From Fulvivirga ligni (lineage in GTDB: Bacteria > Bacteroidota > Bacteroidia > Cytophagales > Cyclobacteriaceae), in the NCBI RefSeq assembly GCF_021389935.1, contig NZ_CP089979.1, forward strand, positions 2,089,001 to 2,153,000: a stretch of 64,000 nucleotides of DNA. Reading direction: 5' to 3'. Every line of letters begins with the position of its first letter. Positions within the stretch are counted from its first letter, which is position 1. Below, one piece after another: positions 1-64,000 of this stretch. Both the position numbers and the translations under genes were made by a program. The notes beneath the pieces are model-generated. The model saw only the letters and a list, made by a program, of their open reading frames with translations. It searched no databases and was not told the origin of the DNA.

Positions 1-687
1 TTGTATGGATTATTTCCGTCTAATCAAATTTCGCCCTTTTATCACCCTGAATTATTCAGTGCCTCCAAGAACTCCCTGGTACATCGCGGAGATAAGTCTA
101 CCGGTTGGTCCATGGGCTGGAAAGTCAATTTATGGGCCCGCCTTCTTAATGGAGACAGAGCTTTTAAACTTATTGAAGATCAGCTTACTCCAGCTATGGA
201 AGGAGAAAGTGGCGAAGGCGGTGGCACTTATCCTAACCTGCTAGACGCGCACCCTCCCTTTCAAATCGACGGTAATTTCGGCTGTACATCAGGAATAGCG
301 GAGATGCTTATGCAGAGTCATGACGGAAGTATTTATATACTACCTGCTTTGCCTTCTCAGTGGAAAAAGGGAGAAGTAAAAGGATTGGTGGCCAGAGGAG
401 GTTTCGAAATAGATCTTAGCTGGGAAGACGGTAAAATAAAGCAGATAAGAATCACCTCAAAACTAGGAGGTAACTGTAGGGTGAGAACAGAATTTTCGCT
501 TAAAATCAATAAAGGTCAATTAAAAGACGCTAGTGGCGACAATAGTAATCCACTCTATCAGACAGCCATGATAAAAGATCCGCTCATTAATTATCCAGAT
601 CAGATTGTGGAGAACAAAATACCTGAAACTCTGCTATATGACTTTGATACAGAAAAGGGAAGTACCTACGTTTTAGAATTGAAATAA
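1..687 (+). CDS. GH95 alpha-L-fucosidase/alpha-L-galactosidase, C-terminal part (gene starts before the window)
   Basis: The last 228 residues of a glycoside hydrolase family 95 enzyme; family members are about 750-850 residues, so most of the catalytic barrel lies upstream of the window. Recognisable GH95 signatures are TGWSMGWK (about residues 34-41), [15 protein letters not shown] (about 74-88) followed by IDGNFG, and the C-terminal GFEIDLSW strand. The aspartate of IDGNFG probably matches the residue that polarises the catalytic asparagine in characterised GH95 enzymes; this is from memory of the family. The codon at base 1 is only the window edge, not a start. GH95 enzymes remove terminal alpha-L-fucose or alpha-L-galactose from pectin and xyloglucan side chains. 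One base separates it from the pectin methylesterase gene, so they are probably co-transcribed. Confidence 0.85.
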
Positions 688-688
688 T

Positions 689-1681
689 ATGATAAAATCT
701 GTCTTTTACATACTGATTATTCAATGGATCTTTTGCTGGTCAGGTGAAGCTGTCAGCCAAAAGGTGGATTATCTGATTACAGTAGCAAAAGACGGCAGTG
801 GTGATTATAGTTCCATTCAGGAAGCCATCAATAATACTAAGGCTTTTCCAGATAAAAGGATAACTATTTATGTGAAAAACGGCATCTATCACGAAAAAGT
901 GAAGGTTTATTCCTGGAATAATATGGTCACCTTAAGAGGAGAAAACAGAGACAGCACCATCATAACCTACGATGATTATTTCAATAAAATAGATAAAGGA
1001 CGAAACAGCACCTTCATGACTCCGACCCTTTTGGTTCAGGGAAATGATTTTATAATGGAAAACCTTACCATTGAAAATACTGCTGGTCCGGTAGGGCAGG
1101 CGGTAGCATTGGCCATTGAAGCAGACCGATGCGTTGTGAGAAAGTGCAGTATCAAAGGAAATCAGGATACGCTTTATACCGCAGGTGAGGGAGATAGGCA
1201 ATATTTTTATAAGTGCTACATCGAAGGAACCACTGATTTTATCTTTGGCGAAGCCACCGTTGTATTTGATAAATGTGAAATACATAGTAAATCAGATTCT
1301 TACATTACTGCAGCATCTACGCCGGAGAATATTGAATTTGGCTATGTATTTATGGATTGCAACATCACCGCAGACCGAGGAGTTTCAAAGGTTTACCTGG
1401 GGCGTCCATGGAGGCCTTATGCCAAAACAGTGTTTATACATTGTAACCTGGGTGATTTTATAAGGCCAGAAGGATGGCACAATTGGTCTAAGCCAGATGC
1501 AGAAAAAACTTCGTTATATGCTGAGTATCAAAATAATGGAGATGGGGATCATCCAGATAAAAGAGTAAGCTGGTCTCATCAGCTAAGTAAATCAGAAGCA
1601 GAAAAGTATACTGTAGAGAATATTTTGGGAAGCAAATTAACCACTCAAGCAGAAGATTGGTTTAATAGAAAAGGGAATTAA
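689..1681 (+). CDS. Pectin methylesterase (carbohydrate esterase family 8), exported
   Basis: A 330-residue pectinesterase that removes methyl esters from homogalacturonan, preparing it for the pectate lyase encoded downstream. A signal peptide covers about residues 1-23. The right-handed beta-helix carries all CE8 motifs: GIYHEKV (about residue 65), QAVAL (Q137), QDTLY (D160), DFIFG (D183) and LGRPWRPY (R239, W241). These supply the two catalytic aspartates, the stabilising glutamine and the substrate-binding arginine. Length is typical for a single-domain bacterial CE8 enzyme. No T9SS tail or lipobox is seen, so a periplasmic location is likely. It lies directly after the GH95 gene and 14 bases before an oxidoreductase gene, consistent with one operon. 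Confidence 0.93.
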   Translation: MIKSVFYILIIQWIFCWSGEAVSQKVDYLITVAKDGSGDYSSIQEAINNTKAFPDKRITIYVKNGIYHEKVKVYSWNNMVTLRGENRDSTIITYDDYFNKIDKGRNSTFMTPTLLVQGNDFIMENLTIENTAGPVGQAVALAIEADRCVVRKCSIKGNQDTLYTAGEGDRQYFYKCYIEGTTDFIFGEATVVFDKCEIHSKSDSYITAASTPENIEFGYVFMDCNITADRGVSKVYLGRPWRPYAKTVFIHCNLGDFIRPEGWHNWSKPDAEKTSLYAEYQNNGDGDHPDKRVSWSHQLSKSEAEKYTVENILGSKLTTQAEDWFNRKGN

Positions 1682-1695
1682 CTACAGTAAAAGAA

Positions 1696-2760
1696 ATGAC
1701 CATGAAGAATATAAAAGTAGGATTAATAGGCTATGGAATGGGAGGACGTGTTTTTCACGCGCCATTGATTCATTACGTGGAAGGCCTGGAGTTGGTGAAA
1801 ATTAGAGAAACGCGTGCAGAGAATATATCCATAGCTAATGAGCGATATCCTAATGCCAAAATTGTATCTGATGCTCAGGAGATTATCCAGGATAGTGCTA
1901 TCGATTTAGTGGTGGTAGCGGTACCGAATAAGGCACATTACTCCCTGGCCAAGGAGGCTTTGCTGGCAGGTAAGCATGTGGTGGTAGAAAAGCCTTTTAC
2001 AGTGACCTCCAAGGAAGCCGATGAATTAATCGCTTTGGCTAAAGAAAAGCAAAAAGTACTGTCAGTATACCATAATCGCCGATGGGATAGTGATTTCATT
2101 ACAGTACAGAAAGTATTGAAAGATGACAAACTGGGAAGATTGGTAGAGTTTGAAAGTCATTATGATCGGTTTAGAAATACCATCAGACCTAATACCTGGA
2201 AAGAGGAGGGGAGCCTGGGTACCGGACTTTTGTATGATTTAGGATCTCATCTTATTGATCAGGTGCAGGTGTTGTTTGGATTACCACATTCACTCACGGC
2301 CTTCATTTCTACGCAACGAGATAATGGTAATATTGCCGATAATTTTGAGCTTCTTCTTCATTACGATCAACTCAAAGTGACCATAAAATCAGGAATGCTG
2401 GTGAAAGAACCGCTGCCTAAATATATCATGTTGGGTACCAATGGTGCATTCGTAAAATATGGATTAGATGTGCAAGAAGCGGCCTTAAATGAACATACAA
2501 AATCCCTTGATGATGAAGACTGGGGTAAGGAGCCGGAAAATAAATGGGGAGTTATTCACTATGAAGAAGATGGTGAAGATTTTAGGTATCCGGTAAAAAG
2601 TGAACCTGGAAACTATCCGGCGTTTTACCAAAATGTCTATCAGGCTATTGTGGGGGAAGGTGAGCTTATAGTTACTCCTGAGCAAGCAAGAAATACTATT
2701 AGAATAATTGAATTGGCTATGCAAAGTCATGAAGAGAAAAGAACAGTGAAATTCGAATGA
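1696..2760 (+). CDS. Gfo/Idh/MocA-family NAD(P)-dependent oxidoreductase
   Basis: A 354-residue cytosolic dehydrogenase. The N-terminal Rossmann motif GYGMGGRVFHAPLI lies at about residues 12-25, and the family motif EKPF at about 98-101 contains the conserved lysine. The C-terminal alpha/beta domain begins near residue 130. The GYGMGGRVFHAP form is typical of the YdgJ/inositol-dehydrogenase-like branch, which oxidises or reduces free sugars or sugar acids. The substrate cannot be read from the sequence. The start could be the ATG at 1696 or at 1702. Its stop overlaps the start of the next gene by four bases (ATGA), indicating translational coupling with the esterase. Placement in a pectin operon suggests a role in metabolising a pectin-derived sugar; this is inference. 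Confidence 0.85.
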   Translation: MTMKNIKVGLIGYGMGGRVFHAPLIHYVEGLELVKIRETRAENISIANERYPNAKIVSDAQEIIQDSAIDLVVVAVPNKAHYSLAKEALLAGKHVVVEKPFTVTSKEADELIALAKEKQKVLSVYHNRRWDSDFITVQKVLKDDKLGRLVEFESHYDRFRNTIRPNTWKEEGSLGTGLLYDLGSHLIDQVQVLFGLPHSLTAFISTQRDNGNIADNFELLLHYDQLKVTIKSGMLVKEPLPKYIMLGTNGAFVKYGLDVQEAALNEHTKSLDDEDWGKEPENKWGVIHYEEDGEDFRYPVKSEPGNYPAFYQNVYQAIVGEGELIVTPEQARNTIRIIELAMQSHEEKRTVKFE

Positions 2761-3695
2761 GACTTGTCTTTACCATATTGATTTTCATCTTCAGTGCGGT
2801 GGCCTTAAAAGCGCAAGATTATCCCAGGGATACTTCATACAATATCTATAGTGCCTATCTCAAATTGAAAAAGCACAACCCTGAGGTTACGCCTATAGAA
2901 CCGTTTAATTACAAGAATATTAGAGAAAACTACAATGTTCCATATGTGGATGTAGGCCGTGAACTAACGGTAGATGTATTTTATCCTCTTGATAATTCTA
3001 AGCAATACCCTGCTGTACTGTTAATTTTCGGTGGGGGATGGAGCTCCGGTGAGAAGGCCAATCAGGTGCCTATGGCGCAAAGTCTTGCCAAGGCTGGCTA
3101 CGTGGCAGTGGTGCCAGATTATAGATTAAGCCCTGAAATTGCTTATCCTGCAGGTGTTCATGATTTAAAAGCAGCTATCAGATGGATGAGGGCTAATTCT
3201 TCTGATTATCAAATAGATACAACACAAATAGCGGTGCTGGGATGCTCGGCAGGTGCTCAGTTGGCCACCTTATTGGGGGTAACTGGAGACCTGCCGCAGC
3301 TGGAAGGTGAAGAAGGAGATCTGAATCATTCCAGCAGTGTGCAAGCTATTGTGAATATAGATGGCATTGTGTCATTTATTCACCCGGAAGCGGAAGAAGG
3401 AAAATATGCGGCAAAATGGCTGGGAGGCTATAAAGATGAAGTTCCAGAGGTGTGGAAGGAGGCGTCGCCGCTTGAGTATGTAGATGAAAGCACACCACCG
3501 ACGCTTTTCATCAATAGTGCACAGCCCCGGTTTCATGCGGGAAGAGATGATATGCTCAGCATTTTAAACAAACACGAAATATTCAACCAAACCCATACAT
3601 TACCTGATTCTCCTCACTCTTTTTGGCTGGTTCACCCCTGGTTCGAACCTACCTTGAAGTATACTGTGGAGTTTTTAGATCATGTATTCAAATAA
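2757..3695 (+). CDS. Exported alpha/beta-hydrolase esterase (BD-FAE / acetyl-esterase type)
   Basis: A 312-residue alpha/beta hydrolase with a signal peptide (about residues 1-19). The FGGGW stretch near residue 90 would form the oxyanion hole, GCSAG (S164) holds the nucleophilic serine, and SPHSFW near the C-terminus supplies the histidine. PDYRLSP and YPAGVHDLKAAIRWM are typical of the BD-FAE/hormone-sensitive-lipase-like group, which removes acetyl or feruloyl groups from plant polysaccharides. In this setting it probably deacetylates pectin or its oligosaccharides; the exact ester is unknown. Its start overlaps the preceding oxidoreductase stop. It is the last gene before a 140-bp gap and the regulator gene. 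Confidence 0.82.
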   Translation: MRLVFTILIFIFSAVALKAQDYPRDTSYNIYSAYLKLKKHNPEVTPIEPFNYKNIRENYNVPYVDVGRELTVDVFYPLDNSKQYPAVLLIFGGGWSSGEKANQVPMAQSLAKAGYVAVVPDYRLSPEIAYPAGVHDLKAAIRWMRANSSDYQIDTTQIAVLGCSAGAQLATLLGVTGDLPQLEGEEGDLNHSSSVQAIVNIDGIVSFIHPEAEEGKYAAKWLGGYKDEVPEVWKEASPLEYVDESTPPTLFINSAQPRFHAGRDDMLSILNKHEIFNQTHTLPDSPHSFWLVHPWFEPTLKYTVEFLDHVFK

Positions 3696-3790
3696 AAAGA
3701 GAATGTAGTATGTGATTGATTTTAAGGTACGCCTTATTTCGATGACGGATCTATTATTCTCACTTCTTTAAGTTGGCTCGCTAGATTTTT

Positions 3791-3812
3791 CTAATGACAG
3801 AATAGTCATTAG
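3791..3812. promoter_or_regulatory. Perfect inverted repeat just upstream of the HTCS gene
   Basis: CTAATGAC and GTCATTAG flank a 6-base spacer (3799-3804). The repeat ends 28 bases before the preferred HTCS start codon. It could be an operator or a 5'-leader hairpin controlling HTCS expression. No T-tract follows, so a terminator is less likely. Confidence 0.4.
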
Positions 3813-3839
3813 CGTTTGGTTGATATGCTTTTAGAAGTA

Positions 3840-6800
3840 ATGAGAAGTCATATTATCCATATCATAGTTATCTTGCTATTTGCTGTAATTCAGGCTCATA
3901 GCCAGAATAATGACTACCAGTTTAGAAACTTTACTGCGGGGTTTAACTTCTCCGGAGATAACGTTCGCTGTGTCTATCAGGATAGCAAAGGCTTTATCTG
4001 GATGGGGCTCGAATCTGAAGGACTCTGCAAGTTTGATGGCAGTAAATACGAGGTGTTTTCTGAAAATATCGCCTCGAATTACATCAATGATATTAATGAA
4101 GATGCATACGGTAATATCTGGGTAGCCACTGAAAATGGGCTCAATATTTTACAGCAGGAGTCTTCCCGTTTCACCAATCCTACCGGTCGTTCTGATGAGG
4201 TTTTCATGCTTTTTAGAGATCAACAGGACAAAATGTGGGTGGGAGATGCCACAGGCTTATTTCAATATTCAGTTACAAAATCAGACTCAGGCTATAATTA
4301 CAAGCAGGAAAAGCACTCCATTACTGAGAAGCTAAAAGGTGAAACAGTCTTGTCTTTCCTTTGGGAAGATTCTGTGTCATGCTGGATAGGTACTAAAAAT
4401 GGCCTTTTTTATAATTCTCCTACAGTTTTCAAACAATGGAAATCATCTAATCATAAACCATTTGCTTTAAGCGACAACGAGGTACACTCAATTGTGCAGC
4501 TGGACAATAGAGATCTGCTCCTGGCTACAGATAATGGAGTCAATATCCTGAATCATAGTAACCTACAGGTACAAAGACTAGAATTTAAGAATAGTGGAGT
4601 TTACAACAATGGCAAGGTCGGCGTGGTGAAAATTCTTAAAAGTTCAGACAATATGATCTGGATCGGAACCACCACTTATGGCATTCTCACAGGTAAGCTG
4701 ATAACATCAGAAAATGGTGTTTCTCAGTCTGATTTTAAAATTCCAGAACACATCACAGGCCTCAGTAGTGCTTATATCACTGATGTTATGGAAGATCAAA
4801 ACCGCCAAATTTGGGTCTCTACTAAGTTTGGCGGTCTATTTATTCATGATAGAAGAGGGCAGATCTTTCGTCACTATGAGCTAGATGAACAGGAAAATCA
4901 AAGCTTTATAATATCGGTTGCTGAGGATAATGAAGGTCAAATTTGGTTGGGAACACGAGAGGCTGGGTTGGTCAGGTTCAACCCTAACCAGAGTACTTAT
5001 CAAAAAGTGGAGGTGTTTCAGAATGGTGAGGAGGTACGCAGAATTGAGAGTTTATTCTGCGATAGTGAGGGAAAACTATGGATTGGTCATAAAAAGGGTA
5101 TCAATAAGTTAGATCCCAAAACACTGATGAGTGAATATTTTAATTTGCCCAAAGTCATATCAATTGCAGAAGGGATTGATAAAATATGGGTAGGTACCAC
5201 GGCAGGATTATTCACATATACTAAGGATCTGGATTTTACCAGATTTAAATCCTCTCAGGTACTTTTTGATAAGGCTGATGTTAAATTTTCAAAGCTACTT
5301 TGGGATAATTCGAGCACTTTCTGGCTGGGCACCAATAGTCATGGGTTATACCAGTATTTTATTCAAAAAGACAGTTTATCACATGTTAATACCAATGATC
5401 TCGCCAATGCCACCATAAGGGAGCTTTATCAGGACAGCAAATCTAACATTTGGATTGGCACCAAGTCCTCAGGTTTATACCGTTATGAAAAAGGTGATTT
5501 TCAGTATTTTACAATTAAAAATGGACTTCCGAGCCACACTATCTTTTCGGTGCTGGAAGATAATGCTGGTAAAATATGGCTTACCACTAATAAGGGAGTT
5601 TCAAGATATGATCCATCCATAGAAGAGTTTAGAAATTTCAATAGCTATCATGGCCTTCAGGGAAATGTGTTTGAGAAAAATGCCGCCATAAAACTCCAGT
5701 CTGGATTTTTGTTAATGGCAGGAAATAACGGCTTTAACCTTTTTGATCCTCAGAAAATTAACATTGAAAATTTCACGCCACCATTGGTGATTAATGCCTT
5801 AAAGGCGAATGGCCAATTGGTCATAAAAGATGCTTTCTATAATCAGAGCCTCCAGTTGCCTTATGATCAAAACCTACTCTCTCTGGAATTCTCAGCTTTA
5901 GATTATCGTGATATTGGTGCTTTGAAGTATAAATACAGACTTCTGGGCTTGGATAATCAATGGTCTGAGGCTGGTAACAAAAATACAGTAACCTATTCTA
6001 ATCTTGAACCTGGCATTTATTCCTTTCAGGTTTTCTCTACCGATGCAGATGGCAAATGGACGGATAATCTCATAAGTCTGGAAATTGAAATAGCCTCACA
6101 GCCATGGCTTTCCTGGTGGGCCAAGCTTTTATATGCAATAGCGTTAGCCGCAATCGTATTTCTGGTATATTGGGTGATTGCCCAGCGCGTTAAATATCAT
6201 CAGAAAATGAAATTGAAAGACATGGAACTGAGTCATGTCTCAGAAATGAACGATCTGAAAATCAATTTCTTTACCAACATTTCTCATGAATTGAGAACGC
6301 CATTAACACTAATTATGACACCGCTAGAGAGGTTGCTCAATACTTATAAGGATGAGTCCATAACCAGCCATGTGAAAATGGCGCATGCCAGTGCCAAGAA
6401 ACTACTGAATCTTACTGACCAGCTTATTGATTTCACAAAGATCGAGCATGGAGCCATGCAGCTGCAAGTACAGTTAGTAAAGGTAAAGGAGTTTTTTGAT
6501 CAGCTTATCATGCCCTATTCAGATTATGCAAGAAGTAGAAGTGTGGATTTGAAGGTGCAGATTTTTAATCAGGAGCAGGAAGCTTTATTAGATGTAGATA
6601 AGGTGGAAAAGGTGTTTAATAATTTGATTATCAATGCTTTAAAATATACTCAATCTGGTGGAGAGATTATCTTAACTATTGAGGCTGATGCATACAATTT
6701 AACTTTTAGCATTAGCGATACAGGAAAGGGTATAAGCCAGGCTAATCTTCAGCATATTTTTGATAGGTATTATCAAGTGAATACCCTGCAGCCTGGAGGT

Positions 6801-7778
6801 GGAATTGGACTAGAATTGGTTTACAACCTGGTGAGCTTGCATAAAGGGAAAATTCAGGTGGAAAGTGAAGAGGGAAAGGGGAGTACTTTCACCGTGAGCC
6901 TACCAATAGGTAGCGAAAGTTACGGTGATGATGAAGTGAAGCGGGAACCAGGTGTCCTAAAATTTCAAGGCTTTATTGAAGGTGATTTTAAAAGAGAATA
7001 CGAGATTGAGAAAAGAGAATTATCGAATGAAGCTTACAAGATTTTAATTGTTGATGACAATCAGGAGCTGTTACACATGTTAGCTGAAACCTTTTCAGAT
7101 AAGTTCTTTCTAGATATAGCCGCTAGCGGCGAAGAAGCATGGAATATCATATTGAAAGAGGCGCCTGATATTGTAATTACTGACATAACCATGGCTAATG
7201 GAGATGGATTGGAACTGTGCCGACAAGTGAAGGAAAATGTGGATACAAACCATATCCCTGTGATCTTACTCACGGCAAGAAGCATGACCGATCAGCAGTT
7301 GGAAGGATTTGGTTCTGGAGCCGATGCTTATGTAGTAAAACCGTTTGACCTGGCCATATTGGAGGCACAGATTTATAGTCTGATAGAGAATAGAAGAAGA
7401 TTATGGAAACATTATAATGGTCAATCTACCGAAATAGAGATTACGGAGAATCCATTAGATGATCATTTCCTGAAAAAGTTAGCTGACGTTATTAGAAAAA
7501 ATTATACAGATCCTGACTTTAGCGTGGAGGCACTGGCCTTTGATTTGGGAATGAGCCGTAGTCAACTGTTTAGAAAGCTGAAAAGCCTAACTAACCAAAC
7601 ACCTTCAGAATATCTATACGCATACCGAATAAGAAAAGCATCTGATTTACTCAAAGAAGGCAGACTGGGAATAGCTGAAATAGCCTACAAAACTGGTTTT
7701 AGTTCGCCTAATTCTTTCACCAAAACCTTCAAAAAACACCTCGGTATTTCTCCTACCAAATACTCTAAAAACTACTGA
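3840..7778 (+). CDS. Hybrid two-component system regulator (HTCS): periplasmic sensor, histidine kinase, receiver and AraC-type DNA-binding domain
   Basis: A one-protein signalling system that senses an oligosaccharide in the periplasm and activates a polysaccharide locus. Positions below count from the longest frame (3816). A signal peptide is followed by two Reg_prop beta-propellers with repeated DxxGxIWIGT-like blades (about 30-640), a Y_Y_Y domain (about 690-755) and a membrane segment (about 764-788). The kinase has its H-box SHELRTPL (H near 824), N-box NNLIINALKYT (about 934), DTGKGI (about 968) and GGIGLELV (about 995). The receiver (about 1075-1190) has its phospho-aspartate near 1123 and the KPFD lysine near 1175. 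An AraC helix-turn-helix ends the protein (1235-1320). The frame opens with TTG at 3816 and ATGs at 3825 and 3840; 3840 gives the best signal peptide. Between pectin genes, it probably responds to a pectin fragment. Confidence 0.95.
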   Translation: MRSHIIHIIVILLFAVIQAHSQNNDYQFRNFTAGFNFSGDNVRCVYQDSKGFIWMGLESEGLCKFDGSKYEVFSENIASNYINDINEDAYGNIWVATENGLNILQQESSRFTNPTGRSDEVFMLFRDQQDKMWVGDATGLFQYSVTKSDSGYNYKQEKHSITEKLKGETVLSFLWEDSVSCWIGTKNGLFYNSPTVFKQWKSSNHKPFALSDNEVHSIVQLDNRDLLLATDNGVNILNHSNLQVQRLEFKNSGVYNNGKVGVVKILKSSDNMIWIGTTTYGILTGKLITSENGVSQSDFKIPEHITGLSSAYITDVMEDQNRQIWVSTKFGGLFIHDRRGQIFRHYELDEQENQSFIISVAEDNEGQIWLGTREAGLVRFNPNQSTYQKVEVFQNGEEVRRIESLFCDSEGKLWIGHKKGINKLDPKTLMSEYFNLPKVISIAEGIDKIWVGTTAGLFTYTKDLDFTRFKSSQVLFDKADVKFSKLLWDNSSTFWLGTNSHGLYQYFIQKDSLSHVNTNDLANATIRELYQDSKSNIWIGTKSSGLYRYEKGDFQYFTIKNGLPSHTIFSVLEDNAGKIWLTTNKGVSRYDPSIEEFRNFNSYHGLQGNVFEKNAAIKLQSGFLLMAGNNGFNLFDPQKINIENFTPPLVINALKANGQLVIKDAFYNQSLQLPYDQNLLSLEFSALDYRDIGALKYKYRLLGLDNQWSEAGNKNTVTYSNLEPGIYSFQVFSTDADGKWTDNLISLEIEIASQPWLSWWAKLLYAIALAAIVFLVYWVIAQRVKYHQKMKLKDMELSHVSEMNDLKINFFTNISHELRTPLTLIMTPLERLLNTYKDESITSHVKMAHASAKKLLNLTDQLIDFTKIEHGAMQLQVQLVKVKEFFDQLIMPYSDYARSRSVDLKVQIFNQEQEALLDVDKVEKVFNNLIINALKYTQSGGEIILTIEADAYNLTFSISDTGKGISQANLQHIFDRYYQVNTLQPGGGIGLELVYNLVSLHKGKIQVESEEGKGSTFTVSLPIGSESYGDDEVKREPGVLKFQGFIEGDFKREYEIEKRELSNEAYKILIVDDNQELLHMLAETFSDKFFLDIAASGEEAWNIILKEAPDIVITDITMANGDGLELCRQVKENVDTNHIPVILLTARSMTDQQLEGFGSGADAYVVKPFDLAILEAQIYSLIENRRRLWKHYNGQSTEIEITENPLDDHFLKKLADVIRKNYTDPDFSVEALAFDLGMSRSQLFRKLKSLTNQTPSEYLYAYRIRKASDLLKEGRLGIAEIAYKTGFSSPNSFTKTFKKHLGISPTKYSKNY

Positions 7779-7783
7779 AATTG

Positions 7784-7823
7784 GTGAATGGCACTTCTGT
7801 TCATGTGTGCACCCTCCATTCAC
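7784..7823 (+). terminator. Hairpin after the HTCS gene (possible terminator or leader structure)
   Basis: GTGAATGG (7784-7791) pairs with CCATTCAC (7816-7823), with an extra GCAC/GTGC pairing inside. It lies a few bases after the HTCS stop. No clear T-run follows, so it may be a weak terminator or a regulatory structure ahead of the pectate lyase promoter. Confidence 0.35.
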
Positions 7824-7842
7824 TTCATTCAACCCACGGTCA

Positions 7843-7850
7843 TACATTTG
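7843..7850 (+). promoter_or_regulatory. Predicted -7 promoter element of the pectate lyase gene
   Basis: TACATTTG matches the Bacteroidota -7 consensus TAnnTTTG exactly and lies 58 bases before the pectate lyase ATG. No good -33 TTG is seen at the usual spacing, which would fit a promoter that needs an activator such as the adjacent HTCS. Confidence 0.4.
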
Positions 7851-7908
7851 GCATTTCTAATCATATGCGTACTGGTACATTTATTCCCATTATGTTTAAT
7901 CTAAACAC

Positions 7909-9957
7909 ATGGAAATGAACGCTACAAACAAAAAATCATGGTTGGCTACTGTGTTATTAGCTATGCTTTTCTTCCCCGGATTTGCATCCGTAGAAAAAGC
8001 AAAGCACAGCACAGAGACCAACGATCTTCTATTTGCTACTACCAGAATAGAGGATTCAGACGCAGGTACTGTCTCGTATGACGGTTCTTTGAAATCATAT
8101 AGCGCCGCCAGCAATGGTAAAGCTATTAACCTTTCTAACGATCAGGGTAAACAAATTGTGTGGAGTTATAATGCCAGTTCTAGTGGCAGCCATACGCTTA
8201 CTGTAAGGTATACGCGTAAATCAAGCATGAACCCATCAGTAAGTATAATAGTAAATGGCTCATCGCAAACATTAAATCTGCCCGTTACCTCAAGTTCTTC
8301 TTTTGCTACAGCCTCTCTTTCAGCTTCACTGAGTAGCGGTAGTAATCAGATCATTCTTCGTACCAATGCAGGTAATGAAAGCGCTGACATAGACTGGATT
8401 GAAATCAGTGATGGTGGCAGTGGTGGAGGAGGCGGAGGAGGTTGCACACCAACCTCGATTACGCCTTATCTTCAAGTGAATGGAGGCTCTTGGCAGCAAG
8501 GATCTAGTGTAACTATTAATGCAGGATCATCTGTTAAATTTGGTCCTCAGCCTACCAGCGGTGGTTCTTGGAGCTGGAGCGGATGTGGTACATCAGGCTC
8601 TTCCCGTGAGCAAACGGTTAGCCCTTCAAGTTCATGCACAGCCACGGCTACTTACACCAATAGTCAGGGATGTACTAGCACCCAAAGCTTCACTGTTACT
8701 GTAAACGGTAACAATGGAGGCGGAGGTGGCGGCAATGGCGGTGATGCCAACTATGATATCATAGGCTGGGCCACACAAGCCGGAGGTACTTCTGGTGGTC
8801 AGGGTGGTGTAACTGTAACTTGCTCTACAGGAGATTGTATCCTGAACGCGATTGATCAAAAGAAAGACGGAGTGATCACTCAGCCACTCATCATTTTCGT
8901 AAATGGTACCATTACATCTTCAAACACATCAGCTTCAAAAATTGATGTTAAAGAGGTGAGAGATGTTTCCATTATAGGAGTAGGCTCTAGAGGTATATTC
9001 AATGGTATTGGTATTAAAATCTACAAAGCAGGAAATATAATCATTCAGAATGTGGCAGTGCACCATGTGAACATTGGTGATAAAGATGCCATAAGTATCG
9101 AAGGTCCTGCTGATCACATTTGGGTAGATCACTGTGAGCTTTATGCTGAATATCAAGGAGTTGGTAAAGATTACTATGATGGTTTGCTAGATGCTAAGAA
9201 AAACTCTGAGTATATCACCTACTCATATAACTACCTGCATGACAGCTGGAAAACTATGCTCGTAGGTAGCAGTGATAGTGATAACTACGACAGGAAGATT
9301 ACTGCGCACCATAACTATTTTGATAATTGTAATTCCAGAATGCCACTGTTCAGATTTGGAAATGGCCACTTTTTTAATAACTACTATTCTGGTGTAGCTT
9401 CTACCGGATTGAACTCAAGAATGGGAGCCTGTTTGAGAGTAGAAAATAACTATTTCAAAAACTCTCAAAACCCAATAGTTTCAGCCTACAGTGATGATCC
9501 TGGAGGCGTTGATGAATCAGGTAGCATCTTTGATAATGTGACCTGGGCATTGTCAGGAGATGTTGAAGAGCCTTATGATTGTAATGCTTACATTCCATAC
9601 TCTTACAGCTCATCATTAAACAGTACCTCACAAGTACCATCAGTGGTTGTAGCCAATGTAGGTATCGGAAAAATTTCAGGTAGCTCCAGAAAGGCGAGTA
9701 GTGTAAATGATGCTGTATTAGAAAGTGAGTTCAGCGCTTACCCTAACCCTGTACTTAATCAGATTACCGTTACCATCCCTGAGTACAAAGGCGATGAGCA
9801 GATTAGAATAGTGAATATTATAGGAGTAGAGGTGATGAATGTAAAAGCCACCTCAGCTCAGCCCACGTTAGACATCAGCGACTTCAAACCAGGTAGTTAT
9901 ATCATGCAGGTGAAAACCGAAGGACATACCTACCTAAGAATGATTGTGAAGGAATAG
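7909..9957 (+). CDS. Modular pectate lyase (polysaccharide lyase family 1) with carbohydrate-binding module and T9SS sorting tail
   Basis: A 682-residue secreted enzyme that cleaves de-esterified homogalacturonan by beta-elimination. The order is: signal peptide (about 1-27), a CBM35/CBM6-like beta-sandwich (about 45-167), a glycine linker, an Ig-like domain with paired cysteines (about 178-266), a second glycine linker, then the PL1 beta-helix (about 281-548). The helix carries WVDHC (405-409, calcium-binding aspartate) and RMPLFR (477-482), matching the RxPxxR catalytic motif. The C-terminal AYPNPV...GSYIMQV region (about 607-682) is a type A T9SS sorting domain, so it should be exported to the cell surface or medium. 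The start could be 7909 or the ATG at 7915. Its own promoter-like element, the HTCS directly upstream and a strong terminator downstream suggest a single-gene unit. Confidence 0.93.
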   Translation: MEMNATNKKSWLATVLLAMLFFPGFASVEKAKHSTETNDLLFATTRIEDSDAGTVSYDGSLKSYSAASNGKAINLSNDQGKQIVWSYNASSSGSHTLTVRYTRKSSMNPSVSIIVNGSSQTLNLPVTSSSSFATASLSASLSSGSNQIILRTNAGNESADIDWIEISDGGSGGGGGGGCTPTSITPYLQVNGGSWQQGSSVTINAGSSVKFGPQPTSGGSWSWSGCGTSGSSREQTVSPSSSCTATATYTNSQGCTSTQSFTVTVNGNNGGGGGGNGGDANYDIIGWATQAGGTSGGQGGVTVTCSTGDCILNAIDQKKDGVITQPLIIFVNGTITSSNTSASKIDVKEVRDVSIIGVGSRGIFNGIGIKIYKAGNIIIQNVAVHHVNIGDKDAISIEGPADHIWVDHCELYAEYQGVGKDYYDGLLDAKKNSEYITYSYNYLHDSWKTMLVGSSDSDNYDRKITAHHNYFDNCNSRMPLFRFGNGHFFNNYYSGVASTGLNSRMGACLRVENNYFKNSQNPIVSAYSDDPGGVDESGSIFDNVTWALSGDVEEPYDCNAYIPYSYSSSLNSTSQVPSVVVANVGIGKISGSSRKASSVNDAVLESEFSAYPNPVLNQITVTIPEYKGDEQIRIVNIIGVEVMNVKATSAQPTLDISDFKPGSYIMQVKTEGHTYLRMIVKE

Positions 9958-9979
9958 ATTACAGTTGTGGAGTTTGTAA

Positions 9980-10012
9980 AAAGCCATCCCACGAAAGTGG
10001 GGTGGCTTTCTT
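9980..10012 (+). terminator. Rho-independent terminator after the pectate lyase gene
   Basis: GCCATCCCAC (9983-9992), loop GAAA, GTGGGGTGGC (9997-10006), flanked by AAA and TTTCTT. The 10-bp stem has one G-T pair. Confidence 0.85.
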
Positions 10013-10071
10013 ATGTATCACCAATTTTTCCTCTGAGGCTCACAAAAGCAAAGCAACCACATTTGCCTTTT

Positions 10072-10360
10072 CGCCCTCGTTTGTGCCCCCACAAACGAAC
10101 CTACTATCCATCATAAGTTAAAGCTCTCTCCATCGAATCTCCCTGCCTTGGCCTTTGTTGGAGTTATCTCCAACAAAACTACTGACTGACCCCATCCTGC
10201 TTAGCCACTAAAACATCCCCGTCGCCCTAGTTTGTGTCCCCACAAACGAAACTACTATCTTCTACGAGCAACGTATCTCCACCAAAACCATCAGCCTTTG
10301 TTGGAGTTATCTCCAACAAAACTACCGACTGACCAGGCCCTGCTTAGCCACTAAAACATC
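10072..10360. repeat. Two tandem copies of a ~145-bp non-coding repeat, each with two hairpins
   Basis: Copy 1 spans 10072-10217 and copy 2 spans 10223-10360. Both begin CGCCCT, contain a stem-loop built on GTTTGTG/CACAAAC (10079-10096; 10230-10247), then a second stem-loop TTTGTTGGAG-TTAT-CTCCAACAAA (10154-10177; 10297-10320), then a shared tail including CTGCTTAGCCACTAAAACATC (split here for length: CTGCTTAGCC and ACTAAAACATC). The TTTGTTGGAG hairpin is identical in the two copies. No reading frame spans them. They fill most of the 504-bp gap between the pectate lyase and glyoxalase-fold genes; the rest of the gap holds the terminator and, before 10462, an AT-rich probable promoter region. 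Confidence 0.85.
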
Positions 10361-10461
10361 TCAAATCCCACCCTTATAAGCATTATTAGTTTACATGAAA
10401 AGCTTATTGCACTCCACCTATTTTATCTATAGTTTTAAACCTGAATTATGAACCTTTAACA

Positions 10462-10848
10462 ATGAAATTAGAACACTTTGCTGTAAACGTGAAAGAACCA
10501 TTAGCCATGGCAGACTGGTATGTGGAGCATATGGGAATGACCATAGTAAAACAGCTGAAAGATAGCCCATACATGACTTTTCTGGCCGATGATAGCGGAC
10601 AAATAATGATTGAAATATATGGTAATCCCTTGGCCGTAGTGCCAGATTATGCTAATCAGCATCCACTAATCGTTCACCTGGCCTTTGTTTCTGAAAATCC
10701 AGATGAAGATAGCCAGAGGCTACAGCAAGCTGGTGCGATTGAGCTTACTAATGATAAAATGGAAGATGGCTCACACCTGATCATGATGAGAGATCCATGG
10801 GGTCTGGCACTTCAGCTTTGTAAGAGAGGTGTACCAATGCTAAAATAA
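10462..10848 (+). CDS. Glyoxalase/dioxygenase-fold (VOC family) protein
   Basis: A 128-residue single-domain vicinal-oxygen-chelate protein. Two beta-alpha-beta-beta-beta units are visible, with probable metal ligands in EHFAVNV (H5), IMIEIYG (a glutamate near residue 51) and VHLAFV (a histidine near 72); the last strand, LALQLCKR, has glutamine where many relatives carry glutamate. The reaction is unknown: VOC proteins include lyases, isomerases and dioxygenases. It sits four bases before a Gfo/Idh oxidoreductase gene. The pair is probably one transcription unit acting on the same, unidentified metabolite. Confidence 0.8.
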   Translation: MKLEHFAVNVKEPLAMADWYVEHMGMTIVKQLKDSPYMTFLADDSGQIMIEIYGNPLAVVPDYANQHPLIVHLAFVSENPDEDSQRLQQAGAIELTNDKMEDGSHLIMMRDPWGLALQLCKRGVPMLK

Positions 10849-10852
10849 TCAC

Positions 10853-11848
10853 ATGAAAAAGATAGTTGATTCAGAAGTAGTTTGGGGAGTAATAGGAGCC
10901 GGCGACGTGTGTGAGAAGAAGAGCGCTCCTGCCATGAATAAGATCCCTAATTCACGAATAGGTGCCGTTATGAGTCGGAACGAGGAGCGAATAAAAGATT
11001 ATGCTTCTCGCCATCACATCCAGAAATGGTATACAGATGTTGATCAGCTCCTCAACGACCCTGAAATCAACGCTATCTATATCTCTACCCCACCAATTTC
11101 TCATGCAGCACTAGCCATAAAGGCGGCTCAGGCCGGAAAGCCAGTTTATGTGGAAAAACCCATGGCCCGTACGTATGCCGAATGTATGGAAATGATCTCA
11201 GTTTTTACTGAGGCTGATTTACCATTATATGTGGCTTATTACAGACGAGCACTACCTAATTTCTTAAAAGTAAAAGAATTGATAGATAACGGTGAAATTG
11301 GTGATGTTAGAACCGTTAGTATTGAAATGTACAAGGCATCAAACACCGACACGGTAGCTCAAACAGCTCATCCATGGCGTTTGGATCCTGATGTTTCCGG
11401 AGGTGGCTATTTCCATGATCTAGCCTCTCACCAGATGGACCTTATGAACTTTTTATTAGGCCCGATGCACGACGCACATGGCTACTCCGTTAACCAGTCA
11501 CAAAGTACAAAAGCTGATGACGTAACTACTGGTACATTCAGGTTTGAATCAGGTATTCTGGGGGTGGGTAGTTGGTGCTTTAATGCATCTCAAGCCTCTG
11601 AAAAAGAGCTTACTACCATAATCGGCAGCAAAGGAAAGATAGAGTTTGCCACTTTTGATAATACTGATGTCATAGTGACTACAGAGCAGGGAAGAAGCAC
11701 TCTACAGTTTACGATGCCCGAGCATATTCAGCAGCCGTTGATAGAGCAGGTGGTGGCAGATTTATTAGGACATGGAGTATGCAACAGCACGGCAGAGACC
11801 GGAGCCAAGGCTAGTTGGGTTTTAGATAAGATGACCGGCGCACTTTAG
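10853..11848 (+). CDS. Gfo/Idh/MocA-family oxidoreductase
   Basis: A 331-residue NAD(P)-dependent dehydrogenase with a Rossmann start (VIGAGDVCEKK, about residues 13-23) and the family motif VEKPMA (about 101-106). The HPWRLDPDVSGGGYFHDLASHQMDL segment supplies the substrate-site D/H pair seen in glucose-fructose oxidoreductase relatives (given here as HPWRLDPDVSGGGY, then FHDLASHQMDL). It is only distantly similar to the oxidoreductase encoded at 1696. The likely substrate is a sugar or sugar derivative, but none can be named. It follows the VOC gene at four bases. After its stop there is a ~60-bp AT-rich gap without a clear terminator. Confidence 0.83.
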   Translation: MKKIVDSEVVWGVIGAGDVCEKKSAPAMNKIPNSRIGAVMSRNEERIKDYASRHHIQKWYTDVDQLLNDPEINAIYISTPPISHAALAIKAAQAGKPVYVEKPMARTYAECMEMISVFTEADLPLYVAYYRRALPNFLKVKELIDNGEIGDVRTVSIEMYKASNTDTVAQTAHPWRLDPDVSGGGYFHDLASHQMDLMNFLLGPMHDAHGYSVNQSQSTKADDVTTGTFRFESGILGVGSWCFNASQASEKELTTIIGSKGKIEFATFDNTDVIVTTEQGRSTLQFTMPEHIQQPLIEQVVADLLGHGVCNSTAETGAKASWVLDKMTGAL

Positions 11849-11932
11849 TAAATGTTAAGAATTAATTAACAACGTTTTATATACAGCTTTAATTAAATAT
11901 CAGCATCATTGCTGGTCTATATTCAAACTATC

Positions 11933-13369
11933 ATGAAATTACAGCACTTATTAATCATCTCATCATTTGCATTCCTCTCTGCTTTCAGTTGCAAAAAAGA
12001 TAAAACTGATGATCCCCAACCACAGGATAGCACAGAAGTAAACGACTCTCTCACCATCTTCTTCATGAACGATATGCACGGCGAGATTAAAAACTTCGCC
12101 AAAGCAAAATACATCATTGATAAAGAAAGAGAAAAGTCAAAGGTATTAGTGGTTTGTGCTGGAGATATATTTTCTGGAAACCCTGTGGTGGATCAATACG
12201 ATCCCAAAGGTTTACCTATGGTAGATATGCTCAATGAGATAGGAGTAGATGTGGCAGTGTTGGGTAATCATGAATTTGATTATGGTATAGAAACGTTAAA
12301 AGATCGCATGGCTCAGGCGCAATTTAGTTGGATATGTGCAAACATGGATGTACAACAGTCCGTGTTGCCTCAAACAGAACCATATGCCATAAAGACATTG
12401 GAAGATTTGAAAATAGCGGTATTAGGTGTGGTAGAAACAAACGGTAAACCCGGCGATACTATTCCTCTTACGCACCCGTGGAGAGTAACTGATCTAAAGT
12501 TCACGCCATTTGAGAATGAATTGCCAAAATATGAGACATTGAAAGAAGATGAAGGGGCTGATTTATATATGCTCTTAACGCATTTGGGCTCTTCGGTGGA
12601 CACTAAGATCGCCAACGAGCATAAGGAATTTGATCTCATTGTTGGTGGTCACTCTCATGAAAAAATAGATAAGAAAATAGGCGGAACACCTGTGGTGCAA
12701 GCTGGAGCTAATTTTAGTCTTCTTGGTAAGTTGAATTTGGTGATAATGGATGGTGAAATATTGAGTAGTAGCACTACCTTCATTGAATTAGATAAAGAAG
12801 ACAATATTGATCAGGAGTTACAGAATAAAATAGATGATTTTATGGCAGGAGTAAACCTTGATAGTGTGGTTGGATATTCTCAAAACAACATGCCTAAAAG
12901 TGCTATGGGCTGTTTTTATACAGATGCTTTAATGACTTACCTCGGCACCGATATGGCCTTACAAAACACAGGTGGAGTAAGATCTGTATTTGATGCTGGT
13001 GATATTACCACAGGAGAAGTATTTGATATGGATCCATTTGGTAATAAATGCGTTACCTTCAAAATGTCAGTAAAGGAACTGGAAAATTTCTTTGTCCAAA
13101 GCAACCAGGGCTTTTACGTTAGCGGACTTACCTTTGGAACCGATAATACAGGATTTGCTCTAATAGATATGAATGGCCAGCCTATGCCAGAAACAGATTC
13201 CATTAAAATCGGAGTAAACGACTATATCCCAGCCGTATTTGATAACTTCTTCCCCTACGAAAGAGCCAACCTTCAGGAATTAACCACCGCCGAAGCCATA
13301 GTTAATTACCTGGAAACAACCGAAGCACCAATAGACTACAACGGCTGCAATAACTATCAGTCTTATTAG
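11933..13369 (+). CDS. 5'-nucleotidase/UshA-like metallophosphatase, lipoprotein
   Basis: A two-domain metallophosphoesterase that hydrolyses nucleotides or related phosphate esters outside the cytoplasm. From the ATG at 11933 the protein is 478 residues and starts with a lipoprotein signal ending in LSAFSC (C20). The upstream in-frame TTG at 11909 would spoil this signal, so 11933 is preferred. Metal-binding motifs are NDMHGE, AGDIFSG, LGNHEFDYG and VGGHSHE in the N-terminal half. The C-terminal 5'-nucleotidase domain starts near residue 305, with NTGGVR as the substrate-binding loop. Both domains are present and the length is normal. The gene stands alone and converges with the thioesterase gene across a repeat-filled gap. 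Confidence 0.88.
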   Translation: MKLQHLLIISSFAFLSAFSCKKDKTDDPQPQDSTEVNDSLTIFFMNDMHGEIKNFAKAKYIIDKEREKSKVLVVCAGDIFSGNPVVDQYDPKGLPMVDMLNEIGVDVAVLGNHEFDYGIETLKDRMAQAQFSWICANMDVQQSVLPQTEPYAIKTLEDLKIAVLGVVETNGKPGDTIPLTHPWRVTDLKFTPFENELPKYETLKEDEGADLYMLLTHLGSSVDTKIANEHKEFDLIVGGHSHEKIDKKIGGTPVVQAGANFSLLGKLNLVIMDGEILSSSTTFIELDKEDNIDQELQNKIDDFMAGVNLDSVVGYSQNNMPKSAMGCFYTDALMTYLGTDMALQNTGGVRSVFDAGDITTGEVFDMDPFGNKCVTFKMSVKELENFFVQSNQGFYVSGLTFGTDNTGFALIDMNGQPMPETDSIKIGVNDYIPAVFDNFFPYERANLQELTTAEAIVNYLETTEAPIDYNGCNNYQSY

Positions 13370-13372
13370 TGA

Positions 13373-13449
13373 ATAGTATTGAGTAAATAGATTTAAGTAT
13401 CGAGTAAATAGATTTGAGTATTGAGTAAATAGACCTGAGTATTGAGTAC
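13373..13449. repeat. Imperfect 21-bp tandem repeat
   Basis: Three full copies of a unit beginning ATAGATTT and ending GAGTATTGAGTAA (13387-13407, 13408-13428, 13429-13449) follow a partial copy. Copies differ at one to three positions. Located directly after the nucleotidase stop codon; non-coding. Confidence 0.8.
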
Positions 13450-13487
13450 TAAGTAATTAGATGTAGGCATTAAAACCATAATGAGCA

Positions 13488-13577
13488 ACTAATAACCAAT
13501 AACCCAATAACCCAATAACTAAATAACCTAATAACCAATAACTCAATAACCTATAACCAATAACCAACTACCCAACA
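13488..13577. repeat. Degenerate AATAACCC-type microsatellite
   Basis: About eleven copies of a 7-9-bp unit related to AATAACC(C), with CT and single-base changes between copies. It runs up to the end of the thioesterase gene on the other strand. Confidence 0.75.
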
Positions 13578-14002
13578 ACAAACTCCTCATCCTTCGGAAG
13601 AGTCATAAACTTCTCCGCCAGCTCCTCCGGAAGAACAGCTAGTTTGCGTTGTACCAGGTCGAGCCAGGCGCCGTCTACATTAATTTGGGCAGCTTTCACG
13701 CCATCGCTGCGGAATACTTCATGCTTTATGCTCCAGCGGGAGCCGTCTTGTCTGCATTTAACCAGGTCTGCGGTAATGGTGATGATATCATTAGGGGCTA
13801 CTTCTCTCAGGTATATCATTTCTTCTCTGAATAAGATTGGTCCTATTTTTAATTTTTGAAAAGTGGCCATATCAAAGCCAATGTTCTGTAGTGCTTGCAC
13901 ACGAGCCTGGGCTCCAAAATCCGCGTAAGCAGAATGTCTTAAATGTTGGTTAGCGTCTATTTGTGACCAAAGGATTTTAAAAGAATAGGTAATGTTACTC
14001 AT
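13568..14002 (-). CDS. Acyl-CoA thioesterase, hotdog fold
   Basis: A 144-residue single hotdog-domain protein of the 4-hydroxybenzoyl-CoA thioesterase/FatB group. ILWSQIDANQHLRHSAYAD (about residues 10-28) matches the family helix entry, in which the aspartate (here D16) and the following N/H residues support thioester hydrolysis. Substrates in this family range from fatty acyl-CoA to aromatic CoA esters; the sequence does not decide. Its 3' end runs against the AATAACCC microsatellite, and 68 bases separate its start from the upstream antiporter gene on the same strand, so co-transcription is possible. Confidence 0.8.
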   Translation of the reverse strand: MSNITYSFKILWSQIDANQHLRHSAYADFGAQARVQALQNIGFDMATFQKLKIGPILFREEMIYLREVAPNDIITITADLVKCRQDGSRWSIKHEVFRSDGVKAAQINVDGAWLDLVQRKLAVLPEELAEKFMTLPKDEEFVVG

Positions 14003-14070
14003 AATGAAAAAATGTTATGCATGACGAGTAAATATAAAACAAATAAAAATGAACTAAAAGAATACGCAGG

Positions 14071-15105
14071 TTAAGCTGCCTGACTTTCTCTTAGCCAGGA
14101 CATATCTCCAAAGGTTTCTAGAATCATCCATAAAACGAACAGAGCATAGACTATCAGTAATATCCAACTCTCTAAATGGTTGATGCCCAGCTTGGTGCGC
14201 ATCATAGCAAAGAGTAAAATGGTTGCGAAAGTAAGAAATAGCATGAGCGGCACGGCCAGAGCAAAATCAATTTCAGAACTTCCCGCAATAAGTACACCTA
14301 CCGGTATGGCAACTAATAAATCAAAAATATTGCTGCCAATTACATTGGCCAAGCTGATCATACCTTTACCATGTCTGGCCATTTTTACACTTACAAAAGC
14401 ATCTGGTATACTAGTGGCTGCTGCTATTACCGTGATACCCCAGAAAAAACTAGGGGTATTCAGATATTCTCCCAGAAATAATGAGCCTCTCACCAGCCCC
14501 TCTACGCCAGCCACAATCAGTACCAGGCTACCCAGAAGTTTCAACCATTCTTTGCCAGGTTTTATATCACTAACGTCATGATCGTCCGTTCCTTCCTTTT
14601 GATAATCAGATGTTTCCTGCTGTTGTAGGAAGATGTAAAGCACATACAAGAGCAACGGTATTAGCGCAATTGATCTGGTCATTTCGCCTACCAGTTCTTT
14701 GCCTTCTACCGGATTATAGATCACCGCCAAGGAAAAAGTTAACAACAAAACGGCAACAGAAGTAATGTAAAATTGAGCGTCTTTATAGATCAGAATACGG
14801 TCTGCGTCAAGCTTTTTAGATACCAGGCCCGAGAGTGCGGGTATCATTAAAATATTAAAAATGGCAGATCCTACAATAGCGCCCACACCCAGTTCAAACT
14901 CACCGTGAATTAACGTAGATAACACAGTGGTAGATAATTCTGGAAAGCTTGAACCAATGGCCGTGATGATGGCACCCTGGACAACCTCAGGTAATTTATA
15001 GTAGGAGGCAAGCTTTTGAGAGCTGGTTTCTAACAAGTCACTGCTCTTCCAAACTACTATGGTAGAGATTATGATTACTACGATGTAAATGATCAAAGAA
15101 GTCAA
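14071..15105 (-). CDS. Na+/Ca2+-exchanger-type cation antiporter (CaCA superfamily)
   Basis: A 344-residue inner-membrane antiporter with about ten membrane helices in two inverted halves. Alpha-1 carries AIGSSFPELSTTV and GAIVGSAIFNIL (about residues 50-86). Alpha-2 carries AAATSIPDAFVSVK and NVIGSNIFDLL. The conserved acidic residues (E56 region and the aspartate of SIPDAF) bind the exchanged cation. An acidic cytosolic loop (about 160-185) joins the halves. The second half has aspartate where many calcium exchangers have glutamate, so the ion cannot be fixed; Ca2+ for Na+ or H+ is usual. It is the first gene of a possible two-gene unit with the thioesterase. Confidence 0.87.
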   Translation of the reverse strand: MTSLIIYIVVIIISTIVVWKSSDLLETSSQKLASYYKLPEVVQGAIITAIGSSFPELSTTVLSTLIHGEFELGVGAIVGSAIFNILMIPALSGLVSKKLDADRILIYKDAQFYITSVAVLLLTFSLAVIYNPVEGKELVGEMTRSIALIPLLLYVLYIFLQQQETSDYQKEGTDDHDVSDIKPGKEWLKLLGSLVLIVAGVEGLVRGSLFLGEYLNTPSFFWGITVIAAATSIPDAFVSVKMARHGKGMISLANVIGSNIFDLLVAIPVGVLIAGSSEIDFALAVPLMLFLTFATILLFAMMRTKLGINHLESWILLIVYALFVLWMILETFGDMSWLRESQAA

Positions 15106-15249
15106 GATAATCTGGGTTGATTTACATGTAATAACCTTTGAGAGACCAATGGGTTTATAATTTTTTAAGTAGTTCCTTTTTCGGGGTTACAATTAACATG
15201 GGCAGATCAATAAATGGTCTAACGATAAAACCAACTAACGTATTTTAAA

Positions 15250-15837
15250 ATGAAAAGAACCTTACTTGCAGCTTTCATAGCTATAGTATGTATTTCTACC
15301 AGTCAGGCACAAGTTTCTGGTGGAGCAAAGGCGGCTTTAAACATTGCAACTACTGTTTCCAAAGATGGAACACATCATGCAGATGCCAGATTAGCGCCAA
15401 CTTTAGGCGGCTATTTGAATATCAACTTATCCAACGGGTTTGCTTTTCAGCCTGAATTGTTATTCTCATTTCAGGGGTCGAGATGGGAGGCTAATGGACA
15501 TACTTACACGCGTAACTATGTGTATTTAAATGTTCCTTTAATGCTAGAATATCATGTAGGTAAAGTTTTTTATTTGGAAGCAGGTCCTCAATTGGGCTTT
15601 TTGGCCATTGCCAAGTTCAAAGATAAATCAGATGGACATGTGGAAATTACTGATCAGAAAGGTAATATGAACGGAACTGTGGTAAGTCTTAATCTAGGTT
15701 TAGGGCTTGATTTTAATAAAATGCATTTTAACCTGAGACATTGCTTTGGCTTATCAGACATATATGATCACGACTATTATGATGATCCGGTAAGAAATTC
15801 GGTCTACCAATTAGGCATAGGTTACAGATTATTCTAA
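15250..15837 (+). CDS. Outer-membrane beta-barrel protein (PorT/OMP_b-brl type)
   Basis: A 195-residue protein with a signal peptide ending TSQA (about residue 20) and alternating amphipathic strands. GGYLNINLSNGFAFQPELLFS, split as GGYLNINLSNGF and AFQPELLFSF, then YLNVPLMLEY and YLEAGPQLGF, are typical of the small eight-stranded barrels common in Bacteroidota. It ends with the aromatic YRLF terminal strand signature of barrel proteins. Function is unknown. A hairpin terminator follows the stop codon, so it is probably monocistronic. Confidence 0.78.
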   Translation: MKRTLLAAFIAIVCISTSQAQVSGGAKAALNIATTVSKDGTHHADARLAPTLGGYLNINLSNGFAFQPELLFSFQGSRWEANGHTYTRNYVYLNVPLMLEYHVGKVFYLEAGPQLGFLAIAKFKDKSDGHVEITDQKGNMNGTVVSLNLGLGLDFNKMHFNLRHCFGLSDIYDHDYYDDPVRNSVYQLGIGYRLF

Positions 15838-15839
15838 TA

Positions 15840-15876
15840 AATTAGGGGTATTTCAAACGAGATACCCCTAATTATT
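15840..15876 (+). terminator. Hairpin terminator after the beta-barrel gene
   Basis: AATTAGGGGTAT (15840-15851) pairs perfectly with ATACCCCTAATT (15862-15873) around a 10-base loop, followed by ATTTA. It ends just six bases before the next start codon, so it also lies in or near that gene's leader. Confidence 0.7.
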
Positions 15877-15881
15877 TATAT

Positions 15882-16310
15882 ATGGATTTTTATAAAGAAG
15901 CATTAAACCAGGCCAAAAAAGGCCTCCATGAGGGCGGAATTCCTATTGGAGCAGTACTGGAGAAAGACGGGCAGATTTTAGGACAGGGGCATAATCAGAG
16001 GGTTCAGCAAAATAACCCCATTCTTCATGGCGAGATGGACTGCATACAAAATGCTGGCAGACAGAGCTCTTATGAAGGAGCCACCATGTATACCACTTTG
16101 AGCCCGTGCATGATGTGCACCGGGACTATTCTTCAATTTAAGATCAAGAAAGTAGTAATTGGTGAGAATGTAAATTTTGAAGGCAATATTCCCTTTCTGG
16201 AATCACAAGGGGTGGAGGTAGTACTTTTAAATGATAGTGAAACCATCGAAATGATGAGCACCTTCATCAAAGAAAATCCTAAGCTGTGGAATGAAGATAT
16301 TGCTGAATAG
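15882..16310 (+). CDS. Cytosine-deaminase-like zinc nucleobase deaminase (fungal FCY1 type)
   Basis: A 142-residue CDA-fold enzyme. HGEMD (H51 and catalytic E53 region) and SPCMMC provide the zinc ligands and proton shuttle. The segments GGIPIGAVL, LGQGHNQRVQQ, YTTLSPCMMCTGTI, VIGENVNFEG and the C-terminal PKLWNEDI resemble the yeast cytosine deaminase group more than TadA (tRNA deaminase) or guanine deaminase. The likely reaction is cytosine to uracil in pyrimidine salvage; a different amino-substituted heterocycle is possible. It has only a 44-base gap after the beta-barrel gene, but a terminator lies in that gap. A two-way terminator follows it. Confidence 0.78.
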   Translation: MDFYKEALNQAKKGLHEGGIPIGAVLEKDGQILGQGHNQRVQQNNPILHGEMDCIQNAGRQSSYEGATMYTTLSPCMMCTGTILQFKIKKVVIGENVNFEGNIPFLESQGVEVVLLNDSETIEMMSTFIKENPKLWNEDIAE

Positions 16311-16374
16311 GAGAGGTAAGTATTCTTGATCAATGAACCCAATCTAAAAAAGGCTTTTAAAGGATTGTCATAAA

Positions 16375-16406
16375 AAAAGCCACTCCTTTTACAGAGTGGC
16401 TTTTCA
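16375..16406. terminator. Bidirectional terminator between the deaminase and altronate dehydratase genes
   Basis: AAAAGCCACTC (16375-16385) and GAGTGGCTTTT (16394-16404) form an 11-bp stem with A-run before and T-run after, serving both converging genes. Confidence 0.85.
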
Positions 16407-16423
16407 ATATGGATCGATGTAAA

Positions 16424-18070
16424 TTAAAGCGAAACACCTCGCTTCCAGGGTATGAAATCAGCCTGATCTAATTGCATAGCCTTGGTTTTAACATTTCCGC
16501 TGGCGACCTCAATGATATGATCTAATAAAACTGTTCCCATTTCTTCAATAGTTTTCTCACCAGCAATGACAGGTCCTGTATCTACATCAATGATGTCCGG
16601 CATTTTCTCAGCTAATTTAGTATTGGATGATACTTTGATTACCGGGGTCACAGGGTTTCCCGTAGGTGTACCTAAACCGGTGGTGAATAATATTATGTTA
16701 GCGCCAGAACCAGCCATGGCTGTGGTGCTCTCAACGTCATTTCCTGGGGTACAAAGCAGGTTTAAGCCCGGTTTGGTAGCATATTCAGTATAATCCAAAA
16801 CGTCAACTACCGGTGATGTACCTCCTTTCTTTGCTGCCCCTGCTGATTTAATAGCATCGGTTATAAGGCCGTCTTTAATATTTCCAGGGCTAGGGTTCAT
16901 ATCAAAGCCTGATCCAACTGCCTCAGCAGCGTGGGCATAAGCCCTCATAAGCGATGAGAATTTAGTGGCTATATCATCATTCACGCAGCGATTGATCAAT
17001 TCCTGCTCCACGCCACATAATTCCGGAAACTCTGAAAGAATAGATTTTCCTCCCAACTCCACAATAAAATCAGACACCTGACCTACAGTAGGGTTAGCAG
17101 ATATACCAGAGAAACCGTCTGATCCACCACATTCTAACCCAATAACCAACTTGCTGAGAGGTGCTGGTTCTCTCTTTTGCTTGTCAGCATCAACCAATGC
17201 CAGGAATGTCTTTCTAATGGCTTTAGCCAGCATTTCCTGCTCGGTACCTTCCTGCTGTTGCTCTAAAATGATAACGGGCTTAGACTGGTTTGCATTGATT
17301 TTGTTAAGCTTCTCCTGCAAAATGCTGATCTGTGCATTTTGGCAGCCCAGGCTAAGTACGGTTGCACCGGCCACATTAGGATTATTAATATATCCAGCCA
17401 ATAGGCCACAAAGCATTTCAGAGTCTTGTCTTATGCCGCCACAGCCACCTTCGTGAGTCAAAAAGCGAATGCCATCTACGTTTTCAAATAGCCTTGTTTG
17501 CTGGGCAAGTTCAGTTTCCTGAAAGGCCAGCGTTTCTATCTCTGCTGTTTTGCCAGACTGGTAAAGGTCTACCATTTGCTGTACATATGACTTATATACA
17601 TCCTGATGGCCAAAGCCAAGCTCATCCATAAAGGCTTGCTTGATGGTATTTACATTTCTGTTTTCACAGAAGACCAAAGGTATTACCAGCCAATAATTGG
17701 CTGTACCTACCTGACCATCAGCTCTATGATAACCCATAAATGTTTTGCCTTCCCATTTACTCACATCAGGTCCAGACCATTGAAACTGACCTGTCCTTTC
17801 CGTAAAGCCAGAGGCTTCATGTTTTACATTAGCGGTGGTAAGTACTTCACCCTCAGGTATCAACTCCACTGCCTTACCCACCAGATTACCGTACATAAGT
17901 ATTTTATCACCTTCATGAAGGTCTACTTGTGCAAATTTGTGCTTGGCGGGTACATCATGAATTAATGTGATGTCTTTTCCCTCATATTGCACTGTTTCCC
18001 CTGCTTTCAGGTCATCTAGTGCCACCAGAACATTATCCTTAGGATGAATTTTTAGTAATCTGTGCGCCAT
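16424..18070 (-). CDS. uxaA: Altronate dehydratase (full-length UxaA type)
   Basis: Converts D-altronate to 2-keto-3-deoxy-D-gluconate in the galacturonate pathway, the route for the monomers released by the pectin enzymes at the left of the window. An N-terminal SAF domain (about residues 1-80) is joined to the large UxaA/galactarate dehydratase domain. Motifs include GYHRADGQVGTANYW, LTHEGGCGG, GLECGGSDGFSG and TTGLGTPTGNPVTPV, with cysteines suited to a metal site. From the ATG at 18070 (MAHRLLKIHP) the protein is 548 residues. The frame opens further upstream at 18103, but that ATG lies inside a perfect operator-like palindrome, so 18070 is preferred. No uxaB or uxaC gene is in the window. 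Confidence 0.92.
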   Translation of the reverse strand: MAHRLLKIHPKDNVLVALDDLKAGETVQYEGKDITLIHDVPAKHKFAQVDLHEGDKILMYGNLVGKAVELIPEGEVLTTANVKHEASGFTERTGQFQWSGPDVSKWEGKTFMGYHRADGQVGTANYWLVIPLVFCENRNVNTIKQAFMDELGFGHQDVYKSYVQQMVDLYQSGKTAEIETLAFQETELAQQTRLFENVDGIRFLTHEGGCGGIRQDSEMLCGLLAGYINNPNVAGATVLSLGCQNAQISILQEKLNKINANQSKPVIILEQQQEGTEQEMLAKAIRKTFLALVDADKQKREPAPLSKLVIGLECGGSDGFSGISANPTVGQVSDFIVELGGKSILSEFPELCGVEQELINRCVNDDIATKFSSLMRAYAHAAEAVGSGFDMNPSPGNIKDGLITDAIKSAGAAKKGGTSPVVDVLDYTEYATKPGLNLLCTPGNDVESTTAMAGSGANIILFTTGLGTPTGNPVTPVIKVSSNTKLAEKMPDIIDVDTGPVIAGEKTIEEMGTVLLDHIIEVASGNVKTKAMQLDQADFIPWKRGVSL

Positions 18071-18083
18071 ATCTCTCTGATTT

Positions 18084-18103
18084 ATGTGCAATCGATTGCA
18101 CAT
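18084..18103. promoter_or_regulatory. Perfect 20-bp palindrome, probable LacI-family operator of uxaA
   Basis: The core TGTGCAATCGATTGCACA (18085-18102) is extended by one matching base at each end. It contains TGCAANCGNTTGCA, the central-CG pattern bound by LacI/GalR-family repressors. It sits 13 bases before the uxaA start, just downstream of a -7-like element on the minus strand (AATATTTG, 18114-18121, one mismatch to consensus), a good place for repression. It also lies 113 bases before the EVE-domain gene on the plus strand. No LacI-family gene is in the window. Confidence 0.75.
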
Positions 18104-18216
18104 TACAATTATACAAATATTTTATGGAATACAAAATTCTTTTCTGCACGTGTAAAAAAATGTTCATTCTTACTTTAGTTTTAGAAAGGATCTTTATTAA
18201 CTTATCCGCCAAGCAT

Positions 18217-18639
18217 ATGAAGAATTTTATAATAGTTGTATCAAAAGATCATGCAGAGCGTGGTAAGCAGGCCGGGTTTGTACAGTCCGGGCATGGGAAT
18301 AAGTTTTTCCTTAACAGAATGTCTAAAGGAGACCATGTGATTTTCTATGCCTCAAAGAAGAAAAATGGAGATACAAAGCCCTATCAAAAATTTACTGCCA
18401 TAGCCAAAATTATGGATGATGAGCCTTTTCAAACTGAGGTGTCTGATACTTTTAAGCCCTGGAGGCGTAAAGCAGAATATGTGAAAACGTCAGATCAGGA
18501 CATTCAGCCATTAATAGATAAGCTAAACTTTATACCACTGAAAAATAAATGGGGACACCCTTTAATGTCAGGCTTTGTAGAAATAGGGCAGGAAGATTTT
18601 GAGCTGATAGCTTCTAATATGGAGGTTTCAGAGTCTTAA
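18217..18639 (+). CDS. EVE-domain protein (UPF0310 type)
   Basis: A 140-residue stand-alone EVE/PUA-like domain. FIIVVSKDHAERGKQAGFVQ, split as FIIVVSKDHAE and RGKQAGFVQ, then KGDHVIFYAS and FTAIAKI, match the UPF0310 group. EVE domains bind modified bases in DNA or RNA, but no partner is known for this branch. The frame continues upstream to 18124, but the ATG at 18217 (MKNFIIVVS) begins exactly where the domain does and is preferred. The upstream stretch also lies in the divergent uxaA promoter region. Its stop overlaps the 3' end of the NUDIX regulator gene by four bases in convergent orientation. Confidence 0.75.
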   Translation: MKNFIIVVSKDHAERGKQAGFVQSGHGNKFFLNRMSKGDHVIFYASKKKNGDTKPYQKFTAIAKIMDDEPFQTEVSDTFKPWRRKAEYVKTSDQDIQPLIDKLNFIPLKNKWGHPLMSGFVEIGQEDFELIASNMEVSES

Positions 18640-19325
18640 ACTTTGAAAGAAAAACCGTCCATGACCTTCTCCTTGTATTTTTGCTCATCAAACTTGAACA
18701 GGTAAGAACCTTTCTTGGAAGAGGTCATGTCCTTTTCATCAAGCCTTAGGAGTAAATCCATTCCATTGATCTTTTTAGTGAAGTTCCTTTTATCCAGTGT
18801 TTGATCATAGATGGCTTCATACAATTTCTGTAGTTGCCTCATAGTAAACTTTTCGGGAAGAAGCTCAAAACCAATGGGTTGAGTGGCTGTTCTGTATCGT
18901 AGTCTGCGTATGGCATGCTGTACCATGGCATCATGATCGAAAATAAGCTTCGGCATGTCTTTTAAGCTAAACCACTTAGCAGAATGGCTCTCCGTTAATT
19001 CTTTATCATGATCATTCAAATTGATCAAAGCGAAATAAGCAACTGAAATGGTCCTTTCCACCGGGTCTCTATCTAGCTCACTGAAGCTGTAGAGCTGCTC
19101 CATGTATACATCGTGTAAACCAGTGAGGTGAGTAAGAACGCGGCTGGCAGCTTCGTTGAGGGTTTCATTTTGCTTAAGGAAACCACCCATAAGAGACCAT
19201 TTACCTTTTTCCGGCTCAAAATCCCTTTTGATAAGTAATAGTTTTAACTCTTCGTTATCAAAGCCAAAAATTATACAGTCTACCGCTAATAGAGTTTTAT
19301 CCTCGTTCTTGTACTGGTTGATCAT
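18636..19325 (-). CDS. NUDIX-domain transcriptional regulator, AraR-like (predicted arabinose repressor)
   Basis: A 229-residue regulator: a NUDIX domain (about 10-145) followed by a winged-helix DNA-binding domain (about 155-229, with LLPEKFTMRQLQKLYEAI and KRNFTKKI). The NUDIX box is degenerate: GGFLKQNETLNEAASRVLTH keeps GG and one E but lacks the REXXEE catalytic core, fitting a ligand sensor rather than a hydrolase. The architecture matches NrtR and the Bacteroidota AraR regulators, which bind L-arabinose and repress arabinose genes. It is transcribed away from the arabinan locus, 286 bases from the first susC. Three copies of a shared operator-like motif precede susC1, susC2 and araB. 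Assignment as AraR is inference from architecture and context. Confidence 0.8.
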   Translation of the reverse strand: MINQYKNEDKTLLAVDCIIFGFDNEELKLLLIKRDFEPEKGKWSLMGGFLKQNETLNEAASRVLTHLTGLHDVYMEQLYSFSELDRDPVERTISVAYFALINLNDHDKELTESHSAKWFSLKDMPKLIFDHDAMVQHAIRRLRYRTATQPIGFELLPEKFTMRQLQKLYEAIYDQTLDKRNFTKKINGMDLLLRLDEKDMTSSKKGSYLFKFDEQKYKEKVMDGFSFKV

Positions 19326-19497
19326 TAGGGTACAAAAAAATTAAATCTGAGCTTCAAAAACCAGTAAAACACAGAAATATTCATTTAATACAGAGATTGA
19401 CGAACCTTTGACGTAATCTGACACTAATCACCCTAATCTTACCAATATCTTCTAAAAGTTATAATATCAATCGATTTAGATTATCAATAATCATAAT

Positions 19498-19511
19498 TAC
19501 AATCGATTACA
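19498..19511. promoter_or_regulatory. Degenerate copy of the uxaA palindrome upstream of susC1
   Basis: TACAATCGATTACA matches 12 of 14 positions of TGCAATCGATTGCA, with symmetrical G-to-A changes relative to the perfect palindrome at 18084. Another AATCGATT core is at 19469-19476, 32 bases upstream. Possible second input at the susC1 promoter; weak evidence. Confidence 0.35.
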
Positions 19512-19569
19512 CATAAAATATTTTCAATAAGTACTTGATTATATGATAAATCTTTAAGTTATTTATAAA

Positions 19570-19588
19570 TGTATAAAATACACTTAAT
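19570..19588 (+). promoter_or_regulatory. AraR-type operator candidate upstream of susC1
   Basis: TGTATAAAATACACTTAAT, 42 bases before the susC1 ATG. The core TGTAT-AAA-ATACA is an inverted repeat. The same motif is found at 24366 and 40033. A TAAATCTTT stretch (19547-19556) upstream may be the -7 region. Confidence 0.65.
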
Positions 19589-19611
19589 ATTTTATCACTA
19601 AACCTAACACC

Positions 19612-22600
19612 ATGATAAAAACTCTACTACTACAATTTTCCTTCATTCCTATTCTCCGAAGGGGAGCCTATCTAATGGGAGTGTTGGTGCTGCTCTGTGT
19701 GTCTGAGCTTCAGGCTCAGGATGTTAGAACTGTTACAGGAAAAGTAACGTCTTCAGAAGAGAATGAGGCTTTGCCCGGTGTAAATGTCCTGATTGAGGGT
19801 ACCACTAAAGGTACCGTTACAGGTGTGGATGGAACTTATTCTATCCAGGTATCCAATAATGATGTGCTGGTTTTTTCATTCGTAGGCTTTGTTACCAAAC
19901 AGTTGCCGGTAGGAAATATGACTACCATGGATGTGAAACTAGAGCTTGACATTACCTCGTTGGATGAGGTGGTGGTTTTAGGATATGGTAAACAGCTGAA
20001 GTCTGATGTTACAAGCTCTGTCGCCGCCGTTAAAGATGATGAATTTATAAAAGGAAATGTGGTAGATGCGGGCCAGCTTATTCAGGGCAAGGTAGCTGGA
20101 CTCACCGTTTCTATGCCTAGTGGTGATCCTACCTCCGGGACGCAGATACTACTAAGAGGGCAAAGTACAATTTTAGGAACTAACGTAAGTCCGCTCATAC
20201 TTATAGATGGAATTCCTGGAGATTTCAAAACCGTGCCACCAGAAGATATTGCTTCCATCAGTGTATTGAAAGATGGCTCCGCAGCGGCCATTTACGGTAC
20301 CAGAGGTACCAATGGAGTTATTCTTATCACCACTAAAAGAGCCAGCGGAAGCCTGAATGGACTGGATTATTCGGTGAGCTTCAGTACTCAGCAGATCACC
20401 AGAAAACCAGAGTTATTAACCGCCGGTGACTATCAAGCCCAGATAGCAGCAGGCGACAGGGCAGCTCAGTGGGATCTTGGAAGTTCAACGGACTGGTTGG
20501 ATGAAATCACTCAAACACCTTTCAGCCATGTGCACAACCTTACTTATCGGGGAGGAAATACTACTACCAATTACTTGGCTAATATCAACTATAGAGATCT
20601 AGAGGGGATCTTCCTAAAATCTGATAATCAAACCTTTACTGGGCGTATCGATATAAACCACGCCATGTTTAATGATAAGCTTAAATTTAACTTAGGTCTA
20701 TTAAGCTCAGCGAATAACTTCACTAGTACTGGAGATGGGGCCAGCTTCAACGGTTACACTTACAGACAAGCACTTCTTTATAATCCTACTTCGCCTATTT
20801 ATAATGATGACGGCTATTACTATGAGCAAACCGGTTTGTTTAATTATGAAAACCCATTGGGAAGAATCTATGAATCGGATGGCGAGCACAGATCTCAAAA
20901 TGTAAGGTATACTGCCTCAGTAAGCTATTTGCCCGTAACAGGCCTAGAGCTTAAATCTAATTTTTCAGTAAACAGATACAATCAAACCAGAGGCTATGCC
21001 GAATCGAAGCATCATATTTCTACTTTAAGAGATGGCAGAAATGGTTTTGTATCTAATGGCACCAGAGAAACCCAGGATAGATTAATGGAGCTTACGGCCA
21101 ACTATTCTACGGTTTTCGGTAATCATAATATTTCTGTTTTGGCGGGCTACAGCTACCAGGATTTCTACTATAGAGATTATTGGATGCAAAACTGGGATTT
21201 TCCTACTGATATTTTCAGCTACCATAATATAGATCAAGGTCAGGCTATAAGAGAGGGGGAAGTAAATGTACCTATAGATGGCTTCACTTCTAAAACTAAC
21301 TTAATAGGCTTTTTTGGTCGGGTAACTTATTCTTATGAAGATAAATATCTGTTCATGGCCAGCCTTCGTCATGAGGCGGCCAGTCAGTTGGTGGGTACAG
21401 AAGATCCATGGGGAACCTTCCCGGCGGTATCAGTAGGCTGGAAAATATCTAATGAGTCATTTCTTTCAGGAAGCAATATAGTAGAACTACTAAAGTTAAG
21501 AGCTGGCTATGGTGTTACAGGTTCCCAAAACTCAGCGCCTTTCGGAGCGGTAGCATTATTGTCTTATAATAATTTCTACTATTTCAATGGTTCATGGGTG
21601 CCTACACTTTCACCTTCACAAAACTTTAACCCATATCTTCAGTGGGAAGAGAAAAAAGAACAGAATTATGGGATAGATTTTAGTTTACTGAAGGGCAGGG
21701 TTTACGGATCAGTAGACTATTACATCAGAAATATTGATAACCTGTTGTATGATTTCGCTGTGCCCAGCCCGCCAAACCTCTACAATACTACCCGCGCTAA
21801 TGTGGGAGTGATGGAAAATAAGGGATTGGAGGTATTGGTGAACATTGTGCCTATAAAAACTCCGGATTTTGAATGGACTACCTCTCTTAATTTCTCTACT
21901 AACCAAAATAGCCTCAAGAGTTTATCTAATGACTTGTATGAAGCTACTAATGACTGGTTTGTAACGGGAGCCACCGGTGAGCCGATCCAGACATATACTC
22001 ACCGGGTAGAGGTGGGTGAGGATATTGGCAATTTCTACGGTTTTAAAGTGGTGGATGTAGGTGAAGATGGTTTGTGGATTTACGAAAATGCTGAGGGTGA
22101 GAGAGTTGCTTACGCTGATTTCACTCATGCTGAAGAAGATAAGCAGGTCTTAGGAAACGGTTTGCCCAACTATTATGCAGGTTGGAATAATACTTTCCGG
22201 TATAAAAACATAGACCTGTCTATAACCATGCGGGGAGCTTTTGATTACCAGATTCTCAATTTCCAGCGCATGTATTATGAAAATCCTACCATTCAAAACT
22301 ACAATAGACTGGCTTCTTCTACTGACCCGGTATTTGGTAAGGCAGCACTAACCGCACCTTTAGAATATAACAGCTACTATATAGAAGATGGAGACTTCTG
22401 GAAGATCGATAATATTACCCTGGGGTATAACATTCCAGCCATTGGTAATAACTTCATAAAGAGAGCACGTATTTATGCCTCAGCTCTAAATGCTTTTGTA
22501 TTTACTGGCTATAGTGGCATAGATCCTGAAGTGAATCGTTTGGGGCTGGATCCCGGTAATGACGGTAGAGATAAATATCCCACCTCTCGTACCTACACCG

Positions 22601-22623
22601 TTGGTTTTAATATTTCTTTCTAG
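19612..22623 (+). CDS. SusC-like TonB-dependent outer-membrane transporter 1
   Basis: A 1003-residue receptor that imports oligosaccharides, here probably arabinan fragments. After a long signal peptide (about 1-35), a carboxypeptidase-D-like domain (about 40-120) contains GKVTSSEENEALPGVNVLIEG (written here as LPGVNV...GTVTGVDGTYS). The plug domain follows with DEVVVLGYGKQ, ILLRGQSTI and the SusC hallmark VLKDGSAAAIYGTRGTNGVI; key parts are VLKDGSA and IYGTRG. The remainder is the 22-stranded barrel ending in an aromatic GFNISF. It is the first gene of the arabinan locus, 18 bases before its SusD partner, with an AraR-type motif 42 bases before the start. Confidence 0.95.
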   Translation: MIKTLLLQFSFIPILRRGAYLMGVLVLLCVSELQAQDVRTVTGKVTSSEENEALPGVNVLIEGTTKGTVTGVDGTYSIQVSNNDVLVFSFVGFVTKQLPVGNMTTMDVKLELDITSLDEVVVLGYGKQLKSDVTSSVAAVKDDEFIKGNVVDAGQLIQGKVAGLTVSMPSGDPTSGTQILLRGQSTILGTNVSPLILIDGIPGDFKTVPPEDIASISVLKDGSAAAIYGTRGTNGVILITTKRASGSLNGLDYSVSFSTQQITRKPELLTAGDYQAQIAAGDRAAQWDLGSSTDWLDEITQTPFSHVHNLTYRGGNTTTNYLANINYRDLEGIFLKSDNQTFTGRIDINHAMFNDKLKFNLGLLSSANNFTSTGDGASFNGYTYRQALLYNPTSPIYNDDGYYYEQTGLFNYENPLGRIYESDGEHRSQNVRYTASVSYLPVTGLELKSNFSVNRYNQTRGYAESKHHISTLRDGRNGFVSNGTRETQDRLMELTANYSTVFGNHNISVLAGYSYQDFYYRDYWMQNWDFPTDIFSYHNIDQGQAIREGEVNVPIDGFTSKTNLIGFFGRVTYSYEDKYLFMASLRHEAASQLVGTEDPWGTFPAVSVGWKISNESFLSGSNIVELLKLRAGYGVTGSQNSAPFGAVALLSYNNFYYFNGSWVPTLSPSQNFNPYLQWEEKKEQNYGIDFSLLKGRVYGSVDYYIRNIDNLLYDFAVPSPPNLYNTTRANVGVMENKGLEVLVNIVPIKTPDFEWTTSLNFSTNQNSLKSLSNDLYEATNDWFVTGATGEPIQTYTHRVEVGEDIGNFYGFKVVDVGEDGLWIYENAEGERVAYADFTHAEEDKQVLGNGLPNYYAGWNNTFRYKNIDLSITMRGAFDYQILNFQRMYYENPTIQNYNRLASSTDPVFGKAALTAPLEYNSYYIEDGDFWKIDNITLGYNIPAIGNNFIKRARIYASALNAFVFTGYSGIDPEVNRLGLDPGNDGRDKYPTSRTYTVGFNISF

Positions 22624-22641
22624 GGCCTAAAGCATACTTCA

Positions 22642-24276
22642 ATGAAAAAGTTAATTAATCATAAAACACTTATAGCTAGTATCTTCATAATTACAGCCCT
22701 TTTTTCTTGTACTGAGCTGGAAGATGAAAGCTTCAATAATATAGTTTCCAAAGATTTTACACCCACCACTGAGCAGGAGATTGCCTCAATTGTAGGATCT
22801 ACCTATGTGGCCTGGAGACAGACCTTTTTGCTATGGAATGGTGTATGGCGCAGTCAGGAAGTATCTGCAGACCAGATAGTGATACCCGCACGCCCTAATG
22901 GCTGGGTAGATGGTGGTGTTTACAGACGGATACATGAACATAATTGGACAGCTCTCGAAGATAATGTATTCCAAGGCTGGAATAGAACTTATGCAGGTAT
23001 TACTAACTGTAACAGAGTTATTTATCAGATAGAATCAGACATTTTGCCTTTAGGTGAAAATGCGGCTTCTACCTTGGCAGAGCTCAGAGTGCTAAGGGCT
23101 TCATATTATTACATTCTTATAGATTTGTATGGAAATGTGCCCATAGTTACAGACTTTGATGTGCCTGAAGGCTTTTTACCTGAGCAGAAAAGTAGAGAAG
23201 GGGTATATCAGTTTGTAGTGAAGGAAATACTGGATAACATAGATATGCTTAGCGAGGCAAACGATGGCACCACCTATGCCAGGTTTAATAAATGGGCGGC
23301 CTATACCTTATTAGCTAAGATTTACCTAAATGCAGAAGTTTACACAGGCATCGAGCAGTGGGGCAAATGCATAGAGGCGTGTGATGCTGTGATTAATTCT
23401 GGCGCTGGCTATATCTTGGAGCCTGATCAGAAAAATGTTTTTGTAACAGAAAACGAAGGATCAAAGGAAATAATTTTCGCGCTTCCTATAGATGAAACAT
23501 ACACCACCGATTGGAATGCTTTTGATGTACATATGCAATCTTTACAACCGGCAAATCAGGCCACTTATAAACTGCTCTTTAGCCCTTGGGGTGGTATGTG
23601 TGCCATTCCACAGTTCATAGATACATTTGACCCCGAAGACAGCCGACTGACTCAAAACTTTATCTATGGGCAGCAGTACTCCGCTAGTGGAGAAATGCTT
23701 ATGGGAACGTTAGGAGCCTCAAGCGGCCAGCCTTTGGCCTATATTAATGAGCTACCTGGAGTAGATCAATCAGAAGAAATTCATGGCTATCGTTTTGGCA
23801 AGTTTGAAATAGAAGTAGGCTCATCCAATATTCTGAATAATGACTTTCCATTATTCAGATATGCAGATGTACTCATGATGAAAGCTGAGTGTCTGCTAAG
23901 AAACGGTAAAGCTGATGAAGCAGCTCAGATAGTATCTCAGGTGAGAGAGAGAAGCTTCAAGGCTAATCCCTCCAAAGCTACCGTTACCGGTGATCAGCTA
24001 ATGCAAGGAAGCGTGTATGATTATGGCCTTAGAAACCACTTGGAGACTACCGCAGAAGGTGGTGCCGATGTAGAGTACGGACGCTTTTTAGATGAGCTGG
24101 CCTGGGAGTTTAACCAGGAGGGCCGCAGAAGACAAGATATGATCAGATTTGGAGTGTATACTACCAAATCTTGGTTGTCTCATTCAGCCAGTGCTGATTA
24201 CAAAAAGCTTTATCCTATTCCACAGACGGAAATCAATAACAATATCAATTTGGGGCAGAACTTCGGATATGATTAA
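22642..24276 (+). CDS. SusD-like glycan-binding lipoprotein 1
   Basis: A 544-residue surface lipoprotein that closes over the SusC1 barrel and captures oligosaccharide. The lipobox ALFSC gives the lipidated cysteine at C23. The N-terminal SusD region shows ELRVLRASYYYILIDLYGNVP and NKWAAYTLLAKIYLNAEVY (key parts RASYYYILIDLYGNVP and LLAKIYLNAE), and the C-terminal RagB/SusD region has LFRYADVLMMKAE and WEFNQEGRRRQDMIRFG. These are standard SusD helices. It follows susC1 by 18 bases and is followed by a terminator, so susC1-susD1 form one unit separate from the second pair. Confidence 0.94.
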   Translation: MKKLINHKTLIASIFIITALFSCTELEDESFNNIVSKDFTPTTEQEIASIVGSTYVAWRQTFLLWNGVWRSQEVSADQIVIPARPNGWVDGGVYRRIHEHNWTALEDNVFQGWNRTYAGITNCNRVIYQIESDILPLGENAASTLAELRVLRASYYYILIDLYGNVPIVTDFDVPEGFLPEQKSREGVYQFVVKEILDNIDMLSEANDGTTYARFNKWAAYTLLAKIYLNAEVYTGIEQWGKCIEACDAVINSGAGYILEPDQKNVFVTENEGSKEIIFALPIDETYTTDWNAFDVHMQSLQPANQATYKLLFSPWGGMCAIPQFIDTFDPEDSRLTQNFIYGQQYSASGEMLMGTLGASSGQPLAYINELPGVDQSEEIHGYRFGKFEIEVGSSNILNNDFPLFRYADVLMMKAECLLRNGKADEAAQIVSQVRERSFKANPSKATVTGDQLMQGSVYDYGLRNHLETTAEGGADVEYGRFLDELAWEFNQEGRRRQDMIRFGVYTTKSWLSHSASADYKKLYPIPQTEINNNINLGQNFGYD

Positions 24277-24286
24277 AATCGTCAAC

Positions 24287-24332
24287 AGCAGGTTCTCATA
24301 TAGGTACATGACTTTATGAGATCCTGCTTTTA
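24287..24332 (+). terminator. Terminator after susD1
   Basis: AGCAGGTTCTCATA (24287-24300) pairs with TATGAGATCCTGCT (24315-24328) at 13 of 14 positions, followed by TTT. Confidence 0.75.
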
Positions 24333-24365
24333 AACATTCAAACTAAATTTTTTTATCTAAATAAA

Positions 24366-24383
24366 TGTGAAAAATACACTTAA
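24366..24383 (+). promoter_or_regulatory. AraR-type operator candidate upstream of susC2
   Basis: TGTGAAAAATACACTTAA, 41 bases before the susC2 ATG, at nearly the same spacing as the susC1 copy. A TAAATTT stretch at 24344-24350 may belong to the promoter. Confidence 0.65.
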
Positions 24384-24406
24384 ATAAAAACTAAACCTAT
24401 CTACTC

Positions 24407-27400
24407 ATGAATGAAAAATTACACTTACTGTTTAGGCATCGTTTCGGCTGCATTAGCATAAGGCTACTCGGAATGGTGATTATGCTACTATTATCATTAC
24501 CCACCTGGGCACAAAATGATAAGCTCATCAGCGGTAAAGTTCTTTCTGCTGATGAAAACGAACCTCTACCCGGAGTAAATATCGTCATTAAGGGTACGCT
24601 TGAAGGCACTGTTTCAGGAGCTGATGGCAGCTATTCTTTACAAGCTTCATCTGATGATGTGCTGGTATTTTCTTTTGTCGGCTTTGCCACTAAGGAGGTA
24701 AAAGTAGGATCGCAATCTCAAATAGATGTTTCTTTAGCCTCAGATTTCACCTCTTTGGAAGAAGTGGTGGTGGTGGGATATGGTACGCAGCAAAAATCTG
24801 ATATCACCGGCTCCGTGGGTATTGTGGATGCTGACGAAATGAAAAAGTTTGCTACCAGTGATGTGTCTCAGCTACTACAGGGTCGAGTATCCGGAGTGCA
24901 GGTGAATAGCGATGGTCAGCCAGGAGCTGCACCCAGCGTGCGAATTCGGGGTTTTAGTACATTCGGTAATGCTCAACCTCTTTATGTTATTGATGGCGTG
25001 CCTATTGGTACATCGCCTCGAGATTTCAATCCAAATGATGTAGAATCTGTGCAGGTACTTAAAGATGCTTCAGCAGGAGCAATTTATGGATCTCGTGCCG
25101 CCAACGGAGTGATCATTATTACCACGAAAAAAGGAAAGCAAAATACTCCTTTAAAAGTGAGCTATAGTGGCTATTACGGCATTGATAAAGTTTGGCAGAT
25201 CATACCAGTATTAGAGCGAGAAGACTATCAGATGATTGTCAACGAAGTGCGATCTAATGCCGGCTTGTCTTTGTTGCCAGGAAATGATCCTAACTCACCG
25301 GTCTTTATTGATGACGTAAATACAGACTGGCAAGAGAAAGGGCTGAAAACCGGATCACGACAAAACCATAATATCAATTTTTCTGGCGGTGGTCAGAATA
25401 TGACTTATAACGTTTCTTTAGATTATTTCGATAATGAAGGCACATTTGTCGGAAACGGACCTGACTACAAACGTTACTCTGCCAGAATAAATACCACTAC
25501 TGAAAAAGGGATTTTCAAATTTGGTCAGTCCTTTTATTATGCACACTCGCATGAAAATACCCTGACTTATAATTCTACAGTGCTCAAGGGTAGTCGTCCA
25601 CCATTAATTATTGATCTGGTGGAGGCCGTGCCAACCCAAAAAATCTATGATGACAACAATGTTGGTGGATATGGAGGTACTGAAGCAGAAATTCATAATG
25701 TTATTTCGCTGAATGCCATTGGTATCAACAGCATGTTTGAAAATTATACAGATGTAGACCGTATTCTCGCTTCTGGCTATGGAGAGCTGGCACTTATAGA
25801 TAATGACAAACATAAGTTGAAATACAAGTTGAATCTCAGCTATGATAAAACAGTGGCTCATGATTTCTCTTTTATCCCTGCTTTTGATTTGGGTTATTTC
25901 TTTAACCTTGAAAATGCTCAAATGGATGAGGGAAACAGAACTTATACCACCGGCCTTGTGGAAAATACACTTAATTATAGTTTAAAGCTCGAGAAGCATA
26001 CATTAGATGTTTTGGTTGGTCAGATGTATCAAAATGTGAGTTTTTATGATGCTTTCGGCCACACTGAAAATCTTACAGAGCCATATTTCCCTACTTTAAA
26101 CAGTGGTTCTAATAAATCAGCGTCGGGAGGTAAAAGCGAAAGTGTGCTTTCATCTTATCTAGGAAGAATTAACTATAATTATGATGACAGATATTTATTA
26201 ACGGCAACTATTAGAAGAGACGGTTCTTCACGTTTCGCACCGGATTATAGATATGGTAATTTCCCATCCATAGCACTAGGTTGGAGGCTTTCCAATGAGA
26301 GCTTCCTGAAGATGCCTACCTTCATTGACGATGTGAAAATTAGAGCCAGCTATGGCCAACTGGGTAATCAAAATATTGGTGACTACCTCTATTCTCCATA
26401 CATCAACTCTAACATTCCCTATAACTTTAATGGTGTAAAGGTCATAGGCGGCCTGCAAACCAGCGTGGTTTCAGAAAGGATAAAGTGGGAGGTGAAAACT
26501 TCTACCAACATTGGGGCGGACGTATCCTTATTTAATGGCAAGGTTGACTTCTCAGCTGAGTACTATAATAGTAAAACAGAAGATCTTTTGGTAGGAGTAC
26601 CTATTCCATTTACCGTAGGGTCCGTGAACTTCAGGCCTACGGTAAATGCAGGTAGTATGCGAAACCGCGGTTTTGAGTTTGTGCTTGGCTATCATAAACA
26701 TAGTGGCGATTGGAATTTTGATATATCAGCCAACCTTTCTACGCTGAAAAACGAAGTACTTTCCTTAGGAGGAAACGATGAGCCGATCTACGGCGCCGGA
26801 TCAAAAACGGAGGTAGGAAGTGAAGTAGGTCAGCATTTTGGATATGAGGTGCTCGGCATTTTCCAGAGTGAGGCAGAACTATTAGAGCATGCTGAGCAAA
26901 GTGCAGCTACAGCTCCGGGAGACATCAAATTTAAGGATCAACTTACTGTGGATACTGATGGTGACGGTGTGCCTGATGCTGCCGATGGTATTATAAATGC
27001 CGATGACAGAGTGTATTTAGGCAGCGCTATTCCTAATCTGACTTATGGTCTTAACGTTTCCATTGGTTATAAGAACTTTGATTTTACCTTATTTACATCA
27101 GGCGCTTCAGGCTACAAGATCAATAGCCGCATGTACAGAGATCTCATGCTTACCACCGATTACATCAACAGGCATGAAGATATCCTGGACCGCTGGACGC
27201 CAGAGAATACAGATACTGATATCCCACGATTGGTGTCTGATGATCCTAATGGAAACCAAAGAGACTCTAACCGTAAGGGATTCTTGCAAGATGGTGATTA
27301 TCTGAGAATTAACACCGTCTCGCTAGGGTATACATTGCCAAGAGGTCTGGTGAAAGGGTTGGATAATGCTCGGGTGTACCTTACCTGTCAGAACCTGTAT

Positions 27401-27523
27401 AGCTTCCAGTCTTACAAAGGTTATAACCCTGATTTTACATCAGATGTATTTTCTCCGGGGTTTGACTTTGGCTCATTTCCAAAGCCCAGAACTATCATGT
27501 TAGGCGTTCAGCTAGGTTTTTAA
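24407..27523 (+). CDS. SusC-like TonB-dependent outer-membrane transporter 2
   Basis: A 1038-residue SusC protein, related to but clearly different from the first copy. The signal peptide ends near residue 36 (LPTWAQ). The carboxypeptidase-D-like domain has LPGVNIVIKG and GTVSGADGSYS; the plug has EEVVVVGYGTQQKSDITGS, RIRGFSTF and VLKDASAGAIYGSRAANGV. The barrel ends in MLGVQLGF. An insert with DTDGDGVPDAADGIINADD (about residues 845-865) resembles a calcium-binding loop. It has its own operator-like motif and is followed after 25 bases by its SusD partner. The two transporters probably take arabinan fragments of different size or branching. Confidence 0.95.
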   Translation: MNEKLHLLFRHRFGCISIRLLGMVIMLLLSLPTWAQNDKLISGKVLSADENEPLPGVNIVIKGTLEGTVSGADGSYSLQASSDDVLVFSFVGFATKEVKVGSQSQIDVSLASDFTSLEEVVVVGYGTQQKSDITGSVGIVDADEMKKFATSDVSQLLQGRVSGVQVNSDGQPGAAPSVRIRGFSTFGNAQPLYVIDGVPIGTSPRDFNPNDVESVQVLKDASAGAIYGSRAANGVIIITTKKGKQNTPLKVSYSGYYGIDKVWQIIPVLEREDYQMIVNEVRSNAGLSLLPGNDPNSPVFIDDVNTDWQEKGLKTGSRQNHNINFSGGGQNMTYNVSLDYFDNEGTFVGNGPDYKRYSARINTTTEKGIFKFGQSFYYAHSHENTLTYNSTVLKGSRPPLIIDLVEAVPTQKIYDDNNVGGYGGTEAEIHNVISLNAIGINSMFENYTDVDRILASGYGELALIDNDKHKLKYKLNLSYDKTVAHDFSFIPAFDLGYFFNLENAQMDEGNRTYTTGLVENTLNYSLKLEKHTLDVLVGQMYQNVSFYDAFGHTENLTEPYFPTLNSGSNKSASGGKSESVLSSYLGRINYNYDDRYLLTATIRRDGSSRFAPDYRYGNFPSIALGWRLSNESFLKMPTFIDDVKIRASYGQLGNQNIGDYLYSPYINSNIPYNFNGVKVIGGLQTSVVSERIKWEVKTSTNIGADVSLFNGKVDFSAEYYNSKTEDLLVGVPIPFTVGSVNFRPTVNAGSMRNRGFEFVLGYHKHSGDWNFDISANLSTLKNEVLSLGGNDEPIYGAGSKTEVGSEVGQHFGYEVLGIFQSEAELLEHAEQSAATAPGDIKFKDQLTVDTDGDGVPDAADGIINADDRVYLGSAIPNLTYGLNVSIGYKNFDFTLFTSGASGYKINSRMYRDLMLTTDYINRHEDILDRWTPENTDTDIPRLVSDDPNGNQRDSNRKGFLQDGDYLRINTVSLGYTLPRGLVKGLDNARVYLTCQNLYSFQSYKGYNPDFTSDVFSPGFDFGSFPKPRTIMLGVQLGF

Positions 27524-27548
27524 TCAATCACCTTAGATCATAAGTAAA

Positions 27549-29114
27549 ATGAAAATATTAAAATATTACATAGCACTGGTGCTGCTAATAATGATGGCAC
27601 CAGCCTGTGACGATAAATTAGAATTGACTAACCCCAATAGTCAGACTGCGGATACCTTTTGGAAGAATCAAGATCAGGCAATAGCCGCAGTTAATGCTAC
27701 CTATACCGGATTTATTACCGATGGTGGTTATATGAGAATGTTCCCTGCTCTAACAGATGGTAGGGGCGATGATTTCCGAGGAGATAGTCCATGGCCAGAT
27801 CTGGTACAGGTGGCTAATTTCACCATTTTGCAAACTTCAGGACCAGTGCGCTGGATATGGGAGGCTCATTATCAGATAGTATTCAGAGCTAATCAGGTGA
27901 TAGCTTATGTTCCTGGTATTGAGATGGATGATGACCTTAAAAACAGACTTTTAGGACAAGCATATTTTCTAAGAGGAATGGCCTTTTTTAACTTGGCCAA
28001 TACTTACAAAGAAATTCCTATTGTAACTGAACTACCTCAATCCACAGATGACTATTATCCTGCTACAGATACTGAACAGGTGATCTGGGAGCAGATATTT
28101 TCTGATTTTGAAATGGCTAAGTCTATGCTTCCAGTATCTTACTCTAATGTGTCCGGCCCGGATCAGGGTCAATTGGGGAGAGCTACAAAGGGTGCTGCCA
28201 CTGGCATGTTAGGTAAGGCTTTGCTTTACAGGCAAGAATGGACCAGAGCCATTAATGAGTTTAAGTTATTGGTAGACGGACCAGAATTAAATATTTACAG
28301 CCTGGTGCCGGAGTACAGAGATAATTTTAAGCCTTTTAATGAGAATAACTCCGAGTCATTGTTTGAAATTCAATTTGCTGATCCGAACACCGTAGGTGGT
28401 ACCATCTATAACTATGGTGGAGATCCGAATGCTAACTGGAAGCAGGTGAACTCCATTGGTCATACTTATGCTATGGAAGGCTTTGGTTATTCAGACTTTC
28501 TACCCACTACCTGGATCTATGAAGAATTTAGGAAAGAGAAAACAGTAGATGATAAATATGATCCCAGGATGTATACAACTATTGCTTCTTATGAAGCAGG
28601 CGTTTCAGAAACAGCTTACGGTGGCCCATGGATAAATCCACAGGATAAGATTTACCCTAGAAAATATACTCACGATGGTATTGAAGGCTTCACTAATGAG
28701 AACAACGGTACCGAAAACTCAGGGATCAATTATCGAATTTTAAGATATGCAGATGTGCTGCTCATGTATGCCGAAGCTTTAAATGAAGACGAGAGAACTG
28801 CTGAAGCTTACCCATATATTCAACAGGTGAGAGACCGCGCCAATTTACCTGATCTGGCGGCTACAAAACCTAATATGACTAAAGCACAAATGAGAGAGCA
28901 GCTGGCTCATGAGCGCGCTTTGGAGTTGGCAATTGAAAGCATTCGCATCCATGATATTATCCGCTGGGGATGGTTGTATGATGATGCTAAGCTGGCTGAA
29001 TTGCGTACGCATGATCCTGACTTTGATACCTGGAGACCAGGCCATGAATACCTGCCTATTCCTCAGGAAGATTTAGATTCTAATCCTAACCTAAGCCCAA
29101 ATCCGGCTAATTAG
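27549..29114 (+). CDS. SusD-like glycan-binding lipoprotein 2
   Basis: A 521-residue SusD protein and partner of SusC2. The lipobox MAPAC gives C20, followed by DDKLELTNPN. Standard features are GQAYFLRGMAFFNLANTYKEIP, seen as AYFLRGMAFFNLANTY, GMLGKALLYRQEWTRAI, and the C-terminal ILRYADVLLMYAEALNED and HERALELAIESIRIHDIIRWG. It ends with the usual PIPQEDLDSNPNLSPNP segment. A bulged hairpin follows the stop, 80 bases before the endo-arabinanase gene, so the enzyme genes may depend on read-through or on their own promoter. Confidence 0.94.
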   Translation: MKILKYYIALVLLIMMAPACDDKLELTNPNSQTADTFWKNQDQAIAAVNATYTGFITDGGYMRMFPALTDGRGDDFRGDSPWPDLVQVANFTILQTSGPVRWIWEAHYQIVFRANQVIAYVPGIEMDDDLKNRLLGQAYFLRGMAFFNLANTYKEIPIVTELPQSTDDYYPATDTEQVIWEQIFSDFEMAKSMLPVSYSNVSGPDQGQLGRATKGAATGMLGKALLYRQEWTRAINEFKLLVDGPELNIYSLVPEYRDNFKPFNENNSESLFEIQFADPNTVGGTIYNYGGDPNANWKQVNSIGHTYAMEGFGYSDFLPTTWIYEEFRKEKTVDDKYDPRMYTTIASYEAGVSETAYGGPWINPQDKIYPRKYTHDGIEGFTNENNGTENSGINYRILRYADVLLMYAEALNEDERTAEAYPYIQQVRDRANLPDLAATKPNMTKAQMREQLAHERALELAIESIRIHDIIRWGWLYDDAKLAELRTHDPDFDTWRPGHEYLPIPQEDLDSNPNLSPNPAN

Positions 29115-29121
29115 TGACAAT

Positions 29122-29176
29122 AAGAGATGGTGCCATACTTTTAAGTAAGGGTTTTTAGTATGGGCCATCTCTTTAC
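29122..29176 (+). terminator. Hairpin after susD2 (terminator or attenuator)
   Basis: AAGAGATGGTGCCATAC (29122-29138) pairs with GTATGGGCCATCTCTT (29158-29173) with one bulge, followed by T. It may reduce transcription into the glycosidase genes relative to susCD2. Confidence 0.65.
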
Positions 29177-29201
29177 TATAAAAACAACCTGAACAGTGTT
29201 T

Positions 29202-30698
29202 ATGAAACCTAGCATATCATATAAATTAATCCTTTTTGCTTTGGCTTGGGCCATGCTTTTTTCCTGTAAGGAAGATAAACCGGGTAGTAATCCTGATCCG
29301 GAACCAGATACTACCACCGTATCAACAGATTTTGATCCCGGTACTATTACAGATACTTATGGAGCAATTGCTTCAGGGCCATCTTCTTTGTGGGGACCCT
29401 ACAATGTTCATGATCCATCTATATTGAAGGATGGCGATTTTTATTATTGCTACTCTACTGATGTTGCCTATGGACAAGCTGTGGTATTTGGTACTACTGC
29501 GGGGCACCAGATCAGAAGATCAGAAGATCTTTTAGAATGGAAATATAGAGGAACTGCTTTTGGTAAATATCCACCTAAAGCTGAGGGTTTTATTAAGGCT
29601 AATGGAGGTGAACCCGTGGAGAACTTATGGGCACCTTATATCTTAAAGCATAATAATGAATATCGCCTGTATTATTCTTTAGCTTCATCCATTGGCAGGC
29701 TTAGTGCGATAGGTCTCGGCGTAGCCAACAGCCCTGATGGTCCCTTTATAGAGAGAGATACTGTGGTAACATCTTACGGGGATAACAGCCAGCATACCAA
29801 TGCCATTGACCCAACCATAGTGACTACTCCTGATGGAGATCAATGGATGGCCTACGGCTCTTCCTGGGATGGTATATGGATGTTGGAGCTGGATCCTGAT
29901 ACCGGATTACCTAAAAATCCGGGTAGTAATGGTCAGAAAATAGCACACCGTGGCTTTACCAATAACACCATCAATGGGAATATTGAGGGAGCAGAGATTA
30001 TTTACAATCAGCAGTTTGATAAGTACTACATGTTTATCGCTTATGATTGGCTGGCTACAAAATATAATGTGAGGGTGGTGAGAGCTGATCATCCTGAAGG
30101 ACCATACTATGATTTTAATGGGGCGGATGCCATTGATTATCAGGATAATGCGCCAATGATTTTAGCTCCGTATAATTTTAAAGGGCACAGCGGCTGGCAA
30201 GGAGTATCTCATCCCGCTGTATTTTCGGATGGCAATAATCAATATTTTATCGCTCATCAGGGAAGGCCAGTAGTAGACCCTGCTTTCATGGTGCTGCATG
30301 TTCGCAAAATTCATTGGACAGAAGATGGATGGCCCATAGTGTCGCCAGAGCGCTATGCAGAGGTGGAGCAAACTGAAATTGCAGAGGAAGACATTGCCGG
30401 TGGCTGGGAACAGATCATTCTAGGTTATCAGGTAGTGCCTGGGTTTGGAAATGAGCAGTTGTCTCCAGATTTACAAAGCGCCTTTGATCTGACGATAAAT
30501 GCTGATGGATCGCTTAATGATGATGCCGGCACATGGACCTGGGAAGCCCCATGGCTCATCATGACCTGGAATAATGGTTTTACTGACAAAGTTCATGTAG
30601 AGTGGGCGCGCGATTGGGAGAATCAGGTGGAAAAAACGCTGGTTTTTACCGGCCTGAATAATGATGGTACGTCCATCTGGGGTAAAAAAATCAATTAA
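29202..30698 (+). CDS. GH43 endo-alpha-1,5-L-arabinanase with C-terminal beta domain, lipoprotein
   Basis: A 498-residue surface or periplasmic lipoprotein that cuts the arabinan backbone. The lipobox MLFSC places the lipidated cysteine at C22 when starting from ATG 29202; the GTG at 29196 is an alternative start. Counting from 29202, the five-bladed propeller carries VHDPS (D71, base), AIDPT (D203, pKa modulator) and NIEGAE (E262, acid). After about residue 395 a separate beta domain (GGWEQIILGYQVVPGF...GKKIN) matches the extra C-terminal domain of the larger two-domain endo-arabinanases (Abn2 type). Lipid anchoring suggests it works beside SusCD to make importable fragments. Confidence 0.9.
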   Translation: MKPSISYKLILFALAWAMLFSCKEDKPGSNPDPEPDTTTVSTDFDPGTITDTYGAIASGPSSLWGPYNVHDPSILKDGDFYYCYSTDVAYGQAVVFGTTAGHQIRRSEDLLEWKYRGTAFGKYPPKAEGFIKANGGEPVENLWAPYILKHNNEYRLYYSLASSIGRLSAIGLGVANSPDGPFIERDTVVTSYGDNSQHTNAIDPTIVTTPDGDQWMAYGSSWDGIWMLELDPDTGLPKNPGSNGQKIAHRGFTNNTINGNIEGAEIIYNQQFDKYYMFIAYDWLATKYNVRVVRADHPEGPYYDFNGADAIDYQDNAPMILAPYNFKGHSGWQGVSHPAVFSDGNNQYFIAHQGRPVVDPAFMVLHVRKIHWTEDGWPIVSPERYAEVEQTEIAEEDIAGGWEQIILGYQVVPGFGNEQLSPDLQSAFDLTINADGSLNDDAGTWTWEAPWLIMTWNNGFTDKVHVEWARDWENQVEKTLVFTGLNNDGTSIWGKKIN

Positions 30699-30717
30699 AA
30701 TTATAATAGATTAATTC

Positions 30718-32268
30718 ATGAAATCAAACTTCTTATACTTAAACCTAATCATAGCTTTTTTTGCAGTGGGCCTGGCTCATGGGCAGGAGGCCACTGTAAA
30801 ACTTCAGCCTGCAGATAATGCTCCGGTTATTAATAAGCACATTTATGGCCATTTTGCCGAGCACTTGGGCAGATGCATTTATGGAGGTTTCTACGTGGGC
30901 GAAGGAAACACCAAAATCCCTAATACTAATGGAGTTAGAAATGACATTATTGAGGCTCTTAAAGAACTTCAAATCCCTAATTTAAGATGGCCAGGTGGTT
31001 GCTTTGCAGATACTTACCATTGGAAAGATGGCATCGGTCCGAAAGCAGATAGACCTACCATGGTGAACCGCTGGTGGGGCGGGGTGACGGAAGATAATAG
31101 TTTCGGTACCCATGACTTTCTAAATATGTGCGAAGAAATAGGTGCAGAACCTTACCTGGCAGCCAATGTAGGAAGCGGAACAGTAAAAGAGCTTACCGAC
31201 TGGGTGCAATATGTAGGTCATGAAGGTGGAAGCCCAATGTCTAAATTAAGATTGGAAAATGGGCGTAAAGAACCATGGGACGTTACCTTCTGGGGAGTTG
31301 GTAATGAAATGTGGGGCTGCGGTGGCAATATGACGCCTGAATATTATGCTAACTTGTATAAGCAATATGCCACCTTTATGACGGATTGGTCTAATAGCGA
31401 TAGTCTGTTTAGAATAGCTTCCGGAGCTAACGTAGCAGACTATCACTGGACTGAAGTACTCATGCGCGATATACCCAAAAATTTGATAGAAGGAGTGGCA
31501 CTTCATTCTTACTCATTTGTAGAATGGCATAAGAAAGGTTCTGCCACCGCCTTTGACGAGGCGCAGTATTTTTCTACCATGCAAACCGCATTGAAAATGG
31601 ATGAATTGGTAACAAAGCACTCGGCTATTATGGATAAGTATGATCCGGAAAAGAGGATAGCTCTGGTAGTAGATGAGTGGGGCGGCTGGTATAATGTGGA
31701 AGAGGGAACTAACCCCGGATTTCTTTATCAGCAAAACACTATGCGCGATGCCATGATTGCAGGTACTACCCTGAATATCTTTAACAATCATAGCGAAAGA
31801 GTTCGAATGGCTAACCTGGCTCAAACCGTAAATGTGTTGCAGGCCGTTATCCTTACCGATGGTGAGAAAATGTTGCTCACACCTACCTACTATGTGCTAA
31901 ATATGTACAAGGTGCATCATGATGCCACGCTGATACCTGTAGATCTGAAAACGGCTGATTATCAGTTTAATGGAGAAAAACTGCCGGCGGTTTCAGTATC
32001 AGCTTCTAAAGATAAGAATGGAGCCGTTCACATTACTTTGGTAAATATCGATGCAGCTAAAAGCCAGTCGGTAACTATCAATTTGGGTAATATCGACGGT
32101 AAAAACCTTACAGGACAAATCCTTCAATCAGATAAATTGCAAAATCACAATACCTTCGATCAGCCAAATGCTATACAACCAACTGATTTTAAAGATTTTA
32201 AACATAAAAAGAACGAATTAACGGTGAAGCTACCTGCGTTTTCGGTAGTAATGTTAGAGATAAAATAA
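30718..32268 (+). CDS. GH51 alpha-L-arabinofuranosidase, classical type, exported
   Basis: A 516-residue exo-enzyme that removes terminal arabinofuranose from arabinan or arabino-oligosaccharides. A signal peptide covers about residues 1-22 and there is no lipobox, so a periplasmic location is likely. The (beta/alpha)8 barrel has RWPGGCFAD, GNEMWGCGG with acid/base E197, and VVDEWGGWY with nucleophile E320. The C-terminal beta-sandwich begins near residue 390. It is 19 bases after the endo-arabinanase gene and 3 bases before a second, distinct GH51 gene. Confidence 0.93.
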   Translation: MKSNFLYLNLIIAFFAVGLAHGQEATVKLQPADNAPVINKHIYGHFAEHLGRCIYGGFYVGEGNTKIPNTNGVRNDIIEALKELQIPNLRWPGGCFADTYHWKDGIGPKADRPTMVNRWWGGVTEDNSFGTHDFLNMCEEIGAEPYLAANVGSGTVKELTDWVQYVGHEGGSPMSKLRLENGRKEPWDVTFWGVGNEMWGCGGNMTPEYYANLYKQYATFMTDWSNSDSLFRIASGANVADYHWTEVLMRDIPKNLIEGVALHSYSFVEWHKKGSATAFDEAQYFSTMQTALKMDELVTKHSAIMDKYDPEKRIALVVDEWGGWYNVEEGTNPGFLYQQNTMRDAMIAGTTLNIFNNHSERVRMANLAQTVNVLQAVILTDGEKMLLTPTYYVLNMYKVHHDATLIPVDLKTADYQFNGEKLPAVSVSASKDKNGAVHITLVNIDAAKSQSVTINLGNIDGKNLTGQILQSDKLQNHNTFDQPNAIQPTDFKDFKHKKNELTVKLPAFSVVMLEIK

Positions 32269-32271
32269 GAA

Positions 32272-34248
32272 ATGAGAATGATATCTAAATACCTATTGAT
32301 TGTATGTTGCAGTCTTGCCTTATCTACGACTGTTTTTGCTCAAGAATATAACTGGCAGCTAGATACTAAGCCCAAAGCTAACATTCAGCCCACTATGTAT
32401 GGTGTCTTCTTCGAGGATATCAACTTTGCCGCTGATGGAGGCCTGTATGCCGAACTGGTGAAGAACAGGTCTTTCGAATTTGATGAGCCGCTCATGGGGT
32501 GGATACAGCCTAACAGCGATAGACATTCTTTAAATGAAAAGTCGGGGATAGCCAATGTAATTAAACGAGGAGATGAACCTAACAATCATTTTGCGAGAGT
32601 TAATGTGAAAAATGCTAGTGGTTATCAATTGATTAACGAAGGTTTCCGAGGCATGGGCATCAAGGATGGAGCACAGTATAATCTTACGCTTCAAGCCAGG
32701 TTAATCGGTGAGATCAAGGCCATTAAGGTGCAGCTTATCAACGAACAAAACGCTGAAATAGCTGCAGCTATTATAAAGCCTGGCGCGAAAGACTGGAAAG
32801 AATATTCGGCTACTTTAACAGCTAATGGTACGGCAGGAAAAGCCAAAATGAAGCTCACTTTTGAAGGGGCTGGAGAGATAGACCTGGACATGATCTCACT
32901 ATTTCCTGAAGACACCTGGAAGGGGCGAAAAAGAGGTCTTAGAAAGGATTTGGTACAACTATTATATGATCTAAAACCTGGCTTTTTAAGGTTTCCCGGC
33001 GGCTGTATTGTTGAGGGAAGAACCTTGGCTAAAAGATACCAGTGGAAGAAAACTGTAGGCGATGAGGAGGACAGGGAAATGCTTATCAACCGCTGGAATA
33101 CAGAGTTTGGCCATAGATTGACACCTGATTATTACCAAAGCTTTGGAATAGGCTTTTTTGAATACTTTCAACTTTCAGAAGATCTTGGTGCAGAGCCACT
33201 TCCCATTTTAAGCTGTGGTATGGCTTGCCAGTTTAACACCGGAGAGCTGGTGCCTATGGATCAACTCGATCCGTATGTGCAAGATGCACTTGACCTCATA
33301 GAATTTGCAAATGGTGACACCAGCAGCAAATGGGGTAAATTAAGAGCTGATATGGGCCATCCGGAACCTTTTAATCTGAAATACATAGGTGTAGGAAACG
33401 AACAGTGGGGCCCAGACTACTTTGATAGACTCAAGGTGTTCATAAAATCTATCAAGTCTCAATATCCTGATATGATTGTGGTTTCTGGTACCGGTCCTTT
33501 CCCTGACGGAGAGCAGTTTGAGTATGCCGAAAAGCAGCTGGAAAACCTGGACACTGAAATAGTGGATGAACACTATTACCGCAGCCCAGAATGGTTCTTG
33601 GATAATGCTGATCGATATGACAGCTATGACCGTGATAGGTATAAGATTTTTGCAGGAGAATATGCAGCCCAAAGTGTGGCCATCGCCAGCCCGGAGAATA
33701 AAAACAATTGGAATTGCGCCCTATCGGAAGCTGCCTACATGACCGGCCTGGAAAGGAATGCCGATGTGGTGTATATGACCTCTTACGCGCCACTCTTTGC
33801 CCATGTAGATGCCTGGCAATGGACTCCCGATTTGATCTGGTTTGATAACCTAAAGTCTTATGGTACAGCTAATTATTATGTTCAGAAGTTATATTCTAAT
33901 AACCCAGGTACTAAGCTGCTTTCCATAACCAATGGAGAACAACCCATTAAAGGGCAGGACAGACTTTATGCGTCCGCGGTGCTGGATGACAAGACAGGAG
34001 AGGTGATAGTAAAACTTGTGAATGCTAACACTACCTCTAAAAAAGTGAATATCTCGCTTAAAAGCGGGAAAATGGCCACCAAAGGTACCGTTCAGATCTT
34101 GCGATCATCAGATCTTGATGCAGTAAACTCTTTGGATAAACCTATGAATGTCAGCCCTGTACAGCAAGATTTGAAGCTTAAAGGAGGTAAATTATCAATG
34201 GAACTAGAGCCTGGCAGCTTTTATGTGATTAGAACCAAAACGAAATGA
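32272..34248 (+). CDS. GH51 alpha-L-arabinofuranosidase with inserted CBM4-like domain, exported
   Basis: A 658-residue GH51 enzyme of the longer type. A signal peptide ends near residue 24 (TVFAQ). After GVFFEDINFAADGGLYAELV, an inserted beta-sandwich of about 120 residues (about 95-210; similar to CBM4_9) precedes the main barrel with RFPGGCIVEG. Catalytic motifs are GVGNEQWG (E377, acid/base) and FAGEYAA (E463, nucleophile). This type acts on arabinan or arabinoxylan side chains and differs in domain order from the GH51 gene before it, so the two probably prefer different linkages. The start could be 32272 or 32278. Its last four bases overlap the next gene. Confidence 0.92.
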   Translation: MRMISKYLLIVCCSLALSTTVFAQEYNWQLDTKPKANIQPTMYGVFFEDINFAADGGLYAELVKNRSFEFDEPLMGWIQPNSDRHSLNEKSGIANVIKRGDEPNNHFARVNVKNASGYQLINEGFRGMGIKDGAQYNLTLQARLIGEIKAIKVQLINEQNAEIAAAIIKPGAKDWKEYSATLTANGTAGKAKMKLTFEGAGEIDLDMISLFPEDTWKGRKRGLRKDLVQLLYDLKPGFLRFPGGCIVEGRTLAKRYQWKKTVGDEEDREMLINRWNTEFGHRLTPDYYQSFGIGFFEYFQLSEDLGAEPLPILSCGMACQFNTGELVPMDQLDPYVQDALDLIEFANGDTSSKWGKLRADMGHPEPFNLKYIGVGNEQWGPDYFDRLKVFIKSIKSQYPDMIVVSGTGPFPDGEQFEYAEKQLENLDTEIVDEHYYRSPEWFLDNADRYDSYDRDRYKIFAGEYAAQSVAIASPENKNNWNCALSEAAYMTGLERNADVVYMTSYAPLFAHVDAWQWTPDLIWFDNLKSYGTANYYVQKLYSNNPGTKLLSITNGEQPIKGQDRLYASAVLDDKTGEVIVKLVNANTTSKKVNISLKSGKMATKGTVQILRSSDLDAVNSLDKPMNVSPVQQDLKLKGGKLSMELEPGSFYVIRTKTK

Positions 34249-35258
34249 TAACCCGTTTGAAATCTGCCTTTTTGATAATAATAGTTCTTATCATTTCAAA
34301 TACGGTAATGAGTGCCCAGGAGTTGAGTGATGACATCATTGTTCATGATCCTGTTATGATCAAAGAGGCAGATACTTATTATCTATTTTGCACAGGTTGG
34401 GGTATTTCTGTCTATAGTTCTAAGGATAGGAAGAATTGGAAGAAGGAAAAGCCTGTTTTTGCAGCTCCTCCGGCCTGGGCATTAGAAACGGTATCAGGAT
34501 TTAAAGGGCATATTTGGGCTCCTGACATCTCCTTTTATGACGGAAAGTATTACCTGTATTATTCCATTTCCGCTTTTGCTAAAAACACTTCAGCCATAGG
34601 GTTAGTGGTAAATAAAACATTAAACCCTGCAAGTCCTGATTATCAGTGGGTTGATCAGGGTCTGGTAGTTCAATCTGTACCCTATCGTGACTTTTGGAAC
34701 GCCATAGACCCGAACTTGGCTATAGATGAAACCGGTCAGCCCTGGTTGAGCTTCGGTTCATTTTGGGGTGGATTGAAAATGGTGAAGCTCAGTGATGACA
34801 GAAAATCATTAGCCCAGCCAGAAGAATGGTGTTCTATTGCCAAAAGGCAAAGAACTGACTTTTTGGATGATAAAGATCCTGGTGATGCAGCTCTGGAAGC
34901 CCCTTTTATCTTCAAGAAAAATGACTACTACTATTTATTTGCCTCCTGGGACTATTGCTGCCGTGGGGCGGAAAGCACTTACAAAATGGTGGTGGGCAGA
35001 TCACAGAAAATACAAGGGCCTTATCTGGATAAAAGCGGAAAAAGCATGGCAGAAGGAGGAGGCACTATACTGCTTCAGGGAAATGAAGTATATCCTGGTG
35101 TTGGGCACAATAGCGCTTATGCTTTTGACGGTAAAGATTATTTACTCTTTCATGCCTATGACATGAAGGATGACGGAAAACCTAAACTGAAAATTACTGA
35201 AATGACCTGGGATGAAGAAGGTTGGCCTATGGTGTCAACAGAAGTTTTGTCTGAATAG
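34245..35258 (+). CDS. GH43 endo-arabinanase-like enzyme, exported, single domain
   Basis: A 337-residue single-domain GH43 propeller with a signal peptide (about 1-24) and no lipobox. Catalytic positions are VHDPV (D35), AIDPN (D155) and EAPFIF (E218). SWDYCCRGAESTYKMVVGRS, with its paired cysteines, is typical of the endo-1,5-arabinanase subfamily, and HIWAPDISFYDGKYYLYYS is the usual substrate-facing blade. The ATGA overlap with the GH51 gene indicates tight coupling. Likely periplasmic, trimming imported arabinan oligosaccharides. Confidence 0.9.
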   Translation: MITRLKSAFLIIIVLIISNTVMSAQELSDDIIVHDPVMIKEADTYYLFCTGWGISVYSSKDRKNWKKEKPVFAAPPAWALETVSGFKGHIWAPDISFYDGKYYLYYSISAFAKNTSAIGLVVNKTLNPASPDYQWVDQGLVVQSVPYRDFWNAIDPNLAIDETGQPWLSFGSFWGGLKMVKLSDDRKSLAQPEEWCSIAKRQRTDFLDDKDPGDAALEAPFIFKKNDYYYLFASWDYCCRGAESTYKMVVGRSQKIQGPYLDKSGKSMAEGGGTILLQGNEVYPGVGHNSAYAFDGKDYLLFHAYDMKDDGKPKLKITEMTWDEEGWPMVSTEVLSE

Positions 35259-35286
35259 CCCAGGTTATTGCAAACCTAACTTACTC

Positions 35287-36282
35287 ATGAAGAATCTACA
35301 TACACTTACCATAATTGCAACTTTGATATTATCAGGCTGCCAAAACAATAATGAAACTCAGGAAGAAATTGATAAACCATCTACCGATAGTGTAGCCGCC
35401 TACAATCCGGTTTTTAAAGATATTTATACCGCCGATCCTGCGGCCATGGTTCATGACGGTACATTATATCTATACACAGGACATGACGAGCAGGCAGTGG
35501 GAGCTCAAGGCTTTCTGATGAATGATTGGCTTTTGTTTTCTACTAAGGATATGGTGAATTGGGAAAAGCATGGACCAATATTAAAAACCACCGATTTTAA
35601 ATGGGCTAACGGCCAGGCCTGGGCATCTCATGTGGTCGAAAAAGAAGGCAAGTTCTATTGGTATGTCACTCTGGAGCATGCCAGTGTCCCGGGAAAATCT
35701 ATTGGTGTAGCAGTGGCCGATTCACCGGCTGGCCCATTTAAAGATGCTATTGGCAAAGCGCTGATTACTAATGATATGACCAAGCAGACAGACATCGGCT
35801 GGGATGATATTGACCCAGCGGTATTCGCGGATGACGATGGTCAGGCCTATATCTATTGGGGCAATACGGTTTGTAAGTGGGCCAAATTAAAGGATAATAT
35901 GATAGAGCTGGAAGGAGAAATTCATACCATCGATTTACCATCTTTCACTGAAGCGCCGTGGGTACATAAAAGGGGAGATCATTATTACCTTAGTTTTGCT
36001 GCTCAATTCCCGGAAGTGATAGATTATGCCATGGCTACTAGTCCGGAAGGACCATGGGAATACAAAGGCCGACTGAATGATTTAGTGCCTCATTCACCTA
36101 CAAACCACCAGGCCATACTAGAGTTTAATGATCGCTGGTACTTCATTTATCATAACGGATTGCTGCCCCAGGGTGGAGAGTTCAGGCGCTCAGTGTGCAT
36201 AGAAAATCTTTATTATAATGAAGATGGCACCATACAGAAGATAGTCCAAACCAAAGAAGGTGCGTCGGACGAGTTGGATTAA
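35287..36282 (+). CDS. GH43 glycosidase (probable exo-acting arabinofuranosidase), lipoprotein
   Basis: A 331-residue GH43 protein from the ATG at 35287. That start gives a lipoprotein signal ending LILSGC (C18); an in-frame start at 35212 overlaps the previous gene and lacks a signal. Catalytic positions are YTADPAAM (D50), DDIDPAVF (D176) and FTEAPWVH (E222). It lacks the CC(R/N)G motif of the endo-arabinanases encoded around it, and GFLMNDWLLFSTKDMVNWE resembles exo-acting GH43 branches (arabinofuranosidase or xylosidase). Substrate is inferred from the arabinan context. It is followed after two bases by a small helix-turn-helix gene. Confidence 0.85.
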   Translation: MKNLHTLTIIATLILSGCQNNNETQEEIDKPSTDSVAAYNPVFKDIYTADPAAMVHDGTLYLYTGHDEQAVGAQGFLMNDWLLFSTKDMVNWEKHGPILKTTDFKWANGQAWASHVVEKEGKFYWYVTLEHASVPGKSIGVAVADSPAGPFKDAIGKALITNDMTKQTDIGWDDIDPAVFADDDGQAYIYWGNTVCKWAKLKDNMIELEGEIHTIDLPSFTEAPWVHKRGDHYYLSFAAQFPEVIDYAMATSPEGPWEYKGRLNDLVPHSPTNHQAILEFNDRWYFIYHNGLLPQGGEFRRSVCIENLYYNEDGTIQKIVQTKEGASDELD

Positions 36283-36284
36283 TC

Positions 36285-36500
36285 ATGTTGAAAACTACAG
36301 GTATGGATCATTTTACTTATTCTAAAAGGTTGTCATATATTTTGGAACTCATAGAAAAGAGAAGGCTAAGCTCACCGAAGGACCTAACAGATAAATTCGG
36401 ATGCTCCGAAAGAACGGTTAGAAAGATGATTAACGATCTCCGACGAGATGGCCATAGCATTCGATATTCACGTAAAAATTTTAAATATTTCCTGGAATAA
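36285..36500 (+). CDS. Small stand-alone helix-turn-helix protein
   Basis: A 71-residue protein made of one winged-helix/HTH unit of the DeoR/HTH_11 kind: YILELIEKRRLSSPKDLTDK, then FGCSERTVRKMINDLRRDG as the recognition region, and a short wing IRYSRKNFKYFL. No sensing or oligomerisation domain is present. The start may be 36285 or the ATG at 36303. It begins two bases after the GH43 lipoprotein stop, inside the glycosidase operon and before two T9SS-secreted GH43 genes. It may modulate the locus; its target is unknown. Confidence 0.7.
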   Translation: MLKTTGMDHFTYSKRLSYILELIEKRRLSSPKDLTDKFGCSERTVRKMINDLRRDGHSIRYSRKNFKYFLE

Positions 36501-36576
36501 TGTAGGCGGAAGATAGGCTTCCGTGTGGGTAGTTAACTTGGCTTGTATGTTCAACTACCTTAAATAAACCTACGTT

Positions 36577-38190
36577 ATGAAGCAATTTAACAAACAACTG
36601 AAAGCTGGTATGGTCACGGCCATACTAGCTTTGGTGGGGCACCTGGCTTTTGCTCAATATCCGCCTAGCCATGATCCATCTACCATGATTCGAAACACGG
36701 ATGGTCGCTATTGGATTTTTACCACAGGGCAGGGCATCTGGGCCATGTCTTCCAGCAATGCCAATTTTACTGATTGGCGGGTAGAGCCCACACCATTCCC
36801 AACTAACTCTTGGCCCGGGTGGATCAGTAACTATGTATCAGGCTTTGGAGGCTTCTTTTGGGCTCCTGATGTTATAAAAATTGGTAATACCTATTTCCTT
36901 TATTATTCATGTGCCGGAAATGGTGCACCGGCCGCAATCGGTGTGGCTACGGCCACTAACCTGGCAGGTCCCTGGACAGATCGAGGTATGGTGGTAGCAG
37001 GAAATAATGCCATTGATCCTGCTCTGCTTTTAGATAATGGCCGCCTATGGATGTCTTGGGGTAATTGGCAAAGTGGTATAGACATTATCGAGCTGAGTAC
37101 CAGCACCGGGAAACCCATTTCTGGTTCTACTCATCTGGTGTCTGGCCAGGTAGAAGGGCCAGGACTTTTTAAGAGTGGTAGCTACTATTATCTCTTTTAT
37201 CAACGAGGCCTTTGCTGTAATGGCGTTAACTCCAGCTACTACATGGTGGTGGCGCGTTCTACCAGTATTACCGGCCCATACACTGGAGAAAGGGTTTTCT
37301 TGCCTAATCAAAACGGTAATGTGGTGGGGCCAGGGCACTTCGGATATGGAGAGGGGCGGCTCACCTATCACTTTTATGATGCTAATGATAATGGTAATGC
37401 CAAGTTGATGATCCGTACTGACTTTGGAGTCTCCAATGGGTGGCCATATGTGGGCAGCCCACCGTCTTCAGGACCTGTGGTTTCAGGTGGCACCTACCGG
37501 ATTACTCCACGGCATAGCGGAAAGGCAGTAGATGTAGTAGCCTGCGGAAATACCAGTGGCACCAATGTGAATCAATGGACCTGGCTTAACAATAACTGTC
37601 AGAAATGGGTGTTCACAGATGTGGGCGGATCTTACCGAATATCGCCAATAAATGCGACCAATCTGGCCTTAGATGTTGAGAACTGTAACAGTGCCAACCT
37701 CACCAATGTAAGACTTTGGAGTTGGCTCAATAATAACTGCCAAAAATGGGAACTGATAAATAGAGGAAGCGGCTATTATTCCATTCGATCGCTGGCAACC
37801 GGTAAATGTTTGGATGTCAACGGTATATCAACAGCCGATGGGGCCAATGTAATGCAGTACGATTGTATTTCGGGTAATTATAATCAGCAGTTTCGCTTCG
37901 AAAGTGCCTCCGCATCTTTATTGGCCAGGCAGGGAGGTGAAGAATCCGAAATCCAACTTGACGGTGCTTATCCTAACCCAGTATCAGATCATCTGAACAT
38001 TAGAATCACCACGCCTTTCGAGGAAGAAACTACTTTTGAAGTAATTGATACATCTGGAAAAATATTAAAGCAGGGTGCTTTTAGAGGAGCAGAGTATAGC
38101 ATCGATATGAATGACCTGCCGACGGGAGTTTACATTCTCAATTATAAAAATATCGCAGGTTCTCACACTCAAAAAATAAGCAAGCTATGA
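36577..38190 (+). CDS. Secreted GH43 endo-arabinanase with ricin-type CBM13 and T9SS tail (copy 1)
   Basis: A 537-residue exoenzyme. Signal peptide (about 1-26); GH43 propeller (about 27-295) with SHDPS (D33), AIDPA (D147) and VEGPG (E193), and GLCCNGVNSSYYMVVARS typical of endo-arabinanases. A linker leads to a ricin-B-like CBM13 (about 305-445) with repeated WLNNNCQKW motifs. The C-terminal AYPNPVSDHLNI...GVYILNY region (about 465-537) is a T9SS sorting domain, so the protein should reach the surface or medium. It overlaps the next gene, a paralogue, by four bases. A 76-bp gap with small hairpins (CGGAAG/CTTCCG at 36507-36523) precedes it. Confidence 0.92.
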   Translation: MKQFNKQLKAGMVTAILALVGHLAFAQYPPSHDPSTMIRNTDGRYWIFTTGQGIWAMSSSNANFTDWRVEPTPFPTNSWPGWISNYVSGFGGFFWAPDVIKIGNTYFLYYSCAGNGAPAAIGVATATNLAGPWTDRGMVVAGNNAIDPALLLDNGRLWMSWGNWQSGIDIIELSTSTGKPISGSTHLVSGQVEGPGLFKSGSYYYLFYQRGLCCNGVNSSYYMVVARSTSITGPYTGERVFLPNQNGNVVGPGHFGYGEGRLTYHFYDANDNGNAKLMIRTDFGVSNGWPYVGSPPSSGPVVSGGTYRITPRHSGKAVDVVACGNTSGTNVNQWTWLNNNCQKWVFTDVGGSYRISPINATNLALDVENCNSANLTNVRLWSWLNNNCQKWELINRGSGYYSIRSLATGKCLDVNGISTADGANVMQYDCISGNYNQQFRFESASASLLARQGGEESEIQLDGAYPNPVSDHLNIRITTPFEEETTFEVIDTSGKILKQGAFRGAEYSIDMNDLPTGVYILNYKNIAGSHTQKISKL

Positions 38191-39851
38191 TTACAGGAGC
38201 TTCAAATATCAGGTACTTAATGGTAATTATCGGCCTGTTTATAACTGTGCATGTACAGGCCCAATATCCACCAAGCCATGATCCGTCTCAGATTATAAGG
38301 GATGGCAGCAAATACTATATCTTCAGCACTGGTGACGGCATTTGGACCATGTCTTCGAGCTCGCCGGATTTTACTACCTGGCAGGCCGAGCCAGCACCTT
38401 TTGCTAACGGGTGGCCCTCATGGATCAATAACTATGTTTCTGGTTTTCAAGGTTTTTTCTGGGCACCGGACTGTATTTATATGAATGGGCGGTATTATTT
38501 ATATTATTCAGCCTCTACCGGGCAAAGACCATGTGCTATCGGAGTGGCATCCACGGCCTCTCTCAATAATCCTAATTGGGTAGATCATGGTATGGTAGTT
38601 TATTCAAACAATAGCACCCCTTACGGTTCAATAGACCCAGATGTGTTTTTTGATCAACAAGGAAGGCTTTGGCTGGCATGGGGGTCTCATCTCATGGGCA
38701 TAGTGCTTACAGAGTTGAACCCATCCACCGGTAAGCCTTATAATGCTAATAACTATTACAATTTGGCAGATAGTCCGGCCCACGATTTGGAAGCGGCCTC
38801 TATTATTTATCGAAACGGCTATTATTATTTATTTTTTAATAGGAATACCTGCTGCGCTGGTACCAGTAGCACCTATACCATCTACATGGGTAGATCCACC
38901 AGTGTTACAGGACCCTATCTGGATAAAAATGGCAATAACTGCTTGAGCTCAGGAGGCTCAGTTTTCTTAAGCTCTTCGGGGCGATTTATCGGCCCTGGAC
39001 ATTTTGGCTACTCCGAAAACCGGCTCACTTATCATTTCTACGACGGACAGGATAATGGAGCCCCTAAGGTTCGAGTATCTACTTTAGGCTGGGATAACGG
39101 CTGGCCTTATGCTGGCTCTACGCCGCCATCAGGCCCCGTGGTTTCTGGAGGTACTTATAGAATTACGCCTCGCCATAGTGGCAAAGCTATCGATGTAGTT
39201 AATTGTGGTAACACAGATGGAACAAACGTAAACCAATGGAGCTGGCTTAATAATAACTGCCAAAAATGGGTGTTTACAGAGGTTGGTGGCTCTTACCGAG
39301 TATCACCTGTAAGTGCTACTAATATGGCTTTGGATGTTGAAAACTGTAATAGTGCTAATCTCACTAATGTGCGGTTGTGGAGTTGGCTGAATAATAACTG
39401 TCAAAAGTGGGAATTGCTGGATCGTGGCAGTGGTTATTATTCCATGAGATCCGTGGCTACAGGTAAGTGCCTAGATGTCAATGGAATATCTACAGCTGAT
39501 GGAGCCAATGTGATACAATATGATTGTATTTCTGGCAATTACAATCAGCAATTTAGGTTCGAAAGTACCTCTGCCTCATTATTAGCCAAACAGGGTGCAG
39601 TAGAAGCGGAAATTAAGCTGAATGAAGTGTATCCTAATCCCGTTGATGACTATCTCAATATAAAATTATCTGATCGTATTGATGGTGTTACGTCGTTTGA
39701 AATCATAGACAGTTCTGGAAAAGTTTGGCTGAAAGATAGCTTTAAAGGGCAACAGTATCAAATTCAGACAGACCGTCTGCCTTCAGGAATTTACATCCTT
39801 AATTATGAAAACGTGGCTGGTAGCTACACACAGAAAATCAGTAAGCCTTAG
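38187..39851 (+). CDS. Secreted GH43 endo-arabinanase with ricin-type CBM13 and T9SS tail (copy 2)
   Basis: A 554-residue tandem paralogue of the preceding gene with the same layout: signal peptide, GH43 propeller, CBM13, T9SS tail (VYPNPVDDYLNI...GIYILNY). Catalytic positions are SHDPS (D32), SIDPD (D150) and DLEAAS (E202). The catalytic domain has diverged from copy 1 (for example FNRNTCCAGTSSTYTIYMGRS, key part NTCCAGTSSTY), while the CBM13 is nearly unchanged at protein level. Synonymous positions differ freely, so this is an old duplication under selection rather than a recent copy. Its ATGA overlap with copy 1 implies coupled translation. A terminator follows. Confidence 0.92.
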   Translation: MITGASNIRYLMVIIGLFITVHVQAQYPPSHDPSQIIRDGSKYYIFSTGDGIWTMSSSSPDFTTWQAEPAPFANGWPSWINNYVSGFQGFFWAPDCIYMNGRYYLYYSASTGQRPCAIGVASTASLNNPNWVDHGMVVYSNNSTPYGSIDPDVFFDQQGRLWLAWGSHLMGIVLTELNPSTGKPYNANNYYNLADSPAHDLEAASIIYRNGYYYLFFNRNTCCAGTSSTYTIYMGRSTSVTGPYLDKNGNNCLSSGGSVFLSSSGRFIGPGHFGYSENRLTYHFYDGQDNGAPKVRVSTLGWDNGWPYAGSTPPSGPVVSGGTYRITPRHSGKAIDVVNCGNTDGTNVNQWSWLNNNCQKWVFTEVGGSYRVSPVSATNMALDVENCNSANLTNVRLWSWLNNNCQKWELLDRGSGYYSMRSVATGKCLDVNGISTADGANVIQYDCISGNYNQQFRFESTSASLLAKQGAVEAEIKLNEVYPNPVDDYLNIKLSDRIDGVTSFEIIDSSGKVWLKDSFKGQQYQIQTDRLPSGIYILNYENVAGSYTQKISKP

Positions 39852-39920
39852 CAATTCATTTAATCAGATAGCGTAGAAACTCATATTTTATTCAAAAAGA
39901 TTTGAGTATCTTATAATAAG

Positions 39921-39967
39921 AAAAGTACTGTATCCTGCCATTGTGCTAGGTAGGTTGCAGTGCTTTT
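39921..39967 (+). terminator. Terminator at the end of the glycosidase operon
   Basis: AAAAGTACTG (39921-39930) pairs with CAGTGCTTTT (39958-39967) with one G-T pair; the right arm ends in TTTT. Confidence 0.7.
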
Positions 39968-40032
39968 CATCATTGTAGCACTAAGCTGATCGGATAATGA
40001 GCAGCAACAAATCATTATACTTAAATTTTAAT

Positions 40033-40050
40033 TGTACAAAATACACTTAT
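40033..40050 (+). promoter_or_regulatory. AraR-type operator candidate upstream of araB
   Basis: TGTACAAAATACACTTAT, 67 bases before the araB ATG; third copy of the motif at 19570 and 24366. It directly follows TAAATTTTA (40022-40030), a possible -7 element, so binding would block transcription start. Confidence 0.65.
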
Positions 40051-40099
40051 TAATAAATTTTTATTACATTAGCTATTACTAAACTACTGTAATCCCAAA

Positions 40100-41794
40100 A
40101 TGAAAAACGAATACGTTATTGGCCTGGACTTCGGGACCGATTCCGTCAGGGCAGTATTGACCAATGCTGACAATGGCGAAGAATTGGCTTCACATGTCCA
40201 TTGGTATGATCGCTGGAGGCAAAAGAAATACTGCGAGCCTCATTCCAATCAATTTAGACAACACCCTTTGGATCATATAGAAGGCATGGAAGCCACCATA
40301 AAAACAGTGGTGGCTCAGTCTCAGGTAGATCCGGCTTATATAAAAGGCATTTGTATAGACACCACTGGCTCTTCGCCGGTGCCGGTTTATAAAGATGGCA
40401 GACCATTAGCTTTAGTGGAAGGTTTTGAAGAAAACCCTAATGCTATGATGGTGCTTTGGAAGGATCATACGGCAATAGATGAGGCAGCAGAGATCAATCA
40501 CTTAGCAAAAAGTTGGGGAGGAGAAGATTTCACCAAATATGAAGGAGGAATCTATTCTTCAGAGTGGTTTTGGGCTAAGATTTTACATATTATCAGAGAA
40601 GATAAAGCGGTTAGTGAGCAAGCTTACACCTGGATGGAGCACTGTGATTTAATGACTTACTGGCTCATTGTCGACAGGGATCTGGAATCTTTTAAAAGAA
40701 GCAGATGTGCTGCCGGGCACAAGGCCATGTGGCATGCTGCCTGGGGAGGTCTTCCCGCTGATGATTTCTTGTCACAACTGGATCCTCGCTTAATTACGCT
40801 TAAAAATAACCTGTACCAAGATACCTACACTTCAGATGAAGTGGCTGGAAAACTCAGCAAGGAATGGGCACAAAAGCTTGGCCTTACGGAGGATACAGTG
40901 GTGGCGGTAGGAACGTTTGATGCGCATTCGGGAGCGGTAGGAGCAGAGGTGGAGGAACACACTCTGGTTCGGGTAATGGGCACGTCCACTTGCGATATTA
41001 TAGTGGCATCTAATGATGCTATCGGAGATAATCTGGTAGAAGGAATATGTGGCCAGGTCGATGGTTCGGTTATTCCTGGTATGGTAGGACTCGAAGCAGG
41101 GCAGTCTGCGTTCGGAGATGTGCTGGCTTGGTTTGGCGATATATTGAATTGGCCTCTGGATCATTTATTGGCTAACTCTAGCCTTATAGATGAGGCCACC
41201 AAACAAAAACTCACAGCTGAAATAAAGCAGAACCTTCTCAAACAACTTTCGGATGCTGCCGAGAAAATACCGGTATCAGAAAGTGCCCCGGTGGCCCTGG
41301 ATTGGGTAAATGGCCGTAGAACACCTGACGCTAATCAAGCTCTGAAAGGAGCGATGATGAACCTTACTCTAGGCACACAGGCACCTCAGATATTTAGAGC
41401 GCTGGTGGAAAGCATCTGCTTCGGAGCAAAAAATATTGTTGACAGATTCACCAATGAAGGCGTAAGAATAGATACTGTAGTGGGAATTGGTGGTGTGGCT
41501 AAAAAATCACCATTTATCATGCAGACCCTGGCCAATGTGCTGAATATGCCTATTAAAATCGCTGTTTCAGAACAAGCGCCTGCTTTGGGGGCCGCTATGT
41601 ATGCTGCCGTTGCAGCCGGAATTTACACCAATATTCAAGAAGCCTCTTCCAAAATGGGCAGTGGTTTCGAAGCTGAATATCATCCGCAACATGATCAGGT
41701 AGAGCTTTATAAAACACTGTTTACCAAATACTCTGAACTGGGAGCATTTGTAGAATCTATCACTAAAACTCAAAAGCAACCTATTCATGAGTAA
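40100..41794 (+). CDS. araB: Ribulokinase
   Basis: A 564-residue FGGY-family sugar kinase that phosphorylates L-ribulose, the second step of arabinose catabolism. The N-terminal ATP-domain start GLDFGTDSVRAVL, the DTTGSSP segment, and YVIGLDFG are typical of AraB. The C-terminal half has FDAHSGAVGAEV, MGTSTCDII and GIGGVAKKSPFIMQ. Length matches AraB (about 560) rather than xylulokinase or glycerol kinase (about 500). It heads the araBDA cluster and overlaps araD by eight bases, so translation is coupled. The operator-like motif lies in its promoter region. Confidence 0.95.
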   Translation: MKNEYVIGLDFGTDSVRAVLTNADNGEELASHVHWYDRWRQKKYCEPHSNQFRQHPLDHIEGMEATIKTVVAQSQVDPAYIKGICIDTTGSSPVPVYKDGRPLALVEGFEENPNAMMVLWKDHTAIDEAAEINHLAKSWGGEDFTKYEGGIYSSEWFWAKILHIIREDKAVSEQAYTWMEHCDLMTYWLIVDRDLESFKRSRCAAGHKAMWHAAWGGLPADDFLSQLDPRLITLKNNLYQDTYTSDEVAGKLSKEWAQKLGLTEDTVVAVGTFDAHSGAVGAEVEEHTLVRVMGTSTCDIIVASNDAIGDNLVEGICGQVDGSVIPGMVGLEAGQSAFGDVLAWFGDILNWPLDHLLANSSLIDEATKQKLTAEIKQNLLKQLSDAAEKIPVSESAPVALDWVNGRRTPDANQALKGAMMNLTLGTQAPQIFRALVESICFGAKNIVDRFTNEGVRIDTVVGIGGVAKKSPFIMQTLANVLNMPIKIAVSEQAPALGAAMYAAVAAGIYTNIQEASSKMGSGFEAEYHPQHDQVELYKTLFTKYSELGAFVESITKTQKQPIHE

Positions 41795-42488
41795 ATACAA
41801 AGAATTAAAAAGGGAATGCTACGAAGCCAATATGCAACTACCTGCTTTGGACCTGGTGGTGTACACCTTTGGAAATGTCAGTGCGGTGGATCGGAAGAAT
41901 GGCGTATTTGCTATTAAACCTAGCGGTGTGCCTTATGACGATTTAAAGCCTGAGGATATAGTAATAGTAGATTTTGAAAATAATCTGGTCGAAGGTGAAA
42001 TGAGGCCTTCTTCAGACACCAAAACACACGCTTATCTTTATAAAGAATGGAATGAAATAGGTGGTATTTCTCATACTCATGCTACCTATTCTGTAGCCTG
42101 GGCTCAGGCACAAAGAGATATTCCCATTTTCGGTACTACCCATGCTGATCATCTGGTGGCTGATATTCCTTGCGCCCCGCCCATGCCTGATGAGTACATT
42201 GAAGGCGATTATGAGCATATGACAGGAAAGCAAATTTTGGATTGCTTCGCCACTAAAGGACTTTCGTATCAAGAGGTGGAAATGGTTTTACTGGGCAATC
42301 ACGGACCATTTTCATGGGGAAAAACGGCAGCCAAAGCTGTTTATAATAGTAAAGTAATGGAAGAGCTGGCCCATATGGCTTACCTCACCCTGCAAATAAA
42401 CCCGGAAGCGCCACGACTAAAAGACGCACTCATCAACAAACACTATCAAAGGAAGCATGGCAAAAATGCTTACTACGGACAGAATTAA
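41787..42488 (+). CDS. araD: L-ribulose-5-phosphate 4-epimerase
   Basis: A 233-residue class II aldolase-fold epimerase that turns L-ribulose-5-phosphate into D-xylulose-5-phosphate. Zinc ligands are in GGISHTHATY and at H172-type position LGNHGPFSWG. TFGNVSAVDR and PSGVPYDDL form the phosphate-binding part. The HTHATYSVAWAQAQRDIP region and length distinguish it from fuculose aldolase. It overlaps araB by eight bases, and araA follows after 34 bases. Confidence 0.95.
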   Translation: MSKYKELKRECYEANMQLPALDLVVYTFGNVSAVDRKNGVFAIKPSGVPYDDLKPEDIVIVDFENNLVEGEMRPSSDTKTHAYLYKEWNEIGGISHTHATYSVAWAQAQRDIPIFGTTHADHLVADIPCAPPMPDEYIEGDYEHMTGKQILDCFATKGLSYQEVEMVLLGNHGPFSWGKTAAKAVYNSKVMEELAHMAYLTLQINPEAPRLKDALINKHYQRKHGKNAYYGQN

Positions 42489-42522
42489 AATTAATCAACT
42501 TAAATAGACACCTCAACAAAAA

Positions 42523-44031
42523 ATGATCGATATTTCGCAAAAGGAAGTGTGGTTTGTGACAGGAAGCCAGCATTTATATGGAGATGAAGCACTTCAGCAA
42601 GTGGCCTCTCATTCGGAAGAAGTGGCCAAAGCCTTAAACAATAGTAGTCATGTACCTCTCAAGATCGTCTATAAGCAACTACTAACCACACCTGATGAAA
42701 TCACACAGCTGATGCTGGAAGCCAATTCATCACAGGTTTGTATAGGACTCATAGCCTGGATGCACACTTTCTCACCAGCTAAAATGTGGATCACCGGTTT
42801 AAATATTTTAAAGAAGCCATTGGTTCATCTACATACTCAGTTTAATGCTGAAATTCCTTGGTCTAGCATAGATATGGACTTTATGAACCTCAACCAATCG
42901 GCCCATGGTGATCGTGAGTTTGGGTTTATGATGACCAGAATGCGTAAAAACAGAAAGGTGATCACTGGCCACTGGAAGTCAGATGCTGTGCAGCAAAAAA
43001 TTGGCACCTGGTGCCGCGTAGCTGCTGGCTGGGCAGATATGCAAGGTGCTAAAATTGCCCGTTTGTGCGATAATATGCGCGAAGTGGCCGTAACCGAAGG
43101 TGATAAAGTAGAGGCTCAAATGAAATTTGGCTTCTCTGTTAATGGATATGATATTCCAGATTTGACCAAGCATTTTCAGCAAGTAGGGGAGAGCGAAGTG
43201 AAGCAGCTTTTAGATGAATATGAAGCTTCTTATGATCTTACCAGTGCCTTACAAAAAGGTGGAGATAAGAGGAGTGCCCTTGAGGAGGCTGCTAAAATTG
43301 AGCTAGGTCTAAGATCATTTCTTACCGACGGAGGCTTTAAGGGGTTTACTGATACTTTTGAAAGCTTAGGTACTTTGAAGCAGCTTCCAGGTATTGCCGT
43401 GCAAAGGCTTATGGCTGATGGTTACGGTTTTGGTGCCGAAGGAGACTGGAAAACCGCCGCCTTGCTCAGAGCTATGAAAGTGATGAATGTAGGCCTTGAT
43501 GGCGGCACCTCGTTTATGGAAGACTACACCTATCATTTTGGTGGTGATAAGTCTTATGTTCTGGGTTCACATATGCTTGAAATTTGTTCTTCTATAGCTC
43601 AAAGTAAGCCTTCATGTGAAATTCACCCGCTTTCTATCGGAGGCAAGGAAGATCCTGTAAGGTTGGTTTTCAATACTGCTCCTGGTAATGCTATCAATGC
43701 ATCATTAGTGGATATGGGCAACAGATTTAGATTATTGGTGAATGAAGTGGAGGCTGTGAAGCCATTGGGCGATCTGCCGAACTTACCTGTAGCCAGAGTT
43801 CTTTGGGATGCTAAACCTAATTTGGAAATAGCTGCTACCGCCTGGATTTTAGGTGGTGGTGCACACCATACAGTATACAGTCAGGCGTTAACTACTGAAT
43901 ACATGGAAGACTTTGCAGAGATGGCTGGAATAGAACTATTGGTCATAGATAATGACACTAGGATCAGGTCGTTTAAGGATACTTTGCATGCTAATGAAGT
44001 GTATTATCACCTGTTTCAAAACGGAATCTAA
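42523..44031 (+). CDS. araA: L-arabinose isomerase
   Basis: A 502-residue isomerase that converts L-arabinose to L-ribulose, the first step of the pathway. The N-terminus [13 protein letters not shown] is diagnostic, followed by [12 protein letters not shown] and [11 protein letters not shown]. Manganese ligands are in [30 protein letters not shown] and GGAHHTVYS. Length is typical (about 500). It is the third gene of araBDA, with an 86-base gap before the aldose epimerase. Confidence 0.96.
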
Positions 44032-44117
44032 ATGAAATATTAATGCCGCTATAGATATGTGATTAACGGATTGAATCATATATTTATAGTTTGGCAGCAC
44101 CCTAAATAATAACCCTT

Positions 44118-45296
44118 ATGAAAACCAAAACCGCTGCTAACTTTATTAACGTTATACTGCTATCAATCATAATTATGACCACATCTTGTTCTAATCCGTC
44201 AAAAGAAACTGAATCTACCGAAGAAACTGCTGCAACAGATACTGTTGGCATCACTAAAGAAGATTTTGGAACCACAGCAGATGGAGAAAAAGTAGAAGAA
44301 TACACACTTACCAATTCAAATGGTGTAGAGATGAAAGTGATCACGCTGGGAGGCATCATCACTTCATTCAAAGCACCAGACAATAAAGGCAATATGGGAG
44401 ATGTAGTGCTCGGTTTTAGAGAGGTGAAACCCTACGAAACTGAAAGTCCATACATCGGCGCTATCATAGGAAGATATGGTAATAGAATTGCTAAAGGTAA
44501 GTTTTCCTTAGATGGTCAGGAATATGATTTGGTCACTAATAACGGTGCCAATCATCTTCATGGAGGCACGAAAGGTTTCGACAAAGTGGTGTGGAAAGCA
44601 CAGGAGATCAAGAATCCTGAAGCTATAGGATTAAAGCTGACTTACCTGAGCAAGGATATGGAGGAGGGCTACCCTGGAAACCTGAATGTTACAGTGACTT
44701 ATCTGCTAACTAATGAAGATGCTCTAGAGATAGATTACACGGCTACTACTGATAAGAAAACAGTGGTCAATTTAACTCAGCATACATATTTTAACCTTTC
44801 TGCAGATCCTAATCAGAGTATTTTAGATCATGAATTGGTGGTAAACGCCAGTAGATTTCTTCCAATAGATAGTTCGCTTATCCCAACAGGTGAGCTACGA
44901 GATGTGGAGGGTACACCATTTGATTTTACTTCCGCAAAAGAGGTGGGCACAGACATAGAAAAAGATGATGAGCAGCTCAAATTTGGGTTAGGATATGATC
45001 ACTGCTGGGTGCTAGATGGTGAAGGCATGCGCAAAGCAGCTACTTTATATCACAAAGAAAGCGGCCGTTTTATGGAGGTGTGGACTACCGAACCGGCCAT
45101 TCAGGTGTATTCTGGCAATTTCTTAGATGGTACCTTGGCCGGGAAAGATGGAATTGAATATCAGAAGAGATCGGCCATTTGCCTTGAAACAGAACATTAT
45201 CCTGATTCACCTAATCAGGAAGCTTTTCCTTCTGTGATATTAGAACCAGGGCAGACTTACAATACCAAAACAACATACAAGTTCGCGGTGGAATAA
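44118..45296 (+). CDS. Aldose 1-epimerase (mutarotase), lipoprotein
   Basis: A 392-residue GalM-fold enzyme that interconverts alpha and beta anomers of released sugars, here probably L-arabinose. The lipobox MTTSC gives C24, so it is anchored outside the cytoplasm, unlike E. coli GalM. Motifs are GGIITSFKAPD, IGRYGNRIA, NHLHGG, NLTQHTYFNL (catalytic H) and the C-terminal CLETEHYPDSPNQ (catalytic E). A non-conserved linker of about 30 residues rich in T, E and S follows the lipid anchor. It lies between araA and the symporter gene, consistent with preparing sugar for uptake. Confidence 0.9.
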   Translation: MKTKTAANFINVILLSIIIMTTSCSNPSKETESTEETAATDTVGITKEDFGTTADGEKVEEYTLTNSNGVEMKVITLGGIITSFKAPDNKGNMGDVVLGFREVKPYETESPYIGAIIGRYGNRIAKGKFSLDGQEYDLVTNNGANHLHGGTKGFDKVVWKAQEIKNPEAIGLKLTYLSKDMEEGYPGNLNVTVTYLLTNEDALEIDYTATTDKKTVVNLTQHTYFNLSADPNQSILDHELVVNASRFLPIDSSLIPTGELRDVEGTPFDFTSAKEVGTDIEKDDEQLKFGLGYDHCWVLDGEGMRKAATLYHKESGRFMEVWTTEPAIQVYSGNFLDGTLAGKDGIEYQKRSAICLETEHYPDSPNQEAFPSVILEPGQTYNTKTTYKFAVE

Positions 45297-45539
45297 CTGA
45301 TCTGTAAAATATTTTATAGAAAAGGGTTTACGCAACCGATTGTTTTTACCATATTGTGAATCGAAAAATTGACTTATGGTCAAAATTACCAAATATGAAT
45401 TGATCCTAAAATCGATATAAACGCAGAATAAACAACTTAACTATTAATTAACTCATGAAATAAGCTTATTACTTTAAATTATGCTCCCTATCATAATTAA
45501 AGTCTTTGCGATTTCTATGTGACTAAACCTTAAACGCAT

Positions 45540-47153
45540 ATGAAAACACTAGACACCCTCGACTGGGTATTTATTGGTATTTATTTTTTGGTTCTTTTTG
45601 GTGTGGCCGTCTGGGTGATACTCAAAAAGCAGAAAAACACAGAAGATTACTTTTTGGCGGGAAGAAATGTGGGATGGTTCGTTGTAGGAGCTTCAATTTT
45701 TGCTTCTAACATCGGGTCAGAGCACGTGGTAGGACTGGCAGGAGCTGGTGCGGGCGATAAATTCCCTATGCTTATTTATGAGCTTCATGCCTGGGTAGTA
45801 CTTATGTTGGGCTGGGTGTTTTTGCCTTTCTATGCAAGAAGTGGTGTTTTTACTATGCCGGAGTTCTTAGAGAAGAGATTCAGTTCAAAATCCAGATGGT
45901 TGCTCTCAGTATTTTCGCTTTTAGCTTATGTGTTAACTAAAATATCCGTAACCATCTATGCTGGTGGAGTAGTAGTATCATCTCTATTAGGCATTAACTT
46001 CTGGGTAGGTGCTTTAGCTACGGTTATTTTAACAGGAGCATACACCATTCTTGGTGGAATGCGAGCGGTGGTTTATACCGAAACACTTCAAACTGTGGTG
46101 CTAATTATTGGCGCAGCTACCCTTACAGTAATGGGTTTGAATGCGGTAGGTGGTTTTGAGAGTATGAAAGATACCTTAGGTCCAGAGTATTTTAACATGT
46201 GGCGTCCTGCTACAGATCCTGATTTCCCATGGCCTAGTTTATTCTTCAGTAGCACCATTGTAGGTATATGGTATTGGTGTACAGATCAGTACATTGTGCA
46301 GCGTGTGCTTACTGCTAAAAATATAAAAGAGGGTAGAAGAGGTACTATTTGGGGCGGTTTCCTTAAGCTTTTACCGGTATTCTTATTCCTTATTCCTGGT
46401 GTGGTGGCTTTGGTGCTAAAACAGAGAGGTCAATTAGAATGGGATTCACCAGATCAGGCTTTTCCTATTCTTATGAGTAATCTATTGCCATCAGGGCTTA
46501 GAGGGTTGGTAGCTGCAGGGCTTTTAGCAGCTTTGATGAGTTCTTTAGCTTCTGTTTTTAACTCTTGTTCAACATTATTTACAGTTGATATTTATAAGAA
46601 ATTAAAACCTAATACTCCTGAAAATAAGCTGGTTAAGATCGGGCAGATAGCTACTGGTATTGTGGTGATCTGTGGTATCCTTTGGATTCCTATCATGGCC
46701 AATATCTCAGGGGTATTGTATGAATATTTGCAAAGTGTACAGAGTTATATTGCTCCACCTATTACGGCTATATTTTTATTAGGAATATTCTTAAAAAGAA
46801 TCAATGCCAATGGTGCTTATACCACATTGGTAGTAGGACTTATAGTGGCAGCTTTCAGAATAACACTAGAACTAGTAAAAGAGGATTTAAGTGGCTTCCT
46901 ATTCTATCTGGCGGACATGAATTTCCTTACTTTCAGTGCCTATTTCTTCCTGTTCTGCGTGGCCTTGGCCATTATAGTGAGTTTGGCTACTGCGGCGCCA
47001 TCCAGAGAGAAAGTGGCTGGTCTTACTTTCGGTACACTTTCAGAAGAAGATAAAAAGAGCAATAAAACCAGCTATGGCTGGGTAGATGTAGCGGCATCAT
47101 TAGTGGTGCTGGTCATTGTTATCAGTATTATGATATACTTTAACGGTCAATAG
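45540..47153 (+). CDS. Sodium:sugar symporter (SSS/SGLT family), probable L-arabinose transporter
   Basis: A 537-residue inner-membrane protein with about 14 helices. SLC5 signatures are DYFLAGRNVGWFVVGASIF, ASNIGSEHVVGLAGAGA, GGMRAVVYTETLQTVV and the WYWCTDQYIVQRVLTAKN segment, which together point to the SGLT/sugar branch rather than to the proline or pantothenate branches. As the last gene of the arabinose cluster it probably imports L-arabinose with Na+. A 243-base AT-rich gap precedes it, so it may have its own promoter; no copy of the AraR-type motif was found there. A strong terminator follows. Confidence 0.9.
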   Translation: MKTLDTLDWVFIGIYFLVLFGVAVWVILKKQKNTEDYFLAGRNVGWFVVGASIFASNIGSEHVVGLAGAGAGDKFPMLIYELHAWVVLMLGWVFLPFYARSGVFTMPEFLEKRFSSKSRWLLSVFSLLAYVLTKISVTIYAGGVVVSSLLGINFWVGALATVILTGAYTILGGMRAVVYTETLQTVVLIIGAATLTVMGLNAVGGFESMKDTLGPEYFNMWRPATDPDFPWPSLFFSSTIVGIWYWCTDQYIVQRVLTAKNIKEGRRGTIWGGFLKLLPVFLFLIPGVVALVLKQRGQLEWDSPDQAFPILMSNLLPSGLRGLVAAGLLAALMSSLASVFNSCSTLFTVDIYKKLKPNTPENKLVKIGQIATGIVVICGILWIPIMANISGVLYEYLQSVQSYIAPPITAIFLLGIFLKRINANGAYTTLVVGLIVAAFRITLELVKEDLSGFLFYLADMNFLTFSAYFFLFCVALAIIVSLATAAPSREKVAGLTFGTLSEEDKKSNKTSYGWVDVAASLVVLVIVISIMIYFNGQ

Positions 47154-47178
47154 ATAATCAATTAGGGTTTGATTAAAT

Positions 47179-47216
47179 AAAGAAGTTCTGGCTTTCGGGT
47201 TAGAACTTCTTTGTTT
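47179..47216 (+). terminator. Terminator after the symporter gene
   Basis: AAAGAAGTTCT (47179-47189) and AGAACTTCTTT (47202-47212) form a perfect 11-bp stem, followed by GTTTAT. It marks the end of the arabinose locus. Confidence 0.8.
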
Positions 47217-47280
47217 ATATAGGCTAAACCCTTGGCGGCATAATCCGTATATTTAGAGTTCCAAGCTAAATAAACCTATT

Positions 47281-47694
47281 ATGACTAATCACTACGATCT
47301 TTCTGATGCGCAATTTGAGGAAGCCTTCAGCAATTGCTCATTAAATCCTTCTGTTTTCAATCATGAAGCTCATCTAAGGCTAGCATGGATTCATATTAGG
47401 AATTATGGAATAGAGGTAGCTCTGCTAACTATTCCTACTCAGTTAAAGGCCTATGTAAAACACCTGGGAGCTGAAGATAAGTATAATGCCACTTTAACAC
47501 ATGCAGCGGTTAAGGCCGTATATCATTTTATGCTTAAATCATATTTCGCTGATTTTCAGGCTTTTATTGAGGGATTCCCTAGATTGAAAACTTCCTTTAA
47601 AGATTTAATGGCCGCCCATTATGGATTTGATATTTACAATTCTGCTGAGGCCAGGAAAGAGTTTTTGGAGCCTGATCTTTTACCGTTTGATTAA
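47281..47694 (+). CDS. Conserved protein of unknown function
   Basis: A 137-residue, mainly helical soluble protein without a signal peptide. The FNHEAHLRLAWIHIRNYG segment (about residues 26-43), with its two histidines, and YNATLTHAAVKAVYHFM recall a widespread uncharacterised family with an F-x-H-x-x-H-x-x-LAW motif; I cannot name the family. The H, E and T positions could bind a ligand or metal, but no catalytic function can be claimed. It is a single-gene unit between two terminators. Confidence 0.55.
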   Translation: MTNHYDLSDAQFEEAFSNCSLNPSVFNHEAHLRLAWIHIRNYGIEVALLTIPTQLKAYVKHLGAEDKYNATLTHAAVKAVYHFMLKSYFADFQAFIEGFPRLKTSFKDLMAAHYGFDIYNSAEARKEFLEPDLLPFD

Positions 47695-47721
47695 TTGCTA
47701 AAGCAGTGAGATAAAGATTGA

Positions 47722-47762
47722 AAATGAGTATAAAAGATAGTCAGACACTTTTATACTCATTT
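47722..47762. terminator. Bidirectional terminator
   Basis: AAATGAGTATAAAAG (47722-47736) pairs perfectly with CTTTTATACTCATTT (47748-47762), a 15-bp stem between converging genes. Confidence 0.8.
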
Positions 47763-47767
47763 CCATT

Positions 47768-49075
47768 TTATACGGTTTTAGCCTTTTGTATTCTATTTCT
47801 GATATAAAGCACAGCCAATACCACAATTATTCCAAGAAGAATATAATTTTTCATTTCTGCTCTTGCTAGCAATTTTTCTTGTTTCTGGAGCTGAGCATTC
47901 TGATCCTCGTTTTCGTTTTCGTACTGAATCCGCAATTCTTCCATATCATTATCAGACCGAATGGATACCAGACTATCTTTCAATGTATAGGATTTTTCCA
48001 TATAGGTAATAGTCTTTTCATAATGTTGCACATCTCCTGTGTAGAAAGCCATGTCTTCATAATAGTGATGGAGATGCTTATAGGCTTCCTGAATTTCCCA
48101 CAAGTCATGAACTTCTTTAGCAAGCGCAAGTCCTTTATAGGCAACCTCCAGCCCTTCTGAGTAAGACTTTTGAGCTATGTAGCAATCGCCCAAATAAAAG
48201 TAGGCATCTATGAGTATTCCTGATTTTTCTACGGATTCCAAATAGGATATTGACTCTTCTAGTAGAGGCATGGCTTTTTCAAAGTCCTTCTTGGCAGCGT
48301 AAGCAGAGCCTAGAAAGGAATAGGCCGTCTGTTCGGCACCTTTGTCTTTCCGTGAAATGTTTTCCAGCATAAACTCAGAATAGTATGTGGCAGAGTCATA
48401 GTTGCCGATTCTTAAATAATTATGCGCTAGTCTCTCCGTATTGTGAGTGAGCTCCGATGACTCTTTTGCTATGAAGGTTTCATTTGCAGAAAGACCATGC
48501 AAAATGGCTTTTTTAAAGTTGCCGTCGTTCTCGTAGGTCATACTTATCTTCTCATCGGTGAAGGCTCTCATCAATGTAACTCTGCTGCTCATGTCTTTAA
48601 TAGGAACAGAGGATAAGTCACTAAAAATTTTGATGGCCGATTCAAATTCAGAGATGGCCATTTTAGGCTGTGATTGAAGCCTATGCAGTTCTCCTAGCCA
48701 TAAATAAGCATTGGCTTCACCTTCTTGAAGCTGAAAAATATATTCACCAGGTTGTTTTCCCGGGTATTCTATCTTCCATACGCGTATAAGTTTTTGAAAG
48801 GCGCTTTTTGATTCAATAAGGTATAATTTAGCGCTGTCATAGTGCTCACTAAAGGCATATGCTTTACCTTTAATATTATTGTAAAATGCTTTATCAGCCT
48901 TGGAGAGATTATCAAAATCCATCTCTCGAAGAGCGCTTAAAGCCGCAGAAGGATCGTGAACTGACATGGTGTTCAGTTCTTTAAAAGGAAATTTAGAGGG
49001 TTTCCTGGGTTCGGAATGACACACCTCTGACAGTAAAATCGCCAGAAGGATGACAATAGTTTTTGGGTAGTACAT
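47768..49075 (-). CDS. Exported TPR-repeat protein with C-terminal coiled coil and membrane anchor
   Basis: A 435-residue protein: signal peptide (about 1-21), then about seven tetratricopeptide-like helical hairpins (about 45-370, for example AYSFLGSAYAAKKDFEKAMPLLEESI and AYFYLGDCYIAQKSYSEGLE; key parts LGSAYAAKKDFEKA and LGDCYIAQKSYSEG), a charged coiled coil (about 375-405) and one membrane helix (YILLGIIVVLAVLYI) ending in a short basic tail. This is the sensor half found in Bacteroidota TPR histidine kinases and TPR-LuxR regulators, but no kinase or DNA-binding domain follows and the gene ends normally. It may recruit a separate partner. Role unknown. Confidence 0.7.
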   Translation of the reverse strand: MYYPKTIVILLAILLSEVCHSEPRKPSKFPFKELNTMSVHDPSAALSALREMDFDNLSKADKAFYNNIKGKAYAFSEHYDSAKLYLIESKSAFQKLIRVWKIEYPGKQPGEYIFQLQEGEANAYLWLGELHRLQSQPKMAISEFESAIKIFSDLSSVPIKDMSSRVTLMRAFTDEKISMTYENDGNFKKAILHGLSANETFIAKESSELTHNTERLAHNYLRIGNYDSATYYSEFMLENISRKDKGAEQTAYSFLGSAYAAKKDFEKAMPLLEESISYLESVEKSGILIDAYFYLGDCYIAQKSYSEGLEVAYKGLALAKEVHDLWEIQEAYKHLHHYYEDMAFYTGDVQHYEKTITYMEKSYTLKDSLVSIRSDNDMEELRIQYENENEDQNAQLQKQEKLLARAEMKNYILLGIIVVLAVLYIRNRIQKAKTV

Positions 49076-49181
49076 AGTTTAAAGCCGACAATAGTTGTGA
49101 ATTAAAGTTCTTAGTTCATATAATTATAGTTACTATAATAATGTTTATAACTGCAATATGTTTAATATATTATAATTTATA

Positions 49182-49715
49182 ATGAATTATTCTGATAATA
49201 TTTTCTTTGAAAAGGCTGAGATTGAGGACGTTAAGTTATTATTGAATTTAGCCATCAAGACATTTCGTGATACGTATTCCGATAAAAACACCAAGGAAGA
49301 TATGGAGATTTATGTGGCTAGTGAGTTTACACCTGAAAAGATCTTATCAGAGTTAGAAAATGAAGATATTGAATACCACTTTGCCAAAATAGATGATGAA
49401 ATAGTTGGCTACCTAAAAGTGAATTTTGGTGATTGCCAAACAGAGAAGGATCATCCGAATACTGTGGAGCTCGCCAGAGTTTATGTGGTAAAGGATTATC
49501 AGGGGCGGAAAATTGGTAACTCTTTAATTGCCAAGGCTATGGATATTGGAAGACAGCGAAATGCCAAATACCTTTGGTTAGGAGTATGGGAGGAAAATCA
49601 GAAGGCCATCAGGTTCTACGAAAGGAATGGCTTTACCATTTTTGGCAAGCATTCTTTTCTGCTAGGAGAGGACCTGCAAGAAGATTGGCTGATGAAGTAT
49701 GATCTTCAGGGATAG
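49182..49715 (+). CDS. GNAT-family N-acetyltransferase
   Basis: A 177-residue GNAT-fold enzyme that transfers an acyl group from acyl-CoA. Motif A, VYVVKDYQGRKIGNSLIAKA (about residues 105-124), contains the QGRKIG pyrophosphate-binding loop. Motif B is LWLGVWEENQKAIRFYERNGF. The N-terminal FRDTYSDKN and C-terminal DWLMKYDL resemble PaiA/spermidine-acetyltransferase-like members, but the acceptor is not certain. The upstream region is very AT-rich. It converges with the HAD phosphatase gene 13 bases downstream. Confidence 0.8.
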   Translation: MNYSDNIFFEKAEIEDVKLLLNLAIKTFRDTYSDKNTKEDMEIYVASEFTPEKILSELENEDIEYHFAKIDDEIVGYLKVNFGDCQTEKDHPNTVELARVYVVKDYQGRKIGNSLIAKAMDIGRQRNAKYLWLGVWEENQKAIRFYERNGFTIFGKHSFLLGEDLQEDWLMKYDLQG

Positions 49716-49728
49716 AAGTGATTACCTA

Positions 49729-50388
49729 TCAAAAAAGCCCATCCAAAATAGAAGGAGTAAGATTGCTGAAATCACGGATGATCAGATCACAATGCTTCAG
49801 CTCTTGCTCGGAATGAGTGGTGGTAATACCTACTACTTTACAACCAGCTGCTTTTCCAGCTTGCACTCCTGAAAGAGAATCTTCAAATACAATACAGTTT
49901 TTAGGATCGTAGCCCACGGCGTGGCAGGCCTTTAGGTAAATCTGAGGATCTGGTTTGCTTTTGGTGACATGCGCTGAGTGCAAGATGGTGTGGAAGTAAT
50001 CCTCAATATCCAACCCTTGCAAAATGAATTCTGCATTCTCCATAGGGGCGGAAGTACCAACGGCCATTTTGATATGATCTCTTTTAAGATGATCTAAGAA
50101 AGCTTTTAGCCCTTTTACGGGTACCAGATCTGTTTTGTATACTTCACGAAACATAGCCTCCTTTTCATCAGCGTAAGCATGCATTTGATCATCCTCTATG
50201 CCCTCGAATATGGCTGGGATCCAGTCAGCATTAGTACGACCATATACCTTTTCTCTCAGAAAATCTTCAGTTACCTCTTTGCCGTACTTCTGGCAAAACT
50301 CTTTGATGGTTTTTTGGTGGTAAGGATTGGTGTCAGCGATAACGCCATCCATATCGAAGATGGCAGCGAAGTTATGTTTTGGAGACAT
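49729..50388 (-). CDS. HAD-superfamily phosphatase (beta-phosphoglucomutase/YcjU-like)
   Basis: A 219-residue HAD subfamily IA enzyme. Motif I FDMDGVIADT (nucleophile D at about 11, acid D at 13), motif II VGTSAP, motif III K in KSKPDPQIY and motif IV FEDSLSGVQAG are complete. A helical cap covers about residues 20-85. The cap and YGRTNADWIP resemble beta-phosphoglucomutases and small-sugar phosphatases; the substrate is unknown. It is downstream of rny on the same strand but separated by a terminator. Confidence 0.82.
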   Translation of the reverse strand: MSPKHNFAAIFDMDGVIADTNPYHQKTIKEFCQKYGKEVTEDFLREKVYGRTNADWIPAIFEGIEDDQMHAYADEKEAMFREVYKTDLVPVKGLKAFLDHLKRDHIKMAVGTSAPMENAEFILQGLDIEDYFHTILHSAHVTKSKPDPQIYLKACHAVGYDPKNCIVFEDSLSGVQAGKAAGCKVVGITTTHSEQELKHCDLIIRDFSNLTPSILDGLF

Positions 50389-50405
50389 AGGTATTGGTAT
50401 AAATT

Positions 50406-50440
50406 AAAAAAGCTGTCTTATTTCTAAAACAGCTTTTATG
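50406..50440 (-). terminator. Terminator after rny
   Basis: AAAAGCTGT (50408-50416) pairs with ACAGCTTTT (50429-50437), with TTA/TAA pairing inside; on the minus strand a T-run follows. Confidence 0.8.
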
Positions 50441-50458
50441 TACAATGGTTTTTTCAAT

Positions 50459-52024
50459 TTATTTAGCGTAGGCTACAGATCTCATCTCTCTGATTACTGT
50501 GATCTTTATCTGACCAGGATACTGCATGTCTTTCTCTATTTTTTGCGAGATATCGAAAGATAGCTGTCCTGCTCTGTCATCAGTAACGTTGTCTGCGTCT
50601 ACCATTACGCGGAGCTCTCTACCAGCCTGAATAGCATAACATTTATGTACGCCTTCAAAGCTCAGTGCCAGTTGCTCTAGTTCTTTCAAACGCTTGATGT
50701 AGCTTTCCATCACTTCTCTTCTAGCTCCTGGTCTTGCACCTGATATAGCATCACATGCCTGGATGATAGGAGAAATCATGGTAGTCATCTCAATTTCGTC
50801 GTGGTGAGCTCCAATAGCGTTGCAAACCACAGGATGTTCCTTATACTTCTGCGCCAGCTCCATACCAAGGATAGCGTGAGGCTTTTCTGGCTCCTCTGGC
50901 CATACTTTACCAATATCATGAAGTAATCCCGCCCTCTTAGCTTGTTTAGGGTTTAAACCTAACTCAGAAGCCATAGTAGCACAAAGGTTAGCCACCTCTC
51001 TGGAGTGCTGTAATAAGTTTTGACCATAAGATGATCTGAATCTCATACGACCCACCATCTTAATTAATTCAGGGTGCAACCCGTGGATGCCAAGGTCAAT
51101 TACTGTTCTTTCACCTATCTCTATGATCTCTTCTTCAATATTTTTCTTAGTCTTAGCTACGATCTCTTCAATACGTGCCGGGTGAATTCTTCCATCTACC
51201 ACTAAACGGTGAAGTGAAAGTCTTGCGATCTCTCTTCTTACAGGATCGAAGCCTGAGATAATGATAGCTTCAGGGGTATCATCTACAATAATCTCAACAC
51301 CTGTAGCTGCTTCAAGCGCACGGATGTTACGACCTTCACGACCAATGATCTTACCCTTAATGTCATCACTTTCAATATTGAAGATAGACACGCAGTTTTC
51401 AATGGCATGTTCCGTAGCTGTACGCTGAATAGTTTCTAATACTACTTTCTTAGCCTGCTTGGTGGCTGAAAGCTTAGCTTCCTCTAAAATATCTTTGATA
51501 AATGAAGAGGCTTTGGTCTGAGCTTCGTCTTTAAGTGATTCCACTAACTGCTCTTTAGCTTCTTCAGCAGTAAGGTTTGAGATCTTCTCTAGAATGCTTA
51601 CTTTCTGCTCGTTGAACTTGTCTAATTCCGCTTTTTTAGCATTCACTACATCCAGCTGACTTGATAGTTTATCTCTTAGATCTTTAATCTCGCCCTCTTT
51701 ACGTTTTACCTGCTCAAATTCTTTTGATAAATGCTGCTCTCTCTGCTTTAGCTTGTTTTCATTAGTGATAATGATATTCTTCTTCTTAGAAGCTTCCTCT
51801 TCAAATTCTGATTTTAGCTTTAGGAATTTTTCTTTAGCCTCAAGTATTTTATTTTTCTTGATATTCTCAGCTGAGATCTCAGCTTCTTTGATTATGCCCT
51901 GCGCTTTTTCTTCTATTTCTTTCTCTTTCTGCGCGTTAACCTTTGACACCAGAGCCCTTCCTATTACAATTCCAATACCGAGGCCCACAACGCCCGCCAG
52001 TATTACGTAGATTACATCTGCCAT
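50459..52024 (-). CDS. rny: Ribonuclease Y
   Basis: A 521-residue membrane-anchored endoribonuclease that starts bulk mRNA decay. An N-terminal membrane helix (about 3-22) leads to a long charged coiled coil (about 30-200), a KH domain with [15 protein letters not shown] (229-243), and an HD phosphohydrolase domain with LLHDIGK (H369, D370). The C-terminal region ends [16 protein letters not shown], as in other RNase Y proteins. Full length. It follows zapA on the same strand after a 190-base gap with several hairpins. Confidence 0.96.
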
Positions 52025-52047
52025 TATTTATATATTTAATTTAGGTT

Positions 52048-52184
52048 GCGCGAGAGCGCCTCAGGAGTGCGGATAAATAATGACAAACGGTTTAGATCTG
52101 TCTCATGTATATGTCTAAAGGCCTGAAAAAAAGGCCTTAAAGTTCCTATTTCCTGATATTAACTCTCACAGTTAATCAACTCAG
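52048..52184. other. Structured non-coding stretch between zapA and rny
   Basis: Three hairpins: GCGC-GAGA-GCGC (52048-52059), AAGGCCT/AGGCCTT (52118-52124/52132-52138) and a two-part stem CTGA...TCAG enclosing ATTAACT/AGTTAAT (52153-52184). No reading frame. It could be the rny leader, a zapA terminator region or a small RNA gene. Confidence 0.4.
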
Positions 52185-52216
52185 AAAAAGGTATTTACTG
52201 GTTAGAGGGGAGGACT

Positions 52217-52501
52217 CTATAGAGACTGGTTAATGAGATTATTCAGCTCATTTACCTTTTCTACGGCACCATCATCCGTAGAGTGCTGTTGTTCATCAGC
52301 CTCCATTTTGTCTACAAGACAATCAAATGCTACCATGGCTAAGAGATCTTGTTTATCATCTATGCCAAATTGTTCTCTATAAGATCTAATTCTTTCATTA
52401 ATCTGCTTACCGGCACTACGTACCCTAGCCTCATCTTCTGCCTTTACCTTCATCGGGTATTCTCTGTCGGCAATCTTTATTCTTATTGAAAGTTCGTCCA
52501 T
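52217..52501 (-). CDS. zapA: Cell division protein ZapA
   Basis: A 94-residue ZapA-family protein that promotes FtsZ bundling at the division site. LSIRIKIADREYPMKVKAEDE (key part RIKIADREYPMKV) is the N-terminal beta domain; RVRSAGKQINERIRSY and the following helix DLLAMVAFDCLVDKM form the coiled-coil dimerisation part. Length matches the family. It lies 11 bases downstream of a coiled-coil gene and upstream of rny, an arrangement I recall as common in Bacteroidota. Confidence 0.88.
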   Translation of the reverse strand: MDELSIRIKIADREYPMKVKAEDEARVRSAGKQINERIRSYREQFGIDDKQDLLAMVAFDCLVDKMEADEQQHSTDDGAVEKVNELNNLINQSL

Positions 52502-52512
52502 ATGGAGCGGTA

Positions 52513-52809
52513 TTATTTACTTAAGTGTACAATACACTTATCTATCTCCTTAATATAATCGTCAATCTTCCTCTTTAACTCAGAAGTGTTCCCTTCTTCT
52601 GTTTCTATATTATTTACAATCTTACTAATTTTAATCTTATTTTGAAAGTTGTTGATCTGCTCATCTTTTTGTTTCAAACTAGTACGCAATTCCTGGTTTT
52701 CTTCCTGAAGCTTACTTACTTCCAACTTTAGCGCTTTATGATCGCCTAGCAATAAATTGATTTTACGTTCTAGTGTTTGAAGACTAACTTTTAGTTGATC
52801 TTTGTTCAT
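52513..52809 (-). CDS. Small coiled-coil protein encoded beside ZapA
   Basis: A 98-residue, highly charged protein that is almost entirely coiled coil (about residues 5-65: LERKINLLLGDHKALKLEVS, then LQEENQELRTSLKQKDEQI), followed by a short helix NTSELKRKIDDYIKEIDKCI. No membrane segment or signal. Its size and coiled coil recall ZapB, which binds ZapA in enterobacteria, but I cannot claim homology. Located 11 bases before zapA on the same strand and about 115 bases after pheT, so likely co-transcribed with zapA. Confidence 0.65.
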   Translation of the reverse strand: MNKDQLKVSLQTLERKINLLLGDHKALKLEVSKLQEENQELRTSLKQKDEQINNFQNKIKISKIVNNIETEEGNTSELKRKIDDYIKEIDKCIVHLSK

Positions 52810-52925
52810 TTTCAGTATTGTAATTGACCTCTAAATAGTGTTGATTACGAGCCGCTTAGCACTTCATTTTCCTCTGAAGGCTATCAACAATTAAAATGTA
52901 AATTAAAGATTAAACTTAACTTATC

Positions 52926-55343
52926 CTATTTACGGATTATTGCATTCAAATTATTTTCAAATAAACTTATCAAATGAGTCATAGTCTTATCAATGACTTT
53001 GTCAGTAAGGGTCTTTTGCTTGTCTTCAAGCGTAAAGCTTATAGCATAAGCCTTTTTATCCTCACCAATATTCTCTCCCTCATAAACATCAAATACATTA
53101 ATGGCTTTGATCAGGGATTGTTTTTTGCCTAAGGCAATATTTTTGATCTCATCGAAACTTACTTTTTTGTCAATCACCAAAGATAAGTCTCTGCGTACTT
53201 CAGGGTATTTAGATACTTCTTCAAAGGTTACTGTATTCGTAATTTTCTTCAATACAAGATCCCAATCTATTTCTGCATAGAATACTTCCTGCTTCACGCC
53301 TATCTTCTTGCAGGTAGCCTTGCTAGCCTTACCTAATTTCGCAATCTCTTTCTCTCCAAACTTTAAAATAAGGCCATAGTCAAAAGGAGAGGTGTGAATT
53401 ACCTCGGTAGAAAGCTCTTTATTGAGCAGTCTTCCTGTGATGCCTAATACGGTCTGATACAGATCGTGGAAAGTTACTTTTCTGGTTTTATTGATCCAGT
53501 TTTCATTTTCAATATCACCAGTAAGGTATATGGCTAGTTTTCTTTTCTCTACGTAATCACCATCTATAAGGAAGTAGGCTTTTCCAAATTCGAAGAGCTT
53601 CAGGTTAGCCTGCCTTCTGTTAATATTATAAGCTGCTACTTCCAAACCTGTGTGTAGCATGCTCTGTCTCAAAACGCCTAAATCTTCACTTAGCTTGTTA
53701 AGAATATGCACGCTCTGGCTTTCGTCTAGCTCAGCAGCGTTCACCGCATATTCAGGCTTAGTAAGTGAGTTGGTCAGTATTTCATAATAACCCTGACCTA
53801 CAAGCATTTCTGTGATGGTCTTCTGGATTTTATCTTTATCCTTAGCCGGAAATTCAGCCAGGTAGTCAGCTTTTACATAGTTTGGTAGCTCTACATTGTT
53901 GAATCCGTACACTCTAAGTACTTCTTCAATAATATCGGCCTCCCTTTGCACATCTACACGGTATGGCGGCACAATGGCCAGGAAAGACTCTTCAGTTTCT
54001 TTAGTAACCTTTATGTCTAAGAGCTCCAGAATTTCTTTGATTCTATCCTTCGCAATATCTTTTCCTATCAGTCTGTGAACATTTTTATATTTCACAGGCA
54101 CTTCAAAGTCTGCGATAGGAGTAGGGTAAATATCAGTTACTTCAGAGCTGATTTCACCTCCTGCTAGTTCTTTAATAAGTAAAGCAGCTCTCTTTAATGC
54201 ATAAACAGTGATATTAGGGTCAGTGCCACGCTCATACCTGAAAGAAGCATCAGTTTTAAGCTGATGGTGCTGCGCAGTTTTACGAACATAGTCCGGAGAG
54301 AAATAGGCGCTTTCCAGGAAAATGTCCGTAGTAGAGTCTTTTACTCCGGATTGAATACCTCCAAAAACACCTGCAATACACATTCCTTCACCGTAAGCAT
54401 TACAGATCATGAGGTCATTCTCTCTCAGCTTGCGCTCTTTTTCATCAAGCGTGGTGAATTTGGTGCCTTCCGGCAATGTTTTAACTATTAGCTTGTTGCC
54501 TTTAATTTGTTTTGCGTCAAAAGCATGTAGTGGTTGTCCTACTTCATGAAGCACAAAGTTGGTGATATCCACTATGTTATTGATGGGCTCTAAGCCTAGA
54601 GCTTGTAATTTTTGTTTAAGCCAGTCTGGCGACTCTTTTACAGTAACATTACTAATGGAAACTCCTGAATATCTTGGGCAAGCTTCATGATTTTCTACAA
54701 CAACTGTAATAGGGCTACTGGTACTTTCAGATTTGAAACCTGAAACATCAGGCCATTTCACCTCTGACTTCAATGCTGCCTTAAGGTCTCTGGCTACACC
54801 AATGTGAGAAGTAGCATCAGCACGGTTGGGAGTAAGGCCGATCTCAATGATCATATCATAAGAAAGGTTGAAGTACTCAGAGGCTGGGGTACCGTTAGGT
54901 AAATCAGTATCCAGTACCATAATACCTGCATGGCTGGCACCCACACCGATCTCATCCTCAGCACAGATCATACCTTGAGAAGCCTCTCCTCTAATTTTAG
55001 CTTTCTTTATAGTGAACGGCTCGTGTCCTTTGGGATAAAGAGTAGCACCAACAGTGGCTACAATTACTTTTTGGCCCGCAGCTACATTCGGGGCTCCGCA
55101 AACTATTTGTGATGGCTCATCAGCGCCAATATCTACTGTAGTAACTCTTAATTTGTCTGCATTGGTGTGAGGCACGCAAGTAAGAACTTCGCCTATTACC
55201 ATCCCTTTTAATCCACCTGGAACAAGTTCAAATGCTTCAAGGCCTTCTACTTCAAGACCAGTATCAGTTAAAAGCTTACTTATTTCTTCAGGTGACTGAT
55301 TTAAGTCGATATATTCCTTAAGCCAGTTTAAAGATATCTTCAT
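52926..55343 (-). CDS. pheT: Phenylalanine--tRNA ligase beta subunit
   Basis: An 805-residue beta subunit of the phenylalanyl-tRNA synthetase tetramer. Starts MKISLNWLKEYIDL; the tRNA-binding (EMAP-like) domain covers about 40-150 (LRVTTVDIG, QIVCGAPNV, MICAEDEIG). The B3/B4 editing domain (about 205-390), the B5 domain (about 405-475) and the C-terminal anticodon-binding FDX-ACB domain (about 710-805, with YPEVRRDLSLVIDKKVSFDEI) follow. Full length. A TAATTTTG -7 element lies 41-48 bases before the start. Confidence 0.96.
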   Translation of the reverse strand: MKISLNWLKEYIDLNQSPEEISKLLTDTGLEVEGLEAFELVPGGLKGMVIGEVLTCVPHTNADKLRVTTVDIGADEPSQIVCGAPNVAAGQKVIVATVGATLYPKGHEPFTIKKAKIRGEASQGMICAEDEIGVGASHAGIMVLDTDLPNGTPASEYFNLSYDMIIEIGLTPNRADATSHIGVARDLKAALKSEVKWPDVSGFKSESTSSPITVVVENHEACPRYSGVSISNVTVKESPDWLKQKLQALGLEPINNIVDITNFVLHEVGQPLHAFDAKQIKGNKLIVKTLPEGTKFTTLDEKERKLRENDLMICNAYGEGMCIAGVFGGIQSGVKDSTTDIFLESAYFSPDYVRKTAQHHQLKTDASFRYERGTDPNITVYALKRAALLIKELAGGEISSEVTDIYPTPIADFEVPVKYKNVHRLIGKDIAKDRIKEILELLDIKVTKETEESFLAIVPPYRVDVQREADIIEEVLRVYGFNNVELPNYVKADYLAEFPAKDKDKIQKTITEMLVGQGYYEILTNSLTKPEYAVNAAELDESQSVHILNKLSEDLGVLRQSMLHTGLEVAAYNINRRQANLKLFEFGKAYFLIDGDYVEKRKLAIYLTGDIENENWINKTRKVTFHDLYQTVLGITGRLLNKELSTEVIHTSPFDYGLILKFGEKEIAKLGKASKATCKKIGVKQEVFYAEIDWDLVLKKITNTVTFEEVSKYPEVRRDLSLVIDKKVSFDEIKNIALGKKQSLIKAINVFDVYEGENIGEDKKAYAISFTLEDKQKTLTDKVIDKTMTHLISLFENNLNAIIRK

Positions 55344-55383
55344 GCTATAAAAATGCCGTTTATGTGCTAAAATTTTAAGGAAA

Positions 55384-55391
55384 CAAAATTA
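55384..55391 (-). promoter_or_regulatory. Predicted -7 promoter element of pheT
   Basis: On the minus strand TAATTTTG matches TAnnTTTG exactly and lies about 41 bases before the pheT start. A clear -33 TTG is not seen. Confidence 0.45.
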
Positions 55392-55480
55392 CACATTTAT
55401 AGCTTTTAAGGAGACTTAAATGATTTTTTTTGGAATGATATTCAAAGGGCTTTAAATCAAGGTGTTAATAGGATGTGTGA

Positions 55481-55783
55481 TTATTCGCTTCTGTAGCGCC
55501 ATGAGCTTTGAGACCGACTGGTATGGCTTACTGCAAGAATTATTATACTTTTATTATTTTCTTGAAGTATGTAATGAACTTGGAATGGGAATCTGTTGAC
55601 TCCAGCACTTCTGATATTTTTATAACTAATTTGATAATGGTGAGGATGAAGCTGGATGTAATTTGGTCTGGCTTTTACATGTATGTAAAACTTCCTTCCA
55701 AGACCTTTCTTTTGATCGTCATACCATTTTAGACTTTCTCTGATATCTCGCAAAGCCGGTGGTATGAGTTTTAGCTTGTACAT
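55481..55783 (-). CDS. RelE/ParE-family toxin
   Basis: A 100-residue toxin of a type II toxin-antitoxin pair. ALRDIRESLKWYDDQKKGLGRKF (key part DIRESLKWYDDQKKGLG) is the typical helical hairpin, and YKNIRSAGVNRFPFQVHYI the beta-sheet of ParE/RelE proteins. The ParE branch poisons gyrase while RelE cuts mRNA at the ribosome; the family alone does not settle which. Its ATG overlaps the antitoxin stop (TAATG). The pair lies upstream of pheT on the same strand. Confidence 0.85.
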   Translation of the reverse strand: MYKLKLIPPALRDIRESLKWYDDQKKGLGRKFYIHVKARPNYIQLHPHHYQISYKNIRSAGVNRFPFQVHYILQENNKSIIILAVSHTSRSQSSWRYRSE

Positions 55784-56004
55784 TATAGATCTTTTTCAAG
55801 ATCATTAAGGGCATCATCTAGGTCAATTAAATCGTCTTGGTTATTGCCGTAAAAGGCTAATCTTTCATTCAAGAGAAGTTTTGTACTCTCATCTAAGTTG
55901 TTTTCATGCTGGCTTTTGAACGTATGCAAACTCTTCAGTACTTCAGGGTCTTGAAGTTCTGTTAACCAGTGAATTAGATCTATTTTGATTGATTTTATAT
56001 CCAT
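55783..56004 (-). CDS. Antitoxin of the RelE/ParE-type pair
   Basis: A 73-residue acidic protein in the first position of the pair. IKIDLIHWLTELQDPEVLKSL and the C-terminal LIDLDDALNDLEKDL are typical of the small Bacteroidota addiction-module antitoxins encoded before ParE-like toxins. The C-terminal acidic part probably wraps the toxin. No obvious DNA-binding domain is seen, so autoregulation is uncertain. Confidence 0.72.
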   Translation of the reverse strand: MDIKSIKIDLIHWLTELQDPEVLKSLHTFKSQHENNLDESTKLLLNERLAFYGNNQDDLIDLDDALNDLEKDL

Positions 56005-56071
56005 CCTTTTATAAAGTTAAGAACTTTATCTTGAAGAGAGAACTGTTCAGTATCTTATCATAGAGTAATCC

Positions 56072-56677
56072 TTATAGCTCTTTATAAGTCTTCTCGCCAG
56101 CTTTTATAGGTACAGTTAAAAGATTTTCACTTGGAGGTAGCGGGCAGCTGTATCCTGCGGTATAAGCGCAGTAAGGATTGTAGGCCAGGTTAAAATCAAG
56201 TAAAATGCCATTGCCACCATTGTGTTTTACTTCTAAGTATCTGCCACCACCATAGGTTTCGTCAGCACTGGTATCATCTGCGAAGGCTAGGAATAAAACA
56301 TCTTCCTTCACATTTTCCATAATCAGTAGTTTTTGTTCTTTCCCATCTAAGGTGAAGCTGGCATAGCCGTATTCCAGATATTCTTCCGGCTCTCCCTCGC
56401 TGGTGGCCAGTTTTCTTATTTGAGGATCTTCCTTGGCTGTAAATTTAGCATTGATCTTATACTTCAAGTCAGCAGAAAAGAACTTCAGGCCTTCAAATTT
56501 TACCTTTTGAGCCACGAATGGGGATTCATCAGAATTCCTCATAAAAGACTCTTGCGCATCTCTTTTTTTGTCTATCTCAGCTTTGTATGATTCTGGAGAT
56601 TGGCCTTGAAAGGAATAAATAAAAATGATCACTACAGTAAGCGCCACTACGCCTATAATCCACTTATTTCTGCTCAT
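56072..56677 (-). CDS. DUF1684 protein, exported or membrane-anchored
   Basis: A 201-residue protein with an N-terminal hydrophobic segment (about 7-24). The C-terminal DUF1684 signature is complete: GGRYLEVKHNGG, LLDFNLAYNPYCAY and YSCPLPPSENLLTVPIKAGEK. The conserved Y, C and P cluster suggests a binding site, but no function is established for the family. It lies three bases after radC on the same strand, so they are probably one unit. Confidence 0.8.
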   Translation of the reverse strand: MSRNKWIIGVVALTVVIIFIYSFQGQSPESYKAEIDKKRDAQESFMRNSDESPFVAQKVKFEGLKFFSADLKYKINAKFTAKEDPQIRKLATSEGEPEEYLEYGYASFTLDGKEQKLLIMENVKEDVLFLAFADDTSADETYGGGRYLEVKHNGGNGILLDFNLAYNPYCAYTAGYSCPLPPSENLLTVPIKAGEKTYKEL

Positions 56678-56680
56678 AAC

Positions 56681-57376
56681 TTATAGCATATTTTCATCTG
56701 CGAAGCTAAAATAGCCATTGTCAGTGAAAATGATGTGATCCAATACCGGGATTTCTAAAACTCGGCCTCCTTCTGTCATTTTTTTCGTCAGGTGAATGTC
56801 TTGTTGACTGGGCTTGAGGTTGCCGGATGGATGGTTGTGTACCAGGATGATACCGCACGCCAGTTCTTCCAGGGCTGATTTGAAGATGATTTTAGGGTCG
56901 GCCACAGTACCCGTAACTCCTCCGCTGCTTATCAATTGTTTTTTAATAACCATATTTCTGCGGTTGAGTAGTAAAATCCAAAACTCTTCGTGGCGGTTGT
57001 CTAATAATTCTGGTGATATGATTTTATAAGCATCCTCGGAGCTGGTAATTTGGGGCTTCTTTTGGGGTTCGGTGTCTTTTCTGCGGCGGCCAAGCTCCAG
57101 AGCGCTTACGATGGATATGGCCTTGGCCTCACCAATGCCTTTGAATTTCATCAGATCCTTTACCGAAAGCTTGGCCAGTTGATTAAGATCATTCCCTGAT
57201 TGATTCAAGATGTGCTTGCTCAGATCTACTGCAGACATGGATCGGGTGCCTGACCCGATAAGTATTCCAATAAGTTCAGCTTCTGATAATGAGGCTTTTC
57301 CTTTTAATAAGAGCTTTTCTCTGGGGCGGTCTTCTTCTGCCCAGCTTTTTATGTTGAGATGGTCGGCTATGGTCAT
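56681..57376 (-). CDS. radC: RadC-family DNA repair-associated protein (JAB1/MPN domain)
   Basis: A 231-residue RadC protein. An N-terminal helix-hairpin-helix UPF0758 part (LSEAELIGILIGSGTR, LMKFKGIGEAKAISI) is followed by the MPN domain with zinc motif HNHPSG (H180, H182) and D193 in SQQD. The biochemical role of RadC is not settled; it was once linked to recombination repair. Here it stands in a chromosomal setting with DUF1684 rather than in a mobile element. No phage or transposon genes are nearby. Confidence 0.92.
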   Translation of the reverse strand: MTIADHLNIKSWAEEDRPREKLLLKGKASLSEAELIGILIGSGTRSMSAVDLSKHILNQSGNDLNQLAKLSVKDLMKFKGIGEAKAISIVSALELGRRRKDTEPQKKPQITSSEDAYKIISPELLDNRHEEFWILLLNRRNMVIKKQLISSGGVTGTVADPKIIFKSALEELACGIILVHNHPSGNLKPSQQDIHLTKKMTEGGRVLEIPVLDHIIFTDNGYFSFADENML

Positions 57377-57446
57377 ATCACCCGTGGCTTAGTTGGATGA
57401 TATATAAGTTATCACATTTTGAGTAAAAAAGATAGTAAAACAGAAA

Positions 57447-57472
57447 AGCCTTATCCCGCGAGAGATAAGGCT
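57447..57472 (-). terminator. Terminator after rpsT
   Basis: AGCCTTATC (57447-57455) and GATAAGGCT (57464-57472) form a 9-bp stem; on the minus strand TTTTCTGTTTTA follows. Confidence 0.8.
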
Positions 57473-57495
57473 CTTCTATATATCTTAAATACTAA

Positions 57496-57747
57496 TTAAA
57501 GGCTGTTAACCATTTTAGTTAACTTAGACTTTTGGTTAGAAGCCTTTTTCTTATGTATAATATTTTTCTTTGCTAGTTTATCAAGCATAGAAGAAACTGT
57601 TTTTAACAATTCCTGCGCCTCAGACTTATCAGTAGTACCGTTTAACCTCTTTACAAAAGTTCTAGTGGTTTTGTGTTGGTACTTGTTTCTTAATTTTTTT
57701 GCATTATTCGATCTGATTCTCTTTAATGCTGACTTATGATTTGCCAT
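57496..57747 (-). CDS. rpsT: 30S ribosomal protein S20
   Basis: An 83-residue, very basic helical protein that binds 16S rRNA in the body of the small subunit. MANHKSALKRIRSNNAKKLRN is diagnostic of S20 (first part MANHKSALKRIRSN). Length is normal. It has a well-formed promoter and a terminator, so it is transcribed alone. Confidence 0.95.
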   Translation of the reverse strand: MANHKSALKRIRSNNAKKLRNKYQHKTTRTFVKRLNGTTDKSEAQELLKTVSSMLDKLAKKNIIHKKKASNQKSKLTKMVNSL

Positions 57748-57789
57748 ATCTGATATTTATTCGACTTCGCCTTGTTAATTTTGAGTGTG

Positions 57790-57819
57790 CAAAGGTAAAG
57801 CTATTTCTAATATTTACAA
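57790..57819 (-). promoter_or_regulatory. Complete Bacteroidota-type promoter of rpsT
   Basis: On the minus strand, -33 TTG (57817-57819) and -7 TACCTTTG (57790-57797) are 19 bases apart, matching the TTG/TAnnTTTG consensus. The start codon is about 43 bases downstream. Confidence 0.75.
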
Positions 57820-57868
57820 AATGTATCTCAAGAATAATTTTAGAAAAAATATGCTTACCTTAATATAG

Positions 57869-58849
57869 ATGCGATTTTTGGCTAAAATATTTCTTTTTAT
57901 AGCTCTGCTTATCCCGTTATCCAGTCTTTCTGGTATCTGGGGTTTTTATGGTCATCAGAAAATAAACCGATTGGCCGTTTTTACTTTACCGCCAGAAATG
58001 ATAGCCTTTTATAAGCATCACATCAGGTACATTACCGAAAATGCAGTTAATCCTGATAAGCGAAGATATGCAGTAGATGGAGAAGCTCCAAGACATTTTA
58101 TTGATATTGATGTATATGGTGACTCTGCCATCTATAAAATGCCACGATATTGGAATGCAGCCGTAGAGCAATTCACGGAAGATACTTTGCAAGCCTATGG
58201 AATAGTGCCATGGCATGTTTATAGAATGAAAGGCTGGCTTACTGATGCCATGAGAATTAGAGATGCAAAGGCTATTTTAAGGTTATCAGCGGAGCTGGGC
58301 CATTATATTGCAGATGCTAATGTGCCGCTACATACCACAGAGAACTATAATGGCCAACTTACTGGTCAGAAAGGGATTCATGGTTTGTGGGAATCCAGGT
58401 TGCCAGAGCTTTTCTCTGAAGATTATGATTTTCTGGTAGGTAGGGCAGACTATATCGAAAATACTCAGTTAGCTATATGGCAGGGTGTAACACACGCTCA
58501 TGAGGCTCTGGATTCGGTGCTGCAATATGAAATTACGGTATCTCAAAAGTTGGAGGAAGATAAGAAGTATAGCTTCGAAACTCGTGGTGCTGCCACGGTA
58601 AAGGTCTACTCCAGAGAGTTTTCCAAAGAATATCATGTCATGCTTAATCATATGGTAGAGCGGCAGATGAGGCGGGCTGTAAAGATGGTCGGTGATTTCT
58701 GGTATACCTGCTGGATAGATGCAGGGCAGCCAGATTTAGAGGCCATCATTGGCGTGGAGTTTTCGGAAGAAGAACTAAAGCAACGAAAAGAGGAACTTCA
58801 GGTCTGGAAAGAGAAAAGATATGCTTCAAGAGCTCATGAGGTAGAATGA
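57869..58849 (+). CDS. Exported zinc-dependent phospholipase C / S1-P1 nuclease-like protein
   Basis: A 326-residue helical protein with a signal peptide (about 1-21). GFYGHQKINR near the mature N-terminus, PRHFIDIDVYGD, and SAELGHYIADANVPLHTTENY followed by GIHGLWESRLPE give a pattern of H, D and W residues like the three-zinc site shared by zinc phospholipase C and S1/P1 nucleases. Whether it cleaves phospholipid or nucleic acid cannot be told. The C-terminus is charged and has no sorting tail. The gene stands alone. Confidence 0.68.
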   Translation: MRFLAKIFLFIALLIPLSSLSGIWGFYGHQKINRLAVFTLPPEMIAFYKHHIRYITENAVNPDKRRYAVDGEAPRHFIDIDVYGDSAIYKMPRYWNAAVEQFTEDTLQAYGIVPWHVYRMKGWLTDAMRIRDAKAILRLSAELGHYIADANVPLHTTENYNGQLTGQKGIHGLWESRLPELFSEDYDFLVGRADYIENTQLAIWQGVTHAHEALDSVLQYEITVSQKLEEDKKYSFETRGAATVKVYSREFSKEYHVMLNHMVERQMRRAVKMVGDFWYTCWIDAGQPDLEAIIGVEFSEEELKQRKEELQVWKEKRYASRAHEVE

Positions 58850-58856
58850 GCTCTTG
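58827..58856. terminator. Perfect hairpin across the stop codon, between converging genes
   Basis: CAAGAGCTCAT (58827-58837) and ATGAGCTCTTG (58846-58856) form an 11-bp stem around an 8-base loop; the plus-strand stop codon (58847-58849) is in the right arm. No T-run follows, so termination is uncertain. Confidence 0.5.
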
Positions 58857-58870
58857 AAAATATTAAGTTG

Positions 58871-59398
58871 TTATTCTACAGACTTTTTAAGGTTGGTCAG
58901 GCCTTGTTCATAATCCGGCCCTACCATTGTTTCTAAATCCATGAAATTATACATGATTTTGCTTATTGCTCCAGGTTTTTCCTCATAGGTCCAGGTAACT
59001 TCTGTAGCGCCAGCTTTGGGTTCAAACAGTAGTTTTGCATGGGCTTCACCACCATAACCAAAGTCCATTCTATTGTCTATCAGTTCATTTTCCTTTACTT
59101 CTACCGTCCACATGGAGCCCTTGCCTAGGTTCACGCTGTCGCTTTCCCAGTTCATGCGGGCATCTACGCCGCTATCGGGGCCTTCATAAGTATATTTGGC
59201 GCTGGGGTCTTTCGGATACCAGGGAGACCAATCATTGAATTCTTTCATGTTGGCAGCTTTGGTATATACTTTTTCTACGGGGGCATTGATAGTTATTTTT
59301 CTTTCCATGTACACTTCTGATGGACCAGTGAAATACATGATAAGTGCTATCACGAGTATTAAGCCTAAGATGGCTATAGCAATTTTACCGATTTTCAT
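58871..59398 (-). CDS. SRPBCC-domain protein with N-terminal membrane anchor
   Basis: From the start at 59398 (MKIGKIAIAI) the protein has 175 residues: a membrane helix (about 4-23) followed by a START/Bet v 1-like SRPBCC domain with ITINAPVEKVYTKAANMKEFNDWSPWYP (key parts INAPVEKVYTKAA and WSPWYPKDP). These domains bind hydrophobic ligands; this branch is often annotated polyketide cyclase without evidence of that activity. The frame opens further upstream at 59446, but those extra residues do not look like a signal and would displace the membrane helix. Function unknown. Confidence 0.75.
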   Translation of the reverse strand: MKIGKIAIAILGLILVIALIMYFTGPSEVYMERKITINAPVEKVYTKAANMKEFNDWSPWYPKDPSAKYTYEGPDSGVDARMNWESDSVNLGKGSMWTVEVKENELIDNRMDFGYGGEAHAKLLFEPKAGATEVTWTYEEKPGAISKIMYNFMDLETMVGPDYEQGLTNLKKSVE

Positions 59399-59516
59399 AA
59401 GCTGATTGTTTTTAGGCAATATAGAAATTATTGATAGTTTCATCAATAGCTACCTTTGGGTGAGTATTTTGTTGGCTAGCATGTTATGTGCGTATAAATT
59501 CATGTAGTTTTGTTGA

Positions 59517-61397
59517 ATGAATTACTTATCTGTAGATAAAATCTCGAAATCATTCGGAGCCAGAGTGCTCTTTGAAAATATATCTTTTGGTATTGAGGCC
59601 GGTCAAAAAGTAGCCTTGGTGGGTGTAAACGGAAGTGGTAAATCTACGCTTCTTAAAATTTTGGCAGGCATTGATGAGCCTGATTCTGGTGAGGTGGTGA
59701 TTGCCAATGATGTAAAAGTAATGTTCTTGAATCAGCAGCCGGATTTTGATAGTAATTTATCGGTAATTGATGCTGTGCTGGAAAGTGATGAACAGCTTCC
59801 CACTTTGGTGAAAGAATATGAGCAGCTGCTGCAAAAAACAGCTGAAGATCCTAGTGCTGTAGATAAGCTTACTTCACTAATCACCAGAATGGATGAGCTT
59901 GATGCGTGGAACTATGAAAATCAGGTAAAGGAAATTCTTGGTAAACTGGGTATTCATGATCACCAACAAAAAATTGGTGAGTTATCAGGAGGGCAGAAGA
60001 AACGCGTAGGGCTGGCAAAAACACTCCTGGAAAAGCCGGACTTGGTTATTCTGGATGAGCCTACTAACCACTTGGATTTAGAAGCTATTGAATGGCTGGA
60101 AGAGTACCTTTCTCAAAGCCAGATGGGAATAATTATGGTTACTCACGATAGGTATTTCCTGGAAAGTGTTACGAATGAGATTATAGAGTTAGATCAGCAG
60201 CAGGTATTTAAATACTCTGGTAATTATTCTTATTTTCTGGAAAAGAAAGCTGAAAGAGAACAAATACAGCAGTCTGAGAAGGAGAAAGCGAAGAACCTTT
60301 ATGGGAAGGAGCTGGAATGGATGAGAAGACAGCCTAAAGCCAGAGGTACAAAAGCAAAATATAGGGTAGATGCCTTTGAAGACATTAAGAAAAAGGCCCA
60401 TCAAAATCTGGAGAAGCAGAAGCTGGAACTAGAAGTGAAAGGCAGACGCCAGGGAGGCAAGGTGTTGGAAATTGATGCGATATCTAAGTCATTTGGAGAG
60501 AAAGATCTGTTTAAGCATTTCTCATACATATTTAAGAAAGGTGAAAGGGTAGGTATAGTAGGTAAGAATGGTACTGGAAAGTCTACCTTTTTAAATATTC
60601 TCACTGGAGCTCTAAAGCCAGATGCAGGTGAAATTGTAAAAGGAACTACTACAGCCATTGGTTATTATAAACAGAAAGAGCCTGAGTTTAAGGCGGGTAG
60701 TAAAGTGATAGATGTAGTGCAGGAAATAGCCGAAGTGATCACAATGGCCGATGGAAGTACAGTGACTGCCTCTCGGTTTTTGACGCTTTTTAACTTTTCT
60801 CCTTCCGCTCAGTATGATTTTGTAGATAAGCTCAGTGGTGGTGAAAAGAGAAGACTGCAGCTATTATGTGTGCTTGTAGAAAATCCGAACTTCCTTATTC
60901 TGGATGAGCCTACCAATGATCTGGATTTGATCACCTTGCGCACTTTGGAGGATTTTCTAAGTCAGTTTCAGGGCTGCTTGATTATTGTATCTCACGATAG
61001 ATACTTTATGGATAGATTGGTCGATCACTTATTTGTGTTTGATAGATCTACTGAGATTGAAGATTTCCCAGGGAACTACACCGTGTACAGAGAGTACGCC
61101 AAAGCCAAAGAGGAAGCTGAGAAGTTTGCGGGCACCAAGATTGATTCTGAGCCTAAAGTTGCCAAAGTGAAGACGGAGGAGGCCAGAAAAATGACTTATA
61201 ATGAAAAGAGAGAGTTTGACGCTTTGGAGAAAGAACTCGAGGCGCTGAATAAAAAGAAAGATCAGCTAAATGAGCAAATGAATTCTGGTGAGCAGGATCA
61301 TGTGAAGCTCACTGGCTGGGGCGAAGAACTGAAACAGGTTGAGAATCAAATAGATGAAAAGGAAATGAGATGGCTTGAGCTATCCGAGCTGGGTTAA
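59517..61397 (+). CDS. ABC-F family ATPase (Uup-like)
   Basis: A 626-residue soluble protein with two ABC ATPase domains and no membrane helices. Domain 1 has Walker A GVNGSGKST (36-44), signature LSGGQ and DEPTNHLDL; domain 2 has GKNGTGKST, LSGGEKRRL and DEPTNDLDL. The inter-domain linker is basic (KARGTKAKYRVDAFED), and a C-terminal charged coiled coil (about 555-620) is present as in Uup. ABC-F proteins act on the ribosome or on DNA structures; the coiled coil favours the Uup branch over EttA. It is followed after 60 bases by a membrane-protein gene. Confidence 0.9.
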   Translation: MNYLSVDKISKSFGARVLFENISFGIEAGQKVALVGVNGSGKSTLLKILAGIDEPDSGEVVIANDVKVMFLNQQPDFDSNLSVIDAVLESDEQLPTLVKEYEQLLQKTAEDPSAVDKLTSLITRMDELDAWNYENQVKEILGKLGIHDHQQKIGELSGGQKKRVGLAKTLLEKPDLVILDEPTNHLDLEAIEWLEEYLSQSQMGIIMVTHDRYFLESVTNEIIELDQQQVFKYSGNYSYFLEKKAEREQIQQSEKEKAKNLYGKELEWMRRQPKARGTKAKYRVDAFEDIKKKAHQNLEKQKLELEVKGRRQGGKVLEIDAISKSFGEKDLFKHFSYIFKKGERVGIVGKNGTGKSTFLNILTGALKPDAGEIVKGTTTAIGYYKQKEPEFKAGSKVIDVVQEIAEVITMADGSTVTASRFLTLFNFSPSAQYDFVDKLSGGEKRRLQLLCVLVENPNFLILDEPTNDLDLITLRTLEDFLSQFQGCLIIVSHDRYFMDRLVDHLFVFDRSTEIEDFPGNYTVYREYAKAKEEAEKFAGTKIDSEPKVAKVKTEEARKMTYNEKREFDALEKELEALNKKKDQLNEQMNSGEQDHVKLTGWGEELKQVENQIDEKEMRWLELSELG

Positions 61398-61457
61398 TAG
61401 GATCAATGCTAAATTTTAATTAAACTGGCACCTTCATTGGCAGCTAAACCTAAATAA

Positions 61458-62222
61458 ATGATCAGAGACCAGTTTAAAACCAAGAACGAGATTTCGCCAG
61501 AAGGCTTCAGGTACCGTGGGTTGGAATCCACCAGGCTAGAAGCCCTTACTGATACAGTGTTTGGTTTTTCTATAACGCTATTGGTAATATCTGTTTCTGT
61601 GCCAAGTACTTATCTTGAGTTGCAGGTCTCTATGTATGGGTTTCTGGGTTTCATCTTTTGTAGCATGATCTTGCTGGCAATATGGAATGGTCATTATAAA
61701 TATTTCACGAATTATGGTCTGGAAGACGGGTTTAACCGAACTTTAAACTTCCTTTTTCTTTTCATTTTGCTGTTCTATGTCTATCCGCTAAAATACCTAT
61801 TTAATGTGCTGGGCACTGTAGTTTGGCTACGGGTGATGCAGGTTTTTGGCGTTCATTCTGAGGCATTCTTGTTGAAAGCCAGAGAGATGCAGGCGGCCAA
61901 TTTGGAAACGGATCAGTGGGCTGATCTTATGATCAGGTTCGGTGTAGGTTTCTTTCTTATCTATCTCATCTTTTTCTTATGGCACTGGCGAGCTTATAAT
62001 CAAAGAGAGCATTTGGCCTTAAATGAAAGGGAAGTGTTGCTTACCAAATACCACCTGAAACGTTATGGCCTTATTTCACTTATTCCATTAGTATCGATGC
62101 TGGTGGTCATTCTTTTTGGAGGCACAGCATCAGGATGGGCAGGACTGATTTATCTGGGAAATGTCTTCATCATTATCTTCGATAAAAGATTTAGAAGAAG
62201 GTTGCAGGCTACTCCCAAATGA
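61458..62222 (+). CDS. TMEM175-like (DUF1211) potassium channel family membrane protein
   Basis: A 254-residue inner-membrane protein with about six helices. RLEALTDTVFGFSITLLVIS (about residues 28-47) corresponds to the R-x-x-A-x-x-D-x-V/I-F signature of bacterial TMEM175 channels, which form tetrameric potassium-leak channels. Bacterial members are usually about 200 residues, so this one is slightly longer with an extra loop (about 135-155). Channel activity here is inferred from the motif. Its last 14 bases overlap the converging protease gene. Confidence 0.7.
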   Translation: MIRDQFKTKNEISPEGFRYRGLESTRLEALTDTVFGFSITLLVISVSVPSTYLELQVSMYGFLGFIFCSMILLAIWNGHYKYFTNYGLEDGFNRTLNFLFLFILLFYVYPLKYLFNVLGTVVWLRVMQVFGVHSEAFLLKAREMQAANLETDQWADLMIRFGVGFFLIYLIFFLWHWRAYNQREHLALNEREVLLTKYHLKRYGLISLIPLVSMLVVILFGGTASGWAGLIYLGNVFIIIFDKRFRRRLQATPK

Positions 62223-63672
62223 TCTCAACACAGTTTTCAGGTGAAGCTACGGTGGTTCTCTTGGCTTCTTTCTGTCTTTTTACCGTTACTTTGCCATTTC
62301 TGGATATCAATAGTTTCTGAAACAGCACATTAACAGCATCTGATTTATAAAATGCTACCAGATTGTCAGAACCCATCATCACTTCTACCTCATCGGCTTT
62401 AGTCTTTATTATCTTTCTTTGGGTTTTGTTTTTCCCTCCATTCAGTATATCAATGGCCTTTTTGATATTAGGTACACCATAACCCAGATAATTATTAGGC
62501 AGCTGAGATAAATGAGCTGACTGCTCCAAAGCTTTCCTGATTTCTTGTGGTGTAGCTTCTGGAAAGCCCTGTTGCAAGCTGGCGATAAGCCCTGTGATTA
62601 CCGGAGCAGCAAATGAGGTTCCTGAAACGGAATAGCAGGAGAGGTCCGGCTTTATATGTTTCAGATTTTCTGGCCCGATGGAGCTGTAATATTGTCTTTT
62701 CCAGTTACGTATGTCTGTGGCCCCCACGGTGATAACCCCTTCAGCATCAGCAGGCACGGAAACTACTTTAAATTTATTATTGCCGTCATTTCCAGCAGCC
62801 AGCACTATGGTCATGCCTTTTTCTTTAGTGGCGATATTGGCCGCTTTTGTAATAGCGCTGGATGAGCCATCTACATCAGAAGGAGAGTAGTTTTGAGAGG
62901 CATCATTGAAGCCGGTAGAATAACCCACTGAGGAGTTGATAAGGTATACACCCTGCTCATACATCCATTCTACAGCAGCAACCCAGTGGTCTTCCTCGCC
63001 TCGGTACTCTTTATCGCCCTGGTCGGTACGGGCTAAGTAGAACATGGCTTCTGTAGCAGTACCAAAGTACTTTTCAGAGCCCGATCGGCCTGCGATCATA
63101 GTCCAAACTTTGGTGCCATGATTATCCTGATATCGGGCTGACCCTGTATATGGATTAGTTACATCCTTTTCAATATAATTTTTGTAGGCAGCCACCTGCT
63201 TGTTACTGAGGATATGAATGAGTTCATCCGCTTCATCGGCACCCAGAAAGCCACCGTCAATAATTCCTATTTTAATTCCTTTTCCGAACCAGCCTAATGC
63301 TATCAGTGTATCAGCATTCATTTGATTGAGTACCTGTACAGCTTGCAGGGAGCCGGTGCCTGAGTGTTCTCTAAAATGGATTTCAACCGGGCTGAGCGCT
63401 TTTACAAAGCCTAGGTTTGAAATGGATTCATATTCATTTTGAGATAAATAGGCCGTTGTGGCATTGAGCCATTTGGAGTTAGTTCTTGCGGTTATTCCCA
63501 GTTGTGAAAGGCTATCTAAATAGGCCTGATTTACGGGTAGGTCGTAGAGCTCTGTCTTACTGAGAGTGGGGACTTCCTGCGTTTTGTCTTTGAAATATAT
63601 CCAGTACTTTTGTTGCGCATGAAGGGATAATGAAAATAGCGTGATACACGCCAATAATAGTGATTTTTTCAT
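62209..63672 (-). CDS. Subtilisin-like serine protease (S8 family), exported
   Basis: A 487-residue protease with a signal peptide ending LHAQ (about residue 20) and an N-terminal propeptide-like region (about 21-110). The catalytic triad is D139 (IIDGG), H185 (DNHGT) and S353 (SGTSFAAP), with oxyanion asparagine N295 in AAGND. A C-terminal region of about 80 residues (from TQRKIIKTK) has no recognised T9SS tail, so secretion route is uncertain. It overlaps the TMEM175-like gene end by 14 bases and is divergent from the aminopeptidase gene. Confidence 0.92.
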   Translation of the reverse strand: MKKSLLLACITLFSLSLHAQQKYWIYFKDKTQEVPTLSKTELYDLPVNQAYLDSLSQLGITARTNSKWLNATTAYLSQNEYESISNLGFVKALSPVEIHFREHSGTGSLQAVQVLNQMNADTLIALGWFGKGIKIGIIDGGFLGADEADELIHILSNKQVAAYKNYIEKDVTNPYTGSARYQDNHGTKVWTMIAGRSGSEKYFGTATEAMFYLARTDQGDKEYRGEEDHWVAAVEWMYEQGVYLINSSVGYSTGFNDASQNYSPSDVDGSSSAITKAANIATKEKGMTIVLAAGNDGNNKFKVVSVPADAEGVITVGATDIRNWKRQYYSSIGPENLKHIKPDLSCYSVSGTSFAAPVITGLIASLQQGFPEATPQEIRKALEQSAHLSQLPNNYLGYGVPNIKKAIDILNGGKNKTQRKIIKTKADEVEVMMGSDNLVAFYKSDAVNVLFQKLLISRNGKVTVKRQKEAKRTTVASPENCVEIIWE

Positions 63673-63711
63673 GCTTTAATTTATTGAATTGAAAACCAAC
63701 TACCAGAAGTA

Positions 63712-64000
63712 ATGAGATACCAACCCATAAATAACGAGCTTTTTACCATAAATAGAAGTCGATTTGCTGAAATGTTGAAGCCTAACTCCATTGCAGTCTT
63801 CAATTCTAATGACATTATGCCTACCAATGCGGACGGTACTATGGCTTTCAGGCAAAATAATGACCTGTACTATCTATCAGGCATTGATCAGGAAGAAAGT
63901 ATTCTGGTTATTTATCCTGATTTTCATAATGAAAGGCTAAGGGAGATATTGTTTCTAAGAGAGACTAATGATGAAATTGCCATTTGGGAAGGTCATAAAT
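63712..64000 (+). CDS. Aminopeptidase P, N-terminal part (gene runs past the window)
   Basis: The first 96 codons of an Xaa-Pro aminopeptidase, starting at the ATG 63712 and still open at the window edge. FTINRSRFAEMLKPNSIAVF, NADGTMAFRQNNDLYYLSGI and ILVIYP are typical of the creatinase-like N-terminal domain of PepP, which precedes the metal-binding catalytic domain. These enzymes release an N-terminal residue before proline. The start lies 39 bases from the divergent protease start, so the two genes share a short promoter region. Confidence 0.88.
   Translation, partial: MRYQPINNELFTINRSRFAEMLKPNSIAVFNSNDIMPTNADGTMAFRQNNDLYYLSGIDQEESILVIYPDFHNERLREILFLRETNDEIAIWEGHK

Follow-up and report, generated by a model that had tools for sequence, protein, structure and literature searches.

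An AraR-type regulator and three putative arabinose-responsive operators before the susC and araB genes of an arabinan locus in Fulvivirga ligni

Introduction

Can an arabinan locus be run by a repressor that responds to a monosaccharide, without a local oligosaccharide sensor? The question is raised by the window analyzed here, a stretch of 64,000 nucleotides of the Fulvivirga ligni genome in which a regulator gene is found near susCD, arabinan hydrolase and araBAD genes (Table 1). In Bacteroides thetaiotaomicron, AraR (BtAraR) is reported to be a repressor of arabinose genes that is relieved by arabinose, and it is layered over the HTCS BT0366 (PMC5061871). For the window, we consider it highly likely that an AraR repressor released by arabinose governs SusCD transport, arabinan hydrolysis and araBAD, and a GH51 gene at 6.32 Mb, unlinked to the locus, is probably a further member of the predicted regulon.

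Table 1. Features of the arabinan locus and its putative operators (window coordinates)
Feature	Position	Strand	Description and basis
araR	18636..19325	-	NrtR-family regulator (Nudix-like domain plus winged helix), 229 aa; Pfam, phmmer
Putative operator 1, TAAATGTATAAAATACACTTA	19566..19586	+	Between the divergent araR and susC1 genes; centre 36 bp before susC1 start
susC1 (unit 1)	19612..22623	+	TonB-dependent receptor; Pfam Plug, CarbopepD_reg_2
susD1 (unit 1)	22642..24276	+	Pfam SusD_RagB 2.1e-25
Putative operator 2, TAAATGTGAAAAATACACTTA	24362..24382	+	Centre 35 bp before susC2 start
susC2 (first gene of unit 2)	24407..27523	+	TonB-dependent receptor; Pfam Plug
Fourth exact 17-mer	25957..25973	+	Inside susC2 coding sequence; encodes V-E-N-T-L-N-Y
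Rest of unit 2	27549..36282	+	Pfam; operon inferred from close ORF spacing
Unit 2 gene starts	susD2 27549, GH43 29196, GH51 30718, GH51 32272, GH43 34245, GH43 35212	+	Pfam
Two GH43-ricin lectin-T9SS proteins	36577..39851	+	Arabinanase-like; Pfam; NCBIfam AbnA match below its cut-off
Putative operator 3, TAATTGTACAAAATACACTTA	40029..40049	+	Centre 61 bp before araB start
Unit 3	40100..45296	+	Each gene passes the cut-off of one or more NCBIfam models
Unit 3 gene starts	araB 40100, araD 41787, araA 42523, galM-type mutarotase 44118	+
Sodium/solute symporter	45540..47153	+	Possible arabinose importer; NCBIfam sss 1e-109

An AraR-type protein is predicted beside susC1

The protein encoded next to susC1 contains NUDIX (1.5e-12), NrtR_WHD (3.4e-24) and AraR_C (2.6e-07) domains, all above the Pfam cut-offs, the last two bearing out the winged helix that the initial annotation had proposed. 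Its closest solved relative is BtAraR (5bs6, 3.6e-74 by phmmer), with which it shares 107 of 218 aligned residues (49%). The Nudix box, GFLKQNETLNEAASRVLTHLTGL, had rightly been described as broken, R-E-x-x-E-E being read as R-V-x-x-H-L; all three glutamates are replaced, an impaired box being defined for AraR by the replacement of two or three of them.

Residue conservation was computed against BtAraR, whose arabinose and DNA contacts are described in PMC4666351. The window AraR keeps nine of the ten residues of the arabinose pocket (Y5, R34, F36, G47, G48, F49, R86, F129 and H131), the tenth, V92, being replaced by T, and the residues that hydrogen-bond L-arabinose (R34, R86 and H131) are identical to those of BtAraR. 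Among the 271 loci retrieved with the window AraR protein, the best 80 have R86 and H131 in 80/80 and R34 in 79/80 (one gap). The DNA contacts D178, K179, R180, N181, K184 and K204 are also kept. The set reported as invariant (K179, R180, N181, K184, K204 and R205) is retained at five of six positions and, taken strictly, breaks at R205, which is K in the window AraR. That residue is reported not to vary among the AraR proteins of Bacteroides and Prevotella (PMC4666351), and position 205 is K in every one of the best 80 of 271 loci. Because K184 and K204 vary among these 80 relatives (kept in 15 and 17, respectively, with R at position 204 in 51), the DNA contacts are not all fixed in the branch of the window AraR. 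None of the residues S163, R183, K200, A207 and A208, through which BtAraR makes van der Waals contacts with DNA, is kept; like the changes at V92 and R205, this weighs against the AraR reading.

Judged by its sequence, the protein is an AraR and thus belongs to the NrtR (Nudix-related) family, a known kind of regulator; its branch of AraR is predicted to lie outside those of Bacteroides and Prevotella. The same domain order is found in the NAD-type NrtR 3gz5 (MutT/nudix protein), which we take to be the NrtR of Shewanella oneidensis, but the similarity is far weaker (5.8e-23 versus 3.6e-74 for BtAraR, phmmer), and the ADP-ribose positions R98 and K76 of Shewanella NrtR are V and L in the window AraR. 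A separate NrtR paralogue adjoins NAMPT-type genes in the F. ligni genome. BtXylR (BT0791) is described as another NrtR-family regulator of Bacteroides that is predicted to respond to a sugar, but it concerns xylose genes (PMC3878776, PMC4666351).

Three putative operators precede susC1, susC2 and araB

Sites, spacing and gene context were computed from the DNA. The initial annotation had placed three copies of a 17-mer at 19570, 24366 and 40033, the first two almost equally far from their susC starts, and the window sequence carries them exactly there, 42, 41 and 67 bases before susC1, susC2 and araB, respectively; a fourth exact copy, at 25957, had been missed. When widened, the three upstream sites become 21-bp semipalindromes of the form TAAWTGT-N7-ACACTTA, all of them with the WTGT-N7-ACAC layout and the 7-bp gap by which AraR operators were recognized. 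The oligonucleotides for which BtAraR binding was demonstrated by EMSA carry GTGT-N7-ACAC (PMC4666351). The far half-site of the window operators is A/TTGT and lacks GTGT, which counts against the AraR reading; overlap with the promoter was considered as a reason for this weaker half-site and set aside. A palindrome at 52522-52540 was rejected as an AraR site, having a gap of 5 and another layout and lying within a small ORF near pheT.

The 17-mer is not scattered at random over the 6.52-Mb genome, as its 4 exact copies all lie in this locus, against 0.016-0.049 expected under Markov models of order 1 and 2, and there is no exact intergenic copy in the genome beyond the three window sites. With up to two mismatches, 35 places are found (4 exact, 0 with one mismatch and 31 with two), compared with 20 in the same search with the reversed pattern. 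Since three of the four sites supplied the pattern, this rarity is partly circular; independent support is given by other genomes, through conservation and spacing. The copy at 25957 was rejected as an operator and is judged to be a coding coincidence: it consists of SusC codons, and synonymous changes break it in two sister species, where two and three pattern positions are changed and the VENTLNY residues are the same.

It could be argued that the sus and ara genes have a promoter or leader element in common and that the motif is no operator at all, a view that would suit the near-equal distance of sites 1 and 2 to the susC starts and the presence of ACTAAACCTA further down from both, and on which a sigma-70 consensus scan was uninformative (47 found versus 47.2 expected). 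The element, however, has two-fold symmetry, prefers a gap of 7 bp and matches the operator bound by BtAraR; its centre lies 35, 36 or 61 bp ahead of the start, and the 17-mer lacks further exact intergenic copies. We hold a mere promoter element to be very improbable. A scan for the Crp-like motif of Bacteroides gave no signal (5 found versus 6.78 expected).

Two of the sites are conserved in sister species, and such sites recur in relatives

When three Fulvivirga genomes were compared, 18 of 21 columns of operator 2 were identical, versus 39 of 156 flank columns, and operator 3 was identical at 20 of 21 columns, versus 57 of 194 in its flanks, the bases adjoining the araB site being also partly conserved. 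The site of the distal GH51 gene is likewise kept much better than its flanks in two sister species. Across the 80 best of the 271 loci, 137 intergenic pairs of half-sites, in 64 loci, were separated by a spacer of 7, versus 0-13 for ten other spacers, so that the scan of relatives, too, speaks for the motif; the nearest gene to these 137 pairs was araR in 34, susC in 34, GH51 in 16, araB in 13 and unlabelled in 30. Coding matches were also most frequent for spacer 7 (19 versus 4-16), and in 16 of the 80 loci no spacer-7 site was found at the threshold used. A search of 20 stretches from relatives (together about 379 kb) gave 12 sites, 0 of them within called ORFs, with a site in 7 of 10 relative genomes and none in the other 3 at the threshold used. 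Up to 8 kb on each side of araR, 31 of the best 80 of 271 loci have araA, B or D, and 47 have a GH51 homologue.

These comparisons bear on the notion that chance, or one recent promoter duplication, placed the motif three times. It is true that these very sites supplied the pattern, and that the paralogous susC1 and susC2 genes partly resemble each other upstream; nevertheless, the exact copies far exceed expectation, two sites are kept in sister species despite diverged flanks, the spacer-7 preference recurs across the 80 best of the 271 loci, and a site precedes the susC1-like gene of Robertkochia. We regard such an origin as scarcely credible.

The window AraR is the most probable reader of the sites

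The genome contains seven NrtR_WHD genes, and their recognition helices are alike, so the operators could be real and yet be read by another NrtR paralogue, for example the galK- or pfkA-linked copy, or be shared by several. Between pfkA and the copy linked to it there is a GTGT-N7-ACAC site, and beside the galK-linked copy one of the form GTGT-N7-ACAA. A tree of 58 rows, including 22 of the best 80 (of 271) loci hand-picked for spread and five own paralogues as outgroup, groups BtAraR and the window AraR apart from these five paralogues (100/98); the galK-linked copy falls inside this group, and the tree gave no firm branching order among BtAraR, the galK-linked branch and the branch of the window AraR. 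On the other side, the window AraR is the most BtAraR-like of the seven proteins (49.1% versus 35.5-43.8%), D replaces K179 in the galK-linked copy, the pfkA-linked site ends in ACACTAA rather than ACACTTA, with the identical 21-mer once in each of two sister genomes, and in relatives the sites accompany a window-type AraR together with arabinose, GH51 and susC genes. Reading by another paralogue is thus unlikely. Elsewhere in the genome, a putative site at 3762651 before a sigma-70-like gene is an exact 21-mer match, and a site at 6191182 before a beta-helix protein is not claimed, as it is absent before the orthologues in two sister species.

AraR as a possible principal switch at the arabinan PUL

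By homology to BtAraR, we infer that a sugar-free AraR dimer would occupy the three operators and hold transcription down. Cytoplasmic arabinose would bind the Nudix-like domain, the winged helices would shift, and the dimer would leave the DNA, so that outer-membrane import, arabinan hydrolysis and AraBAD catabolism could rise together. In B. thetaiotaomicron, however, loss of araR is reported to have left steady arabinan-PUL mRNA unchanged on glucose or arabinose, timing alone being altered after a switch to arabinan (PMC5061871). Repression of the PUL genes is therefore not to be assumed, and the repressor reading becomes slightly less likely.

The single arabinose regulon of the initial annotation is well supported by homology to BtAraR, operator layout, relatives and gene context, and probably gains the unlinked GH51 gene. 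Its coverage of the whole PUL is not established, because the site scan, at the threshold used, found no operator directly before the GH43 pair at 36577-39851 or the symporter at 45540.

The PUL had also been said to lack an HTCS of its own, and none was found among the 18 main ORFs at 18124-47153, all of them scanned; the HTCS in the window, at 3816-7778, belongs to a pectin cluster. The idea of an added control layer does not quite fit, as no local HTCS was found for AraR to be layered over, and for the same reason AraR may itself be the main local switch. An HTCS-like ORF was found in just 5 of the best 80 of 271 araR loci (up to 8 kb on each side). One relative (G027) has an HTCS directly beside araR and its operator, adjoining an arabinan PUL, so control by AraR only would not be universal; that the arabinan locus in the lineage of the window has no local switch other than AraR, and no periplasmic oligosaccharide sensor, is accordingly a tentative and somewhat doubtful proposal. 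If it were true, a repressor responding to a cytoplasmic monosaccharide would command import at the cell surface, hydrolysis and catabolism, in contrast to the two-signal control in B. thetaiotaomicron.

Comparison with BtAraR

The window system resembles that of BtAraR (BT0354) in its NrtR-family regulator with Nudix-like domain and winged helix (PMC4666351, PMC3878776, PMC5061871), in its putative 21-bp semipalindromic operators with a 7-bp gap, those described for BtAraR having GTGT/ACAC (PMC4666351), in its predicted targets, an arabinose operon and a SusCD arabinan locus, and in the position of araR near the controlled genes. The differences are the substitutions at R205 and V92 and the A/TTGT half-site; the one operator upstream of araB, versus a tandem pair in B. 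thetaiotaomicron; the place of araR, by susC1 rather than inside the ara operon; and the HTCS, none being found at the window PUL, whereas BT0366 governs the Bacteroides PUL (BT0360-BT0369 type). The findings would extend a regulator-operator pair of Bacteroides and Prevotella to Cytophagales and Flavobacteriia, and they provide a search pattern, W/GTGT-N7-ACAC, tested over the best 80 of 271 loci.

Operator-like motif in the arabinose locus

The initial annotation had noted three copies of an operator-like 17-mer before susC1, susC2 and araB, at nearly equal distances from the two susC starts, and a pattern search found all three to be exact, with the susC distances as claimed (see the table). 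As to whether the motif occurs at random, a scan of the whole 6.52-Mb genome returned four exact copies, all within this locus, plus 31 places with two mismatches and no place with one, compared with 20 matches (all classes up to two mismatches) for a reversed-pattern control. Markov models of order 1 and 2 predict 0.016-0.049 exact copies per genome, a scarcity that, because the pattern was built from three of the sites, speaks for rarity and not for function. The fourth copy lies within the susC2 coding sequence and encodes V-E-N-T-L-N-Y, a stretch in which N, L and Y are kept in 37, 37 and 40, respectively, of 42 SusC sequences. Its counterparts in the two sister-species genomes (G005 and G006) encode the same residues with changed codons and show two and three mismatches to the 17-mer; this copy was therefore rejected as an operator and attributed to a coincidence of common codons.

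With their flanks, the three promoter sites (TAAATGTATAAAATACACTTA, TAAATGTGAAAAATACACTTA and TAATTGTACAAAATACACTTA) are 21-bp elements consisting of a perfect half, ACACTTA, and a weaker half, TAAWTGT, with a 7-base gap between them. TAANTGT-N7-ACACTTA is found exactly at five places in the genome, i.e. the three window sites, 3762651 and 6191182, and at up to one mismatch it gives 33 matches versus 23 for the reversed control, several places being counted on both strands because the element is near-palindromic. The 6191182 site is not kept in the sister species and is not counted as a regulon operator. The BtAraR (Bacteroides thetaiotaomicron AraR) EMSA oligonucleotides in PMC4666351 contain GTGTATTTGATACAC, GTGTTACTTTTACAC and GTGTAAAAAAGACAC, with the layout GTGT-N7-ACAC. 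At the scan threshold used, AraR-type sites were absent from the gaps of ~240-290 bp before two GH43-lectin genes and the symporter gene. A palindrome near pheT, AAGTGTA-CAA-TACACTT, has half-sites like those of the AraR sites but a different spacing.

Coordinates of the features (window positions unless prefixed; G000, whole F. ligni genome; L, compared loci)
Feature	Position	Remarks
17-mer before susC1	19570	42 bases to start codon
17-mer before susC2	24366	41 bases to start codon
17-mer before araB	40033	67 bases to start codon
17-mer within susC2	25957	rejected
GH43-lectin genes	36577-39851
Symporter gene	45540-47153
Palindrome	52522-52540	5-bp gap; within small ORF
Unlinked GH51 site	G000:C1:6320709-6320729 (L113:12710-12730)	TAAGTGTATATTTAACACRTA; 22 bp upstream of gene
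Phosphofructokinase-linked site	G000:C1:4358633-4358653 (L089:1501-1521)	TAAGTGTTACGATTACACTAA
pfkA-linked paralogue, winged-helix match	G000:C1:4357939-4358122 (L037/L038)
Galactokinase-linked paralogue	L119:10247-10267	GTGT-N7-ACAA site nearby
araB of G005	L094:4672-6368	appears as two ORFs
HTCS of G027	L104:14718-19049	complete
Pectin cluster	1-9957
HTCS of pectin cluster	3816-7778

The predicted AraR protein and its paralogues

The window's regulator (229 aa) matches the NUDIX, NrtR_WHD and AraR_C profiles of Pfam, and three glutamates of its Nudix box are replaced, which bears out the broken hydrolase box and winged helix initially described. Its closest solved structure is that of BtAraR (5bs6, 3.6e-74; 107 of 218 aligned residues identical), the match to 3gz5, of the NAD type, being far weaker (5.8e-23). 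With residue sets from PMC4666351, 9/10 arabinose-pocket residues (V92 is replaced by T), 5/6 main DNA contacts (R205 by K) and 1/6 further van der Waals DNA contacts (D178) are kept. Among the AraR-like proteins of the best 80 of 271 relatives' loci, T92 is present in 79, K205 in all 80, K184 in 15 and K204 in 17, counts that lean to the form of the window's protein because the loci were picked by similarity to it.

Seven NrtR_WHD genes are present in the genome (eight profile matches, two overlapping at one place), and the window's regulator has the highest identity to BtAraR (49.1%; other paralogues, 35.5-43.8%). With five of the genome's paralogues as the root, a tree of 58 rows grouped BtAraR, the window's regulator and the galactokinase-linked copy (100/98) and did not settle the branching order within this group. 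The Pfam-assigned neighbours of the other paralogues include galactokinase, phosphofructokinase, NAMPT, GH3 and GH30 genes, SusCD and arabinose genes being also adjoined by the seven, and the family appears to have expanded into several sugar-linked regulators. Between one paralogue and the phosphofructokinase gene lies a 21-mer site with one copy in each sister genome, which makes NrtR-type control of glycolysis possible. The winged-helix match of the pfkA-linked paralogue is split between two open frames, its two parts overlapping, as though the coding frame were broken at this point. In the galactokinase-linked paralogue, D replaces the DNA-contacting K179.

Conservation of the sites in relatives

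In three-way alignments of the own, G005 and G006 sequences, the araB site showed 20/21 identical columns versus 57/194 in its flanks, the adjoining bases being also partly conserved, and the susC2 site 18/21 versus 39/156. G006 and Fulvivirga sediminis have identical araR sequences. An AraR-type site before an unlinked GH51 gene (6.32 Mb) showed 20/22 versus 52/152; because it is kept in both sister species while its flanks diverged, this gene probably belongs to the AraR regulon. GH2-like, GH127-like and SusCD-like genes are located nearby. Weak candidates are a GH12-lectin gene (4.194 Mb), whose site is shared with G006, the sole sister genome with a match for the gene, and a lectin gene (0.372 Mb), whose site is present in G005 and absent from G006.

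A named-genome scan confirmed 271 relatives, and the best 80 loci (L124-L203; up to 8 kb each side) were kept, many of them from Flavobacterium and non-independent. Pairs of half-sites with invariant TGT and ACA and a match to 10 or more of the 12 letters of AAGTGT/ACACTT were counted over these same loci at spacers 3 to 13. Spacer 7 gave 137 intergenic matches in 64/80 loci and 19 coding matches, and the other ten spacers 0-13 and 4-16, respectively. The gene nearest to the 137 sites was araR (34), susC2-like (33), unlabelled (30), GH51 (16), araB (13), a symporter (5), galM (2), or susC1-like, susD2-like or GH43 (1 each), with none for one site. No spacer-7 site was found in 16/80 loci, two of which span <6 kb and the rest ~16.7 kb. 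The far half is mostly ATGT before susC2-like (21/33) and GH51 (11/16) genes, whereas sites before araB have GTGT on both sides in 10/13 cases, a difference that may reflect graded affinity. Ten further relatives (20 stretches, ~379 kb) yielded 12 sites, none within called ORFs and one preceding a second araR-like gene; at least one site was present in 7/10 genomes, and none was found in the scanned stretches of G014, G057 and G075.

Taken as a whole, AraR homology, operator layout, spacing and conservation in relatives indicate that the single arabinose regulon initially proposed is largely correct, the locus being a predicted AraR regulon of already known kind in a Fulvivirga-like bacterium. 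According to PMC4666351, AraR is present in 17 Bacteroides and 15 Prevotella species; among the open-licence matches listed, no paper was on an AraR-type regulator in Cytophagales or Flavobacteriia.

Proposed mechanism and the HTCS question

In BtAraR, arabinose shifts the winged helices and DNA is released (PMC4666351). By homology, a sugar-free dimer of the window's regulator on the operator would block transcription, and arabinose would shift its winged helices and release it from DNA. According to PMC5061871, the araM mRNA of B. thetaiotaomicron on arabinose exceeds its level on glucose ~30-fold, an araR mutant shows the same high level on either sugar, and araR loss leaves steady arabinan-PUL mRNA on either sugar unaltered, its course changing only after a switch to arabinan. 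The same source reports that activation of that PUL requires the hybrid two-component regulator (HTCS) BT0366. In contrast, and as the initial annotation had stated, the window's PUL has no HTCS among the 18 main ORFs of 18124-47153; an unlinked activator acting on it is possible. HTCS-like ORFs >1000 aa occur in 5/80 relatives' loci, a count that may miss distant ones because similarity to the HTCS of the window was the criterion. In the relative G027, an HTCS gene and araR are neighbours, separated by a gap that contains an AraR-type site, and control of the HTCS gene by AraR is a possibility raised by this arrangement. The window's HTCS belongs to a pectin cluster that also contains a pectinesterase, a pectate lyase and, at the edge of the window, a GH95 fragment.
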